DNA of 64,000 nt from Sphaerolaimus hirsutus (lineage: Eukaryota; Nematoda; Chromadorea; Monhysterida; Sphaerolaimidae), in contig OZ038457.1 of NCBI GenBank assembly GCA_964036195.1, positions 12,675,147 to 12,739,146 on the forward strand, written 5' to 3'. Within the stretch, counting starts at the first letter, position 1, and the number at the start of each line of letters is the position of its first letter. Position numbers and translations under genes: made by a program. This document shows, in pieces, positions 1 through 64,000 of this stretch. Below the pieces are notes generated by a model. The model searched no databases, had not been told where the DNA came from, and saw only the letters and a list, made by a program, of their open reading frames with translations.

Positions 1-36
1 GCGAGTGCAATGTAAATTTAGTTTCGCATCGTATAG

Positions 37-3000
37 CACACGCTGACGCCGCGCGACGCCGGCGACGCTGCCGAGGGCGGTATCTACAACTGGCTCTCTG
101 GCTGGTGGTGGGGCGCGCCGCCGCAAACGCAACACACTGACGCAGCAACCGTCGCGCCGGCCGACGACGACACGGACTTCGGTGCGTTTCCTTTTTTACC
201 TTTGGCAGTGTTTACAGCTATTTAAGTGGTGTGACTTTAAGTTAAACAGCTTTTGTTCAGCTTGACTGTTTAATTCAATGGCTCTAGTTGCCTCGCATTC
301 AGGGACGTAGCCAGGATTTTTGAGCGGGGGGGGGCGGATTGTATACGGAGCCCGGCGAACGGGGGGGGCGGCGCCCCCCCCTAAAATTTTGCCCCTGTAG
401 TAGGGGAATGGGGCCATGGCGCTGGCGCCATTCGTAGGCGCCACGCCATGGCGCCACTGGCGTTGCCATTGGCGCCAAAACACCAGTATACGTCTGTTTT
501 TTACAGGGATGTAGAGCGACATGGACAAGAATTGGGTCCATTTTCACTGACTTTGAAGCCGCGGGGACCAGTCAGCCAAAAATATATGCTGTGAAGGGAA
601 AATGCGCGCTTGCGCGCAAAAATTTTTCAAACTGTCGACAAAATTGTCTTCTGGAAGTGCCATTTCTGGCACATTTTTTGGTCCGGCCCGGGAAGGGGGG
701 GGGGGCGGCCGCCCCCCCCGCCCCCCCCCCTGGCTACGTCCTTGCTCGCATTCCGTGACTATTTCAGTGACCTGCAGTCGCTGCCTTGTTGAAGTATGCG
801 ATTTTTGGGGCACTGATATTCACTGGTTTGACAGCATCTTTACATGTACCTTCGCGGTGATGTCCGCGTCGAAAAGCTGTAAACATTGGTTTGCGCATGG
901 TCTATGTATTTCGCATGAATAATCGGCAACCATTAACAGAGCACGTGAGCAAGCCGACCAGCCAGCAGCACACGACGTTGGCGGACGCGGTCATGAGCTC
1001 GGCCACCTACCAGAAGCTGCCCGACGATCTGAAGGAGGTGGAGCGCAACTTGGGTGACGAGATTGTCGACGTTCTGCAGCAGAGTTGGGACGACACGAAT
1101 CTGTTGCGCAGAGACAATCTGCTGTGCAAGGTAATTCTATAATTTTAGTATTTATCATCGCTAATGATGGCCGGGTTTTTTTCAAGTTTTTTTTTGAATG
1201 CAGGCATCGAAATCGTTTTTTAAAACCTTTTTTTGTAAAAAGACCGTTTTTATAAGAAACGGTGGTTGGAAAACGTTTTTTCATCCCCACGTTTTTTTTC
1301 ATCAGTATGATACCTGCATATCTTCACATTTCGTCGCACGGCGCAGATGGTCCTTCACCTGACCGCCTTGTCCTGGAGACTGGTGCACGAGAAGTCGTCG
1401 TCTAGCAGCGGCGCCAACGCCAAAATACCCGGTCCGTCCGGCGCCGCTGGCGCCAACGTGCTCTCGCTGGAGCTGTCGGGCGCCAGAGGGGAGCTGCGCC
1501 TTAGTCCCAGACATCACTCGATCGCCCTGGCGCTCAGGGTGGACGAGTGCAATGCGCACGCCGAAGTGCTGGGCGACAACGGTTTGTCAACTAGGGCTCA
1601 AATGGGCGGGATTCGTATTTCGGGATCGGGATTGAGGTCACGTGATCGGGATTACTTTTTTGAGTTTTCGGGATCGGAATTATCCTGGTCACGTGATCGG
1701 GATTACTTTTTTGAGTTTTCGGGATCGGAATTATCCTGGTCACGGGATCGGGATTATGGACGAGGTTTGGTATAAAGGGGTTTTCGCTAATTTTTCACAA
1801 AAAGCCTAAAACACACTTGAATTCAAGAGAAGTGACAGTAAAAGGCACACCGGATTTTGCGGTCCACATTTCTCGGTGCAAAAAGTCATTTTTTATTAGG
1901 TTTATTTCACTTCTTTATCTTTTGCTCAAAATTTTCCGGGATCGGGATTGGCGTTTCGGTGTCGGGATCGGAACCGCCGAATCCCGGAAATTCTCGGGAT
2001 TCGGGATGGGGATCCCCTTTGAACCCTACCGTAATTTGTCTCTTGCGTGTAAAATGGGATAGAAGCCTATCATGTTGTTCAATTAGTTTTTTAACCTTTG
2101 CAGTTGATTCCCCTGTTGGACACAGCTCGCTGCTTTGGGCACAATCTGTGACAAACACATTTGCACTGGGTCGTGCACCGGGCGTGACAGATAAATGCTC
2201 TGGCGCGATGCTAAAATTGGTGTATGAGAGGCATGCGCCAAAGCTGGTGCCTAAACACAGGTGAGTAGGAGCCGAAATGATATGATTTCTATGGTTCCAA
2301 TTTGAGACAAGAAATTTCAGGAAAAAAATTTTAAGACAGTAATTAAGATAATATTTCAATTGTTTCGTACATATGGGTTGTAGTTGTTGTTTTCAATTTT
2401 TCGTTTGTGAGCTTATTTAAAGCAGTATGTAAGTGCGTAATGTAAATTTTTCCTCGCAGAATCAGCCTAGACTTGTCGCCCATCGCAGTGCTGTACCACG
2501 AGCGGGCACTGCAGCATTTAGCCGCATTCTTCAAACTAGAAAGCAGTTTCGGTCCACTAGTGACCGCTGGAGATCCATCGTCTCACGATGACGTCAGTCG
2601 TGACACGGAGCAAAGATGGTCTGAAGTATCGGCCACTGTGCGCTCGCCCAGTGTAACACTTGAGCTGCGTTCGGACCTTGGCGCGCCATTTTTGATGCCA
2701 CAATTCTTTAGCAGTGGAAAGTTGCCAGAGTTGCTAAGCGCGGCTGAGAGTCAACCCAGCAGCACGTTTGCCTGTGTGAAGGCTAATGATCTTTGCATCA
2801 AGGTGCTTTGTTTTACAATTTGTGTATACTTGGGTGACCGCAAAGTACATAGTTTTGGGTGTTTTCGCGCGTTCCGATCCCCGTGAATCGCTGATAGGTG
2901 CCCCGAGGGACCTCCTACCATTTTTTATTTCATTTTTTTGGAACTTTGCCAGTTCACTCAAAAATATATATGGTGCGGCAGTAAGAGTCTGCCAGCGGGC

Positions 3001-5431
3001 TAAACGTGTCTGGATGGATGTTAGGTAAGTCTGTCTGGATGGATGTTGGATGTCTTGGTAAGTAAGTGCGGGCATAATACTTATGTATTCACTTTCACAA
3101 AACGAAAATTTTTCTAAAAATAAAAAGGTGGAGTCACGAACATACAAACGACGAATGTGTTTTCCCGAAATGTCGTGTTCCTTATTTGCTGGAACGATTT
3201 TTATTTTATAAATGATGACGTCATGTTGGAATGTTTCCTTCAGAAATATGCATAGCATGCGGTAGGGTTGGAAAAAAATCAATTTTTTTTAAACGCCTTG
3301 ATTTAAAAAAAATCAAATTTTTGTTTCAAAATTGATTTTTTTAAATTAAAATCAGATTTTTTTTATATCGCCCAAAATGGGGGTATAGAGAAAAGATATA
3401 TGTATGTTAAGTGTCAGACAATATGTATTGTTATGTCTATTGTGGTCATATTATGACTGTGGAGTCATGGAATAGCATTATAAGCAGTGATTTCTTTCAA
3501 AAATATTCATTTTACGTCGACTTATCACGTATATTGCTTTTTGTCGAACATTCGTGACTTCAAGTGAAGTTCAGCATGGAATAGTGCTTAAATAAGGTTG
3601 TAAGAGAAGGCTAATACATTGACAGTGATGTTACACACTGTAGAAGTATGTGGGAGCACATTGGTTTGATATTATATACTACACTACCATATCATGACTT
3701 ATTATTACATGGTAACATGAATAAATGGAAGATTTTACACTAAAAATGCCCCAAAACCCATGAAAACACCACAAATGACAATATGTATGAGAAATTGCGC
3801 GCTTGCGCGCAAATAAATGCAAAATACCTAGTGCAAGTCTACCAGAAATTTTGCCTTTTGATTTTTTAAAATTAAAATCAGTTTCCACCCTTTGATTAAA
3901 ACAAAAATCTGATTAAAAAAAAAAATCAGTTAAAAAAATCAACTGCCAACCCTAGCATGCGGTCCACCGAGTATATTGTCGGTCTGTATACTAAATAGAT
4001 GCCCTTTGTGCAGGTTGAATCGAATGAACCTTGTATCAGCGATGTTGAAGTGACCGCCGCCAATTTTACCGTGGAGAATCTTTTCAATGCCGACAGCACT
4101 AGGGATGATGGCGTCCAAATGTTTGCTGATCCGCCGTGCTTGTTGAAGGCTACTGGACGCGGTGATTTTGACAGACGGAGAGGTGAATCATACTTTCACG
4201 GACTGGAACGACTTAATCGGATTAATTGGCGGCCCACACACTAGTTGACACATGTGTGCCAACTAGTCTGTGCCAACTCAGATTCCAGCTTCACGTGTCG
4301 AAGTTGCAGAGCAATCTTCCAATGCACAATCTTTATTTATTTATCATTTTTTCTTCAACATTGCCGCATGTGCATTTGGAGATCGCTCTGCAATACGTGC
4401 AGCCGAAATCTGAGTTGACACAGTACTGGTAATTATACTTGAAAAATTAGCCCCGTACACAGGCATTCTGAGGCATCGCTCTATATCCTGTCCAAATATG
4501 AATTTCTCGGACACAGAAGAGTATCCGTACCCAATCACAGCGGATGATGAGCCGATGCTTCTCGGTCAACAGATCGGTAGTACAAATTTTGGAACGTTGC
4601 CAAGGAGAACGTTCCGTCGCATGGATAATGGGTTAGTTAGTCGTTGTTCCAATGATATATTTTATCTACCTAGTATCGTTATCGAGACGTTTTTGAATGA
4701 AATGGTTGTCTAAAATGTTGAAAGCACCAAATATCGACATCAAGATATCTATGTATTATTATATTGCATTCGACCGCTTTTGCATTTCCACATAAATATA
4801 AGGAAGAATTTTCATTGCCCGTCATGCCCCCCGATCTTAACAATTATTATGATCCAGGAAAATTTTGTACAATACGGTTATACGGATATCGTTTTCAGTC
4901 AGCCGCGCCTGGAACTTGCGATGTCTGGCGCTCATGAGCAATCCCGGAGGAAGTCCCGCAGACGTATTCACACCGAATGTACGCAGGATGATGTGGCCGA
5001 CTTGAGAAGTTTTGGCCCTGGTGTGCCATCAAGGCAGGAAATGCATTACACAGGTATTAGTGCTGTTTCTACTCCATTGCATTATTTTTATTTTTATCGC
5101 TCGTATTTTTATGCCAATTTTCAAAATCATCAAATCGAATGGTCCTCTGACAAAATAGACAATTCATGATGTCGCCGAGAAAATTTTTGTGGATTTTTTT
5201 ATTATGTCTAATATCTACCGCCATCCCCGCGCAGACCCCATAGATCGGCTGGCGTCAACGCCGGGTCCAAAGTCGCCTGCAGACGCGTGGCACCAGCGGC
5301 GGCGTAGACGCAGCGCAACTGGCCACGATGCCACGCGCTTGGCACCAGCCGAATCTGTGCACGATGCGTGCCTGCTGAGAATTCGACACGTGTCTGAGCG
5401 GCACCCGGAGTTTGCGCGACTTTTCGGGAGG
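37..5431 (+). CDS. VPS13D: VPS13D exons 1-9: lipid-groove (bridge) segment
   Basis: The first exon encodes a Trp-rich stretch (YNWLSGWWWGAP) like the W-rich segment found in the N-terminal third of VPS13 proteins. The following exons alternate amphipathic beta-type segments, as expected for the repeating-beta-groove rod that carries lipids. Examples are YHERALQHLAAFFKLESSF in the exon at 2460 and the exon at 5235, which ends HPEFARLFGR. Acidic and Arg-rich linkers (SRRKSRRRIHTECTQDD at 4950-5000) lie between. The protein begins upstream of the window, so the chorein domain is not visible. Introns here hold a GC-rich MITE (301-744), a (GGGATC) hAT-like element (1592-2028) and a nested MITE pair (3060-3990). 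Confidence 0.75.
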
Positions 5432-8400
5432 GTGCGTTTTCCTTTCTTTATCCACATCGACTTTGGACGATCTGCGTACCGTATTTCTTCGAATTTTTCC
5501 CTTTTGAATTTACACCCCCCTCGAAATACCCCCAGGTCTGAGCGAGCTGAGGAAAAAATACCCCCCCCTCGTAATACCCCCGTCTGGAATAATGTACGTC
5601 ATGTATGCACTATTAGACTACTTCGTTTGTGTAGATATACGTATATAGATGTATGTCCAAATATAGGGTGGCCCACGTCAGGCGCCCGGTTTAAAATTGT
5701 TGCATAGGTAGTTTATACGTGTTGGAATGTGGCGCACAGGTTCAATCGTCTACCAAGGCACCAATTGTTCATAAAAATGGTCCAAGTTTGACATGGCCGT
5801 AGATTAATGTACCCTTTTTAGTATGTTAAGCACACACATTTATATCTCTAAATTTTCTAATTTATCACATCATATGCAAAACATTGTCACTCCACCTACA
5901 ATGGCACACGTTTAAGCACGTGAAAATTAGACTTTTCTTCCCGTTCCGACACGAACTCTTGCGACATGAAACTGTGCACTTAACACAACAAATGGGGTAC
6001 ATTTATATACCACCATACCAAATTTAAGCAGGTTTCATTCAAAATTGACGTGTTGGGTGCCAATTGAAACCGGGCGCCTGACGTGGGCCACCCGGTATAT
6101 TTTGTTTTGTCACATCTATTACAAGTTTTGGGTATGTAAAAACCTGGTCTTCACTATGATACTTCGGAAAATTTCTGACGAAACAATAACCCCCCCCCCC
6201 TTCGAATAAGCCTCCTCGAATTAACCCCTTCCCTCCTTCAAATTTGCAGGCGAAATAATAAACCCCTCGGGGTATTTCTGGTAAATACGGTATTTTGTGG
6301 TATTTTTCATTTCATTATTTAACTAAATTTTCAATCGTAGGTATCGCACCAAATCGAATTGCATCTGCACACGCTGAATATCGGTCTATCGCGAGATCCG
6401 TGGACCTTGCTACTGGACTTTTTCGGTCTCATATCCCCCGCGAATGGTGAAGGCTTCGATAACTCAAATAATGGAGCTGAAATCTCAGAAATTTGTGTCA
6501 AAAGAATCACTTTGTGGGCGGATCTGCTCGACGTTGAGTTGTCTGCGAACAACGACGGGAGTTCCACCTGTGAAGAGCGATTGGCAAAGTTGTGTATAAA
6601 CGATGTCAGGGCTGCCATGCTCGCAGATCCGGTCTGTTTTCACGTCTTTGAGCAGCGTTGGGTACAGGGGTCCCCTTGGGCCAATTCCACGAAAAGAGGC
6701 GTTGAAAGTGAAGTAAAATGAGAAGTGAAATGAAGAGTTTCATTCCAAAAATGCACAAGCGCCAAATCCAGAAAAATCGAGTTAATCGTGGATTTGACTT
6801 CAACGTACAGTTTTTTCACATTTTAGCAAAAAAATTAGGGTTATAGTCCATGTCGTTCCCGAGATACAGTGGTACCGTTTTTCAGAAAAATCAAAATTTT
6901 CACATCGAAAGTGCACATATCCATCTCAGATCCCCTATGAAAAACAGAACTTTCATTTCGAAAGTGCACATACCATCTGAGACCACCGGAGTTTCATTTC
7001 ATAAGTGCACATATCCAAAAAATAGTTTCATTTCCAAAGGTGCATGCGTGCTCCGGATAGCTCGCGAAGAGCCGGCCGGATGTCCCCTACAAAAAAAAGT
7101 TTCATTTCCAAAAGTGCATACGTGAATTTCCAAATATATTTTGCACTATATATCAAAAATGTGAGTATATATAGATCTGAAAATTTAGGTTGAGGTACTT
7201 TTCGACATAAGGTTTTTAATGGCAGACTCAGTTTTGCTCCACGATGCAAAGTTTAGCATTTATTGCACTTTGAATTGCAAATATTCAGATTTACTCCTTA
7301 TTTTGGATGTTTTCCAAACTGACATAACTCCCAAAATATTTGCCGGCCGACAAAATTTGTGGAATAGAAAAATGTAGAAAATTGTTCAAGGTATCTGAAA
7401 AGTGCAGGGCAAGCTTTGTCGCCCAAACATGGCGCTGTCGGGCCACTGCCAAACTTTAAAACGCGATTTCTAAAAATCAAAATGTGGATATGTGCACATT
7501 TGGAATGAAACTCTTCAAATGGGAAGTGGAAAATTAAAAAAGATGGCAAATCACAAGAAAATGCAACAAAAAAAGATGTTTTTTAATAACATATAAAAAC
7601 AATAAAAAGTTTACAAGATAAAAAAGTATGATCAATTTGAAAAAATAAAAAAATAAACTTGATTATTATAATAAAAAATGTAGTTTTTATTGTTTTGTTG
7701 CTTTTCTTGTCTGTTCCATGTAGCTCAGCAATAATTATTTACCTTCATTCGTAGGATACATTCACACTAGAAGCCGAGGGGAGCGAGGTGGAGCTGAGCC
7801 CGCTCAACTGCGCTGCAGGTGTCAGCTCGCTGTATCCACAAAGGCTGTTTGTGCGCTCGGCGGTCGGCTCACCGTGCACGCTGAAGCTGGTCAAGCACAG
7901 CGGCGTGGATAAAGACTTGCAAAGAGATTGTGACGTTGCTGTTCAATTGGACCTTTGCCAGGCCGAGTCGATTGTATATGTCCACATGCATAGGTTGGTT
8001 GTCTTATGAACTTTTTCTTTGAAGGTCATCGGCGCTGTGACGGGATTATTTTCCGGCGGCACGTTGTATTAATTGATTTGCATGTTTTTTGCAGGTTTTT
8101 GGTGGAATTTGTATCGTTTTGGTCCCACTGGGCACAGCTAATGGATGTGGCTACGAAAGTGCGCAGTCTGTTAGATGGAAATTGGGTTCGTTTCTGTAAA
8201 TACTACGGATGACATTTTTAACTGCTTTTAAACGCAAGTATGTTAACGGGGTCGATAAGAACAACATTTTTCCATCCGTTTTTGCTGTTTTCTGCTTACG
8301 GTTGCGATGAGGAGCCATGTCAAGTGACTATTTGAAAAATGACCGCCCTAAACACTTTACCCTCAAATTAGAAACTTCTCATGTGACTTGGCAGGTAATT

Positions 8401-11400
8401 TGAAACTTGCACCATCCCACATCTATCCTTTGCCAGCGTGAGCTTTTTAACCTCGCCCCGATTCGCCTTGCAGGCGTGCGATCTGCCCACCCGCTCGTCG
8501 CGCGTCCGTCTCAGTGTGAACGCGAACGCTAACCCGCAAAGTGCGCCGGGTGCCAGCGGCGGGCGCGTCTGCGTGGCCGTGCCCATGTGCGACCGCAGCA
8601 ACAAGGCGCTGTTGGCGCTCGTGGACAGCGTGACTATTAGAACTGAATTTGACTTTGCCACTGCCGCTTTGGAGGAGTTCGCCGCTAATTTTGACGAGAA
8701 TGGTCTGCTTTTTTATTATTTGTTTGCCTGCTTAGTTTCAGGGAGGGTGTAGCGGCCGTAATGAAAACCCGGCCGTAATGATAGCCTGGCTGTAATGTAT
8801 GCCTACCCGGCCGTAATGAAAGCCTGGCCGTAATGTAGGGGATGCTACATTACGGCCGGGCAACATTACGGCCGGTTTTACATTACGACCGGGTTCTAGA
8901 GAAGGGGGGGAGGGGAGTAGATTTCGTGTGACGTCGATTCGTGTACATCACCCCCCCCCCCCCGCAGACAGCCGAATGTGCGCTTCCCGACATGCTTTCA
9001 TCTGCACCGCCCAGTGCACGACGACAAATGATAGCATGATTTTTTGTTTTGTGCAATGTCCGGTTGCACGGGCCGTTTTCCTCATCGACAATTTGTGTCG
9101 ATTATTTATGAATGTATATGTGGGCAAATTGAAATTAATTGACTTAGCTCATTTTTCATCCAATTGATGTTGGCGCGCGCAACTTCTTTACACACACACA
9201 CACATACACCGAAAATCTGAAATTATTCACAATTATTTATAAACTGATGGAAATGAGGAAAACGGCCCCTGCAAACGGTCACCGGACTTTGCTCAAAANN
9301 NNNNNNNNNNNNNNNNNNNNNNNNNNNNNNNNNNNNNNNNNNNNNNNNNNNNNNNNNNNNNNNNNNNNNNNNNNNNNNNNNNNNNNNNNNNNNNNNNNNN
9401 NNNNNNNNNNNNNNNNNNNNNNNNNNNNNNNNNNNNNNNNNNNNNNNNNNNNNNNNNNNNNNNNNNNNNNNNNNNNNNNNNNNNNNNNNNNNNNNNNNCT
9501 ACATTACGGCCGGGTAGGCATACATTACGTCCAGGCTTTCATTACGGCCGGGTTTTCATCACGGCGAGGCCCCCGTCGTTTCAGGTGAATAACCCCTGGA
9601 CATTAAACACCCCACTAAAGTGCGCGCAGGCCGATTTCCAGGGGTGTTTCATGTCCACATCTGCTGGGTTACAGTTTCACTTGATCATGATAGTGTGCTA
9701 TTTCTTTTCAGAGGACTGTCTATTGGAGGTTTTGTCTGTCAATTTCAAAGAGATGTCTCTTCATTGTTCCAAGCGCGTGGATAACGTGGAAAAACCTGCG
9801 AGCGGCAAAAAGGTATTCTGTAACTATTTTTTGCATAAGTTCGTGTGGTAGAGTGAGCAGATAGTAGGGATGGAAAAAAGCGCTTTTTTTTAACGGCCCC
9901 GCTTTTTTTAAAAAAAGCGCTTTTTTTTTAAAAAAAACGCGCTTTTTTCGCTTTTTTCAAAAAATGTCGGGACGTTCACTAAAAAGCTCCCAAATATGGT
10001 TCCGTATCAATATATACAGGTATATCAGACAAGTGGCAGTACTTGTGATGATATATAGCCATAGAATGGCTGTGTAGCCATAGGATAGCATTATAAGTGG
10101 CGATTTCTGCCAAAAAAAATGTTTAATTTTGACTCATCATGTATATCGCCCTTTGTGAATGTTTCGCGACTTCAAGTGAAGTGAGGCATGAAATAGTGCT
10201 TATAAAAACGGCTATAAGGGAAGGCTAATACATTGAGAGTAATGTTTTACACTGTAGAAGTATGTGGTAGGTCATTGGATATTCTATGCTACACTAACAT
10301 ATCACTACTTATTATTACATGATAGCATACAGGAATAGAAGCAATGGAACAAAAAATGCCACAAAACCGATGAAAACAACCACAAGTGCTAATGTGCATG
10401 TGAAATCGCGCGCTTGCGCGCGAAAAATTGGAAAATACCTAGTGCATAAGTACTGAAAATTTTTGCCAGCGCGCTTTTTTAAAAAAAAGCGCTGGGACCC
10501 TTGCGCTTTTTTTTAAAAAAAAGCGGCGTTTTTTTAAAAAAAAGCGCTGGCCATCCCTAGCAGATAGTATACGTATTTTTTTAACCACTGCAGAAAATTG
10601 GCTGCACCAAATCCTTTGCGTTCTTGTGCGACGATGCACATAGTGGCCTTTTGCAAAATTCCGATGACAAGCGTGATGCAGCCGATAATTTCTGCGCTAA
10701 ACAGAATTCGATGGACCTGTGCGTGAAGATGATCAGAAATTTGGATGCTGTGGTCTGCGACAAAGGTAAGTTTTAAAGTTATTGTTTAAGTTTTAAGTAA
10801 GGCGTAGTGTAATGTTGTAAAAGATTTTGACGACCCGGTTACCCTGTTTTCTCAAATCACCTGGGTGCAGTCCCAGGCCGTGTAAAATATTATGTAAAGT
10901 GTCAAATTCCCTAGTGTCTTAAGTACTTCAGAACCATTTCGAAGCACATATAGGCTGATTCTTATATTTACACTACAATAAAATATCAATATTACCACCT
11001 AAATACCTGGCTTATAGATAGATTTCTCTTAATTCGCTCAGTCCCGCCGCTTTCGATACACGGATGCGTATCGCTGGCCCGTCTGCGGGTGCCCGCTCAG
11101 CTCTACACTTTGCTGCGCGGTGTGATCGAGTTAAATTTGGGTCAAAATGGCAACCCGGTTGACGTGCGCCCTCCTGCACTCATTAGTGCTATGCAGGTAT
11201 TTCTCAAACGAGATTGTTCTAAACACCTTCCCGGTCACGTCCGGCACCCATTTTTTGATTTTACTTCTCACATCCTATCCCCAGTTCTAGGGCACCCCAG
11301 AGGCTGAAACTTGGGGGAGATATTGGCGCAACCCCCCTCTACTTCGCACGAATTTGGGGGTCGCGGCGACCCCTCTCAGCGTGGGTCGCCCTAAGTGCAA

Positions 11401-14400
11401 ACATTTTTTCGGCTTTTTTGGTGTCCCACAGCAGGTCCGGCACCCGCTGATTTCTGAGCTGTGGGAGGGGTATAAATCTAAAATTTTGGAGATGTGTCAC
11501 CTACACCACTCCCCTACTATACACTATTCAATAATGTGAAATAAATGAAAAATTTCTCAAAAATTCGCTTATTCTCTAAAAAAACACCACTCCCCAATAG
11601 ATGGATGACAAAAAATTTACTTTTTGGAACTTTTTTATTAGACACTTGAAGAGATGGTTTACGATACTTTAAAGGGACCGGTTTGATGTTTAAAGTTTTG
11701 TAAAGAACCATACCTCTAAAATGCCTGCATTACAAAATTTACTTAGGGCGAATTTTATGACATCATAATGACATCATTGCAGGAACAAAAATTTAAAAAA
11801 TTTACACTTTGAAATTCCCCCCAAGTAAATTTTGCAATGCAGGCATTTTAGAGGTTTGGTTCTTTACGTAACTTTAAACATCAAACCCTTCCCTTTAAAG
11901 TATCGTAAACCATCTCTTCAAGTGTCTAATAAAAAAGTTCCAAAAAGTTAATTTTTTGTCATCCATCTATTGGGAAGTGGTGTTTTTTTAGAGAATAAGC
12001 GAATTTTTGAGAAATTTTTCACATAAATCTCACATTTTTGAATAGTGTACAGTAGGGGAGTGGTGTTGGTAACACATCCCAAAAAATTTAGATTTATACT
12101 CCTCCCACAGCTCAGAAATCAGCGGGTGCCGGACCTGCTGTGGGACACCAAAAAAGCCAAAAAAAATTTTGCACTTAGGGCGACCCACCCTAAGAGGAGT
12201 CGCAGCGACCCCCCCAATTCATGCGAAGTAGAGGGGGGTTACGCCAATATCTCCCCCAAGTTTCAGCGTCTGGGGCGCCCTAGAACTGGGGATAGGATGT
12301 AAGACGTAAAATCAAAAAATGGGTGCCGGACGTGACCGGGAAGGTGTTTATCTTGGGGTCTCTATCGCTGGAAGTTGATATTTAGTAAAAAATCGCTCTT
12401 CTGGGGGATAAATAGCTGAAACATTTGTCGGGGTGAGGGAGGGCTAGGGCCCATTCCGCATCAAAGCCCATTCCGCATGTAGGCCCATTATAGACACATT
12501 ATGCCTGCAGGGGTAAGAAAGGGGGGTGGGTAACACCACCCCAAACCGCCCGGCTATCTATATATCCCTGGCGCAAATTTTTTTGGCTACATTCCCCTGA
12601 ACACCCCCCCCCCACCCGCAAATTACCTAGCTATCTAGCTATCTGGAGCGCTTTTGAGCAATTTTGCCCTAATTTTCACCAAAATTCCCTAATTTTCATA
12701 CTTCTTATAGATTTTCACCTTCAAAATAACTAGGTATTCCATGTGTTTTATTACCTATTTTCAACATGCCAGGTATAGTTAAATGTGTTCCGGGTCAACA
12801 TGCGGGATGGGTTTACATGCGGAATAGGGAGTCCGCGATGATTCAATTTACATGCATTTAAACTTGTAGAAGGCAGAAAAAAGTAAAATAGTTGTAAATA
12901 AATAGGTTAAAAATGGCCAGAAATGGATTAAAAATAGCTAAATAAATGTAGATACATAATAGCATATATAGCCCAACATAACGATTTGAAGGTGGAAATT
13001 GGCCAAAAAATGGAGAGAAAAATTAGTGAAACGAACGATTTGGACTGAAAATTACGAAATTGTGCGAGTTTCCGTTTTTCTGTATATGTGTAGCCCAGTT
13101 TTCAAAATTCGAGTTTTTCCAGGTCGTTGAGCCCGTGCAACCATCATCAGCCGACGAAAATCGCGCGACATTCTCGTGCCGTTTTGATATTTTCGAAGTT
13201 GTCTTCGACTTGGAGCTGTCTGAACAACGTGTTGGACTGGCGGCACATTTGCACAAACAAACGCCTTGTCATCACGATTTCGCCACGGTCGAATTGAGAA
13301 GGGCAAAGGTCACTTTCGACAGTTTTGCCGATGGAAGCACGGAATTAGATGTGATCTGCAACGATTTGCGATTGATCGACACTAGATTTGAAGGTGAGGC
13401 GATTGAAACTGGGGCTCGTATTTATTTGAAAGGTTTCCCAAAGGTTTTAAATGGCTGCAGGTCGAAATTGTGAATGTGTCGTGTGTATGCCGCGTTGTAG
13501 TTTTTGAATTTTTTTACTTTTGCTGGTGGGCGAGCTTTTATCACCCGAGATTTTATTTGTTATTTTCCAGCCAGGGGGCAGTCCCGAGCCCTGTAAAATT
13601 TAAAGTGAAGTGTTAAATGTCATGTAAACTGTCAATCAAAACAAATAAGATTGTATTACTGAACTTTCGTGTTAATTGACACTTGAATTTACATTTTCCG
13701 GTTCTTGGAACTGGCGCCAGGTGATCCTTTTTAACAGCAGGATAGCGCGAGTTTAAAATGGAATCTGAAATTTACTGAAATTTTTGAATGTGGCAGTCAT
13801 TTTACCGTTCTTATTTCAGGGTATGCTGCAAATAATAGGCCAAATCAGTACACGATCATGTTGGAAAGCTGCCGGGAAGAACGGTCAGATGTGGATCCCT
13901 TTCAAGAATCCGCAGATCGCCTACTTGCTGAGCTGCACGTTTTGAGCAGGTGGTTAATTCGCGAATAGTATGGTCATGGTAGATTATATATCACCGCCCA
14001 AAAAATCAGTCTTCTGAATGTTCCAAATCTCTCCCAGCGCCCAAACTCATCGCACTACATTTGTTTTATCCGAGTGCCGGCTGACAGTTTTGCCCGACTG
14101 GTGGTACAAGCTGGCGAATTTCGTGTCGATGACTTTCGACGATTGCGATTTCGGTGAGCTTTTTCTCTATTTTAAAATGCGGGATTGACCGCAATTGAAA
14201 AGTTTCTTTCCGAAGAGTTAATATGTCAATAAATTTAGATTATCATGTTTGGCGCTGGTTTGATACAAGATTCCAGTGGCAATGTTTGCACCTCAAACAT
14301 TTTGCTAATAAAAAATATAACCACCAGTGATTCGTGATGTGAGCGGTTGTGAAGTTATAACCCATTTTGGTGAACATTTCATATAGAATGTCCATTTCGT

Positions 14401-17400
14401 GAAATTGAACCTTGTCCACAACCATCGATCAAATTCGCACAATATTGTGTCGTGTAAAAACGGCGTGTGTTCTAACTACTGTTTTGAAAACTGCAGCTAT
14501 TGCGAAGAGCAGCGGCGTTATTAGCAGGAACTTCAGTGAACCCAAGAGAATTGTACGTTATCTTTTTTATTACTTACGTTTAATATTTTTATAATTAATG
14601 GCTCACTTGAAGAGTTTCGTTCCATAAGTGCGTAAGCGCCAAAATCACAAAAATCTAGTTAAGCGTGCATTCGACATCCACATATATTTATGTTTGTACA
14701 TTTTAGGAAAAAAATTAGTATTATAGTCCATGTCGTTCCGGAGATACATTGGTACCGATTTTCAGAAAAAGCATGATTTTCACATCGAAAGTGTGTATCT
14801 CCACCATAAAAACGACATTTTCACATCGAAAGTGCGTATATCCATCTCGGGCCACCGGAATTACCACTTCGAAAATGCATATCTCTAAAAAAAAAGTTTC
14901 GTTCCAAAAGTGCGTCCGTGCTCCTGAAGAGGCGGTCAGAACTCCCATACAAAAGTGCGTGGCAAGCTCTGTCGCTCAAACATGGCGCTGTCGGGCCACC
15001 GCTAAACTTTAAAATGCGAATTTGAAAAATTAAAATTGGTGGAGATATGCACTTATGGAACGAAACTTTTCACTTCTATTTTCAGTCTGTTGAAATTCCC
15101 GCAACGTCAGAACCCGAAATGGAATCTCAGAATTGCGAGACTAAGGTCAATCTAAGAAATTGCGACCTGGTGCTGATAGAAATACCAAAAGACAGGAGTA
15201 CACTGGGCCTCCTGATCAAAGTTTGTTCTTTTCTACACTACTAGGCTTACGATTACTTGCTACTTTGTACAGACGGAACGCTATACAATGAATGCTACCA
15301 TATTTTGATGAATAATGTTAGGTGAAATTTTTTCACCCAAATTGGGAGCAATGTTATCACGATGATAAATTTTTTATGTCTGTTGGTTTATTCAGATAGG
15401 ATACGGTAGACTTCACTATAAGGGGTACCGTCAGTAGACTATATCTAACCCCACGTTCAGACAACGGTGGCGCTGTACATCCGCGCGGACAAAACGTCAG
15501 TGGAAGTGCAGAGTGCGCAGGTATTCGCGGCCAGTCTGCGCGCCAGCGTGTCGCACAAGCGCACTTCGCCCGACATGCACATTGGCTCGCAGGTGCGTCG
15601 CGCGTGCATAGACTAGGGGACAAGGGCGTAGCCAGGGGGGGGGCGGGGGGGGCGGCCGCCCCCCCCTTCCCGGGTCGGACACAAAAATATGCCAGAAATG
15701 ACACTTCCGTAAAGCGATTTTGTTGGTAGATCGGAAAAATTTTGCGCGCAAGCGCGCATTTCGTCGCCCTACAGTATATTTCATTGATACCCATAGTTTG
15801 GGACAAAAAAGCACCCAAAATCTGTCCCGGTCGCAGTCTATGTATGTAAAATACATACATGTACAGCGGTATTTGGCGCCATTGCCAACGCCATGGAACG
15901 CTCTATAAGTATGTAAATAAACATACAAAAACAGCAAAAAACAACAACATTGAGTGTATTTAAACACCTTCCCAGACAAGTTCACCACCCATTTTTTTAT
16001 TTCACTTCGAATGCAATATCTCCGTTCATGAGGGTGTTATAAAGCTGAAACTTTGTATATATAAAGTTGTAACACCCCTCTACTCTCCAACAATCGGGGA
16101 TGTGCGGCGACTCACTACAGGGTGGGTCGCCGCACCTCCCCGATTGTTGGAGAGTAGAGGGGTCTTACAACTTTATATATACAAAGTTTCAGCTTTATAA
16201 CACCCTCATGGACAGAGATATTGCATTCGAAGTGAAATAAAAAAATGGGTGGTGAACTTGTCCGGGAAGGTGTTTATAACGATTTGCGGCCACATGGAGC
16301 GAATCTGATGATAATACCTCATGTCTGGTGAAAAATACGCGCGTGCGCGCAAAAATTTTTACGCTGACGTCGAAAAAGTCGCATTTTCAGGTCACTTTCT
16401 GGTTTCACCCCGGGAAGGGCGGGGGGCTGCAGCCCCCCCCGCCCCCTGGATACGGCCCTGAACTGTGCCGATGCTCATGTAAACCCGGTGCTCATCTAGG
16501 CCCATGTAGGTGCTGTACTATGTACGGTATGCCCGGTAAATGCATTTCCGCACCTCACACTCTGTTATTGTGATGTACGTTTAAATAGTGTAAATACCGC
16601 TGCAAATAACTAAACTCTATGCTCATTATCATACATTTAGGCATATATAATTTCTTTTATATTTAACATTGGCGCTAATGCCAATGCCAATAACGCCATT
16701 GTGTGGCGCCTACAAATGCCCATCCATATAGAATCCGCCCCCCTCCCCCTTAACAATTCCGGCTGTGTCCCTGAGCACGGGGTAGTGCTACATGAGCAGC
16801 GGGTTTACATGAGCACGGGGTTTAGGCCGTGTCAACCGCGGATAGGTTCTCAAGTTGACTTCTATTAACCCCAGGCTGTCCTACTGCGATTATCTCGTGC
16901 TGAGGGCAGTGTTGGCTCGATTCAAAGGCCAGTGGGACGATGCTAATTCTAGTCAAATGTTGGTTTTCTGCCCTTTGGCGTGTGTATAATTTTTTACAAA
17001 TGTTATTTTTACGTTTATTTTTCAGTGTGGCGAGCAGTCTAGATTCTAACAAAGCGAACACCGTGCTCAATCTAGTTACGGTTCGTTCCCTTGATGAAAT
17101 CATACGCAATAATGTATTTATTATGATCTCACTGATTGTGCGTTACCACTTTATCAGGCTTCATCCGACTCGCTGTGCGTTTGGCTGTTGGACGATTTCG
17201 AGGACACCAGGTTCCCCCTGCTCAGATTCGGCATAGACGGCAAGATCTCTTCATTTTTGTTTGATTTTATCGATAGCATGATATGTGATTTTGTCCGTGT
17301 AGATATGCGACTGGTCCATTGTGTGAGCGTCGTGCCGGCGCAGGGACATTGTCTCAATGCGACTATCTTTGTTGACTTCTTCAACCAGGTGGGTTTGTTG

Positions 17401-20400
17401 ATGCTGAGTCTGCACCGCTCGGCATCTAAACCTGCATGGCATCTGGACCCGCGTGGCATGGATTTCTGCCTGCATGGCATCGACCCGCGTGGCATCTATT
17501 GTCCCATAGATGCCAAGCGGGCTACATGCCTGCACATGCCATGCGGTCTCCATGCCGTGTGGGTGTAGATGCCAAGCGGGCTGAACCCCCCCCCCACACA
17601 GCCATGAGACGGCCTCATGGCGGGCTGTTGGGCGCCTGTGCATGCATGGTGTCCCAAAATGAATTCTGACAAAAAATGTTGTTTTTTCAAAAATTCATGC
17701 TGAACCTTTACCTGCACAGCTGAAATATTACTCGCTGAACCTCGCTGTTTATCCAGTCCAGTGTATCATGTGCACAAGAAATATGAATTCAAAATGTGTA
17801 AAAGTTTCAATGTTTTTCCCAATTATTGTTTTCATATGTCAAGTGTCTCTGAATTTTTTTATTTAAATGCAAATATGAGTACTGTTTGAAATGGGGAAGA
17901 AGGGTAGATAAATACATGCATGCCCATGCAAATTCATACATACAATTCTTTAGTAACCCTTTAAGAGTGGCTACTAGAATAAATTTTTATCAAGCCATTT
18001 TTTTGTGGAAATTGCATTTTGGGACACCATGCATGTAAAAAGCCTCAAATTGATCTGGGTAGTGTGGTGCGATATGCATTGAATATTGTGTACATGGTGG
18101 CTTAGAAATAGATGGTCAAATTAGATATTTTTAACAGATTTTCTGGGATCATATTTAATTTAATTTTCTCAAAATCAGCCAATTTGAAATGTGAAATTGA
18201 AATAAAATATTGATCAATATATTTAGTGTTGTGTTCATCCAAATACTGTGTTTGATTGAAATTTAGCCATATGCACTAAACTAGGAAACTAGGAATCCAC
18301 CAATGTAGGCCACCCTGTAAATGAGTTAAAATTCCATGTGAACACTGCTGGAACTCAATGTTGAAAGCCACTTGAACAGGGTGGCCCAATACACATGGAA
18401 GTTTACAAAGCTGTTTCCAAAAATGATCAATCAATTTGAGTGTTGCCCCTTAACACTAAGGCTTTTTACATGCATGGTGCCCCAAAATGCAATTCCTACA
18501 AAAAATGGCTCGATAAAAATTTATTCTAGTAGCCACTCTTACAGGGTTACTAAAGAATTGTATTTATGAATTTACATGTGCATGCATGTATCTATCCTTC
18601 TTCCCCATTTCAAATGGTACTCATATTTGCATTTAAATAAAAAAATTCAGAGACACTTGACATCTGAAAATAATAATTGGGAAAAACATGGAAATTTTTA
18701 GACATTTTGAATTCATATTTTTTGTGCACATGATACACTGGACATGTAGACCCCCCCTGCCCGCTTGGCATCTGGCCCTGCCCGCGCGTTTGGTATCTAT
18801 GCCGCAGTCCGCTTGGCATCCAGCATTGGATAGATGCCAAGCAGGTCTAGATGCCAAGCAGGCAGAAATCCATGCTATCCGGGTCCTGCCAAGCGGATTA
18901 GATGCCATTTAGGCCTGACCCGTTGATGCTCTTTGCATCCGAAATTTGCGAAGGCAGCGGGCCAGGTGTCTCCTAGATTTTGACCCTCCGGAGGGTTGAA
19001 TAGATATAGCTGAGCGTCCCCCGGGATAGATAGATAGCTGGAAAAATGGGGGGGGGGGTTGCGGGAGTTTTATGTATCAGGGTGTAGAAGGGAGAAAATT
19101 CGATAAAAGAAGGTGTAAAATAGCTCAAAATGAGTATGTTTTACTGAAAGTAAATCTGAACTGAAAATAGGTAAATCGGAACAAGAACTAGTGATTTTGG
19201 TCTAGGAAAATCTATAAGATGGTATGAAAAAATAGTGATTTTGAGCAAAAATTGGGGAGCAATAGTCCCCCAACCCCCGTTGGAGACCCCTGCGGGGGGC
19301 AATAAAGCTGCTGCAAGTTTTTATATTTTTCATCATTCTGATGGGATGCGGTAGATTTCATTACCAAACGGTAGACTTTAGGCATCTACAATGTGTCTGC
19401 AATTGCTTATTTCTCAGTCCGTCTACGCCTGGGAGCCGCTGGTGGAACCTTGGATCGTGGACAGCGCCACCTGGCTGACACAAGGCAACTATGTTAGGCT
19501 AGATCTGAAAGCGGGTGGGTGTCACTTCTCATATTGATTTTATCATCACTTTATTTTAATCATTTTCTAAATGATGCATGAAATTTTCCAGCATTGGGCG
19601 TGCTGGACGTGAACGTGAGCCAGCCGTTTGTGCGTCAGTTCACCGCCGGCCTGGCCAGATTCGCGCAGCTGCGCCATTCGCTGGATATGGAATTCCGGTT
19701 TGTTCCTTGACTCGACCACTTTGAAAACAGACAGAGAGTGTGATCTTTCCGTTTTTAACGATAGATTTTTACTATTCTAATTCGTCACTAAACTTCATTC
19801 ACTGTGTGAATCGCAGATCCCGTCTGTTGCACCCGTCCACTTCAACGAAAGGTATCGGTGAAAAATGCGATCACCTGCCCTACATCCTACATAACAATAC
19901 CGGCCTGGAGGTGACATTCTATACTACTGATTCTGGCGCCAGTGCGCAAAAGCGCCGCTCTGATGCTAAGAAAGCAAAAATGGTAGCGGCCGGCGCCAGT
20001 GTCACGTTTGAATTTGCCGCCACGAGAAGCTTGTTTTTTAAGGTTAGTGTATGTGTAACGTTTTTAAAATAAAACCTTTTTTTAAACATCCCGCATGTGG
20101 TTGCGAGTCAACGTATACAGGTTTATCAGACAAGTTGCAATACTTTGTGATGTCACAAAGCCATAGAATGGCTATGGAGCCATGAATAGCATTATAAGTG
20201 CTGACTTCTGTCGCATCCATTATTCTGTCGACTCGTCACATAAATATACCGCCGTTTGTCAAAAGTTCGTGATATTGGGCATAGATTAGTGCCTAGGTAA
20301 ATAAGGTTATAAGAGAAGGCTAATAGATTGAGAGTGGTGTTTCATACCTAGAATAATTTGGAAGCCTGGTTCGATATTATCTACCGCAAATCCTCGAATA

Positions 20401-23400
20401 AGACCCCCCCTCGAATAACTCCCCCCTCTTGAATAGCTCACCCCTCTGGATGAAAACGATACAATACAAAATACAATAGAATATAAGCCTACAGCAGTGA
20501 CAGCAGATACGTGACGTGTATGCAGTGTATACACATATTTTTGTTATTGTTGGTCAGTTAAATACCTGTATTACACGAGTTTACAGACTGCATCCATACA
20601 TGAATAACGTCCAAGTTTTCTGCGGAAGAGATAACTCTCCCCTCGAATAACTCCCCCCTTCAATAACTCCCAATACTTACCTATCTGTAATTGTCCTTGT
20701 AATTTAAATGCCAAGTGAGCAACATTTCCTCGCAATACAAGTAAACTACGCTTACAGTCGGCCGCCTCCCACCACCTGGAAAGCGACGCGCTAACAGCCA
20801 GTCGAAACCAACTTGTGGTCACTGCGGACGGATTCCACGAGTGCCAGCCGCTGTGCGTCGACAGGGCCGGCACCTATTTCCGACTCGCCGCGCCCAGGGA
20901 CGATTGCGGCAAAGTTCGCGCCGACGCGTTGGTATGTGTCGCTGGCGACAGTTTTTTGCATTCGATTTTTAGATTGTTTTCTATTTCGTGCTACCTCGTT
21001 CAGAGACCGGGAAATATGTATGCACGCATTGTGGCTGTAGTCAACACCGATCAAGATGGCCGCAAAGTGGTCACTGTCAGGTGAGCTTTGTTGTGTATCG
21101 CTAACGATGGCAACCCCCCGGAAAAATGTGTTGTCTTTGTTGTGAAACGACTTCTAATTTTCCATTTTTTCCTGAAATAAATTACTATTTTAGTTATCGA
21201 ATTTATTTTTTTAATTTTCTTAAATATCGATTTTAAAGGGTTTTTTCCACGGCGTGATCAAAAATTCGAAAAGTCCAAAAAAAGATCGAAAACTGTTTGG
21301 AATTTTCGGAATTTCCTTTGCCATTGTTATCTATTCCATAGCCCGTTATCTGCGCGCAAACTTGTCACATTGCCTTTGACAGGTCGGCCTTGTTGCTAGT
21401 CAACGCTCTCTCTGATTGGCTGGAGGTGCGGTTGGAAAACAGCACCACGCACGTTGGAGGTGAACTGTTTTGTTGTCGCATGCTTTCACAAGCGTGTGTG
21501 TATTTCACGGGCGTAACGTTGCAGACACCGTGGATGTGCTGCTGGCGCCCGGCGAGTGTCAGCCCGCACCGCTCGCGCACGCCGTTGCTAGACTCACTGC
21601 TAGACCGAGGTATTTCTTGTCACTTTACTTGACTTTTAACTTGCCACTTATCATTTTACTTGACTCTTTACTTGTCAACTTGCGGAACAGGCCCCAGGTC
21701 GTTTTTTGACTTATTGACTGCGATGATTTCCCGACGGAGAAATTCCCCTTCTCATAACTGCCGGCATTCACATTTTGCAAATCAGTATTTAGGTATCCAT
21801 ATCTAAAATATATGAAATAAAACAAAATATAAAATACATATTTAACATAAATATTCATCCGCACAGGCCCGACAAGCGTTCGGCGGTGAGCCCGACCAGT
21901 AGCAGCGGCGCGGACGCGTGCGCCTTCGGCACCGTCGGCCATTGCAATTCGGTGCCCTACCAGTGCGTCCGTTCGGCTGGCCAGCGGGTTGACTTCCTGC
22001 GTAACTGTTATGATGTCATGCAGCCCAGGGATAGACCCGTTTACAGGTCTGTGTCATTTTTTAGACGACTCCCTTCACATTCAGCAACAAACTTCTCTGT
22101 CGCTTGTGTAGGTTGTGCGTGTGCGTGCAGCGGGAGCACTACCCCATGTGCCCGCCGCACGTGGCAGACCAGTACACGCTACCCGGCCATACGATAACTT
22201 TTGCTGCCAGACTGGTCCTGTGTAATTTGACGCCAGAGTCGCTGCAGGTGCGTGCCATTATACACAAGGTAGCGTGAGGCTGTGAAGCGATGCTGTAACT
22301 ACCGGTAGTGCTGTAACTGTATTATCTAGTGAACGGCACAATTGACGATCATCTGTGTCGCACAGATACCGTATATCCTCGAATAAGTCCCCCTCAAAAA
22401 CTCCACCCTCGAATAGCTGCCCCTGTTAGCTGAGTGAGGACCCCCCCCCCTCTGGAATAACTTCCCCCAGCTTTGACACTAGTTAGAATGGCGGTGCACT
22501 TGTACGCACAAATGCCTGGTACGCACAAACGCCAGGTACGCACAAAATTGTGCCCGCCACGTATATCTGCCCGATACGAAATAACATTACATTACATTTT
22601 GAGCGTGTTTTTCACTTCACACTTGTTAGTGAAGTGAAAAAAAGTTGTGTAATGACATTACTTAACTTTTTGTCACTTCACATATATTTGAACATCACTT
22701 GAAAAAGTGCCAAGTGAAAAAATGGTGGATAATGGCCATTTTTGACCGTTTTTTTCACTTGACACTTTTTCAAGTGATTTTCATATATCAGTGAAGTGAA
22801 AAAAGCTGTGCAATAACATTAGTGACCATCTGTCCGGTACGCAAAGATCCTCAGTCATGTAAGTACCGGGCAGATGTGCGTGGCGGGCACAATTTTGTGC
22901 GTACCGGGCGTTTGTGCGTACCAGGCATTTGTGCGTAGGAGGCCTGGCCCGTTTGAATTATGTTTTGTGTGTGTTTTCTGTAAAATTTAAGTAAATATTC
23001 TACACTTGGTGCTCAATAGTGTTGATTTTATTCCTTCAAATATACAATCTGTAATTCAACTTATGATGTATTATACCTATACAACCCCGTTTACGCACTA
23101 AATTGAACACATATTTTACGCTAAATTCTGATGGAAAAATAACTCCCCCTCAAATAAGTAACCCCTCAAAGCATTCTGACAAAAAAGTAACTCCCCCAGG
23201 GACTTATGTGATGAGGATCTACGGATATACAAGCTAATGTCCTCTGCTGTGATACAGGTGACTCTGTACGGGCGGCAAATGGCAGTTCCGGCAGGCACGT
23301 GGCGCCAGTGTGATTGGGTCTGTCCAGGTTTTGGCGAATTTTTTGTTGTTTATCCGTCCGTTGCACAAACGGCTGCACTCAGGCGGACACGTCCGACGGC

Positions 23401-26400
23401 GTGTCGATGCAAGTGTCGACCGAGTCGCTGCACACGGTGCGCCCGCTGCACGTGAAGCCGCCCAAGCTGTTCGCCCTGCTGCACCAAGGCGCCGCGGTCA
23501 ACGACCGCAGCCAGCAGAATGAGCTGGCTGACTGGGAGGGCACCCAGCTGCCGCTCACCATGGTCGACGCGTACAAAAGGCAATTGAAAGCGATCGCTCT
23601 AGTGCATTATTTGAAAGGTGGCACTGTGAAGGTGCGTTTTTTCATTGTGGCCGATAATTGACGAGTGAACAAGTAGCGACGTTTATCCACTCTGCAAAGG
23701 TGAGCATCTGCGCCCCGTATTGGATTGTAAATCAGACTGGTTTGCCCATCGTTGTGAAGCAGGAAGCTGCCGCCGACCTCGCCGCTGGTCAGTTTTTCAA
23801 TACTTGGGGAGTTTCATTCTAAAAATGCATATATCCAAGTTTTTCGATTTTTCAAAATCGCATTTTAAAGTTTGACGCTGGCCCGACGACGCTATGTTTG
23901 GGGGACAACGCTTGCCCCGCACTTTTCGGATAGATCCGACATTTCTCTACAATTTTTGTAATAGCAAATTTTGTTGGCCGGGAAATATTTAGGGAGTTAT
24001 GTGAGATTTTGTAAGTCACCCAAAATTGGGAACAAATCTGAACATTTGAAATTAAATGGTTAATAACTTCTCAACGGTGCATCGTAGGATAAAACGAATT
24101 ACATCACTGCAAAGCCCGTGTCTAAAAGTACCTCTACGTAAATTTTCAGATCAATATATGCACGCATATTTGATTTATAGTGCAAAATATATTTGGAAAT
24201 TCACGTATGCATTTTTGGAAATGAAACTTTTTTTTTGTATGGGAATTCCGGCCAGCTCTTCGCGGCCGCGCCGAAGCACGCGTGCATTTTTGGAAATGAA
24301 ACTATTTTTTGGATGTGTGCACTTATGAAATGGAACTCCGGTGGTCCGAGATGGATATGTGCACTTACGAAATGAAAGTCCTGTTTTTTATAGGGGATCT
24401 GAGATGGATATGTGCACTTTCGATGTGAAAATTGTGATTTTTCTGAAAAACGGTACCACTGTATCTGGGAAACGAAATGGACTATAACGCTGATTTTTTT
24501 TCTAAAATGTGAAAAACTATACGTGGAGGTCAAATCCACGCTTAACTCGATTTTTCTGGATTTGGCGCTTGTGAACTTTTAGAATGGTACTCCCCACTTA
24601 TACTCGACGGACCGCAAAGTATTCGCTGAAAATTACTTTAATATGTATACAAAAAGAAAAATATTTTTAAAAAAGTCTTTTTTTGAACAATTTTTTATTA
24701 TTAATGATGACGTCATGATGCAGTGTTTCCTTCAGAAAAATACATGCATCCTGTACCTGTACGCCGAGTATATAACAAATATAAAAATAGCGACCTTCTT
24801 GCACTAAATAGTGAACGTAACGCAGGCCAATTTAGCGAGCACGAGCAGGCGCGTTCCAAGGTGCCGCTGATGTTTTCGTTCGCCGAGGACGACTGCCCTA
24901 AACAGTGCGCCCTGCGGCTCGGGCTCAAAGGGCACGATGCCCGACGCTTGAGTGGTGTTTCCCACCCAGTCTGGTGCACAAAGTTCCCCCTGCAACAGGG
25001 GGTCATCAGTAGACGATTGAAGCTGATTTATGAGAACAGTAACAGCGCGGACGTGTTTGTTTTTCTGTTTGACGTTTTATGTGTTTCAAGTTTCAGAAGT
25101 TATTTTGATGAGTGGTTTATCTCGCCCCACTTTTGCAGCGTTTACGATGTCGGCGTGGAAGTTCGGGCTGGCGCCGGCGTACACAAGCACACTACCAGTG
25201 TCGTACTCAGCGCAAAATACCAACTTCTCAACACGACGAATGAGCACTTCCTGGTCGCACAAAATCATCAAGTTACGCAGGTTAATTGCCAGTATAGCCT
25301 CAGACAAGCGCATTTTAGAGGGAAAGGGCCCATACACCAGTTGACATCAAAATTTGTGTCAACTAAAATTGACTAAATATTGGTTAATAATGTGATTTCG
25401 ACGGCTGGCCATTTCAACTTTCGAATATGATACAGACTAGTTAATTTTATACCGTGGCATCTGTTATACTCGACAGACACGATACTCTACAAACAGATAG
25501 GAGTTACGTACCTTTTTTTTATCAAAGTCGAAAATCTATGTCAAACTGAAAACGTTAAGGACCGATTTTTCACAAAAGAATTAAGAAAATAATAGATTTG
25601 TCTGTATGCCGGTTGACGGTACTATTTTCAAGTGAATATGTCGCGTTTCCGGAGCCAGAAATATTGCTATTTATCTTCAGCGGAACTTATGCAGGCTATT
25701 TCACCAATTGCGGCGAAACGTTTCGAATGTGGCCTTTAGATTCAGGAAATATTTCGTTCTAGTGCGGCTGAATTTTCCATGACACACGCTTATTTTCTTT
25801 TTTGTATTTCACACAGGAACGAGTTGGACAGCGGCTGAAATTTATGACGTATTACACCTAGGGTTGGAAAAAAAACGTTTTTGTTTTAACTCGATGTTTT
25901 AAAAAAAAAACGTTTTTTTTTAAAAGCTCCCAGATATGACCTTGTGTCAACATATATAGGTATATCAGACAGTGGCAATATTCTGTGATGTTATATATGA
26001 CCATATAATGGCTGTGGAGCCATGGGATAGCATTATAAGTGGTGATTTGTGTCAAAAATATCCATTTTTTGTCGACATATCGTTCGTATATCGCCTTATA
26101 GTCAAATGTTCGTGACTTCAGGTAAAGTTTGGCATGGAATAGTGATCAAACAAGGTTACAAAAGGAGGTTGTTACTTTGGGAGTGAAGTTACACACTGTG
26201 GAGGTACATGGAAGCACATTACCTCAATATTATATAGTACAGCAACATATGGCGGCTTATTAACCCATGGTAGCACATAGAAATGGATACTTTGATACTA
26301 AAAATGCCACAAAACCAATGAAAACAACCACCAATGTGTGTGAAATTGTGCGCTTGCGCGCAAAAATTTTGAAAAATACCTAGTGCTTAGTACTAAAAAT

Positions 26401-29400
26401 TTCGGCCGATGTTTTTTTTTTAAAAATACGTTTAAAAAAAACATCGGCCAACCCTAATTACACCGCGGGAGTGTTTCCTCGGGAAAAATTTACGGCTTAA
26501 AGTAACCCGAGTATACGCGTTTGTAATGCTATAGATGCTAAAATAATGACTTTTATCAATGGCCCCATTTCTTATGGCGCTTTTCCATCACTAGTGCCAG
26601 CGGCAAACGAAGGGATGCGTATTGTCACTTTCACGTTCTATTGTTGTCTAACGACAAGGACAATCTGAATCCCTACATTTGCCCTGAGTCTACATGCGCG
26701 GCGGGTTTACATGCGCAGAAGGCCTTAATCCTTTCTGTCAAGTTTGATGCTTTTTAAAATTTTTTGTTATTTAGTTTACATTTAGTTGATACAAATTTGC
26801 GATGTCAACTAGTGTGGGGCGAACATTTGCGCGAACCCTAAAACGACAGCGCGTTTCTGGCCCCAGTAAACCATAATAAACTTTCACGTCGCCGACAAAG
26901 CTGTTTGCCCTATGACCACGCACCCCCACAGGCTCCGCCCTCCAGTTCACAGTCGCCGCCGCCTACCGCTTCGACCGAGTTCGCCTCCATAGCACCCAGC
27001 GCCTGTCTGGTTTGGCATTGGCCCAACGCTGAACGCGACCAACTTTTGAGGGTTCGGCCGGCTACGGCGAAATATTGGAGCGAACCGTTTCGTATCGATG
27101 CCAGCGCCAGCTTTGAGTTGGCTCTCAGGTGTGGTCATCGCCTGGAGTTTCCAATGGGGGCTGAGAGGTAACCCCGAAACCGCCCAGCTATCTATCTATC
27201 TATGTATCCCGGCGGCTGCTCAGCTATCAATATTTTTTGGCTACTATCCCCTGAACCTCCTTCCCCCCAACTCGCCCAGCTATCTAGATATCAAGAGCAA
27301 TTTTCACATGGATTCAAATAACTATAGATACAGTTGCACTTACATTAAAGCACCCTGTGCATGCATTTGAGATGCTGTTTCCTGCGCAGAGGCCACCCTG
27401 GTGGGATGTGGCGCGTGCGCGTGCAGGTGAGCCAGTGGGGCGGCGGCTTCCGCGTGGCGCTCGTGTGCGTGCCCGCCGCGGCCGTTGGCTCCGAGCCAGA
27501 GCCCGAGCCCGTGCGCGTGTGCAACAACAGCGACGTGCCGCTGCTCTTCAGGTCGGGTTTTGTTTTGTGTTTCTATTTTAGCGCGTGTATTTTGTTTCGT
27601 GAATCTCTCCCATCTGGCTGTCGTATGTTGTTACAGGCAGCACGAGTGCAACGAGCAACACCAATCGGACGTGATTCAACCGCACAGTTCGCGTGAGTCA
27701 CCTCAGATACGTGGTCAATGATCTATATGAATACGTTTACGTACTACGTATCACCGTATCACATTTACGTACAACGTTTGCAACTTGTAGAGACAAGATG
27801 GGGACAACGTGTTGACAATGTCTTGTTTCCACGTGTTTTCGATGTGTCAATGGCGCACCGCACACTGAAATTTTGAGTTCAGCGTTCGAACGTTTTTGCA
27901 CGCTGAACTACAAACGCTGAAATCAAAATCTAAAGGACACAAGGTTTTTGAAGCGTAAAAATTCGGAATTTGTAATTCTTCGCGTAATTTACATTCGAGC
28001 CGAAATTTTTACGCTTCAAAAACGCTGTGTTCTTTAGATTTTGATTTCAGCGTTTGTAGTTCAGCGTGCGAAAACGTTCGAACGCTGAACGCAAAATTTG
28101 TATGTGTGGTGCGCCATTATGTTGTATCGACGCTGGGTTTATACGCGTTACAATTGCAGTGGGCATTGAAATGCTGTGGGACGATGTTGTCTCTATGCTG
28201 CATTTTTTGTCAACACGTCCCCATCTTGTTTCTACTTGTTTCGGAATTGCTGTGAATGAATTTTACCTCAAACCTCCGCAAACCTTACCTTCGCTCAAAC
28301 AATGTCACGGTCGCAGTTCCCTACGCGTGGGACAACCCGATGAAGCAGCAGGCGATCACACTCACAGCGTACAGGTCGAAATCGGTCACTTACGATTTGA
28401 CCGTTCAGGGCGAGAAGGATAAATTGTACTACCAGAACTACTTTTTCATCGCTTTCGCTGCGTCATTCGAAGCTGGGTTAGTTCTAAATATATTTTAACA
28501 GCCTGTCTAGCATTTTTATGCTTTTTCGATTTGGGGGATTATAGTTTTATGTCCTTAATACCTATTTTGAGCTTTTTTTACCTACGTCTTGCGATTTTTC
28601 TCCCTTTTATTCCTTATAGACCTTGGAAAAGCCTTATATTTAATCCCCGCAACCCTCCCCCCAAAATTCTTTTTCAGTAATCTATGCCTCCGGAGGAGCC
28701 ATTTGCCGGGGATGGTCCGGCCGTAACGTAAACCCGGCCGTAAAGTAGAGGGTGCTACTTTAGACCGGGCATCATTACGGCAGAGTTGTTAAAAGTACTG
28801 AACGTTTTTCAAAGTAAACGTAAACGTAAAGTATTTTATTTTTAGTCACACCTGAGTACAGAAAACGTAAAGTAAAACTTTTCTACTATTATGCCGTGTA
28901 AAAGGTGAGTAAACTTAAATATCTGTAAATACTCAGGGAAAGCGTAAAAGTAAGGACGTTTTCGATTTTGTACCTAGGAAAACGTAAAAATGAGTATACG
29001 TGAAAGCGAGAGTCGTCGCTATCCCTACCCATCGCGAATTCTATAATCAATCACAATTACTCAATCACAATTAATCATTAGAATTCTCAATCACGTTTTC
29101 TGTACTCGCCTACTTTCAAAAAGTACGCGAGTAAGTGAGTACCGGTATTTTTTCGGGAGGAAACGTAAACGTATTTACGCAGCACTCGAGTATACGTATT
29201 TATCGAGTAAACGTAAATACGTTTGTACAACTATGCATTACGGCCGGGTTTACTTTACGGCCGAGTTCTCGCCCCATTTGCCATCTATCGAACCCCCAGA
29301 GGGTCAAAATCTAGCGTAACCCTCCCTACAACCCCTCCCCCCAATCTCCCTCCGAATTGCTATCGAACCCCCGCAAGGGTCGAAATTCTGGGACACCCGG

Positions 29401-32400
29401 TTTACAGTTATCAGCTGAAATATTTTTCCTTCCAGTTTTATCATTAGATTTTACGATACCAATTTTACCGATAAGGTTTGGTTGCTCGTTACGCAGTGCC
29501 GCGTCGCGTCTTGGTCAAGAGCACACGCAGTTGGTATTGGACGCTTTACCGGACGGCAAGGTCATACTCAACCAGATGGTTAGAGCAGTGCAGCATTTAC
29601 AATTTTTGAATTTTTCCAGACACCCAATTATTGCGACTTTAGATCTATATCTTTCCGCTGCCACAGGACAAAGTACGCGAATCTCAATTGTGGCGCACTG
29701 TGAGCCCCGCCAGCGGCAGCGTCGCGGTCGCGCGCGGCTCGGAGAGGTGTCTGCTGGAGAACGTGCACCTGGCCGCCATGTACAGCACCAACATGGTGCT
29801 GGACACGCTCGGCCCCGTGGCCACGACGTCGCAGACTGCGCTCGTGGTGCGCCGGGCGGACGCGACTAGGCTCAACTCGCAGGCGTGGACTTTCCAGGTT
29901 TGTCAGGATGAATCGCCAAAAATGAGGGAAATATAGCTAAAATAGGTATACCATCACATAAATAGCGAAAAATTGCTTAAAATAGGCAAACGGCACAAAA
30001 TTTGCGATTTTGAGCAAAAATATGGACAAAATTTACAAAAATCGCTCCAGGTAGCTAGATAACTGGCCAATTGAGGGGGTGGAGTTCAGGGTATAGTATC
30101 CAAAAAAACAGTTCCTCCTACGTAGAAAGATAGATAGCTGAGCGACCTGCGGGTGAAATAAGAAATCCTGGCGATTTGAGGTAAATCCTTACCTATCCAT
30201 AATCCATGCAATACATACTCTGACTCGGCCACGCAGTCATCCCGATTAGTGCCAGCGTCAATGGGTATCGGCGGTGTATACGTGCAGCCGGCCAATGGTT
30301 GTTTGGCATCCGGCCAGCGGGCTGTTTTGGCTCCCGATTTGTCGTCGAGCGGCGGATACAAGAGCCAAAGTGGAGTCGTCGACGATGCCTGCGCGCGTGT
30401 TGTGAAACGCAGGGAGAGGCCCGGCAGTGGTGCGCTCAGAGTGCACGTCACTTTTGAGGTTGGTGTCGTCGGCGGTTTGTGCTGTTGTGCTTATCTATAA
30501 ATTGTGTTAAATATTTACACCCTCTACAATAATCAGAGAAATTTGTTTAAGGGTTCCATTTGACGTCTATTAGATGATTTTTATGTATTGTAGTTTTTAG
30601 CCAGTGATTTGTGAAGAGAATTTCATGTAATTATTTGGTAATTCAAATTAGGCTTTCTTTTCTGTTAGAAAAATCTCCCCAGCGATTTCACAAAAAAAAC
30701 GCAAACAATTGGCTAAAACTCGTTTCGAATGTTCGTACCCTCGCAGGGGCCGACGCGCGTCCTGCACATCAGCGACGCGGCGGCTCAGCAAGCCGTGCTG
30801 CAGAGCGGCAGCGGCAGCGCCATCGCCAGCATGCAGAGTGTTGTTTCCGGGGCTGGGGCCGGCGGCGGCTCGCTGCAGTACGACGTAACTGTGCAGCTGG
30901 ACGCCGGCTTGGGGCTGTCCGTGGTGGCCGCGATGGGCGTGGAGCTGCTCTACGCCCGGCTGATCGATCTGCAGATGCACACGGCGCACTTGAGCGACGG
31001 GCAGCGCGTGCTCGCCTTGCAAGTGTTCAACGTGCAGGTCACTGTGTTTCCCATTTTTTTTATTAAGTGTCTTATTTGTTATGTGCATTCGTGTACCATC
31101 CTTCCGGTATCTAAAGTTTTTTTTGAATTAAAACAAAATACGAATCTAAAAAAGATTTGAGTTTTAAAGAAAACTTTGTAAAAGTAATGAATGAATAATT
31201 CAGGGTTGAAATTTTTTAGATCGACAGCACAAAATGCGAGCATAATACCTTTTTGAAAAAATTGGTGGCAAAAGTTGGTCGCGACTGGGCGTTAACTTAG
31301 TGCGACCATATCGGCAGTGTGTCAAACCTTTGGTCGCAGGCTGACAACCAAATGGTGGAGGGAAGACACTGGCAGTTGCTGTATACGCGCGAGCAAATTA
31401 TCACCTCGGAGGCAGACACCAGCGACGACAATTCGTCCTCGACGAGCGTGTGCGAGAACGCGCTCAGATCCGTGCCCGCGCTGAACATCGACATGCTGTG
31501 GGAAAGACATCCTACTTACGATGCGTATCAAGTGGGTAGCTTTGTCGCATTGGCGCCACACACACTGGATGTCAACTCGATTTTAGTTCAATTTCGGTCA
31601 CAGGACAATTTTCGAGTGCACGTGCGGCAAAGTCGAAGAGGAATTTGTATTTCCATGTGCATTTGTTCATGGCTTCGCAGCCCATAAACAAAAATCTTAC
31701 GTTTTCATTTACATTTTAGTTTATGGGCTGCGAAACCATGTTCTAATGCACATGGAAATACAAATTTCTCTTTGGCTTTGCCGCATGTGCCCTTGAAAAT
31801 TGTCCTGCGATCTACAGTGTCATCAAATCACCGGTTGACACCGAAACCAGTTGACATCCAGTGATACCAATTCGCATTTATACGTTTCCCCAAATCGACG
31901 AGCCATTTTTGCACTCGCAGCACTGCCGCGTGTTCATCAATCGGACGTCGCTGCAGATGGAAGAAACGCTGCTGTGGCGTCTGATGAAGTTCATGCGCGA
32001 CGCGCTGCACGTAGAGCCCAATGAGCATTTGCCGCACGTGCGTGCTTTTCATTCTTCTTCCGAGACTTGATCAAAACTAGGCTTTGGTTTTGGTATTGTA
32101 TTTTGGAACTGGAGCAGTTCGTGCCGGGTGCGCCGATAACCGGAATTCACTCTGCAAGTAAGCTCGCTCTGTAAGTTGTAGTGAACTGCAAGTAATTACG
32201 ACCGCTTTGAAGAGCACCCGCCCTGCAAGTATGCACACCAGCTAGCTTTAAAAAATGGTTAATTCTGATAAAATATATTTGAAGATAATTTCAGAAAATC
32301 TCTCACTTAAAATATAATCAAATCTATCTGAAAAAAATGACGAGAAAATATTAATGAGAATTTTTCTAGTTTATTCTCATAGTGAAGGAAAAAACAGTAG

Positions 32401-35400
32401 AAAATGTCAATAAATATAAGATGTTTTATATTTTCGGATATTTAAAAAAAAATATGTTTGCCAATCTCCCAGCTAAGCCTACTGATTCAGATACATTTAA
32501 TTTCATTTTCACTTTCAAAGATTTTCTGAGATCATACCTTTCTCAAAATCACATTTGTCAATGCTAGCTGTGGTGCATACTTGCAGGGCTAGCGCACTTC
32601 ATAGCAGTCATAATTACTTGCAGGCCGCCACTACTTGCAGAGCGAGCTTACTTGCAGAGAGGGTTTCGGTCAGTGCGCCCTGTGCGTGCACGCGGGGTCA
32701 CACTGAAACGGACATTTAATTAACCGAAACAATGTCCTATTAACCCACGGTGACGTGTGCAGGTGTCGGCGGAAAGTGCGCAGTGGTCAATAGGTGCAGA
32801 CAGCGTTCCGCAGGGCGACACGACGCCTGGTTCATTCATTGCGCGCAGGTGCTACTTCGGACAGCTGGTTATACACGTTGAGAGAATGGTGAGTGTTGAT
32901 GGAATTGAAGGAGCACTTTATGAGAACCGTCAGCCACAGATCTACGGTAGATGAAAAACTAGGCTATTGTTATTCGTGATGAAAAAGGGCGCCGTGGCAC
33001 CATTCCATCACTAATATACCGTATAACCTGAGATCCTCGATTAGTTCCCTCTGGGAATTATTTTTTCGTCTTTTCAACCGCATTTCTAGCAACTGTTTGT
33101 TTCAAATATTTTTAATAGACAATTAAATGATTCTGGTAATTTGCTTTTCACCAGTTAAAACATACATGGTATGTAAATACGTGGGTGCAGATTTTTTTAG
33201 ACAAATACTGATTTATAGCATGTATTTATGTGCTGTCGCTGCATGTGTGGAAAATCCCATCTGTGCGTTACCCATGAAACAATGTAGCACTATTTTGCCC
33301 CGAGTCCGCTGGCAGAAAGGTACTAATCGAGGATTTATGATAAATTGTGATAAGTGTTTTGTTACATAAGAATATTTGCTCAATATTTTGAGCAATGTTT
33401 TGAGGTTTGATGATTGACTCTCCTCGTGGAAAGTGGTTTGAATAAAACATTTAATTCTGGCGTGCACACGCAGTACCTCTCGATGGACACGCGCGGGGTG
33501 GCGTCGCTGCCGGCCGAGCTCGCCGCACTCAAGTCTCAATGGAATGTGCCTCTGGTCAAGTTCGAGAATGCCTCCGTGCACTTGGCTCCATTTCTTCAGA
33601 ATTGTTATTTTGAGACGTATGCATTTCTACTCGATGCTGTCAGGGAACATTTTGAAAGTGTGTTTGGGTGCGGTTTTTAATTACTTGTACTTGTCTGCAT
33701 GGCTTCATGGCGTTATAAATACTACATATTGCATTTATCCTCTGGCACGTTTTGCCCAGTATTTCATTTGTTGTTATTCCTCCTAAATATATTTATAAAA
33801 TACTATTTGTTTACATACGAAACACGTGGGTTTGTGTTTGCGACAGGTCAGGTACATTGCAAATCTACTACGCACAGGGTGCCTTCGGGGCCAAGCTGTG
33901 AACATCCTTGGCACAGTCGACTTTCTGGGTAACCCGCTGGGTCTCATTGAAGATATATCTGGCGGTTTCCAGGTATTTACTGCATGCTTTTCCCATATAC
34001 CGTATTTCCTCGAAATACCCCCAGGGCGTTCATTTTTTCATAGTGGAAATCTTAGGAACACATAAAATCGCGGTAACATCAGTGTAACATCCATCGCTGA
34101 TTGCATATAACATATATACACAGTTTTTTGCAAACATCAATGAGCTGAGTCTATCTGACGTTCAGAAATCAACAAATAATTTGAGCGGAAAAGCGACATA
34201 TCGGAATATTGCAGAAATAGTGAAGCATGAGTGCGGCATCCCCCGTTAATGTTATTTCGCTTCCTGCAGGACTTGCTGTTGGAGGGCAACGTGTCCGGCT
34301 TGGTATCCGGCATCGGTCACGGCTTGACCAACACCGTGGCCAAGGTTACCAGCTCGCTTTCAGACGGAGTGGGCGCCATCACAATGGACAAGAGACACCA
34401 ATTGACCAGGTTGACATTTTGCGCCGCATTTCCTTGCTGAATAATATGATGATATGCGCTTAACACGCAGAATGCGCGCCAGACAATACGCGCCGCACGT
34501 ACATGGCGGCAGTGCTGCACTCGGCCACTTGTACACTGGGGTTAAAGGTATATTTGTTTGAGCAACTACCTGCTTTCGATATTGTAATCGCATTCTACGT
34601 TCCAAAAATGTTGGGTTTTTTAGAAAACGTGATTAAAAATAATCTCAGAAAATCACTCAAAATAAAATTTAGGTAATTACCGGCATGATTTAATCAAGTG
34701 ATCTAATCTAATATAATCTCTCTGAAAAACGCTGAGGAAATCTAAAAATACAGATGAAAGATTTTTTATATTTTCTTATCATAAATAAATATAATTAAAT
34801 TTCTCCGGAAAAAAACCTTAGAAAATATAAATAAATATAAGATTTTTTCTAGTTTCTTACATTAAAAAATGCAGATCGCCCGACATTTTTTGGAACGCTA
34901 ATCCCATTTGCACATTCCCATGCAGGTCTGGGCATCGGCTTCGTGGGCGGCTTGTCGAGCCTGGCCGGCGGCATGATCGACGGCTTCAAGTCGGGCGGCA
35001 GCACGGGGCTGCTGGTGGGCGCCGGCGTGGGCGCGGTGGGCACGGTCACCAAACCGATACAGGGCGTGCTCGACCTGGCATCCGGTGCGGCTGCAGCCAC
35101 TCAGGAACTGGTCACCACCGGCGGCCGCAGGAACAGGTTCGGGCGGGAACCGGTCCGTGATACTGTATACTAGGCCGACCGCAAAGTATGTGTCCGAAAT
35201 AATACTTATGTCTTAGTCGATAACGCATGACCAGGACAAGTAAATACTAATGCACAATATCACCAAAAAAAACTGTTTAAAAAAGAAAAAAGTGAAATCT
35301 ATCTGGTTTTTGTTTTATTTTCGAAACAATTTTGATTTTATAAACGGTGACGTCACGATGGAGTGTTTCCTTCATTAATAAGGAATAGCATGCGGTCCGC

Positions 35401-36563
35401 GAAGTATACTCAATAACTGTTTTACAAATTGAAGTCGGATAGTCGACTACGACCACTGAGGAGGGTTCGAATAATATAACGTCACTTTGTGTATCAATAA
35501 TACCTCATGTCTTTGAATTAACTCCCCCCAATCTGTCGCGGCAGGGTGGAACTGCGGCAAGCCGGCCACCCCCTGCGCCCGGCTCGAGTCCCCGGCGTCC
35601 CGCTGCAGCGGTACAACCGGCCGCTAGCAGAGGCCCAACGCACGCTCGCCAGAATGCACGGCGGCACGTTGTCGTCGGGACAGCAAAACCGCAGAGTGGG
35701 TAAAACGACTGGGTCGCTGGAAGCTGGGCTTGAGCAGTGGTTTGTGAGGGCGTCGGTTTTTTTTCGCGCTTTATGAATGCGGTCATTTCGCAATGTCACC
35801 GCGAGAAGTTTAGGTCGGCTCATTCGTACCACTACAATATGCATTTTGCAGCTGCATCAGCCAGGACGTGTGCCTGCAGCTGGCCGGCGGCGTGTCGCTC
35901 GTCATGCTCGTGTGCACAGAGAAGTGCTATTTGGTTGGTCTATCTCACTTTGCTGTATTCCGACGCGGAACACTATCATTTACACATTTCATCGGCGCAG
36001 GTGCGACAACGCGTCGTGCGAATGGGCAACAACGTCGCCAATGAATCCGGTTCGAGCGTCGCGTCAACTTCCACGGGCGACCAGCTGCAGGATGTGCGCG
36101 TCAGACTCTCAGTCGACTACAGGTACTCGCCGCCGCTGCTGATGTCGATATCAGTGGCCCATTTTCCCGTTTCCCGATCCTGAAAATTTTCCCTTAATCT
36201 CGATCCCGCAAAATGTTGCCAACTTTTTTGGAATAACATTTTTGCACTAAGAAATGATGTCCCATTTGTGCCACTTTTATGGCATTCAGGTGTTTTTGAA
36301 CCATTTTTCGCGACAGATTTCTGAAGAACTCTAATATCATAACTTTTTCAAAAATCCCAATCCCGAAAGCCCTCACTGATTACAGAGACATCGACGGCGT
36401 GCGCGTGATTTCATACGGTGATAAGCAATCGAAGGCCGTTTACTTGGAGATAAAGCGGCGGGTGCCCGGCGCGCGGGACGGCGAGCAGAATGAAGAGTGC
36501 GACCAGATACAGTGCTTCGATAGGCGGACGGCTGAAATGGTTCGTGGTGGTGATAAAGGATAA
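37..36563 (+). CDS. VPS13D: VPS13D-like intermembrane lipid transfer protein (3' part, about 58 exons)
   Basis: VPS13 proteins are rod-shaped lipid conduits at organelle contacts. VPS13D acts at mitochondria, ER and peroxisomes. Phase-consistent GT-AG exons: 37-181, 940-1130, 1347-1581, 2104-2260, 2460-2802, 4014-4182, 4517-4631, 4899-5053, 5235-5431, 6341-6712, 7755-7993, 8095-8185, 8474-8702, 9712-9812, 10594-10765, 11042-11196, 13123-13393, 13820-13949, 14038-14153, 14497-14552, 15086-15220, 15461-15592, 16855-16962, 17026-17080, 17158-17388, 19418-19514, 19592-19697, 19817-20042, 20758-20931, 21004-21080, 21383-21459, 21525-21609, 21867-22046, 22112-22247, 23258-23317, 23383-23631, 23700-23787, 24826-25280, 26932-27128, 27390-27551, 27637-27692, 28317-28476, 29497-29578, 29667-29897, 30237-30458, 30747-31037, 31340-31531, 31921-32037, 32763-32888, 33474-33659, 33847-33972, 34270-34409, 34471-34547, 34926-35136, 35545-~35740, 35852-35933, 36001-36122, 36386-36563. 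The 5' end is outside the window. The D paralogue is favoured by the ricin-like segment and the C-terminal block. No UBA domain was recognised. Exon junctions near 6712, 16962 and 35740 are uncertain. Confidence 0.88.
301..744. mobile_element. MITE with CGTAGCCAGG termini
   Basis: Terminal inverted repeats AGGGACGTAGCCAGG and its complement, next to poly-G/poly-C, are bordered by the 9-bp direct repeat CTCGCATTC (292-300 and 745-753). Inside are GGCGCC palindromes (about 413-476) and a GCGCGCTTGCGCGC palindrome (about 603-618). A related copy is at 15618-16462. Confidence 0.75.
1592..2028. mobile_element. hAT-like MITE with (GGGATC) arrays
   Basis: The ends TAGGGCTCAAATGGG and CCTTTGAACCCTA match the element at 59790-60179. 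Next to the left end a 50-bp unit containing CACGTGATCGGGATTAC is repeated about 2.5 times. No clear target duplication remains. It lies in an intron of the VPS13D-like gene. Confidence 0.65.
3060..3990. mobile_element. TGACGTCA-type MITE, split by a nested hAT element
   Basis: The flanks share 'AATGATGACGTCATG...GTGTTTCCTTCAGAAA' and a 'GCGGTCC.C.GAGTATA' end with copies at 24600-24775 and 35168-35405. The hAT element at 3263-3954 is inserted in its right part. Confidence 0.6.
3263..3954. mobile_element. hAT-like MITE, (AAAAATCA) arrays, 8-bp TSD
   Basis: Ends TAGGGTTGG / CCAACCCTA lie between perfect 8-bp duplications GCATGCGG (3255-3262, 3955-3962). Both subterminal regions are inverted runs of A/T tracts with GATT/AATC. 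The ~500-bp core (about 3390-3850, with CATTATAAGCAGTGATTTCT and GCGCGCTTGCGCGC) is shared with 9865-10559 and 25859-26456. Confidence 0.9.
4265..4428. repeat. foldback repeat with GTTGACA ends
   Basis: The arms 4276-4328 and 4366-4425 are imperfect inverted copies (TCAGATTCCAGCTTCACGTG against CACGTGCAGCCGAAATCTGA-like sequence). The outer TAGTTGACAC motifs resemble the ends of 25330-26819. Confidence 0.55.
5477..6293. mobile_element. TACCGTATTT...CTCGAA C-rich MITE, interrupted by 5666-6093
   Basis: The outer ends TACCGTATTTCTTCGAA and the complementary AAATACGGTA are followed by C-rich 'CTCGAAATACCCCC' motifs. The same family recurs at about 20390-20690, 22368-23215, 33010-33330, 37909-38550, 46021-46232, 48398-49028 and 52020-52350. 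A second MITE is inserted in this copy. Confidence 0.6.
5666..6093. mobile_element. MITE with GGGTGGCCCACGTCAGGCGC ends
   Basis: The first 27 bp (GGGTGGCCCACGTCAGGC...) recur as a perfect reverse complement at 6067-6093. The interior is AT-rich with no reading frame. It is nested in the C-rich MITE at 5477-6293. A GGCCACCCTG motif near 18310 and 18370 looks like a degenerate relative. Confidence 0.8.
6341..15592 (+). CDS. VPS13D: VPS13D exons 10-22: middle of the bridge
   Basis: The exons at 6341 (TLNIGLSRDPWTLLLDFFGL), 7755, 8095 (FLVEFVSFWSHW), 8474, 10594, 11042 (VPAQLYTLLRGVIELNLG), 13123 and 14038 (LPDWWYKLANFVSMTFDD) carry the hallmark VPS13 pattern. In it, a 'Y/W..L..F...' hydrophobic helix closes each beta-groove unit. 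Splice phases agree from exon to exon. The end of the exon at 6341 is uncertain because a MITE (6732-7516) begins just downstream. I chose the GTAAAA donor at 6713, but a GTACAG donor upstream is in the same phase. The exon at 15086 starts 15 bp beyond the end of another MITE (14609-15070). The gap of 200 N falls in the intron before 9712, so an exon could be missing there. Confidence 0.75.
6732..7516. mobile_element. MITE with GAAGAGTTTCATTCC ends
   Basis: Inverted ends GAAGAGTTTCATTCCAAAA and ATTTGGAATGAAACTCTTC frame repeated 'CGAAAGTGCACATATCCATC' blocks. Related copies are at 14609-15070 (same orientation) and 23806-24596 (opposite). It lies in the intron after the exon at 6341. Confidence 0.8.
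8752..8890. repeat. CGGCCGTAATG tandem/inverted array
   Basis: Units of about 18-20 bp containing CCGGCCGTAATG run in one direction to about 8835 and then as reverse complement (CATTACGGCCGGG). The array continues after the gap (9499-9575). The same units flank the hAT-like element at 28781-29235. Confidence 0.8.
9299..9498. other. assembly gap (200 N)
   Basis: A run of exactly 200 N lies inside an intron of the VPS13D-like gene, flanked on both sides by the same 'CCGGCCGTAATG' repeat. The repeat probably caused the break. Confidence 0.98.
9499..9575. repeat. CATTACGGCCGGG array, right side of the gap
   Basis: Three to four degenerate units of the array seen before the N run lie in reverse-complement orientation. 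Together with 8752-8890 they suggest one inverted-repeat element spanning the gap. Confidence 0.7.
9865..10559. mobile_element. hAT-like MITE, (AAAAAGCGC) arrays, 8-bp TSD
   Basis: Ends TAGGGATGG / CCATCCCTA lie between perfect duplications GCAGATAG (9857-9864, 10560-10567). The subterminal arrays are A/T runs alternating with GCGC. The core matches 3263-3954 in order and orientation. Confidence 0.9.
11222..12348. mobile_element. 1.13-kb full-length palindrome with TA duplication
   Basis: The ends AACACCTTCC / GGAAGGTGTT are flanked by TA. The left arm (11222-about 11770) and right arm (about 11800-12348) are inverted copies for nearly their whole length (for example GCACCCGCTGATTTCTGAGC and its complement at about 12115-12134). 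No open frame is longer than the arms. It lies in an intron of the VPS13D-like gene. Confidence 0.88.
12490..12850. repeat. CTATCTAT / GCATGT repeat remnants
   Basis: C-rich 'CTAGCTATCTAGCTATCTGG' and an inverted pair of 'GCCCATTCCGCATGTAGG'-like and 'GTTTACATGCGGAATAGGG' motifs. These are remnants of the low-complexity family also at 18963-19300. The rest of the intron to 13122 shows nothing I recognise. Confidence 0.45.
13565..13740. mobile_element. small MITE with GGGGGCAGTCCCGAGCCCTG end
   Basis: The segment starting GGCAGTCCCGAGCCCTGTAA and continuing GTGAAGTGTTAAATGTCATG matches the left end of the MITE at 52570-52743. Fragments are also at about 10868-10915 and 55060-55095. Confidence 0.5.
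14609..15070. mobile_element. MITE abutting a VPS13D splice acceptor
   Basis: Inverted ends GAAGAGTTTCGTTCCATAAG / CTTATGGAACGAAACTTTTC show it belongs to the 6732-7516 family but is shorter. Its right end lies 15 bp from the AG of exon 15086, so it could supply part of that exon's branch-point region. Confidence 0.75.
15618..16462. mobile_element. GGGCGTAGCCAGG-type MITE, interrupted by a foldback
   Basis: Left GGGCGTAGCCAGGGGG plus poly-G, right CCCCTGGATACGGCCC. The GCGCGCAAGCGCGC palindrome occurs near both inner ends (about 15743 and 16337). The palindromic element 15963-16274 is inserted near the middle. Confidence 0.7.
15963..16274. mobile_element. 312-bp full-length palindrome with TA duplication
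   Basis: The ends AACACCTTCC / GGAAGGTGTT are flanked by TA, the same family as 11222-12348. The arms meet near 16117 around GGTGGGTCGCC. The palindrome is nearly perfect over its whole length. Confidence 0.9.
16855..19697 (+). CDS. VPS13D: VPS13D exons 23-27: segment leading into the VAB domain
   Basis: Recognisable VPS13 signatures are RLSYCDYLVLRAVLARF (exon 16855), DDFEDTRFPLLRFGIDGKI (exon 17158) and, after a 2-kb intron, SVYAWEPLVEPWIVD (exon 19418). The last matches the family motif in which 'N..L..WEPL.EPW' precedes the adaptor-binding region. The junction between 16962 and 17026 does not match in phase with the best-looking donor (GTTTTC at 16963). A GTGGGA donor about 30 bp upstream would restore phase 2, so this junction is provisional. 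The exon at 17158 may hide a ~47-nt intron (GTTTGA...TAG), but it also reads straight through. The long intron 17389-19417 is filled by a 1.5-kb inverted-repeat element. Confidence 0.72.
17427..18915. mobile_element. 1.5-kb inverted-repeat element with GGCATCT / TGCCAAGC ends
   Basis: The outer regions are clusters of 'GATGCCAAGCGGG' and 'CCCGCGTGGCATGG'. The inner arms 17753-18045 and 18463-18745 are inverted copies about 285 bp long (CCAGTGTATCATGTGCACAA and its complement). The ~400-bp centre is AT-rich. No transposase frame was seen. It fills most of the intron 17389-19417. Confidence 0.75.
18963..19300. repeat. CCTCCGGAGGGT / GATAGATAGCTG low-complexity repeat
   Basis: 'GACCCTCCGGAGGGTTGAAT', GATAGATAG runs, poly-G, then 'CCCCGTTGGAGACCCC'. 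The same family occurs at about 27165-27345, 28540-28720, 29270-29400, 29930-30160, 38030-38530, 57040-57330 and 63010-63235. Confidence 0.6.
19817..28476 (+). CDS. VPS13D: VPS13D exons 28-42: VAB (SHR-BD) adaptor-binding domain
   Basis: In yeast Vps13 this beta-repeat domain binds Pro-x-Pro adaptor peptides and selects the target membrane. The block opens with LPYILHNNTGLEVTFY (exon 19817). It runs through VLLAPGECQPAPLA (21525), DQYTLPGHTITF (22112), CAPYWIVNQTGLPIVVKQ (23700), VPLMFSFAEDD (24826), VYDVGVEVRAGAGVHKHTT (25140s) and ends with PYAWDNPMKQQ (28317). All are classic SHR-BD signatures. The exon at 24826-25280 is open throughout. About 85 nt near 25064-25137 encode a hydrophobic insert unlike the family, but no phase-matching donor removes it. 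A 65-bp intron (23318-23382) is the shortest in the gene. The exon at 26932 could extend to 27168 in the same phase. I prefer 27128 because the extension is not family-like. Confidence 0.82.
20060..20700. repeat. decayed hAT-core copy followed by CCTCGAATAAC repeats
   Basis: 20090-20370 matches the shared core of 3263-3954 (GCATTATAAGTGCTGACTTC, AGAGAAGGCTAATA) but lacks intact ends. 20390-20690 then contains CTCGAATAACTCCCCC blocks of the C-rich MITE family. Confidence 0.6.
22368..23215. mobile_element. C-rich CTCGAATAAG MITE with nested foldback
   Basis: The left part (ACCGTATATCCTCGAATAAG) and right part (CTCAAATAAGTAACCCC, about 23148-23210) belong to the C-rich family. The foldback 22503-22937 is inserted between them. 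The remaining sequence (22940-23120) is AT-rich without recognisable content. Confidence 0.5.
22503..22937. mobile_element. foldback with TACGCACAAATGCC repeats
   Basis: The left end has three TACGCACAAA units. The right end carries their complements (GCGTTTGTGCGTACCAGGCA). Inside, AAGTGAAAAA/TTTTTCACTT motifs also pair, so the whole unit can fold on itself. Confidence 0.75.
23806..24596. mobile_element. MITE of the GAGTTTCATTC family, inverted
   Basis: Ends GGGGAGTTTCATTCTAAAAA / AGAATGGTACTCCCC. The interior is the reverse complement of 6732-7516 (CGAAAGTGCACATATCCATC blocks as complements). It is followed at 24600-24775 by a TGACGTCA-type MITE reaching almost to the exon at 24826. Confidence 0.75.
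24600..24775. mobile_element. TGACGTCA-type MITE
   Basis: Starts ACTCGACGGACCGCAAAGTA, contains AATGATGACGTCATGATG and GTGTTTCCTTCAGAAAAATA, and ends near GCCGAGTATATAAC. It matches the flanks of the element at 3060-3990. Confidence 0.6.
25330..26819. mobile_element. 1.5-kb MITE with CACTAGTTGACAT ends, containing a hAT insertion
   Basis: About 36 bp at each end are inverted copies (CCATACACCAGTTGACATCA against GATGTCAACTAGTGTGGGG). Removing the nested hAT-like element 25859-26456 leaves about 890 bp without a clear frame. Short relatives are at 4265-4428, 31558-31866 and 46315-46372. Confidence 0.7.
25859..26456. mobile_element. hAT-like MITE, (AAAAACG) arrays, 8-bp TSD
   Basis: Ends TAGGGTTGG / CCAACCCTA lie between perfect duplications ATTACACC (25851-25858, 26457-26464). 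The core is the same as in 3263-3954 and 9865-10559. The subterminal runs alternate A/T with ACGT. It is inserted in the element 25330-26819. Confidence 0.9.
27165..27345. repeat. CTATCTATC low-complexity repeat
   Basis: C-rich segment with CTATCTATCTATCTATG and 'CCCAGCTATCTAGATATC', a member of the 18963-19300 family. It starts within the alternative 3' extension of the VPS13D exon at 26932. Confidence 0.55.
27780..28240. mobile_element. nested foldbacks with TGGCGCACC ends
   Basis: Outer arms: GAGACAAGATGGGGACAACG near 27792 and CGTCCCCATCTTGTTTC near 28215. Inside, 27851-28116 is a palindrome with ends TGGCGCACCGCACA / TGTGGTGCGCCA and arms containing GTTCAGCGTTCGAACGTTTT. The same termini occur in 59184-59720. 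Confidence 0.75.
28500..29496. repeat. intron filled by CCGGAGG, CGGCCGTAA and hAT-like repeats
   Basis: From left: a C-rich CTCCGGAGGAGCC repeat (about 28540-28715), the CGGCCGTAA array (28717-28780), the hAT-like element 28781-29235, the array again (29236-29270), and a C-rich CCCCCGCAAGGGTCGAAAT repeat to about 29400. Confidence 0.65.
28781..29235. mobile_element. hAT-like MITE, (ACGTAAACGTAAAGT) arrays, 8-bp TSD
   Basis: Ends CAGAGTTGTTAA / GTACAACTATG lie between perfect duplications CATTACGG (28773-28780, 29236-29243). The interior is dominated by AAACGTAAA-type motifs inverted about the centre. A truncated relative is at about 36870-37280. Confidence 0.78.
29497..30458 (+). CDS. VPS13D: VPS13D exons 43-45: ricin B-like lectin segment
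   Basis: VPS13D differs from its paralogues by a ricin-type beta-trefoil segment after the VAB domain. Here the exon pair 29497/29667 encodes HTQLVLDALPDGKVILNQ, then ESQLWRTVSP, a Leu-Asp repeat (MVLDTLGP) and ends LNSQAWTF. This is the 'LVLD...QLW...LDI...Q.W.F' cycle expected of a trefoil lectin fold. The exon at 30237 continues with a Gly/Ser-rich loop and RERPGSGALRVHVTFE, a family-typical bridge to the next block. Whether it binds sugar is not readable from sequence. In this family it may be structural. Confidence 0.75.
29930..30160. repeat. GATAGATAGCTG low-complexity repeat
   Basis: AT-rich lines followed by TAGCTAGATAACTGG and GATAGATAGCTGAGCGACC, a member of the family at 18963-19300, in the intron before exon 30237. 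Confidence 0.5.
30747..35136 (+). CDS. VPS13D: VPS13D exons 46-54: DH-like / ATG2-C C-terminal block
   Basis: This block starts with GPTRVLHISD and a long beta-rich exon (30747-31037). It continues through ADNQMVEGRHWQLLY (31340), SLQMEETLLWRLMKF (31921), RRCYFGQLVIHVERM (32763) and VPLVKFENASVHLAPF...YFETYAFLLDAV (33474), and then the invariant DFLGNPLGL motif (33847). The next exons give EGNVSGLVSGIGHGLTNT...DKRHQLTR (34270) and GIGFVGGLSSLAGGMIDG...GTVTKPIQG (34926). These are Gly-rich amphipathic helices that in VPS13/ATG2 proteins bind lipid droplets or mitochondria. The match of this stretch to VPS13D, rather than A/B/C, is the main reason for the paralogue assignment. Phases agree at every junction. 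Confidence 0.88.
31558..31866. mobile_element. foldback with CACTGGATGTCAACT ends
   Basis: The ends CACTGGATGTCAACT and AGTTGACATCCAGTG enclose inverted arms (CAGGACAATTTTCGAGTGCA against its complement near 31790) that meet at about 31700. It lies between VPS13D exons 31340 and 31921. Confidence 0.75.
32150..32662. mobile_element. foldback with CTGCAAGTAAGCTCGCTCTG ends
   Basis: About 60 bp at each end are inverted copies rich in CTGCAAGTA units (TCTGCAAGTAAGCTCGCTCT and its complement near 32645). The centre is AT-rich and without coding potential. Confidence 0.75.
33010..33330. mobile_element. C-rich family relative with GATCCTCGATTAGT ends
   Basis: GAGATCCTCGATTAGTTCCC at the left and GGTACTAATCGAGGATTTAT at the right are inverted copies. 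The interior is AT-rich. Confidence 0.5.
35168..35405. mobile_element. TGACGTCA-type MITE
   Basis: From TATACTAGGCCGACCGCAAAG to GCATGCGGTCCGCGAAGTAT, containing ACGGTGACGTCACGATGG and AGTGTTTCCTTC. An uninterrupted copy of the element split at 3060-3990. Confidence 0.7.
35545..36563 (+). CDS. VPS13D: VPS13D exons 55-58: PH-like C terminus and stop
   Basis: The exon at 35545 is a Pro/Arg-rich linker (LRPARVPGVPLQRYNRP). Exons 35852-35933, 36001-36122 and 36386-36563 make a small beta-domain (VCLQLAGGVSLVMLVCTEK, VRVRLSVDYRDIDGVRVIS, KAVYLEIKRRV) that aligns in order with the PH-like end of VPS13D. The donor after 35545 is ambiguous. GTGGGT at 35696 is out of phase with the next exon, while GTTTGT near 35740 (phase 2) fits. 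The reading frame stops with TAA at 36561-36563. A further terminal exon after a GTTCGT donor at 36540 cannot be excluded. I saw no convincing polyadenylation signal immediately downstream. Confidence 0.7.
36150..36378. mobile_element. hAT-like MITE remnant with (ATCCCG) motifs
   Basis: CAGTGGCCCATTTTCCCG at the left and CCCGAAAGCCCTCACTG at the right are imperfect inverted ends with GATCCCG arrays as in 1592-2028. It lies directly before the last VPS13D exon. Confidence 0.5.
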
Positions 36564-39384
36564 TATTTAAAAACTGAAATATTTTAATAAGGATGCTAAA
36601 CCAGAATGGTGCTCCACACACTGAGTATTTAAACTCTTCATTTGAGTACACTGCCGAATTGCTTCTATTGGAGGGTGCCGTTCTGTTGGAGGCTGTCGTT
36701 CTATTGTTTTCGTAACTGCAAACTACCCGCCGTTCTATTGGAGTAATGCCGTTCTATTAGAAAAACACCATATTTCAATTGGAGCCCGTGCCATTCTGCA
36801 TCTAAACCGATTATGAATCTAGGCCCATCATGCACCTAATTCTACCCATTATGCATCTAGACCGATTACTCACGAGTACTCACTTACGTACTTTTTTAAA
36901 GTACGCGAGTGCAGAAAATGTATTTTAATGGGACAGAAAATGTCATCTTGCCAGACAAAAGTGACAAACATAGAACATTTTCCTAAGAAATACTTATCAG
37001 GAGAGAAAAACAAATCTTTGATGTATTTCAGGGAAAAATTGTGAGAAAAATGCCTACTTTTACGTTTTCTGTGAGAAAAAAGTACCCATTTTTACGTTTT
37101 CCCTGGAGAAAATACTCGATTTTAGGTTTTCTCTGGAAAAAAGTATTTTACTCACCTTTTACGCAGTGCAAAAGTAAAAATAAAATACGTAACGTTTTCT
37201 GTACTCAGGGGCTAGTAAAACAAATATACTTAACGTTTACGTTTACTTTAAAAAAAGTTCATTACTGTTAACAACTCTGGTTAGGTAGATGCATAATGGG
37301 TAGAATTAGGTGCATGATGGGCCTAGATGCATAATCAGTTTAGATGCATAATGCTTTCTACTCTTTCAATTGTAAGGTGGTTTGTATAGTGTCAATGCCG
37401 TTGAACTGCACCAACTTTTGCAAACTGCTTTTTTAAGTTGTAGCGTCCATATTCCAGTTGTGTCAGAAAATACTGCATGCGAAACAGCAACACGATGACC
37501 TGAAGCGGAGTCTTCCAATTCCAGAGGACACTGTGATAAATTTCATGGCCATGTGAATTGGCATCGAGTTGTATTTGGTTCGTTATTTGGTTCGTGATTT
37601 ATTCAATATCTAGCTTTATTCCATGGTAGTTGATTGTGGTGATTATTCATTTGTGTTTTTTTGCATTCTATTTATTTAATTATCTCTATTTGTCCGTGAA
37701 AAGTGCTGTCGGGCCGAGCCGATCGCTTCGTGGCTGAGTGGTCACGAACGCACGTTTTGTACTGAAATATCAACAAAAAATAGACAACTCAAATCAGCTT
37801 TGAACGCATTCGTGTTTACCAGAGTGAGGAGTCTGTCAACTGCTGTCGATATCAATAAAAAACAACTTATTCCGGTAAACTAAGATGCCTAAAAAGTAAA
37901 CTAAAGCTACCGTATTTGCTTGAATAATTCCCCTGTGGAATAATTCTTTCGGCAGAATTTTCTGAGTGGGAATAATTCAAGGGGAGTGATTATTCCGTCA
38001 GAATTTCCAAGTATTCGGGGAAGTCAGGGGTTTCCTAGGGGGGATGCTGTCCCCCCCCCAAATCCGCCAGCTATCTATCTATCCCGGAGGCCGCTCAGCT
38101 ATCTATCTATCCCGAGGCAAAAATTTTGCCTACTACCCCCAAAGACCCCCCCCCCCCCAATCGCTCAGCTATCTATCTATCTAGTGTGGTTTTTGAGAAA
38201 TTTTGCCCCAATTTTCGCTCAAAATCACTAATTTTTGCAACGTTTTATAGTTTTTCACCTTCAAAATCGTGCTCTCCGGCTATATGCATGGTTATATGCC
38301 TGTTTTTAGCCATTTTAAACCTAATTTTGGCCACTTTTAACTGATTATTAGCGATTTTTCCCCTTTCGGCCTTCTATCCACTGAAAAAGCCTATATATTT
38401 TGCCCCCGCGAGCCCCCCCCCCAAGCCTCCCCCCCTAGAAATTTTTTTCAGCTATCTAGCCCTCCGGGGGAGCGATTTGCTATCTATCCAGCCCCCGCGA
38501 GGGCCAAAATCCTGGAGACCCCTGGGGGAAGTATTCAAGCAAATACGGTAAATGCGTTCCAATTAGATTACCGTATTTCTCCGTGTAAACCGCCCGGGCG
38601 TTATACAAAACCAGGGCACTCTTCAGCGACCTTTTTCTAAAACTTGTAAAACGCCCGGGCGTAAATCATTGGGAAGGGGGGGAAGCGTGCATGCAGGGGG
38701 GGGGGGGGGCATGTACGGTGAAGCGTCGGGAAGTGTCTTCACGCCGACGATTCCCGACGCTTCACCGAGCATGCCAGCGCTTCCACACACATCACGAAAA
38801 TTTGCGTGAAGACACTTCACGCTTTCTAATATGCCGCTCCCATACACATGTATAAGTACGAGAAGCGTGTGGAAGCGCAAACGCCGTGAAGTGTCTTCCA
38901 CATTTTGGATGCGCGTGAAGCGCGCGGTGAAGCTAGGTGAAGCGTGTGGAAGACACTTCATCAAGATTTTTGTTAAGTTGGTGGAAGCGTGTGGAAGCGC
39001 GCCGCTTCACGCACATCCAGACCGCTTCCACACGCTTCACGGATCCATTTTTTGCTGTGAGTGTCATTTCCTCCTGACATTTTTCAGGCAACACTTTTTC
39101 AGGCAATTGTGGCTTTTCCATAAAAGAACCCCATGGTGCACACGTTGATCTCTTCAGAATGATCTCTTCGGGAAGTTGGCAAAGGTGGTGCAATATGGCT
39201 ATAGTAGCGGTGGAATACCTTCATGGAGGATGTCTTGACACCTTTAAGGGTGCAGGACTGGTGCCAGGTGCCAGGTTTCGTGTGCCGACAAAAAAATTGA
39301 GTTAGAAAGTCCCATAATCCCGGTATAGCGATTCTGAAAGAAATCTGCAAGAAAATTCAGTTAAGTATACTTGCTAATTGACTT
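36564..39384. repeat. spacer made of nested repeats
   Basis: 36650-36790 has GCCGTTCTATTGGAG units. 36795-37350 is an inverted pair of 'GCATAATGGGTAGAATTAGG' with a truncated ACGTAAACG hAT-like element inside. 37350-37900 shows nothing I recognise. 37909-38550 is a C-rich MITE (ends TACCGTATTTGCTTGAATAA and complement) containing a CTATCTATC repeat. 38568-38700 is a C-rich remnant, 38715-39045 a GAAGCGTGTGG array. 39050-39384 holds nothing recognised. Confidence 0.6.
38715..39045. repeat. GAAGCGTGTGGAAG / CACTTCACGC motif array
   Basis: At least a dozen units of GTGAAGCG, GTGGAAGCG and AAGACACTTCA occur in both orientations, with a long palindrome around 38722-38770 (CGGTGAAGCGTCGGGAA and complement). 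Confidence 0.65.
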
Positions 39385-39561
39385 TTTATGACCACAGCTC
39401 CTACACTAAGTAAGAACGTAGGGATAATCTCACGTTGCACTGCACTCATATGCGCGACTGCGCAATTAATCCAAAGGATTAACGATTAAAGTGCAGTGCC
39501 TGGGCGCATAAAACCACGCCGTAGGTTCGAGACAGACTATCTTTGTTCTTCTGCATCCGAG
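39385..39561 (+). repeat. left inverted terminal repeat of the DIRS element
   Basis: The reverse complement matches 44990-45160 almost base for base, including the GCGCGACTGCGCAATTAATC stretch. The coding start at 39572 follows directly, so this repeat probably holds the promoter. The right repeat is about 47 bp longer at its outer tip. Confidence 0.92.
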
Positions 39562-39571
39562 TTTTTTCGTC

Positions 39572-42500
39572 ATGGCAAATCGACGTAGACGGTCGTCGAG
39601 TTCGAGCAGCGGTTCTTCTTCGAGCAGCAGCTCGAACAGCAGCTCAAGCTCGTCGTCGTCCAGTTCGTCGGCACGTTCCAATGCGGCGCCGGTCATCAAC
39701 CAGTTGCCCGCTGCCGCCGAGCCTCCTCTTGAGAATGTGCCCGCCATCGACCCCAAGTTGGTGTGTCGATTGTGCCGGCATTACATCCGTTTTATCGCTG
39801 TTTCTTTTCAGCGACAATCCCGATGTTGACAACCCCGTGGTCGATCCCGACGACGACATTCGTGTCGACGTCGATGTTTCGAACGAGCCCGGCGATGACA
39901 TCGAGCCTGTGGCAGACTCGCGTGACAAGATTCCGGCGACGCCGGCCGACGCCGTCGCGTTGGCCAAATCGAAGGCCGAGCCCATCCTGTCCGACGACGT
40001 AAAGCGCTGGCTGGTCGACTTGGCGCCGGGCGTCTGTATGTCCAGTGACCTGTGCACGGCGTTCAAGCAGAAGTATAAGCCGTTGAACAACGTGCTTCTC
40101 GACGTTAGAGGGGAATTTTTTCTTGCTTGATTAGAATTTACTTTAAGTGAATTTTGATCCGCAGCTCGTGCCTAGGAGAGACGAGCCTTTCACAGAGGGT
40201 GGTAAATTCGCTACCCCCTCTCGTGCCTCGGTCGACATTCACAATCTCAAGGCACTTACTGACAATCTTTTCGAGCTTGACAAAGTGCTGATCGAGATGG
40301 GTCGCATCCCATTTTTACTGGGTGAAAATTTTATTTCACTTTCAAATTTCCTTTGAGAACGTCATTAAGACACTCTGTTTTTCAGGAGATTTGGCGGCGC
40401 TCCACAAGTCCTCGGCCAAGGAGGGTTCGGTGGATGGCCTGCCGCAGCAGTACGCGACGCTCGCCAAGGACACCTTCGAGGCTATGGCTTGGCTCGCTTC
40501 CAAAACGTCTCAGGTGACCGGGGGATTTTAATTTTAATTTTATTTTACCTCGGCTGAGTTTTGTCCTGATTACATGTCCTTTTACATTAATCAGGCACGC
40601 CTTTTTGTGCACGGGATGCGCCGCATGATGTGCTTGGCGCCCTGGTTCAAGAACTTGAACAAGCGCCAGATTAAGGCCGTAAGCAAAGAATTGATGATTG
40701 TCGGCTTGAAAAAGCGAACCTCCAAAGAAACCGGTTCGAAATTATTTTACAAATTTTGAAATTTGGTACCTCTTTTGAGCAATTGTTAATTTTGCATCAT
40801 AAATTCAGATGCAAAATTCCCGGACAAAGACTCGGCGCCCCCCCTGTTGTTTGGTTCCGCACTTTTGAAGAAAATGCGAAAGCGCATCAAGAATAAAAAG
40901 CGGACGGATAAGGTTGTGGGAGAGTTGTTGGGAAGTCAGTTGACATTTACTTGTTTTCCTGATTTCATAAATTGACTCTTTCGTAAATTAATTTACCTCT
41001 TTCAGACGAAGATTTGTCCAAGAAAGGCCGCAATGTCGCGCGGCAGCCGTTGAATCGCGCACGGTCCTTGCCGGACACGCTCAGCATGGACGGCAGGAGG
41101 CAAGCCTACCGGAACCGATACCAGGACTTTAGGCAGCCTAGGTATGTTCGGGGAGATACGCGTCGGTTTTCAATTAGAGTTTCGGCTAAGCCGGTAAAGC
41201 GTTTACCCAAGAGATCCAGGATTGAATTTTCGAAAATTTCTGGACAATTATCTATCGAGTCACCGATAGATAATTCTATTTTTTACAAACTTTCTCTGCC
41301 TGAGAAAGTTGCTGGAAGGACTAAATTTGCATTGGTAAATTGGCAAATTGTAACGTCTGACATTTGGGTCCTGAATGCCATTCAAGGCGCAAATTTGATG
41401 CTTGACTCGACCCCGACTCAAACCAAAGCTCTTTTACCCATTCATTTTCCGGATGACATGGCCAAATTAGTTGACGATAAAGTTGACGAGCTTTTAGAGA
41501 AAGGTGCAATTTCTGAGGTTTCTCTTTCGGAAATTGGTTTTGTGTGCAGAATCTTTTTGGTCTTTCAAAAATCTGGCAAAATTAGACCAGTGAACGATTT
41601 GTCCCCCTTGAACAAATTCATCAAAGCTCCCTCTTTCAAAATGGAGACTTTGAACGTTTTGAGGACGATTATTCAAAAAGGCGATTTTCTTGCAAAAATA
41701 GACTTGACGGACGCTTATTTTACCATTCCGATTAATCAATCGGAACTCAAATATTTGCAATTTTTCTGGAATGGAATTTTGTACCAGTTCAATTGCATGC
41801 CATTCGGCTTGTCTACCGCCCCTTTCATTTTCACGAAAGTGTTGGCGCCTGTGGTAGCATTCTTCCGAAAACGGGGAATTCGCTGTCAGATTTATCTTGA
41901 CGATATTGGAGTTTTTTGTCAAGACAAAAATCTTTTGTCAAGTCAACTGGAATTTATATTGTTGACTTTGACGAGTTTGGGCTTCTCTGTTAATAGAGAT
42001 AAGTGCCAATTAACTCCCTCTTTTGAAATGGAGTATTTGGGTGTGATTGTAAATTCAGAGGATTTGAAATTTCACGTTCCTGATTCAAAGTCAAAATCTA
42101 TCAAGGAACGTGCGCAACAACTTCTTGTTGCTGACACAATTTTGCTTAGGGCCCTGGCATCCTTTTTGGGCCAGATCAACTTTGTCACTCAGGCGATGTT
42201 TGTGGGTGCTGCATTTTGTAGAGAATTACAATTTGCACTTATAGATGGACTCTCGCTGGCTGGTTCCTATAACCACCAGGTTCCCTTGTCCCTGCAAGCT
42301 AGAGAAGAGCTAAAGTTATGGTTAAATTGCATGGAGAGTTTTGATGGTAGAGACATTGTGGAACCCCCACCTTCAAAAATTATCGAAGTTGATGCATCCA
42401 ACTCGGGTTGGGGTGCTGTTTTGGATAAAGATGAAGTTTTTGGATTTTGGGATGAAAATCAAAGAAAAATTCATATCAATCACAAGGAGTTGTTGGCTAT

Positions 42501-44486
42501 TCTCCTTGCTGTGAAAGCTTTCAGAAAAATTTTGTCAAATAAAGTTGTTCTCATCCAATCTGACAACAGTGCCGCTGTGGCATATTTGAATAAGAGAGGT
42601 GGGACAAGGGGTAGAGAAATGGCCAGAACGGCTACCGAAATCTGGCGCATTTGTCTGGAGAGTCAAATTTCCATTTCAGCTCAACATATTGCTGGAATTC
42701 GCAATTTGAGAGCTGACGCCGCTTCCCGGAGGTCTTTTGAACCTTCCGATTGGAAGCTGTGCCCTCAGGTGTTTGACATGATTTGTCATTTGTTTGGCCT
42801 GCCAGAGTTAGACCTCTTTGCAGCGCCTCACAACACCCAATTGGATAGATTTTGTGCTTTAAGAGCCCATCCTGACGCATTTGAAAAGGACGCTTTTTCA
42901 ATTGACTGGTCAAGGTTTAGTCTACTTTATGCCTTTCCGCCAATTTGTTTGATTGGCAGAGTTCTGCAAAAAATTCGCAATTCGAGTGCAACTGTCATTT
43001 TGATTGCACCCTTTTGGACAAGAAAATTTTGGTTTCCGGACATTTTAGAATTGTCAATTCATTGTCCTTTGGTTTTGCCAAAACTGGCCCATTTATTGAC
43101 TAGGCCAGATGGTCAGTTCCTTTTTTACAAAACAGTTTTTTCAATTTTCATAATTTTTAAAAAACAATTTTTAATAAATTCTAGGATCGCGTCACCCGCT
43201 GGTGAAATCGCGATTGCGATTGACAGCGTGGGTTCTTTCGGGAATGCATGCAAGTCAGCAGGACTTTCACAAGCAGCTATCGCTTTGGCTGGAAAGTCAG
43301 TCGCACCTTCTACCTGGAACCAATATTCCATGGTATGGCGCCGCTGGATATGCTGGGCCAGAGCGCAAAATGCCCATTCCCTTCGGCCTTCTGCGGCTCA
43401 GGTTGCTAATTTTTTAGCTTCACTCCATTCAGATGGACTTGCATTTAGTTCCATTGCCGGCGCTAGATCGGCACTTTCGTTCTTACTAGCACCTTCTATT
43501 GGCACTTCGTTATCAGATAACATTCTTATTAAAAGGGTGCTGGGAGGTATTTACAAGGTCAAACCTCCAGCAGCCAGATATTCGCATATCTGGGATCCTG
43601 ATGTTGTTTTACACTTTATTGCTAACAATTGGTCTAACAATAATTCAATTTCGATTTTGGAACTTAGCCAGAAATCAGTCGCCTTGTTGGCACTAGCTAG
43701 GCCAGCGAGAGCTATTGAACTTGCCAATATTGATTGGAAATCTGTTCATATCAATAATTCGCAAATTTCGTTTTCTAACCTGAAACTACTGAAAACTCAA
43801 AAATCTGGACCTCTCAAATCTTCTAAGCTTCCCCGCTTCGAGAATCAGATTTTATGTCCAGTAGAAGCCATTTCTGTCTACCTTCAGAGAGTGGCTTCCA
43901 TCAGACCAGTTACTTCTAAAGCTTGTTTTATTACATCTAAAAAGCCCTTTAACGATGCCTCAAGTGATACTCTTCGGCGATGGCTTTTGCATGTTTTGAA
44001 AATTTCTGGTGTGGAAAATTTTTCGGCGCATAGTTTTCGCGCCGCTTCTGCTTCGAAAGCACTCTCTAAAGGCGTGCCATTAGATCAGATTCTAAAAGCT
44101 GGTAATTGGTCCAAGAATTCTTCAGCTTTTGCTAAACACTATAACAAATGTTTTTCTGCTGATTTCGATTTAACTTCGACGGAAAAGTCAGGCTTTTAAA
44201 TCGTTCTTACTTAGTGTAGGAGCTGTGGTCATAAACGTTAATTTGTGTGAGCAACTTCGTTGTGATACACAAATTGTTTTATGAGCCACAGCTCATACAC
44301 TAAGATTCCCTTTGATTTCCCTCCCACCCAATTATTTCCTTACTTTTCCATTTCAGTAACTTTGGTGGTCAACGCGGAGGCGGAAATCAGCGACAGCAAG
44401 GACAACAAGCTGGCGCGTCTTCTTCCGGACAGGCGGCCCGTTACAAGGGTCCGGCTCGCCGCGGCGCGAAAACATCAAAGAAATAG
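39572..44486 (+). CDS. DIRS polyprotein: Ser/Arg-rich Gag-like part, RT, RNase H, tyrosine recombinase
   Basis: The 1,061-codon frame 41014-44199 is uninterrupted. It has RT with YLDD at residues 294-297 (41893), RNase H starting at VDAS (42388), and a tyrosine recombinase with R899 (RAIEL), HSFR at 1006-1009 and Tyr1043 (HYNK). Upstream, six short segments with in-phase GT-AG borders connect to it: 39572-39762, 39812-40103, 40165-40321, 40386-40513, 40595-40733 and 40809-40934, entering the long exon at 41006. The first encodes an Arg-then-poly-Ser tract, the second an acidic Asp/Val-rich stretch. The four after it have helical, capsid-like composition. A further exon, 44357-44486, encodes an RGG-rich tail (NFGGQRGGGNQRQQG) reachable from a GTCAGG donor at 44187. 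Otherwise translation ends at TAA 44197. No methyltransferase domain was seen. The splicing is inference from signals and phase. Confidence 0.82.
44203..44304 (+). repeat. internal complementary region (circle-junction template)
   Basis: The first 33 bp are the reverse complement of the left tip (39385-39417). The other 72 bp (overlapping by the shared AAA) are the reverse complement of the right tip (45142-45213). The region therefore spells the junction of the circular DNA form, as in DIRS1, where it restores the ends during replication. It lies inside the possible last intron. Confidence 0.93.
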
Positions 44487-44597
44487 TTTTACAAATTTTT
44501 TGTTTGCATAATTTGTGAAAGTTTTCGTGGATGATTTTGGTTTCGGTTGGATTTCATTCAAATTCATTCGGTTCATAACCAATTTTTCATTTGTGTT

Positions 44598-44804
44598 GGG
44601 GGGCTCTGCCCCCCAAACCCCCCGTTAATCATCATGTCAAATTTGCTTACATTTTGCATTGAATTTGAATGATTTCAGTGTCGTGAATTGCGTGTTCGTA
44701 GATTACGATTTACCTGCAGTTCTGTCGTTATCTCGACGAATTTCAAACGTGTAAACTTTGAAAGTTTTGAAATTTGTTGGGGGGCTCCGCCCCCCAAACC
44801 CCCC
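44598..44804 (+). repeat. paired G-rich hairpins in the DIRS 3' region
   Basis: At 44598-44623 and 44779-44804 the same unit occurs: six G, CTC(T/C)GC, six C, AAA, six C. Each can fold into a stable GC hairpin or, on the other strand, pair G-runs. They lie after the coding region and before the right terminal repeat, where a terminator or packaging signal would fit. The role is unknown. Confidence 0.7.
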
Positions 44805-44989
44805 GTTTTCGTTATATTCTCTTTCACGTTTGAAGTTCTTTAGAGAATTCTTTCATGTGCGGTTGTGCAGTTTGCACACTTAGTCGCGAGTTCGTTTTTG
44901 GCGTGCGTCATTTATTAAATGAACTTTTTTGATCGGATTTGCACATGGAATTTTTGAGCAACTGTTGCGGATACACAAATTGTCATTGT

Positions 44990-45213
44990 CTCGGATGGCA
45001 GAAGAACAGGGATAGTCTGTCTCGAACCTACGGCGTGGTTTTATGCGCCCAGGCACTGCACTTTAATCGTTAATCCTTTGGATTAATTGCGCAGTCGCGC
45101 ATATGAGTGCAGTGCAACGTGAGATTATCCCTACGTTCTTACTTAGTGTATGAGCTGTGGCTCATAAAACAATTTGTGTATCACAACGAAGTTGCTCACA
45201 CAAATTAACGTTT
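44990..45213 (-). repeat. right inverted terminal repeat of the DIRS element
   Basis: The inverted copy of the left repeat carries an additional outer segment (about 45164-45210) with a small palindrome, AATTTGTGT...ACACAAATT. It ends in TTT next to GCAGAT. Confidence 0.9.
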
Positions 45214-45279
45214 GCAGATAATGAGTGATAGTCATTGTCATTGAAAAGGGTTTTCGTTTTAAGACCGAACCGACAACTG

Positions 45280-45680
45280 AAATGCGTTTTAAAACTTGAA
45301 CGGCATTTACAAATTATCTGCGAATTGGTATGTGTGTAAACTTGAACAACATTTACAAATTATCTGCGAATTGGTATGTGTGTACACTCAACTATTATCT
45401 GCGGATTGGTATTTGTGTGCACTCCACTAGTGAGTATACGTCACTGCTTTTTGTTGCAGACATGGAACTTTATATGGAACTTTTCATGCCTTTTTTGTGA
45501 GCACAAAAATTGTCGCTTAAGCAAAAGTGACCGAAACTGGCTGAAAAATAGAACTTGAAGATTTTTAGCTAAAATGCGTATAAAATTATGGCTGTTTCAG
45601 GTTTCGGATAGTATAGTGAAGATTTTTAGCTAAAATGCGTATAAAATTATGGCTGTTTCAGGTTTTGGATAGTATAGTAT
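45280..45680. repeat. two short tandem duplications
   Basis: 45293-45425: a 46-bp unit (AACTTGAACGGCATTTACAA...) about 2.7 times. 45557-45678: a 61-bp unit (GAAGATTTTTAGCTAAAATG...) twice with one mismatch, followed by ATAGTATAGTATAAGAAATC repeats. Confidence 0.8.
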
Positions 45681-45689
45681 AAGAAATCA

Positions 45690-46240
45690 TAGTATAGTAT
45701 AAGAAATCAAGTGGGGGTCGGACCTTGGTGGGAGAGCAAAAATGCCACAATTTTTTTGACATATGGCAACCCACCAGTGAGTCTCCAGGGCCTTTCCATG
45801 CATCAAGTGTAGAGGGAGGTTACATCTATATACCACCCGATTATTAGCTTTCCACCCTGCCCACAGCTGGAGATAGGCTATCTGAAGTGAAATCAAAAAT
45901 TGGGGGCTGGACTTTGGTGGGCAGGTGTTGAGGTGAGCACCCAATAATACTGGAAGCATTAGGGTACTTTATGTAATACAATCCAATTTGCAGACTAATT
46001 TATACAATTCTCTAAAAACGATACCTTATATCCTCAAAATACCCCCCCCCACGAAATTCCCCCTCAAAATTACTAGGTAAAATACTCAAAATTAGTACTG
46101 GGAGTTTGCAAAAATTCAGGAGAAATAATACCCCCCTCGCAATACCCCCGCCCCCCTCGTTTAAACCCCCCCTCGAAATTCTCACTCTGAAACAATGAAC
46201 ACCCTGAGCGTATTTCGAGGAAATACAGGATATTTTTCAA
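45690..46240. repeat. single-arm relative of the TA palindromes, then a C-rich MITE
   Basis: 45700-45940 resembles one arm pair of 15963-16274 (AGTGAAATCAAAAATTGGGG, TGTAGAGGGAGGTTACA) but its ends are lost. 46021-46232 has ATACCCCCCCCC and CTCGAAATTC blocks of the C-rich family. Confidence 0.45.
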
Positions 46241-46468
46241 TCTTTTGGTTGCTTTGGTTTGGCATCTGTGCAATCTTTACCTGTACGAACGTGTTATGCA
46301 TCAGTTATTACCTTGACATCGAAATTAGTGTCAACTAGTGTTTAGTTGACGCAATCAATTTCTCAGTTGACAAAAAAATATTCCGAACGCGTTAGCCTGT
46401 TTTTGGGTTAGGGGGGGGTGTATGGTGTGTGTGGCGCCATACGCACGTATACTCCGGTTACTTTACAC

Positions 46469-47337
46469 TAGTGATGGAATGGCGCCATGGCGCTGGCGCC
46501 ATTTGAGGGCGCCAAAGGGCGCCGCGCCATGGCGCCATTGGCGCTTGGCGCCCTTTTTCTGTGGCGCCCTTGGCGCCTGGCGCCCACATTCTGAAAGGCG
46601 CCATGGCGCCCTTGGCGCTTGGCGCCCTTTTTCCGTGGCGCCCTTGGCGCCTGGCGCCCTGCTTTAGAAGGGCGCCAAAAAGGCGCCAGCAAGGTTTCAC
46701 GGTGAGTGCTGTGTAAACGAAAAAAAAGAAAGCCGCATCCGTGGATGATCTAAATTCGCCAGAAAAATGGACTGAGTGGTGTGAGTGGGTGGAAATCTTT
46801 CGTCCAACGGTTCATCAGATCTGTCTGACGGATCAGAAGACAAGAATGATGGACCGTCTAACTTGCAAAATCATAAATAAATGGATTTAAATCGTTGCAA
46901 TTAGGAAACATTGTTTGGAAAGGTCTATTTGTAATGAATGGATTGTTGTCAAATGACAATTTACATTACGTTTGAATTCGTCATGTGGATTTTATTCAAA
47001 AAAATTTTGTTCCTAGCCTTGTTTTTGTCATTATATCCTGGAGAACGCGAATTAAGATCTGAATGCGCGTATAATGGTGCTGGAGAAACATTTTTAGCAC
47101 ACGCATGGTGTTGTAGGCACTTTTTTATCCTGGCGCCTGGCGCCCTATTTTCCAAATGGCGCCCTTGGCGCTTGGCGCCCTCTTTCCGTGGCGCCCCTGG
47201 CGCCTGGCGCCCACTTTCTCAATGGCGCCCTTGGCGCCTGGCGCCCTTTTTCTGTGGCGCCCCTGGCGCTTGGCGCCCACTTTCCGAATGGCGCCATGGC
47301 GCCTGGCGCCATTTTTTCTGGCGCTTTTCCATCACTA
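46469..47337. mobile_element. hAT-like MITE built of GGCGCC palindromes, 8-bp TSD
   Basis: Ends TAGTGATGGAATGGCGCC / GGCGCTTTTCCATCACTA lie between perfect duplications CTTTACAC (46461-46468, 47338-47345). About 220 bp at each end are strings of GGCGCC, TTGGCGC and CTGGCGCC. The middle 46700-47130 is ordinary sequence without a recognisable frame. Confidence 0.9.
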
Positions 47338-47345
47338 CTTTACAC

Positions 47346-50059
47346 CCTGCACGCGTGGTTCCCGCTGGAAGTGTGCCAACGATGGTTAGCGCGTGCGAGT
47401 TTCATAAAAAGATGACAAAATTGATTGTTGTTATAATGTTATTCATTAACATATTCACATCGATGAATTTTTTTCATATTTTTATGGAAATCGCATGACT
47501 TAACAATCATTGGCACGCTTCCAACACAAGAGACATAAATCAGTGCGATGGCAGAGTATCATGTACGCCGAGTATACGTACATAAATACTATAGCATAAT
47601 TGCCAATTGGGATTCAATGCAAATGGAAGGAGCATGCAGAGAGCAGTGTGCAGTGGATACACTATGTAAGCTTTATGCCATTGACGCAGTTTGATCACTG
47701 GGATATGTCATGTCAGTATAAAGTACACTGTTCATTTGGATTAAGATTTTATTTGGTGAACAAAACACACCTCAATTTGCGGAACTGGCACCAGATAAGT
47801 GAAGTGGCAAATGCGAAGTGAATTGAGAAGAAAATTGGCAAAAGCGAAGTGAAATCGCAAGTAAATTGGCAAAAGCGAAGTAAAACTAAAAAGTGATTTC
47901 CCTTTTGCCAATTTCCTTCTCAATTCACTTCTCAATTTGCGGAACTGGCCCCAGTTGTAAACTGGGCCGACTGGCTTGATTGTGTGAGCGTAAATATGGG
48001 CAACTGAACAATTATTATACCAGTTTTTATAACAACCACCAGCGCCATGTAGATTTTACATCGATATTCATGGCATGTCCCACTGATGACAGTATGTTAT
48101 GTTATACTGCCTTGGTGTAAACCAATGGTTAGAATGGTATTTATAACTGATCGGACTGAATGCTATAGACTCAATGCTGGGAAAAAAACACAGAAATTTA
48201 CACAGAAACATGGAAACTCACAAATTTTGAGAAACTCAAAACTCAAATGAGTTTTTTTGAGAACACAGAAACACAGAAAATACATGAAAATGAAAGTTTT
48301 ATTTTGTTTTTTCATCAAAGTGACGCAACCCTAAATGCACATGATTTCAGTTGAACCAAACAACATAAATAACATATGCATACATAAGCTATGCATATAC
48401 CGTATTACCTCGAATTAACCCCCTCGAATTAAACCCCCCTCGAAATACCCCCTAAAATTTCGCTGAGGGAATAATAACCCCCCTCGAAAAACCCCCCCTA
48501 AGTTTAGTGTAAAGAGAATGTACACGGCAAATACCGCAGTTGGTGATCTGTTGGTGAAACCAATGACTGAGTGACATTATGACTGGGTGTTTGCAGTCAT
48601 ATAAATGCATGTACGTCTATGTCTATTCAGGGAGGGTTAATTCGAGGCGGTTCTATTACTTCGCCAGAAATTGTCTGAAATTCCATGTACTGTGAGACAT
48701 AGAAAAATCAGTAGATCGCATACATCACGCAGAAAAAAACTTTTGTAAAATTGTCTTTAATTTTAAATGTTCATTTTATTTTATTCCAAAATGTCATTAA
48801 TAAAATAAAATGAACCGTTTTACAAAATTTTTGCAAAAATTGTACAATAATGTTACAAAAAATCAGAATCTTGTATGCAAGGCCAGAAAAATGTTATCAT
48901 TAAACCTAAACATGAAAAAATTCACGTGGATGTGGATGATGCTACAGGGTATGCTGGCAAAAATGGGTACCCATTATTTTCTGGCGAAATAATAAACCCC
49001 GATGGGGGTATTTCAATGTTGTACGGTAAGCACTACTTGCAGTGCTTGATGGAATGCTGAGGATGCTCAGCACAAATGGGTCCAGCACACTCAAGTGCAG
49101 GTGCCAATTCAACAAGTGAGAAGTAAAAAAAAAAGTATAAGTGAAAAGTTTGAACCCGAAGTATAATTTAAACTTTTATAATAAGTTATTACTTCTAAAA
49201 CTTATTGGCTTTTAATGGCTTTAATTGTCTTTAATTTATCTTTAGCTTTATCTTTTATTTAGCTTTGTCTTTTAATTTATTGGCTTGTCTTTTAGCTTTA
49301 CTTCTCATTTAAATTCTCACTTCTTGAATTGTTTTTACTCGTCCACTTACGGAATTGATCCCCCAGAATGAATTTTGCATTCTGTGTATATGTATTGGGC
49401 ACAAATAGAAAATCGATGGGTGCTGACAGCCTTGAGAAAATTCAAATTTCTATACAATTTTTATTCTTATTTTGAAATTTTTCATTTTTATTTTTTTCCT
49501 TAAATTTTCCGTTTTATTTTTATTTTGTTTCTCACATTTTTACATGGCAGATTTTATGTGGGGTCAAAACATGTTCAAAGACAATATTTACCTAATGTGT
49601 AACCTAACTCAAAACACAGAATGTTTTTTTTTACTGGAGAACTTACCCATCGTTGTATATAATGCACAGAATGTTACCATATATTCATGAATACAGTCAC
49701 GTGTGAAATTCGCAGCGAATTCACCATTTGTGAGTAATAAATGTGATGAAAAAAATGTATATATTGTGTCTGTGTGAGATAGGATACGGTGGGTTTCGGT
49801 GTAAAGTGTGCGGTGGGTGAACGTGCGTTGTGAATGATATGCACACGTGCTGGAAATGAACATTACGCAGGTACATAGTTGTTTGCACAAGTGAAGCTGC
49901 ATGTGCACTGAAGCTTTACTGCATATACCGCATCACATTATTTCTATTGTACATAGATTTAAAGGTAGATGTATTTACCTATATGCAAAATAGGTATGAG
50001 CACACGATGTGAGATCATCTATAAACAAATAACGCAAACCTTTCCTCAAACGGTTGAAA
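47346..50059. repeat. spacer with repeats, no gene recognised
   Basis: 47780-47945: CTCAATTTGCGGAACTGGC repeats and inverted AAGCGAAGTGAA motifs. 48180-48330: AAACACAGAAAC-rich stretch. 48398-49028: C-rich MITE (TACCGTATTACCTCGAATTA... to ACGGTA) with an inner AT palindrome at 48741-48830. The remaining sequence, 49029-50059, is AT-rich, with TTTAATTTATC/TTTAGCTTT repeats near 49210-49310. No gene is visible. Confidence 0.5.
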
Positions 50060-52841
50060 ATGTTCAATCTGTTTTCTGCACCCTCAACGACGTCGACAAC
50101 TCAATCCGCAATGCCGAATCCATCATCGATCAGGCAAGCGAATGAACAGTTGGCCAGGATGGCTTCCAGGGTTAAGGATTTGGAAGTGAGGACGTGCGAG
50201 CAGGCGGAGCTGCTGCAGAGGAGGGATGCGGAGCATGGCGAAAGGTATTATACTCCAGAGTATGAGCCTGTGTGCAGTTACCGTATTCCTTCTGATAGAA
50301 CAGTGCCCTTTTTTTCGTCGAAGTTTTTACCTGCCGTTCTATTGGAGGTTCCGTTCTATTTTTTCACCATGTTCAAATGAAAACCTGTGAAACATTGGTG
50401 TTTTTTATATAACATGCACAACATTTTCATATCAGAGCATCGATTCAAACAACATTAAATTTGTAAACAACCCTAAAATATAGTTCTGAAGACTTGGATG
50501 TTCTCACCACCCAGTTTTCTAATACTATTGTGTTTTGGCACTCCTCCAACGTGATTTCTACCTGCCGTTCTATTAGAAATGCCGCTCTATTAGGGGCTGC
50601 CGTCATATTGTTTTCGTGAGAGCAAAAACGGGCCAAAAGCTGCCGTTCTATTGGAGGTGCCGTTCTCTTAGAAGAAATACATTATATAGCGCGCAAATGG
50701 CGCGCACTAGTATTTACACCACCGAAATTTGGGAAACACGTAAATATATTTTGAACACATTTGAGTTTACCACAACTGTCAACTACTAACTGTCAACTAC
50801 TGGAATTTGTCAACTACTGTTGACAGCGATCAAAATAATTCATTGTGGTAAACTCAAATGTATTCAAAACAGATTTATGAGTTGGTCCCAACTAGTGATG
50901 TGGAAAGCGCTAGAACTTTGCCGCCTGGCGCTTTTCTGACCCCCAGCGCCAAGCGCCAATGACGACAGAGCAAAATGGCGCCAGCGCCAGGCATTTTATA
51001 TCTGTGTCCGGTTAAAAAAAGCGCCAAAATCTCCATGGCGCTTTTCGTAGGCATGGCGCCAAGCGCCAATGGCGCCACAGCAAAATGGCGCCAAGTGCCA
51101 TGGCGCTTTTACATCACTAGTCCCAACTTTCGATGGTGTAAATAGGTACTACGATGATGCGCTTTTTGTGAAATAATGAAAAATTCTGTGAAAACAATTA
51201 TGTAAAACTACAACAGATACAACAAGTTGCGTGCCAGTGCCGAAGCTGACCATAGAGCATTGGTTGAACAGGTTCGCAGCGCCGAGCAGCGCGCACTCAA
51301 GGCCGAAAATGCACTCAGGGAACGCGACGTCACCATTGCATTTCTCCTGCACAGGTGGTTATTTACTTATCTTTAAAGATATTTGTGCAGAAAATGCCTT
51401 TGGGAAATATGTACCTAAATACCTAAATTTGTCATGGTACATATTTTACCTAAATTTGTCAGGTGCATTTGGTTATAGCTAAATTTATCATGGTGCATTT
51501 GGTTATACCTAAATTTGTCAGGTGCATTTGGTTATACCTAAATTTGTCAGGTGCATTTGGTTATACCTAAATTTGTCATGGTGCATTTGGTAATACCTAG
51601 GTAAATTTGTCATGGTGCATTTGGTTATACCTAAATTTGTCATGGTGCATTTGGTTTAAAATTCTGGGAAAAATTTACCATACACCCTTTGCGCATACCC
51701 ATTTATCAACAGATTCTGTGGTGACGAAAAGATCACCACCCTTGAAATTTACAGGTGCAGCTTTATCGATGAAGCCGCCAGTTATGCACCGTTACTTGAG
51801 CATCTTGTAGCTACCTTGAAAAATGCTGGAATGGCTGTACATTCAACGAAAGTGCAAACAGTCAAACCACGAAAACAAGATGATAAATTCATTCCTGGAA
51901 GTCGTGAGGGGGACCAAAGTGATGCTGGTTCCAGGCAACACAGCAGCGAAGAAAATGGGCAGACGTTGCAACGGGTTAGTTTTTCTTAATTGCATTTTTC
52001 TCTATGCTTTTTCATTTTTACAACACCCAATAAGTACTGAGAGTTCAACAGAATTCAAGCAAAATAAAACAACCCTCTCGGAATACCTCTCACCCCGATT
52101 TACCCCACTCAAAATTAGCAGTCTGAAAAAATAAACCCCCTAGGATAATGATGCAAAATGCTCCAGGACTGTAGCGCCAAGATCCGATGTTCTTTCGTCC
52201 TCCACCGCCAAGTGCCAATAGCACCGCAGCAAAATGGCATCAAGCGCCAAAATTGCCATGGTTGTTTTTGCCTTGGCGCTGACTCCTGGCGCTAGCGCTA
52301 TGGCGCCTTTACATCACTACCATGGGGGTATACGGAGGAAATACGGTAACTTCCTACAACTAAATCTATAACTTGCACAGGATCGGCAACAACCGCAGCA
52401 GCAACACCAAACGAGACTCCAGCATCGACCAAGTCACCAAGGAAATCAACATGCACAAACAGAACCACAGGAAAGCAACCCAGCCACGATAGAGCCAACG
52501 CACAGCTCGATGAACGCACATCAGACACCCGCTGATATACCTACCACCACATCCAGGGAGCAGTCCCAGATGCTGTTAAGTGTTAAGTAAGGTGTCAAAT
52601 GTCATGTAAAATGTCGATCAAAACAAAAAATATTTTATCACTGAACTTTGACAAATGACACTACTTTACATTTGTCATGACAATTGACAAATTGAATGAC
52701 ATTTAACACTTTACTTTACACTTCACAGCGTCTGGGATTGGCAGCAGACAACTGCATAGCTCGTTTGGCATGCCGAAACAATGTAGCCACAACAAGAGCG
52801 TGTTTGTGACCAACTCTGTGCCACCGGGGACTTATGTACCA
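50060..52841 (+). CDS. small coiled-coil, Gln-rich protein of unknown function (3' end unresolved)
   Basis: Exons 50060-50244 (ATG at 50060), 51217-51354, 51713-51974, 52381-52579 and 52729-52841 join in phase (2, 2, 0, 1, 0). The last ends at a strong GTAAGT donor, so more exons should follow. After a Ser/Thr-rich start the protein has a heptad-type stretch (QANEQLARMASRVKDLEVR, then AEADHRALVEQVRSAEQRA) and a short helical segment (SFIDEAASYAPLLEHLVATL). It continues into a polar, Gln/His-rich tail (DRQQPQQQHQTRLQH). The coiled coil loosely recalls the C-terminal TACC domain, but I would not assign it. If exon 4 does not splice, it runs to a TAA at 52588. A MITE (52570-52743) fills the intron between the last two exons. 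The function is unknown. Confidence 0.55.
50290..50685. repeat. GCCGTTCTATTGG repeat element
   Basis: Units of TGCCGTTCTATTGGAG near both ends, with ACCGTATTCCTTCTGATAGA at the left and TTCTCTTAGAAGAAATAC at the right. Related to 36650-36790. In the first intron of the coiled-coil gene. Confidence 0.5.
50713..51144. mobile_element. MITE with TTTACACCACCGAAA ends, containing a hAT insertion
   Basis: TTTACACCACCGAAA and TTTCGATGGTGTAAA frame inverted GAGTTTACCACAA/TTGTGGTAAACTC arms. The hAT-like element 50893-51119 is inserted near the right end. Confidence 0.65.
50893..51119. mobile_element. hAT-like MITE of GGCGCC/AGCGCC units, 8-bp TSD
   Basis: Ends TAGTGATGTGGAAAGCGC / GCGCTTTTACATCACTA lie between perfect duplications GTCCCAAC (50885-50892, 51120-51127). 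A 227-bp small version of the 46469-47337 type. Confidence 0.92.
51416..51657. repeat. ~30-bp tandem repeat
   Basis: About eight units of ACCTAAATTTGTCAGGTGCA plus TTTGGTTAT. Some units carry one extra T (GTCATGGTGCA). In the second intron of the coiled-coil gene. Confidence 0.9.
52020..52350. mobile_element. C-rich MITE with a nested GGCGCC element
   Basis: Left CTCTCGGAATACCTCTCACC, right GGAGGAAATACGGTA. Inside, 52150-52319 is a GGCGCC-type element ending CTTTACATCACTA, with the left end decayed. Confidence 0.55.
52570..52743. mobile_element. MITE filling an intron of the coiled-coil gene
   Basis: About 45-bp imperfect inverted ends (CAGATGCTGTTAAGTGTTAA against TTAACACTTTACTTTACACT). 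Its right end includes the splice acceptor TTCACAG at 52728. Confidence 0.65.
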
Positions 52842-55409
52842 GTAAGTCACTTCCAGCAAGCTTACGGTCACAGGGATAATTAGAATGGACGGATGCTGGG
52901 TTGGCTTTGCATATACAGTTGTTGCATTTTCACTTTTGGTATGCCGTTTGGTGGAATGTTGATGAATTAAGTGTAGTGTTTTAATTGTATCGCTGACAAG
53001 ACAGTTATGTCAATTGGATTTATTTGACTGCAATTTTAAAAAGTTGGAAATTTTCAATGTGTACTTACTTTTTAGGTTTATATTTTCAGTTCGCATACAA
53101 TAAGACATGCAAGCAGCATTGCGAATTGTCTGCAAACAGCAAATTTGCCAACCATCAAAAGTTCAGTAAAAAAAACTTTCCTTTTGTTTTGATGGTTGCA
53201 TAGGTTTGCATTTCTATTTGATGACACAGTAGAAGTGCACCTCCACGTTTCATTTTTACAAACCATGGGTTGTTCTTTTCACCATTTACCTACATGTATT
53301 GCACCCATACAATAATTGGGTTTATTCGATGGTGTGTTAATGAAGGAAATACGGTAGATACTCACGATAGTTCCAATAAACTAAAAACAGCAAAACAAAA
53401 CGAGCATACAATAAAATTTATGTAAATCAATAAGAACGCCTACAGAAACGTTAGTGAAAATGTTTGAAAATAGACCAACAAAAAATGGAAAAATTTTGAA
53501 ATGAAATTGATCCTGGTCTTAGCAATACATAAAATATTAAAAAGGGAATGAAAGCAGCAATTCGCCGTTCAACAAGAGCAAATCCGCTGGTGGGAAGGAC
53601 CACAACTGGAAAGGAGCTTAAAATTGACTGAAAATGTGCAAAGAAATATCAATCGGTAAGCAAAACAATCGGCAATGTGCGTATTATAGTACGTAGACAA
53701 AAACACCACCGTAAAGTGCTTAAAAGCATGGGCGCCATTGAACCCCTTTTCCAAACACTTTTTCAAACACTTTTTGGCGTTTGGCCGCGGGCGCCACCTT
53801 TCTGACGCTCTTTCATGAGTCAATCCGTCCGCAAGTATCCCAGGTGCTTTGAGAAGCACTTTACGGAGGCAACTAAGGTATGTAATAATATCTGCAACGA
53901 ACAGTGAATGTTCAAAACTAGATAAATATTGTATTTACACACTTAAATACAGAACGATAAGAAATTCGGCTGTATAGAGTACCGAAATCTTTTACCCTAT
54001 GTTAAAACGTATAAAAAATAGCTGCTGATACGCATTTTAAGTACAAATCTCAAATAAATAAGTAGTCCATTCGGAAATAGCACAGAAATGACACAAATGC
54101 AACAATAAAGCATAAAATCAATTGTCGGTACAAGCTGCACAACTAAAGCGTATTTTGCAATAGAAAAAAACAACAACAAACAGCTAGAGAAAGTATTTGG
54201 GTGAAGATTATGACTAGACAGCCAATACCGGAAGAATAAAAACGGCAGCATCTCAGTGATAAAATAGATACTTAGACATTCAAAAACACAAGGCAAAAAT
54301 TCTAGCCGAAGAAAAAAGCCAAAGCAGAAAACCGGCTCTCACCAAAATCGAGCCTTATGAGTTCTGCAGTTATTGTAAAAGACTGTTGGCTGCGGACGGA
54401 TTTTTAAGGATACCCTGCGCTATCCATCCAAGTGAAAATGATGATTGAACGTTTCTTAGATCAGAGTTCAATCCAAGATACTGTTGCACAACAAATCCAA
54501 CCATAGGAACTAAAAAGGCTACGGTACAAACAAACTGATAGGTAAATATGTATAGGTATATTAATCATAAAAAGCTGAGTTCATGAAATCATCGCATTCG
54601 ATGTTGATTCGACGTTTTTTTACCGCGGGGTATTATTTTGCTGATATTATTATTGCAAAATTGATTGAGATTGAAACTTGTGCAAAACACAACACAGGTG
54701 CCACACATTTTTTTTCAAGAACGCAACATCAAATCAGATTATTAAAAAATGAGCCGCTCCAAATCAACCTATTATTATACGACACACCCAAAATGGGACT
54801 AAAATGAACCATAAAATACCGATATCTACGCTACCTATATTGTTTTCCAAATTGGAGTGAAAACAATCTCACATCCAAGCCAACCTATAAATATATGTAC
54901 AAATAATGGTATTGGTTTATTATCGAGCTTTTTATTTTTTACTACTGATGGGCGAGATATGGATAGTTGGAGGGGTTGGCATAGGTTCACTGGAACGTAC
55001 CATTTTACGGGGTGGGTGGTCACAAAGCACGCATTTTGACTTTTGACATTTTGCATGACATTTGACATTTTACAGGGTCAGGGAGTGCCCCATGGTTTCA
55101 TGTGGGGGCAAACATGCCGAAGGCACCTTTGTACGATCCCCTGACCGGAGATGAGTGGCTAGTATAAAATGTATATCTTTCGAAATTTGTGGGTGTACCT
55201 AAGCTGCAGCATGCAAAATTTGGATTTCAACAATCTGCTTTTTGTTAATCGATTTTTAAAGCTTGACTGTAAAAAACCATATCATATTCAAATTAGAGCA
55301 ATTTGGCTGCACAGTTACCGAGTTATGACTGTGTGCTTTGCGGCCAACCCCCCACCCTAGAGTGCTACCCGCCAGTGAGTCTATGGTAGTGCGAATTGTT
55401 GGGTTTCAG
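52842..55409. other. no gene recognised
   Basis: AT-rich sequence. 55060-55095 carries a terminus of the MITE family at 52570-52743 (CATTTTACAGGGTCAGGGAG). A short open stretch follows it to TAA near 55167. Intron of the coiled-coil gene or spacer. Confidence 0.4.
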
Positions 55410-55790
55410 CCAGATACCTAGATAAAATCCAGCTGTTGAGCGAGAAAAGGCCGCGAGAAACAAACAGCTGTCCCTCATTCCCTACCGGAACCGTGACCGA
55501 GACCTAAAAACCGCAACACGCAATTCATTTACCTACATGCCCACTATGACGTGGTGGACAAGGCTCAAACCACTGATTCAAGTGGGTCAACTATATTTGT
55601 CGGCTGCAAGGACAGGGTAACGGCCACGGGTCTGCGCGCAGTTGCCAAACCGGTTTCAGTTACCGACCGCCGGTACTCTTCGTCCGAGGCCTGCAAGGAA
55701 GAGAGCACATTAAGCGACTTGTGCACTGTAATACGTATGATAACTAGTTCACGCGGTCAATTGCACGTGGGCTGGGTAAAAGTGTGCAGG
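55410..55790 (+). CDS. possible exon(s), frame undecided
   Basis: After a pyrimidine-rich TTTCAG (55404-55409) three frames stay open in turn: one with LDKIQLLSEKRPRETN (to a stop at 55505), one with VEREKAARNKQLSLIPYRN (to about 55617) and one with VTATGLRAVAKPVSVTDRR (to about 55790). The GC content rises as in other exons of the window. It could be 3' exons of the coiled-coil gene that starts at 50060, or an independent gene. Nothing in any frame is recognisable, so only the presence of a coding-like stretch is claimed. Confidence 0.25.
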
Positions 55791-55799
55791 TTGATAAGA

Positions 55800-58163
55800 A
55801 GTGAGGCCGAAAAATTCAAATCGATAAATGACCAGAAATGAGAATGTAGAAAAATTTCCGTTGCCTTCTCATATGGCAGCTTATCATTTATATTTAACTC
55901 ACGTCTGATCATTTGACAACTATGGACAACAGACCAAAATAAATTTTCGCGAAAATGAACTCTAAAAGATTTGAACACTTAAAACACGATAATTCTCCAA
56001 GTAAATTTTACTTCAATACGTTACGCAAAAAGAAGCAAACAAGCATTAATAAGCAATAGGTGGCCGGATAAGCTCACACTTCTACACACGAAGAACCTGT
56101 TGTTTTTTAAGCACACAAGTGCAGCGAAACATGTTTTTATCCAAAAATTCAATTTCTTGTATTTCGATTTAACAGTTGTAAATATTTCGGTGTCACCCAA
56201 CTACCGTATTTGCTTGAAAAGTTTCCCTGGGGAATTTTTTTCTCGTCAGATATCTTTGAGGGGGAAACTAGTCAAAACTTTCCTCAAAAGTTCCAATTTT
56301 TCGTTTTGCATTGCTGTGTACAGTGCGAGATTGAGCGGCGAAGACTAATGATGATTTGCGGTTGCGTCCAATCTGTATTGCAGTGCACTATAACTATTAG
56401 CCCGACACATTTTTTTCTGACAGCCCGATTCACTTTTTTCTGTGTTTGATTTACGCTGCCCGATTTCATGTTGCCGCAAGTAGGGTTGGGAACCCGACCC
56501 GAACACGATACCCGCACATTTTTGGAACCGAAACACGATACCTGAACCCGACTCTACTACCCTAACCCTATACCTGACGTCAATACCCGAACCCGAACCC
56601 GCTACCCGCAAAAATTTTGGAACCAATAACGGACCCGAATTTTTTTGGACCCGATACCCGAACCCGAAATTTTTTAAATTCCCAACCCTAGCCGCAAGCG
56701 AATCTGCCAAAAAGAAAAAATTTAGTAAAATTTACAAATCAATTATTTAGATATAATGAATTGGACTGACCGAAGACGTTCAAGTTGATAACTCAAAAAT
56801 TGATAAATTTGAGCAAAATCTCCTGGAAAACATGTTAAGTAAATAACGAAAACTCTATATTACCACTTATCCAAAATGTTGCGTTTCTATTCCGAAGGCT
56901 AGGAGCACAAAGGGAAAGTTAGGAAAAATGTTAAAAGCAGCACGCTCACACCGAAATAACCATGGTCCGATGAGAGTTCCGTGATGAGGCAACATTTTCA
57001 CAGACAATTTCGAGCGGACCAAGTCAAGGGTCTCAAAGATATTGACCTTTGATTTTGGGGTTCGATAGATAGTAAATATCGCTGCTCCGGAAGGATAGAT
57101 AGCTGAACACATCTTTTGGGTGGGGGTTTGCGAAGGGGGGCGTCGCGAGGGCTTTTCGCGTTCAACATATCAGCTTTGTAAGGTATAGAAGACAGATAAA
57201 TGAACAATTACTATAAATATGTTTAAAATAGCCAAAATCCGGTTAATTGCCTCGGGGATTGAGACAGGGGCTGGCCTATTTGGGGGTGGGTTATCACTGC
57301 CAACCCTCATTGGAGACCCAGCTCCATATAGCCCTGCCAGTCACAGATTCTCATCGGCCACAGGAAAGTGAACAACAAAAAATCAATGAAAGCATACCCC
57401 CTCCAGCTGCTGGCTGCATTCTGGCACAACGCCAGTAGCCACATTGTTGTTGTTCGAAGTTGACCAAGGTATCCGCAATCGCGACCGCCACGAACGTACA
57501 GTGCCGCTGTAGTTGTGAAAGTTTTACCTTTATTGACGACTATGCATGGAAAATGTCCGTACTTGTTTTCGAAATGAGCACATATTGAAATTGTCTCAGT
57601 GTATGACAAAACAAAATATGAGAACGTGTGGGGGTCTTATTCTTGGTTAACAGTTGGCACAATGGAGGGGTGGGCACGGATAAAAACGCGGACTTTCGGT
57701 TAATTATTTGGAATAGTAAAATTTAAACAAAAGACCTTGACCAAAACAAGACAGATTAAAAATTAATATGGACAAAGACTCAAATCAAAAACATAAACTT
57801 GAAAATATGCGGACACCCCGCTACCTGAGCATTTGTGCATAATATACAGTGGACCTTTGTATTCCCCCATGGTAAATTCTACAAGTGGAGAAGATAACTC
57901 AAACTGATAAGTAGTGTGAGAATTGGCAGTTGGAGAGATCAGTAAAACGAAAAATATGCACCATGCCATCGATACAAATACAAATATCCGCTAGGTTTTT
58001 TTAAAATAATTTGCGCAAATGCAGCTATGCGGCTTGGCAACGCTGTGCCGCGAATGTTCGCTGAGCACAAATGTTCAGGGGTTATTCGGTGTCTAGGTCG
58101 ATGTAATTTATATCCTTAAAAACAACCCTTCCAGGCAACTTTTCTGCCTTGACTACTCGAAGC
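55800..58163. other. spacer between convergent genes
   Basis: No gene recognised. 56205-56345 is a C-rich-family remnant (ACCGTATTTGCTTGAAAAGT), 56481-56690 a hAT-like MITE and 57040-57330 a CTCCGGAAGGATAGATAGCT repeat. The remainder is AT-rich. Confidence 0.45.
56481..56690. mobile_element. hAT-like MITE with (ACCCGA) arrays, 8-bp TSD
   Basis: Ends TAGGGTTGGG / CCCAACCCTA lie between perfect duplications GCCGCAAG (56473-56480, 56691-56698). The interior of 210 bp is almost entirely ACCCGA / ATACCCG repeats. Confidence 0.92.
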
Positions 58164-61100
58164 TCACTTTGATGGACTGTTCTTTGTAGGCGATCCCGTT
58201 TGACTCTGCTGCTTGCTGCCGGGCACGATTTTCCTCAACCAGCTCATGTCCACGCCCACTGTGTGCCGGGCGGCTGAGCCGCGCGCGTGCTTTTTCTTCG
58301 ACTTTTTGCCACTATTGTTGTTTTGTTCAACTGCACCGGTCGCCGATGGCAGCGCGTTTACGTCGATGGTGGCCCGCTTTGTGAATGGCTGCGAAGTTAG
58401 ATGGAGAAGGTCATTTTACTCGTAAATGCGAGTTCTGTAATCTATTGATGTTTGCTGACTCGTAAATGTGAGTTCTATAATCTATTGATGTTTGCTCAAC
58501 GGCTTTTGATAAGTGAGACAGAAAATTCTCATGTGATACTAAGTAGATATTTTTCATAAGCAGGCACACGTGTCTCTTTGGCACATTGCCAGACAGAAGT
58601 ACAAATGTACAGAACAACACTAAAACATAAAACAACTAAAGCAGACTATTTACCTTCACGCCGTCGTCTCCCAATTCCAGCTCATCAACTTCATCAACTT
58701 TGCTGGTGCTCGCGGCGACTCTGGCCATGCCGTTGACGCCGGAAATCTGCCCGCTGCCGCCCAGGTTCTGGTTCTCGGGCGGCATCGATTGAGCCCGCGT
58801 ACCCGCGGCCAATTGCTGCTGCAGTTGCGACGGCGGCGGCGCGCCCGGCGACACGAGCGAATGTGACGATACCGACTGCCCGACTATAAAGAGCACGGCC
58901 GTTGGATCAAAGACATTGTTGTTCAAACGGCGTATGCCTATAGTCATGTAAACCCGCTAGTCATGTAGACCCATCAGTCATGTATTTTAGTGGGGATTAG
59001 CACGGCACAGGGGTTAGTGGCAGCGGGTTTACATGATTAGTTGAATACATAGCCCGGGTCGCACTTTTTGTCAATATTTGATGACACCACTAAAAAATAA
59101 TTGGAAAACTCAAAAACATGACAACTGATTTATGAGTTTACCAATTTTTCTTCGTGGTGTCATCAAAGAGCGAAAAAAAACAATGGCGCTACGCACACTG
59201 AAGCTGAAATATTCGGCATACGCACGTTTTCATCTGCCGAATCCGAATTGAAAAATTGCCGTTTGGACGTTTTCAGTTCGGCATTTTAGGGGCCGCCATA
59301 TTGAATTTTGAAAATGTGCGCACGATATTCGGACGAATTCGGACGAATTTGAGCGTTAATTTTTAGACGCTGAAGTATGTCGAAAGCAACATACTTCGGC
59401 ATTTTCTATGATAAGGACGATAGCTGAATGTGTGTATTTACCGTATTGGCTTGCGTACCGTACCGTACTCGCAATTTCGACAATTTCATTCAACAATTTC
59501 GACACATCAACATTTCATCTGATTTTGCCGAATGGTTTCCGCATGTAAAAGTGTACGCATCTTTTGAATGCTGAAATACATGCTGAATTGACAAACAGCT
59601 TAATTTTCAAGAGTACGGACGATTTTAGTTCGGCAAGTTTTTTTCTATTCAGCATTTAATTCGGCATTTGTCAAAAACATGCGTATGCCGAATATTTCGG
59701 CTTCAGTGTGCGCAGCGCCAATGAGAGTGAACACGCAGAATAACCCTTGCTATGTACTCTACTAATCATGCAAACCTGTTACTGCAAATTAGGGTTCAAA
59801 CGGGATCCCGATCCCGAAAATTTTCAAATCCCGATCCCGATCCCGAGAAACTCCAAAGTCCGGGATCCCGATCCCGGAAAAATTAGTGGAAATTACAAAA
59901 ATTGAAAAAATGACATTTTTGCATGCAAAAAATGAGAACACAAACACCCAGCGTCCATTTTATGCCAATTTTCTGGCATCCAACAGTGTTTTGAGACCTT
60001 TATAAACAACTGTGGATGCCAGAACATTGACCAAAATCTCTATCCCAAAACCACAATCCCGATCCCGAAAAAATGCCAATCCCGATCCCGATCCCGTGAC
60101 CCCAATCGCGGCCAATCCCGATCCCGAAATCTCAAAAAACCAATCCCGATCCCGAAAAGTCAATCCCGTTTGAACCCTACTGCTAATCCCCCGAATCCGT
60201 GCTAATCCCCCCTAAAATACATGACTGGCGGGTCTACATGACTACCGGAACAGGGTCGTTCAAAAAAATCGACTCACGATCGCTCCTTCTCTGCCACACG
60301 ACGCACTGCTCGACGGTGACGCTGGTGCTGCTCCAGCGAACAGTCTCCTGCATGGCGGCGCGGCTGTGGTCGGAGCCGTGCGGCGCGCCGGCGGCCAGGT
60401 CCACCTCGATGCAGCAGTTGCACTTGCCCAATTGGCAGGCGGATGCGCGGATCGGCATCACGTGCGAGCACTGCTCTACTGCCGCCGGCGGCCGCAGCAC
60501 GGCCGCCGCGGAGGCCAGACGCGGGTCGCGCATACCGCCGCGCATCGTCTGCGATAGAAACGTATATATTTGGACTGTATCCATTCCACATTTGATGTCG
60601 TACTTTAATTTCCGATTTTGATTTATGATTACTATATATTCAATACGACGTGGGGAACGACGCTGCGAAGTTTTCGGTTATAACAACATACAACGTTTTC
60701 CGTTACAATGTACAACGACGGTGACATCAACAACGACAACTCACAAACTCAGCCGTAAACTCGGTCTGAACAGCAGCGGGACCCGTAAACTCGACAGTCT
60801 CAACAACGGGCGTGGACGGCGACTGCACCCTGCCGCCATCGGCGCGCTCGTACAACGTCAGCGACGCCTCCTCGCCGCTGCAGGTTGACAAAAGATAAAT
60901 ACGCGGAAAATGTCCTTTTAAATTTTAGATTCTGGTGAAATTTTCCAAAGTCAATATTCGACAGTTAAAAGCTTTCGGTATACGGCATTAGACGTGTGCA
61001 TTCGATAATTTCGATGTACCATTTCGATTTTTTTCAAATGACCACTATCAATCTGAGAATCGCTCAATATTCACTGCGACACATCGCACAAACCCTAAGG

Positions 61101-62388
61101 TACTCAAAATCACAACTCACAACGGCGGCGCGCTCAAATCCACATCAGCATCGCACTCAGTCACGATGACATCTTCACAGTCCTCCTGCTCGAGCAGGTC
61201 GTCCTCCCCGGTGGGGGTGCGCTGGCCCTCGTCCAAATCAACCGACGCGTCGTCCAGGGCCAAAGTGGGTGGATCTTCGTTTGACTCCACGCTGCCTTGT
61301 CTGTGTGCAGAATTGGGTGGGTGGTTGGTTTCATAGGTAAACTATGAACTTGAATGGCCCCCTATACATGTAAACCCACTCGACATGTAGACCCGTCACA
61401 GGGGTATCCAATAGGGGGGATCCATCTAATTAAGTGAAGCAAATTTTGAGAGTTTTTCATGAATTTTCACCCTACATTGTTTATTTTTGTTTCATTTTAT
61501 CAATTTTCATTTTTAAAATCGCTATTTTGGGATATACACAGTTTTATTCTGTTTTTAGCTATATTCCACCTACATGCCGAGCGGGTTTACATGTCTACAG
61601 GCAAAGGCCACCCATTTCACCTACATATCCAGAACTTTCGATGAACTCCCCCTAAACACGCTAATTATTCTGCACCACAGACCCCTAATGATGGGCTATA
61701 CCAAAAGCAACTTAAACACCTCGATACCGCCCCACCTGTGCCCGTCTTCCATCGGAGTGACGCATCTGCTCATGGGCCTGCCGTTGGGGTGGATGCTGCC
61801 CGGCCACACGCCCACCGTGTAGGCGACCGCCGACGCGTGGTCCAGCTTGCCCGGCATCTCCGACAAGCGGGTCTTCACCTGCCGCCGGAAGCGGCGCTGC
61901 TCGGACTTGGACATGTGCGAGTCCTCCCGGTACAGGTCGGGGTCTTCGAGAAAGCGCCGCTTGGCTCTGCGAGGGTGATTGGGGGTGGTTTTGAAGGGTT
62001 GCTGGACACGGACTATGACCGGTTTTAATGCAAGTATTTTAGGTGCCACGCAATTTGCGCTCATGGAACTAGGAATGGCTCTTGGTTTTTTCAACTGATG
62101 TTTTAAAAAAATCGGATTTAAATTTTTTACATCAATTTAAAAAAAATTTAATCAAGGCGTTTGAAATTTTTATTATTATTTTCACCCCTACATGCCACCA
62201 CCGATCACTACAAAATGCGAACAACAAAGCACTGTGACGCACGCGGTGAGCCTCTGTGCAAAATTGATCATCACGTCGACCAGCTGCTGTGCGGTGGATA
62301 CCCCACTGGGTCGACTTGAATTGTGCGTGGACGGGCCGGCGCCGTATTTCAGCAGGTCCTCCATGCGCAACAGCATCAGCTCGTGGCG
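58164..62388 (-). CDS. C-terminal extension of the PPM-like protein
   Basis: Seven exons follow the catalytic core. 62243-62388 begins RHELMLLRMEDLLKYG and ends in a predicted helix (VDVMINFAQRLTA). 61736-61966 has an Arg/Lys-rich stretch (SEQRRFRRQVKTRLSEMPG) and then KLDHASAVAYTVGVW, resembling the continuation of this phosphatase-like family. The remaining exons look disordered: an acidic segment (EDDLLEQEDCEDVIVTE, 61121-61300), a Cys-containing segment (QLGKCNCCIEVDL, 60278-60548), a Pro/Gln-rich segment (58654-58883) and a basic, Lys/Ser-rich end (SGKKSKKKHARG). The charge pattern suggests protein docking or regulation, which is inference. The intron between 58884 and 60277 holds a three-level nest of transposons. 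Confidence 0.78.
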
Positions 62389-63820
62389 CTGCGTGGATTT
62401 AATAGCGGTGCATGCAGGCTAACCGTACACGTCATTTACCAGTTACTGACACACCTGTCTACCGGTTACCGGAGGTAGTTTTCCGAACAGCATTCTCTCG
62501 CCATTGGTTACTGAAGTGGGCGGAGCCGAGTGCGACACCACGCCGTTGGCCGTGTTCAGATTTTCGGCGTCTTCTTTGATCACACAAAACTTGCCGACGA
62601 CTGGATCGAAATTGTCTGATACACCGTCCGATGTGATGAACACGATGTCGCCTGCGTACAGTCGCGTACATTTTATTGTGTCACGATAAACCCTGCATCA
62701 TAGTTGCTTCTTTTAATCAGCGAATAAGTCACCAAAGCAACAGCAAGGAAAGCAAACATACATAAGTAGAGCGGTCCCAGTTCAAAGTGAACTGTACTGC
62801 GCAGGTGCAAAGTCAACACGTAAACGACCCATTCCAATGCACGCACCCTCATCAACGAAGGTCATCGAGCACGTAAGGTTGTGTAGCTCGGGGTTGAGCC
62901 CGTCCACGGGGCCGAGGGCGCCGCCCGCGTCGCGCATGTCGCGCATGGCGCCGATGTCGTGCGAGCCGAACGTGACCTGCGCGAGGTTGAGCACATGGCC
63001 ACTGCACACACGATCAGAAAACATGAGCCACCAGGGGCAGGAAAGGGGGGGGGGTTGGAGGGTAACACTCTTTTCACCTACTTGAAGCGAACCTACACCT
63101 TGAAAAAGCCTTATATTGAACCCCCGCAACCTCCCCCGGTCCAAAAAAATCTCAGTTATCTACCCCTCCGGAGGGGCGATTTGCTATGAATCTATTCAAC
63201 CCCCCGGAGGGTCGAAATCTAGCCTACCCCTGTGAGCCCCGAATCAACGAGCAACAAACCTCCCTGACGCCGTACTTTCTGCTGTGCACGAAGCACAGCG
63301 AGTCGCCCACGTTGCACACGCACAAGGCCCACGAGCGGCTCAGCCGCAGTTTGGCCGCCACCGCGACGCACAGAGTTGTCAACAAGCCACCTTCCTGCGT
63401 GCCGGCACAGGCGGGTGTGCATAGAGGGAAGGGAACAATCCCGAATGCCTGGATACTGGACATTTTGGCCGCCGTTCTAACAAAACGGTTTTAATACTTA
63501 GAAAAACAACAGCCATCACTACTCATAATTGTTATTTTTTGTACCTTTTTGCCAATTTCACCTTCGAAATTGAGTAACGGTGTTGATGCTTGCGAATTAT
63601 AAAAAACCAACGTTTCTTAAAAACGGTTTAAAAAACACAGCCATCGCCAGTCGCAACTGAGCACACTAAACGCACCTGCAGTATCAACTGATGGGCAGTG
63701 TGGAAGGCGGCGAGCAGGGTGTGGAACACGTCGACGGTGCTCACGTTGCTCGGCCACTTGGCCCGCTGCACCACGGCCAGTTCCGCGTCCGCGTGCTCCA
63801 CTGCCGCGCGCACCGCGCAT
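58164..63820 (-). CDS. PP2C/PPM-type phosphatase-domain protein (3' eleven exons)
   Basis: Minus-strand exons, in gene order: 63676-63820, 63260-63394, 62847-62976, 62455-62651, 62243-62388, 61736-61966, 61121-61300, 60745-60877, 60278-60548, 58654-58883, 58164-58388. All have GT-AG borders and matching phases, giving about 674 residues. The N-terminal part, including the expected DGHGG metal motif, lies beyond 64000. PPM enzymes are Mn/Mg-dependent Ser/Thr phosphatases. The visible signatures are a VCNVGDSLCFV strand, a SHDIGAMRDMRDAGG segment in the place of the usual 'H.P....E..R....GG', and FITSDGVSDNF carrying the metal-binding Asp. The protein belongs to a conserved animal PPM-like family whose name I cannot recall with certainty. 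The stop is TGA at the complement of 58164-58166. Confidence 0.85.
58420..58498. repeat. 40-bp tandem duplication
   Basis: ACTCGTAAATGCGAGTTCTG... and its copy ACTCGTAAATGTGAGTTCTA..., each with a small TTTACG/GAGTTC structure, in the intron between the last two phosphatase-gene exons. Confidence 0.85.
59184..59720. mobile_element. foldback with TGGCGCTACGCACACTGAAG ends
   Basis: The inverted end CTTCAGTGTGCGCAGCGCCA is at 59701-59720. The arms contain AATATTCGGCATACGCA and pair over about 150 bp. The end sequence is shared with 27851-28116. Confidence 0.82.
59790..60179. mobile_element. hAT-like MITE with (GATCCC) arrays, near-perfect 8-bp TSD
   Basis: Ends TAGGGTTCAAACGGGA and complement lie between CTGCAAAT (59782-59789) and CTGCTAAT (60180-60187). 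About 90 bp at each end are CCCGATCCCGA repeats. The centre holds ordinary sequence. Confidence 0.85.
61365..61605. repeat. ACATGTAAACCCACTCG inverted repeat element
   Basis: ACATGTAAACCCACTCGACA at the left and GCCGAGCGGGTTTACATGTC at the right are inverted. Related to 58945-60240. In an intron of the phosphatase gene. Confidence 0.6.
62455..63820 (-). CDS. PPM-like phosphatase core exons
   Basis: Four exons encode the catalytic fold. 63676-63820 gives AVRAAVEHADAELAVV and VFHTLLAAFHTAHQLIL, helices that follow the first metal motif. 63260-63394 gives GGLLTTLCVAVAAK, then WALCVCNVGDSLCFVHSRK. 62847-62976 gives the SHDIGAMRDMRDAGGALGP and PELHNLTCSMTFVDEG strands. 62455-62651 gives DIVFITSDGVSDNFDPVVG. 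The two Asp residues used for metal binding in NVGDS and TSDG are present, so activity is possible. The unusual 'SDN' after SDG, and the lack of the standard 'RA/R' after GDS, mark it as a divergent branch. Catalytic status cannot be settled without the 5' exons. Confidence 0.83.
63010..63240. repeat. CCTCCGGAGGGGCGATTTGC repeat
   Basis: C-rich CCCCTCCGGAGGGGCGATTTG and 'CCCGGAGGGTCGAAATCTAG' motifs of the 18963-19300 family, filling the intron between two phosphatase-core exons. Confidence 0.6.
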
Positions 63821-64000
63821 CTGTGAGAGCAGACGGTATTTCTGCAATTGATATTACTGAATGCTTAGAATATAAAATATACGGCCCCCATACGAGAGTT
63901 TTATTGATGACATATTACTCCCTGGGTTTCTGATGCTCACAAAGCTAAAAAAGACAGGTGTGCAGAGCACATTATGCGGCTGCGCACACTGGAAAGTGGC

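What the first reader, a model, noticed from the sequence alone, without database searches (positions are those of the whole stretch)
3263..26456. Three hAT-like MITEs share one core but carry different subterminal arrays
Copies at 3263-3954, 9865-10559 and 25859-26456 have TAGGG(T/A)TGG ends, perfect 8-bp duplications and a colinear core of roughly 500 bp. The inverted arrays between end and core differ: A/T runs with GATT/AATC in the first, with GCGC in the second, with ACGT in the third. In each copy the left and right arrays match each other. Point mutation would not change both arms in concert. This suggests the arrays are rewritten as a pair, for example by hairpin or template-switch repair of a folded end, or exchanged between families. 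I know of no name for this behaviour.
Basis: partly seen in the sequence, partly recalled or inferred. Interest (0 to 1): 0.75.

Follow-up and report, generated by a model that had tools for sequence, protein, structure and literature searches.

The report
Subfamily-specific end codes in hAT MITEs
Three small transposons share a middle but carry different short DNA words repeated at both ends; in the copies examined each word belongs to one inherited subfamily, most likely as docking sites for its own transposase, so the pattern is real but does not need a new way of rewriting DNA.

Summary
Three hAT-type MITEs (perfect 8-bp duplications, TAGGGwTGG ends) share a core of about 460 bp (75-76% identical) and carry end arrays of different words: GATT/AATC, GCGC, ACGT. 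The window's own genome (348 Mb) holds 3712 exact copies of a core motif. Array word follows core clade: left and right words agree in 67 of 73 both-ended copies (shuffled maximum 53), and GATT, GCGC and c3 copies form supported clades. At c3 core junctions the own word occurs 2228 (left) and 3288 (right) times, GCGC 0 and 1, the one being an unrelated repeat. So arrays are subfamily traits, not rewritten copy by copy. Left-arm spacing is kept across subfamilies while words change. Best reading: the words are subterminal transposase-binding sites, like Hermes BED sites, that diverged with different transposases. Precedents: CMITE, Galileo, VANDAL/VANC. Against a pure reading: left and right arrays co-vary weakly inside the ACGT subfamily, GATT ends may come from an old exchange, and no autonomous partner was found among 21 of 28 transposase hits examined.

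The parts
3263..3954 (+). MITE copy 1 (GATT type), duplication GCATGCGG
3272..3368 (+). copy 1 left array, GATT/AATC words beside A/T runs
   Evidence: 6 words
3377..3834 (+). copy 1 core
   Evidence: alignment
3857..3945 (-). copy 1 right array, GATT/AATC words
   Evidence: 7 words
9865..10559 (+). MITE copy 2 (GCGC type), duplication GCAGATAG
9874..9965 (+). copy 2 left array, GCGC words
   Evidence: 7 AGCG/CGCT
9986..10446 (+). copy 2 core
   Evidence: alignment
10467..10550 (-). copy 2 right array, GCGC words
   Evidence: 8 AGCG/CGCT
25859..26456 (+). MITE copy 3 (ACGT type, shortened), duplication ATTACACC
   Evidence: longer relatives
25868..25924 (+). copy 3 left array, ACGT and CGATG words
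   Evidence: AACG 4, CATC 1
25931..26387 (+). copy 3 core
   Evidence: alignment
26404..26447 (-). copy 3 right array
   Evidence: AACG 1, CATC 2
20040..20390 (+). broken fourth relative: left part of a core (20089-20390) with a decayed left arm holding an ACGT-like word; no element ends found
   Evidence: arm matches only weakly (L3 z 5.8, L2 z 5.3)
62070..62190 (-). coreless relic, probably of GATT type in reverse orientation; words mixed (GATT and CATC); duplication 6 of 8 by eye
   Evidence: left half scores best with R1 (z 7.9, but L3 z 7.6), right half with L1 (z 4.2, others up to 2.7)

Best explanation
The elements are non-autonomous hAT (Ac/hobo-like) MITEs of one family that has split into several old subfamilies, at least one with thousands of copies. 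Each end carries an array of half-sites, a 3-4 bp word next to an A/T run. The word is a fixed subfamily trait inherited with the core (shown for the copies examined). The words are most likely binding sites for the N-terminal, BED-type domain of the transposase that moves each subfamily (inferred). Both ends meet the same protein, so both arms are held to the same word; a change of transposase specificity, or capture by another transposase, changes the words of both arms during subfamily divergence while spacing and core drift more slowly (inferred). Array lengths vary between copies (shown), so gain and loss of modules inside an arm probably helps spread a new word (inferred).
For: Word follows clade: c1 5 of 5, c2 12 of 12, c3 50 of 55 both-ended copies have the same own word in both arms. 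Clades GATT 100/96, GCGC 97/90, c3 100/100 in a 38-row core tree with 12 c3 rows. GCGC on c3 junctions 0 against 2228 and 1 (unrelated repeat) against 3288. 10 of 10 fetched GCGC left arms (of 91) run into c2-like core; 22 of 22 c1 left junctions read (of 244) have GATT and none of the other three words. Word columns differ between subfamilies by .33-.80, spacing .14-.36, core .17-.25; restricted to columns with G or C, arms .53-.81 and core .37-.46. Hermes BED domain binds a 4-bp word only if an AT-rich region follows, and two sites in quasi-palindrome are bound cooperatively (PMC10368747 sections 12-13).
Against: No binding or transposase partner shown: the stretch downstream of 21 of 28 hAT dimerisation-domain hits (20 regions) held no matching right end with an array except one belonging to a nested MITE. 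Inside c3 own arms match slightly better than permuted arms, which could mean exchange between arms. GATT ends are more diverged than their core. L091, a single mixed-word copy, has a core nearest c1 (.17) but arm spacing nearest c3 (.23.16 against .36.27 for c1), which suits exchange. Spacing near 20 bp is not seen in GATT elements (9 of 41 at 18-23 bp).
Confidence: 0.72

Rival explanations
1. Ends are exchanged between subfamilies or families by recombination: a core is captured between the two ends of another element, so both arms change at once.
For: GATT elements drop to .45-.56 identity with the other subfamilies just inside the left end (alignment columns 120-200), where the others agree at .78-.94, and recover in the core; junction homology is weak (left z 2.3-6.0 against 9.9-15.4 between other subfamilies). 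L091 core and arm affinities disagree. Galileo has the same centre with ends of three subfamilies (PMC3573991 section 8) and CMITE has one centre with different ends (PMC2872659 section 10).
Against: No exchange seen among present copies: GCGC on c3 junctions 0 and 1 unrelated, 10 of 10 and 22 of 22 sampled ends with their own core. Between c2 and c3 the sequence beside the arrays is as similar as the core, so for GCGC against ACGT no breakpoint shows.
Confidence: 0.18
2. Arrays are rewritten as a pair inside single copies by hairpin or template-switch repair that copies one folded end onto the other.
For: Within c3 (n 55) own arms match better than permuted ones: 57.0 against 54.4 inverted and 61.1 against 54.9 direct, 0 of 2000 permutations; it persists against nearest-core neighbours in direct orientation (27 pairs, p 0.004; inverted p 0.07) and after collapsing run lengths (38 and 3 of 2000). 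A CAACG variant is associated between arms in inverted orientation (5 both, 6 left only, 5 right only, 39 neither, p 0.02).
Against: Array type is fixed by subfamily. Left-arm spacing stays left-specific. The strongest shared variant is in direct, not inverted, orientation (22 both, 6, 5, 22; p 1e-5; inverted 0 both) and also occurs in outgroup copies, so common descent can give it. In c2 (n 12) inverted coupling is absent (436 of 2000; direct 29 of 2000) and in c1 (n 5) absent. Two other hAT-like elements of the window share words between halves only in direct orientation.
Confidence: 0.07
3. The left-right match is chance in low-complexity A/T-rich DNA.
For: Alignment scores of arms are weak (same-copy inverted z 2.1-2.8, while one cross-copy pair reached 3.9), and copy 3 alone is not exceptional.
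Against: Left word equals right word in 67 of 73 elements; shuffled mean 41.0, maximum 53 of 10000 shuffles.
Confidence: 0.01

Closest known systems
Subterminal repeats of hAT transposons, best studied in Hermes (PMC10368747; passages and sections 12-13 seen)
   Same: short words inside the ends, needed next to AT-rich DNA, some in quasi-palindromes, bound by the BED domain of the transposase
   Different: in Hermes the right end is not bound by BED domains in the transpososome and the word is not repeated in long A/T-run arrays; no binding has been shown here
CMITE of corals (PMC2872659; abstract, sections 10 and 15 seen)
   Same: one conserved centre with different end sequences in different families, left and right ends matching in families I-III, one copy with a mismatched centre type
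   Different: piggyBac-related with TTAA duplications, about 100 bp, no word arrays
Galileo of Drosophila (PMC3573991: abstract, section 8, first part of discussion; PMC3688188: abstract and section 2.5)
   Same: subfamilies with different ends, one centre found with ends of three subfamilies, repeated transposase-binding sites in the ends, binding domain prefers its own subfamily's ends
   Different: P-element superfamily, THAP domain, 7-bp duplications, long inverted repeats; chimeric copies are present there and were not found here
VANDAL/VANC of Arabidopsis (PMC5735166; abstract, sections 9-10 seen)
   Same: short target words in tandem repeats that differ between related elements, several units diverging together, protein specificity changing too
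   Different: anti-silencing protein rather than transposase, plant elements, words not paired at the two ends

Membership tests
hAT superfamily, non-autonomous | 8-bp target duplications | tested here: met
   perfect in the three window copies and in 69 of 73 both-ended copies, which had been selected for at least 7 of 8
hAT superfamily, non-autonomous | short terminal inverted repeats starting YAGGG (recalled) | tested here: met
   TAGGGTTGG or TAGGGATGG at both ends of most of the 73 copies; ends were found by allowing one mismatch to TAGGG
hAT superfamily, non-autonomous | duplication bias of the nTnnnnAn kind (recalled; the string occurs in papers listed, none read for it) | tested here: met
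   T at position 2 in 40 of 69, A at position 7 in 33 of 69, both in 19; carried mostly by the 53 c3 copies, in the 16 others T2 6 and A7 5
hAT superfamily, non-autonomous | moved by a hAT transposase with the same ends | tested here: inconclusive
   28 hAT dimerisation-domain hits in the genome; no matching array end downstream of the 21 examined apart from a nested MITE
MITE | short, non-coding, high copy number | tested here: met
   598-695 bp; no ORF of 120 aa or more lies inside the three copies; core motif 3712 exact copies
Hermes-like subterminal binding sites | repeated word next to an AT-rich tract | tested here: met
Hermes-like subterminal binding sites | bound by the BED domain of the transposase | not testable with these tools
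   needs protein and binding assay
CMITE | piggyBac-type ends and TTAA duplications | tested here: not met
   8-bp duplications and TAGGG ends
Galileo-like chimeras | present copies in which one core is joined to ends of another subfamily | tested here: not met
   GCGC on c3 core: left 0 (control 2228), right 1 of unrelated origin (control 3288); other combinations only by samples, and L091 is a possible old mosaic
VANDAL-type concerted word arrays | many units of an array change together between related elements | tested here: met

The most novel reading that the evidence does not exclude
One hAT MITE family has changed its end code several times (from mixed ACG/CCG/ATG words to GATT and to GCGC): nearly every half-site of both arms changed while left-arm spacing, and outside the GATT lineage the flanking core too, was kept, giving mutually isolated transposase-MITE systems side by side in one genome. 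The arrays would be a readable fossil record of DNA-binding specificity switches of transposases.
Probability: 0.4. Interest if true: 0.6.

Novelty: new variant of a known kind. Interest (0 to 1): 0.42.

Why it matters
Subfamilies that share a core but differ in the word of their end sites give a natural series for asking how a transposase and its many binding sites change together. The words are short and the copies many, so specificity could be predicted and tested word by word. It also shows that shared cores with different, paired ends need no exotic repair process.

Tried and rejected
Local alignment of left against right arrays was too weak in A/T runs to decide; word counts, linkage and a tree replaced it. 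The neutral simulation is decisive for copy 2 only. Three pattern scans of viral contigs and one of genome contigs found nothing. The search for an autonomous partner failed: 4 of 20 regions held a near-match to the right end within about 1.2 kb, and only the one in L086 has an array, which belongs to a deleted MITE beside a different hAT; (upstream of L086) was fetched but not analysed. Paper searches listed no paper on these elements or on word swaps in hAT MITEs; only an open-access library was searched and listings were judged by title and abstract start. One script failed on a missing file and was mended. The c1 core search and a c1 right-junction search did not complete.

Samples and dropped rows: L001-L038 are the best hits to the c2 and c3 cores, so biased to close copies; L039-L068 are the first 30 places of the core motif on contig 1; L091-L107 were picked from that list mostly for unusual spacers. 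L001 and L009 repeat window copies and were dropped. 14 of 87 elements without clear ends were left out of the 73. The tree used 38 rows, 12 of them c3. L091 stands for its subfamily alone. In one search I placed two regions wrongly: L121 lacks the left arm, L125 the core side. Word sets per subfamily were chosen by me after reading the arrays.
Full report
WHAT IS THERE. Their cores of about 460 bp are 75-76% identical pairwise. Words differ as described: GATT/AATC 6+7 only in copy 1, AGCG/CGCT 7+8 only in copy 2, AACG 4+1 with CATC 1+2 in copy 3. Copy 3 alone would not carry the claim. The window also holds a broken fourth core and a coreless relic at 62070-62190. One of five ORFs scanned matches a VPS13 domain and another a reverse transcriptase with a phage-integrase domain, so the host is taken to be a eukaryote; it was not identified further.

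GENOME COPIES. The window's own genome is held as G000: 348 Mb, 762 contigs. A motif of the core's right part occurs 3712 times, against 0 for the reversed control. I read copies found by core similarity, by that motif, by the c1 left junction and by the GCGC left arm. From the first two sources, plus the window, 87 elements with at least 280 bp of core were extracted, 73 with both ends.

ARRAY TYPE FOLLOWS CORE. Of the 73: c1-type GATT/GATT 5 of 5, c2-type GCGC/GCGC 12 of 12 (three of them only 78-81% like copy 2), c3-type ACGT/ACGT 50 of 55, and L091, whose core is nearest c1, CCGT/ACGT. The five other c3 copies, window copy 3 among them, have one arm short, decayed or tied by this measure (listed). 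By a looser measure, two AACG in each arm, 52 of 55 qualify, and no c3 copy has two GATT or two AGCG in both arms; two of 12 c2 copies also have two AACG in both arms. Left word equals right word in 67 of 73; 10000 shuffles gave a mean of 41.0 and a maximum of 53. A core tree of 38 rows puts GATT copies in one clade (100/96), GCGC copies in one (97/90) and the 12 c3 rows in one (100/100), with a fourth clade of mixed ACGT/CCGT words (L091 and two partial copies, 98/95). ACGT-like words occur in several places of the tree, including broken copy 4, so they may be the older state with GATT and GCGC derived once each; that is inference. Further partial copies show other or mixed words.

LINKAGE IN THE WHOLE GENOME. 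At the left junction of the c3 core the ACGT word occurs 2228 times and GCGC 0 times. At the right junction the c3 partner word ATGTTT occurs 3288 times and GCGC once; that place reads as an unrelated GCGC-rich repeat, not an array. Ten of ten fetched GCGC left arms, of 91 found, run into a core nearest c2. The c1 left junction occurs 244 times; in the loci fetched, all 22 occurrences have GATT and none of the other three words on the left, the c1 core follows in 21 (the last was cut by my fetch), and the eight elements with a right end found have GATT there. GATT words on c2 or c3 cores, and ACGT on c1 or c2 cores, were not counted genome-wide.

SPACING STAYS, WORDS CHANGE. With words masked, positions 10-65 of left arms agree across copies (scores 45, 46, 50; z 7.5-8.7), better than left with right of the same copy (17, 35, 28; z 1.3, 6.5, 4.0); unlike pairs score 20-34 and right arms among themselves 26, 20, 33 (z 2.3-6.4). 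So left arms keep a left-specific frame that arm-to-arm copying would have erased; for right arms the test does not discriminate. Between four subfamilies (the fourth being L091 alone) word columns differ in .33-.80, spacing columns in .14-.36 and cores in .17-.25. Since word columns were picked for holding words, I also compared only columns with a G or C in single copies: arms .53-.81, core .37-.46. Successive words are 18-23 bp apart in 57 of 80 cases in GCGC elements and 184 of 393 in ACGT elements, but in 9 of 41 in GATT elements.

RESULTS THAT CUT THE OTHER WAY. Inside c3 own arms match better than permuted ones (57.0 against 54.4 inverted, 61.1 against 54.9 direct, 0 of 2000). In c2 (n 12) the direct effect is weak (29 of 2000) and the inverted absent (436), in c1 (n 5) both absent. 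Left and right word numbers in c3 correlate weakly (rho 0.26, p 0.056). Against nearest-core neighbours the direct effect remains (27 pairs, p 0.004), the inverted less clearly (p 0.07). Run lengths of both arms also track core youth, so copy age contributes; but the coupling persists in the young half (direct 0, inverted 59 of 2000) and after collapsing run lengths (3 and 38 of 2000). One run-interruption variant is in both arms of 22 of 55 copies (6 left only, 5 right only, 22 neither), in direct orientation (inverted: none in both); a second variant, CAACG, is associated in inverted orientation (5 both, 6, 5, 39; p 0.02). Copies of the fourth clade carry the first variant, so common descent of sub-subfamilies can explain it; exchange between arms is not excluded, and a hairpin route is disfavoured by the first variant only. 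Second, GATT elements differ from the others just inside both ends more than in the core, with weak residual homology (left junction z 2.3-6.0, against 9.9-15.4 among the other subfamilies; right 0.7-6.0 against 4.1-8.0). L091 has a core nearest c1 but arm spacing nearer c3. Both fit an old exchange of ends.

HOW IT MOST LIKELY WORKS. Ends and duplications, with a bias to GTYnnRAC carried mostly by c3 (69 duplications), suggest Ac/hobo-like hATs (family consensus recalled). In Hermes the BED domain binds a 4-bp word only if an AT-rich region follows, and two such sites in quasi-palindrome are bound together (PMC10368747, sections 12-13). The arrays here have that grammar. I infer that each word is the site of one transposase, that selection through that protein keeps both arms alike, and that words changed with the protein during subfamily divergence. 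Binding, the protein partner and the path of the change (site by site, through mixed arrays, or by exchange) are not shown.

COMPARISON. Different ends around a conserved centre are known from CMITE (PMC2872659, sections 10 and 15) and Galileo (PMC3573991, section 8); binding sites in end repeats with subfamily preference from Galileo (PMC3688188, abstract and section 2.5); units of a word array diverging together from VANDAL (PMC5735166, sections 9-10). What I did not find in those parts or in the searches listed under Tried and rejected is a swap of words in a kept frame on both arms of hAT MITEs.

Noticed in passing
window 59790-60179: Another hAT-like element (TAGGGTTCAAACGG ends, duplication with one mismatch) whose two halves hold CCCGATCCC words 4+5 times, only in forward orientation; a 65% relative lies at 1627-2028.
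   Followed up: partly
window 56481-56690: A 210-bp element with TAGGGTTGG ends, a perfect 8-bp duplication and CCCGA words 3+6, only in forward orientation.
   Followed up: partly
window 603-618, 3796-3811, 10407-10422, 15743-15758, 26347-26362: A box close to TGCGCGCTTGCGCGCA is shared by the MITE cores and by other repeats at 458-744 and 15621-15893; 11 strand matches within 3 mismatches in the window against 0.71 expected.
   Followed up: no
L086:1-700 and 791-1081: A hAT transposase fragment with CCGTTTTCCGG repeats near its own end lies beside a deleted copy of this MITE family that has yet another array word (ACATTTTT).
   Followed up: partly
window 41014-44199: A 1061-aa ORF with reverse transcriptase, RNase H-like and phage-integrase matches, resembling a DIRS-type retroelement (name recalled).
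   Followed up: no
window 11220-12350, 15961-16276, 27849-28118, 22503-22937, 31598-31810: Several long self-inverted stretches (71-94% over 213-1140 bp) that look like further palindromic repeats.
   Followed up: no
window 1202-1303: Possible further array relic on the minus strand, beginning near TGGGGATGAAAAAACGTTTT; hit by a profile of the three left arms at E 5e-4.
   Followed up: no
window 24723-25376 and around: Part of a VPS13-like gene (Pfam VPS13_VAB, E 4.2e-14).
   Followed up: no
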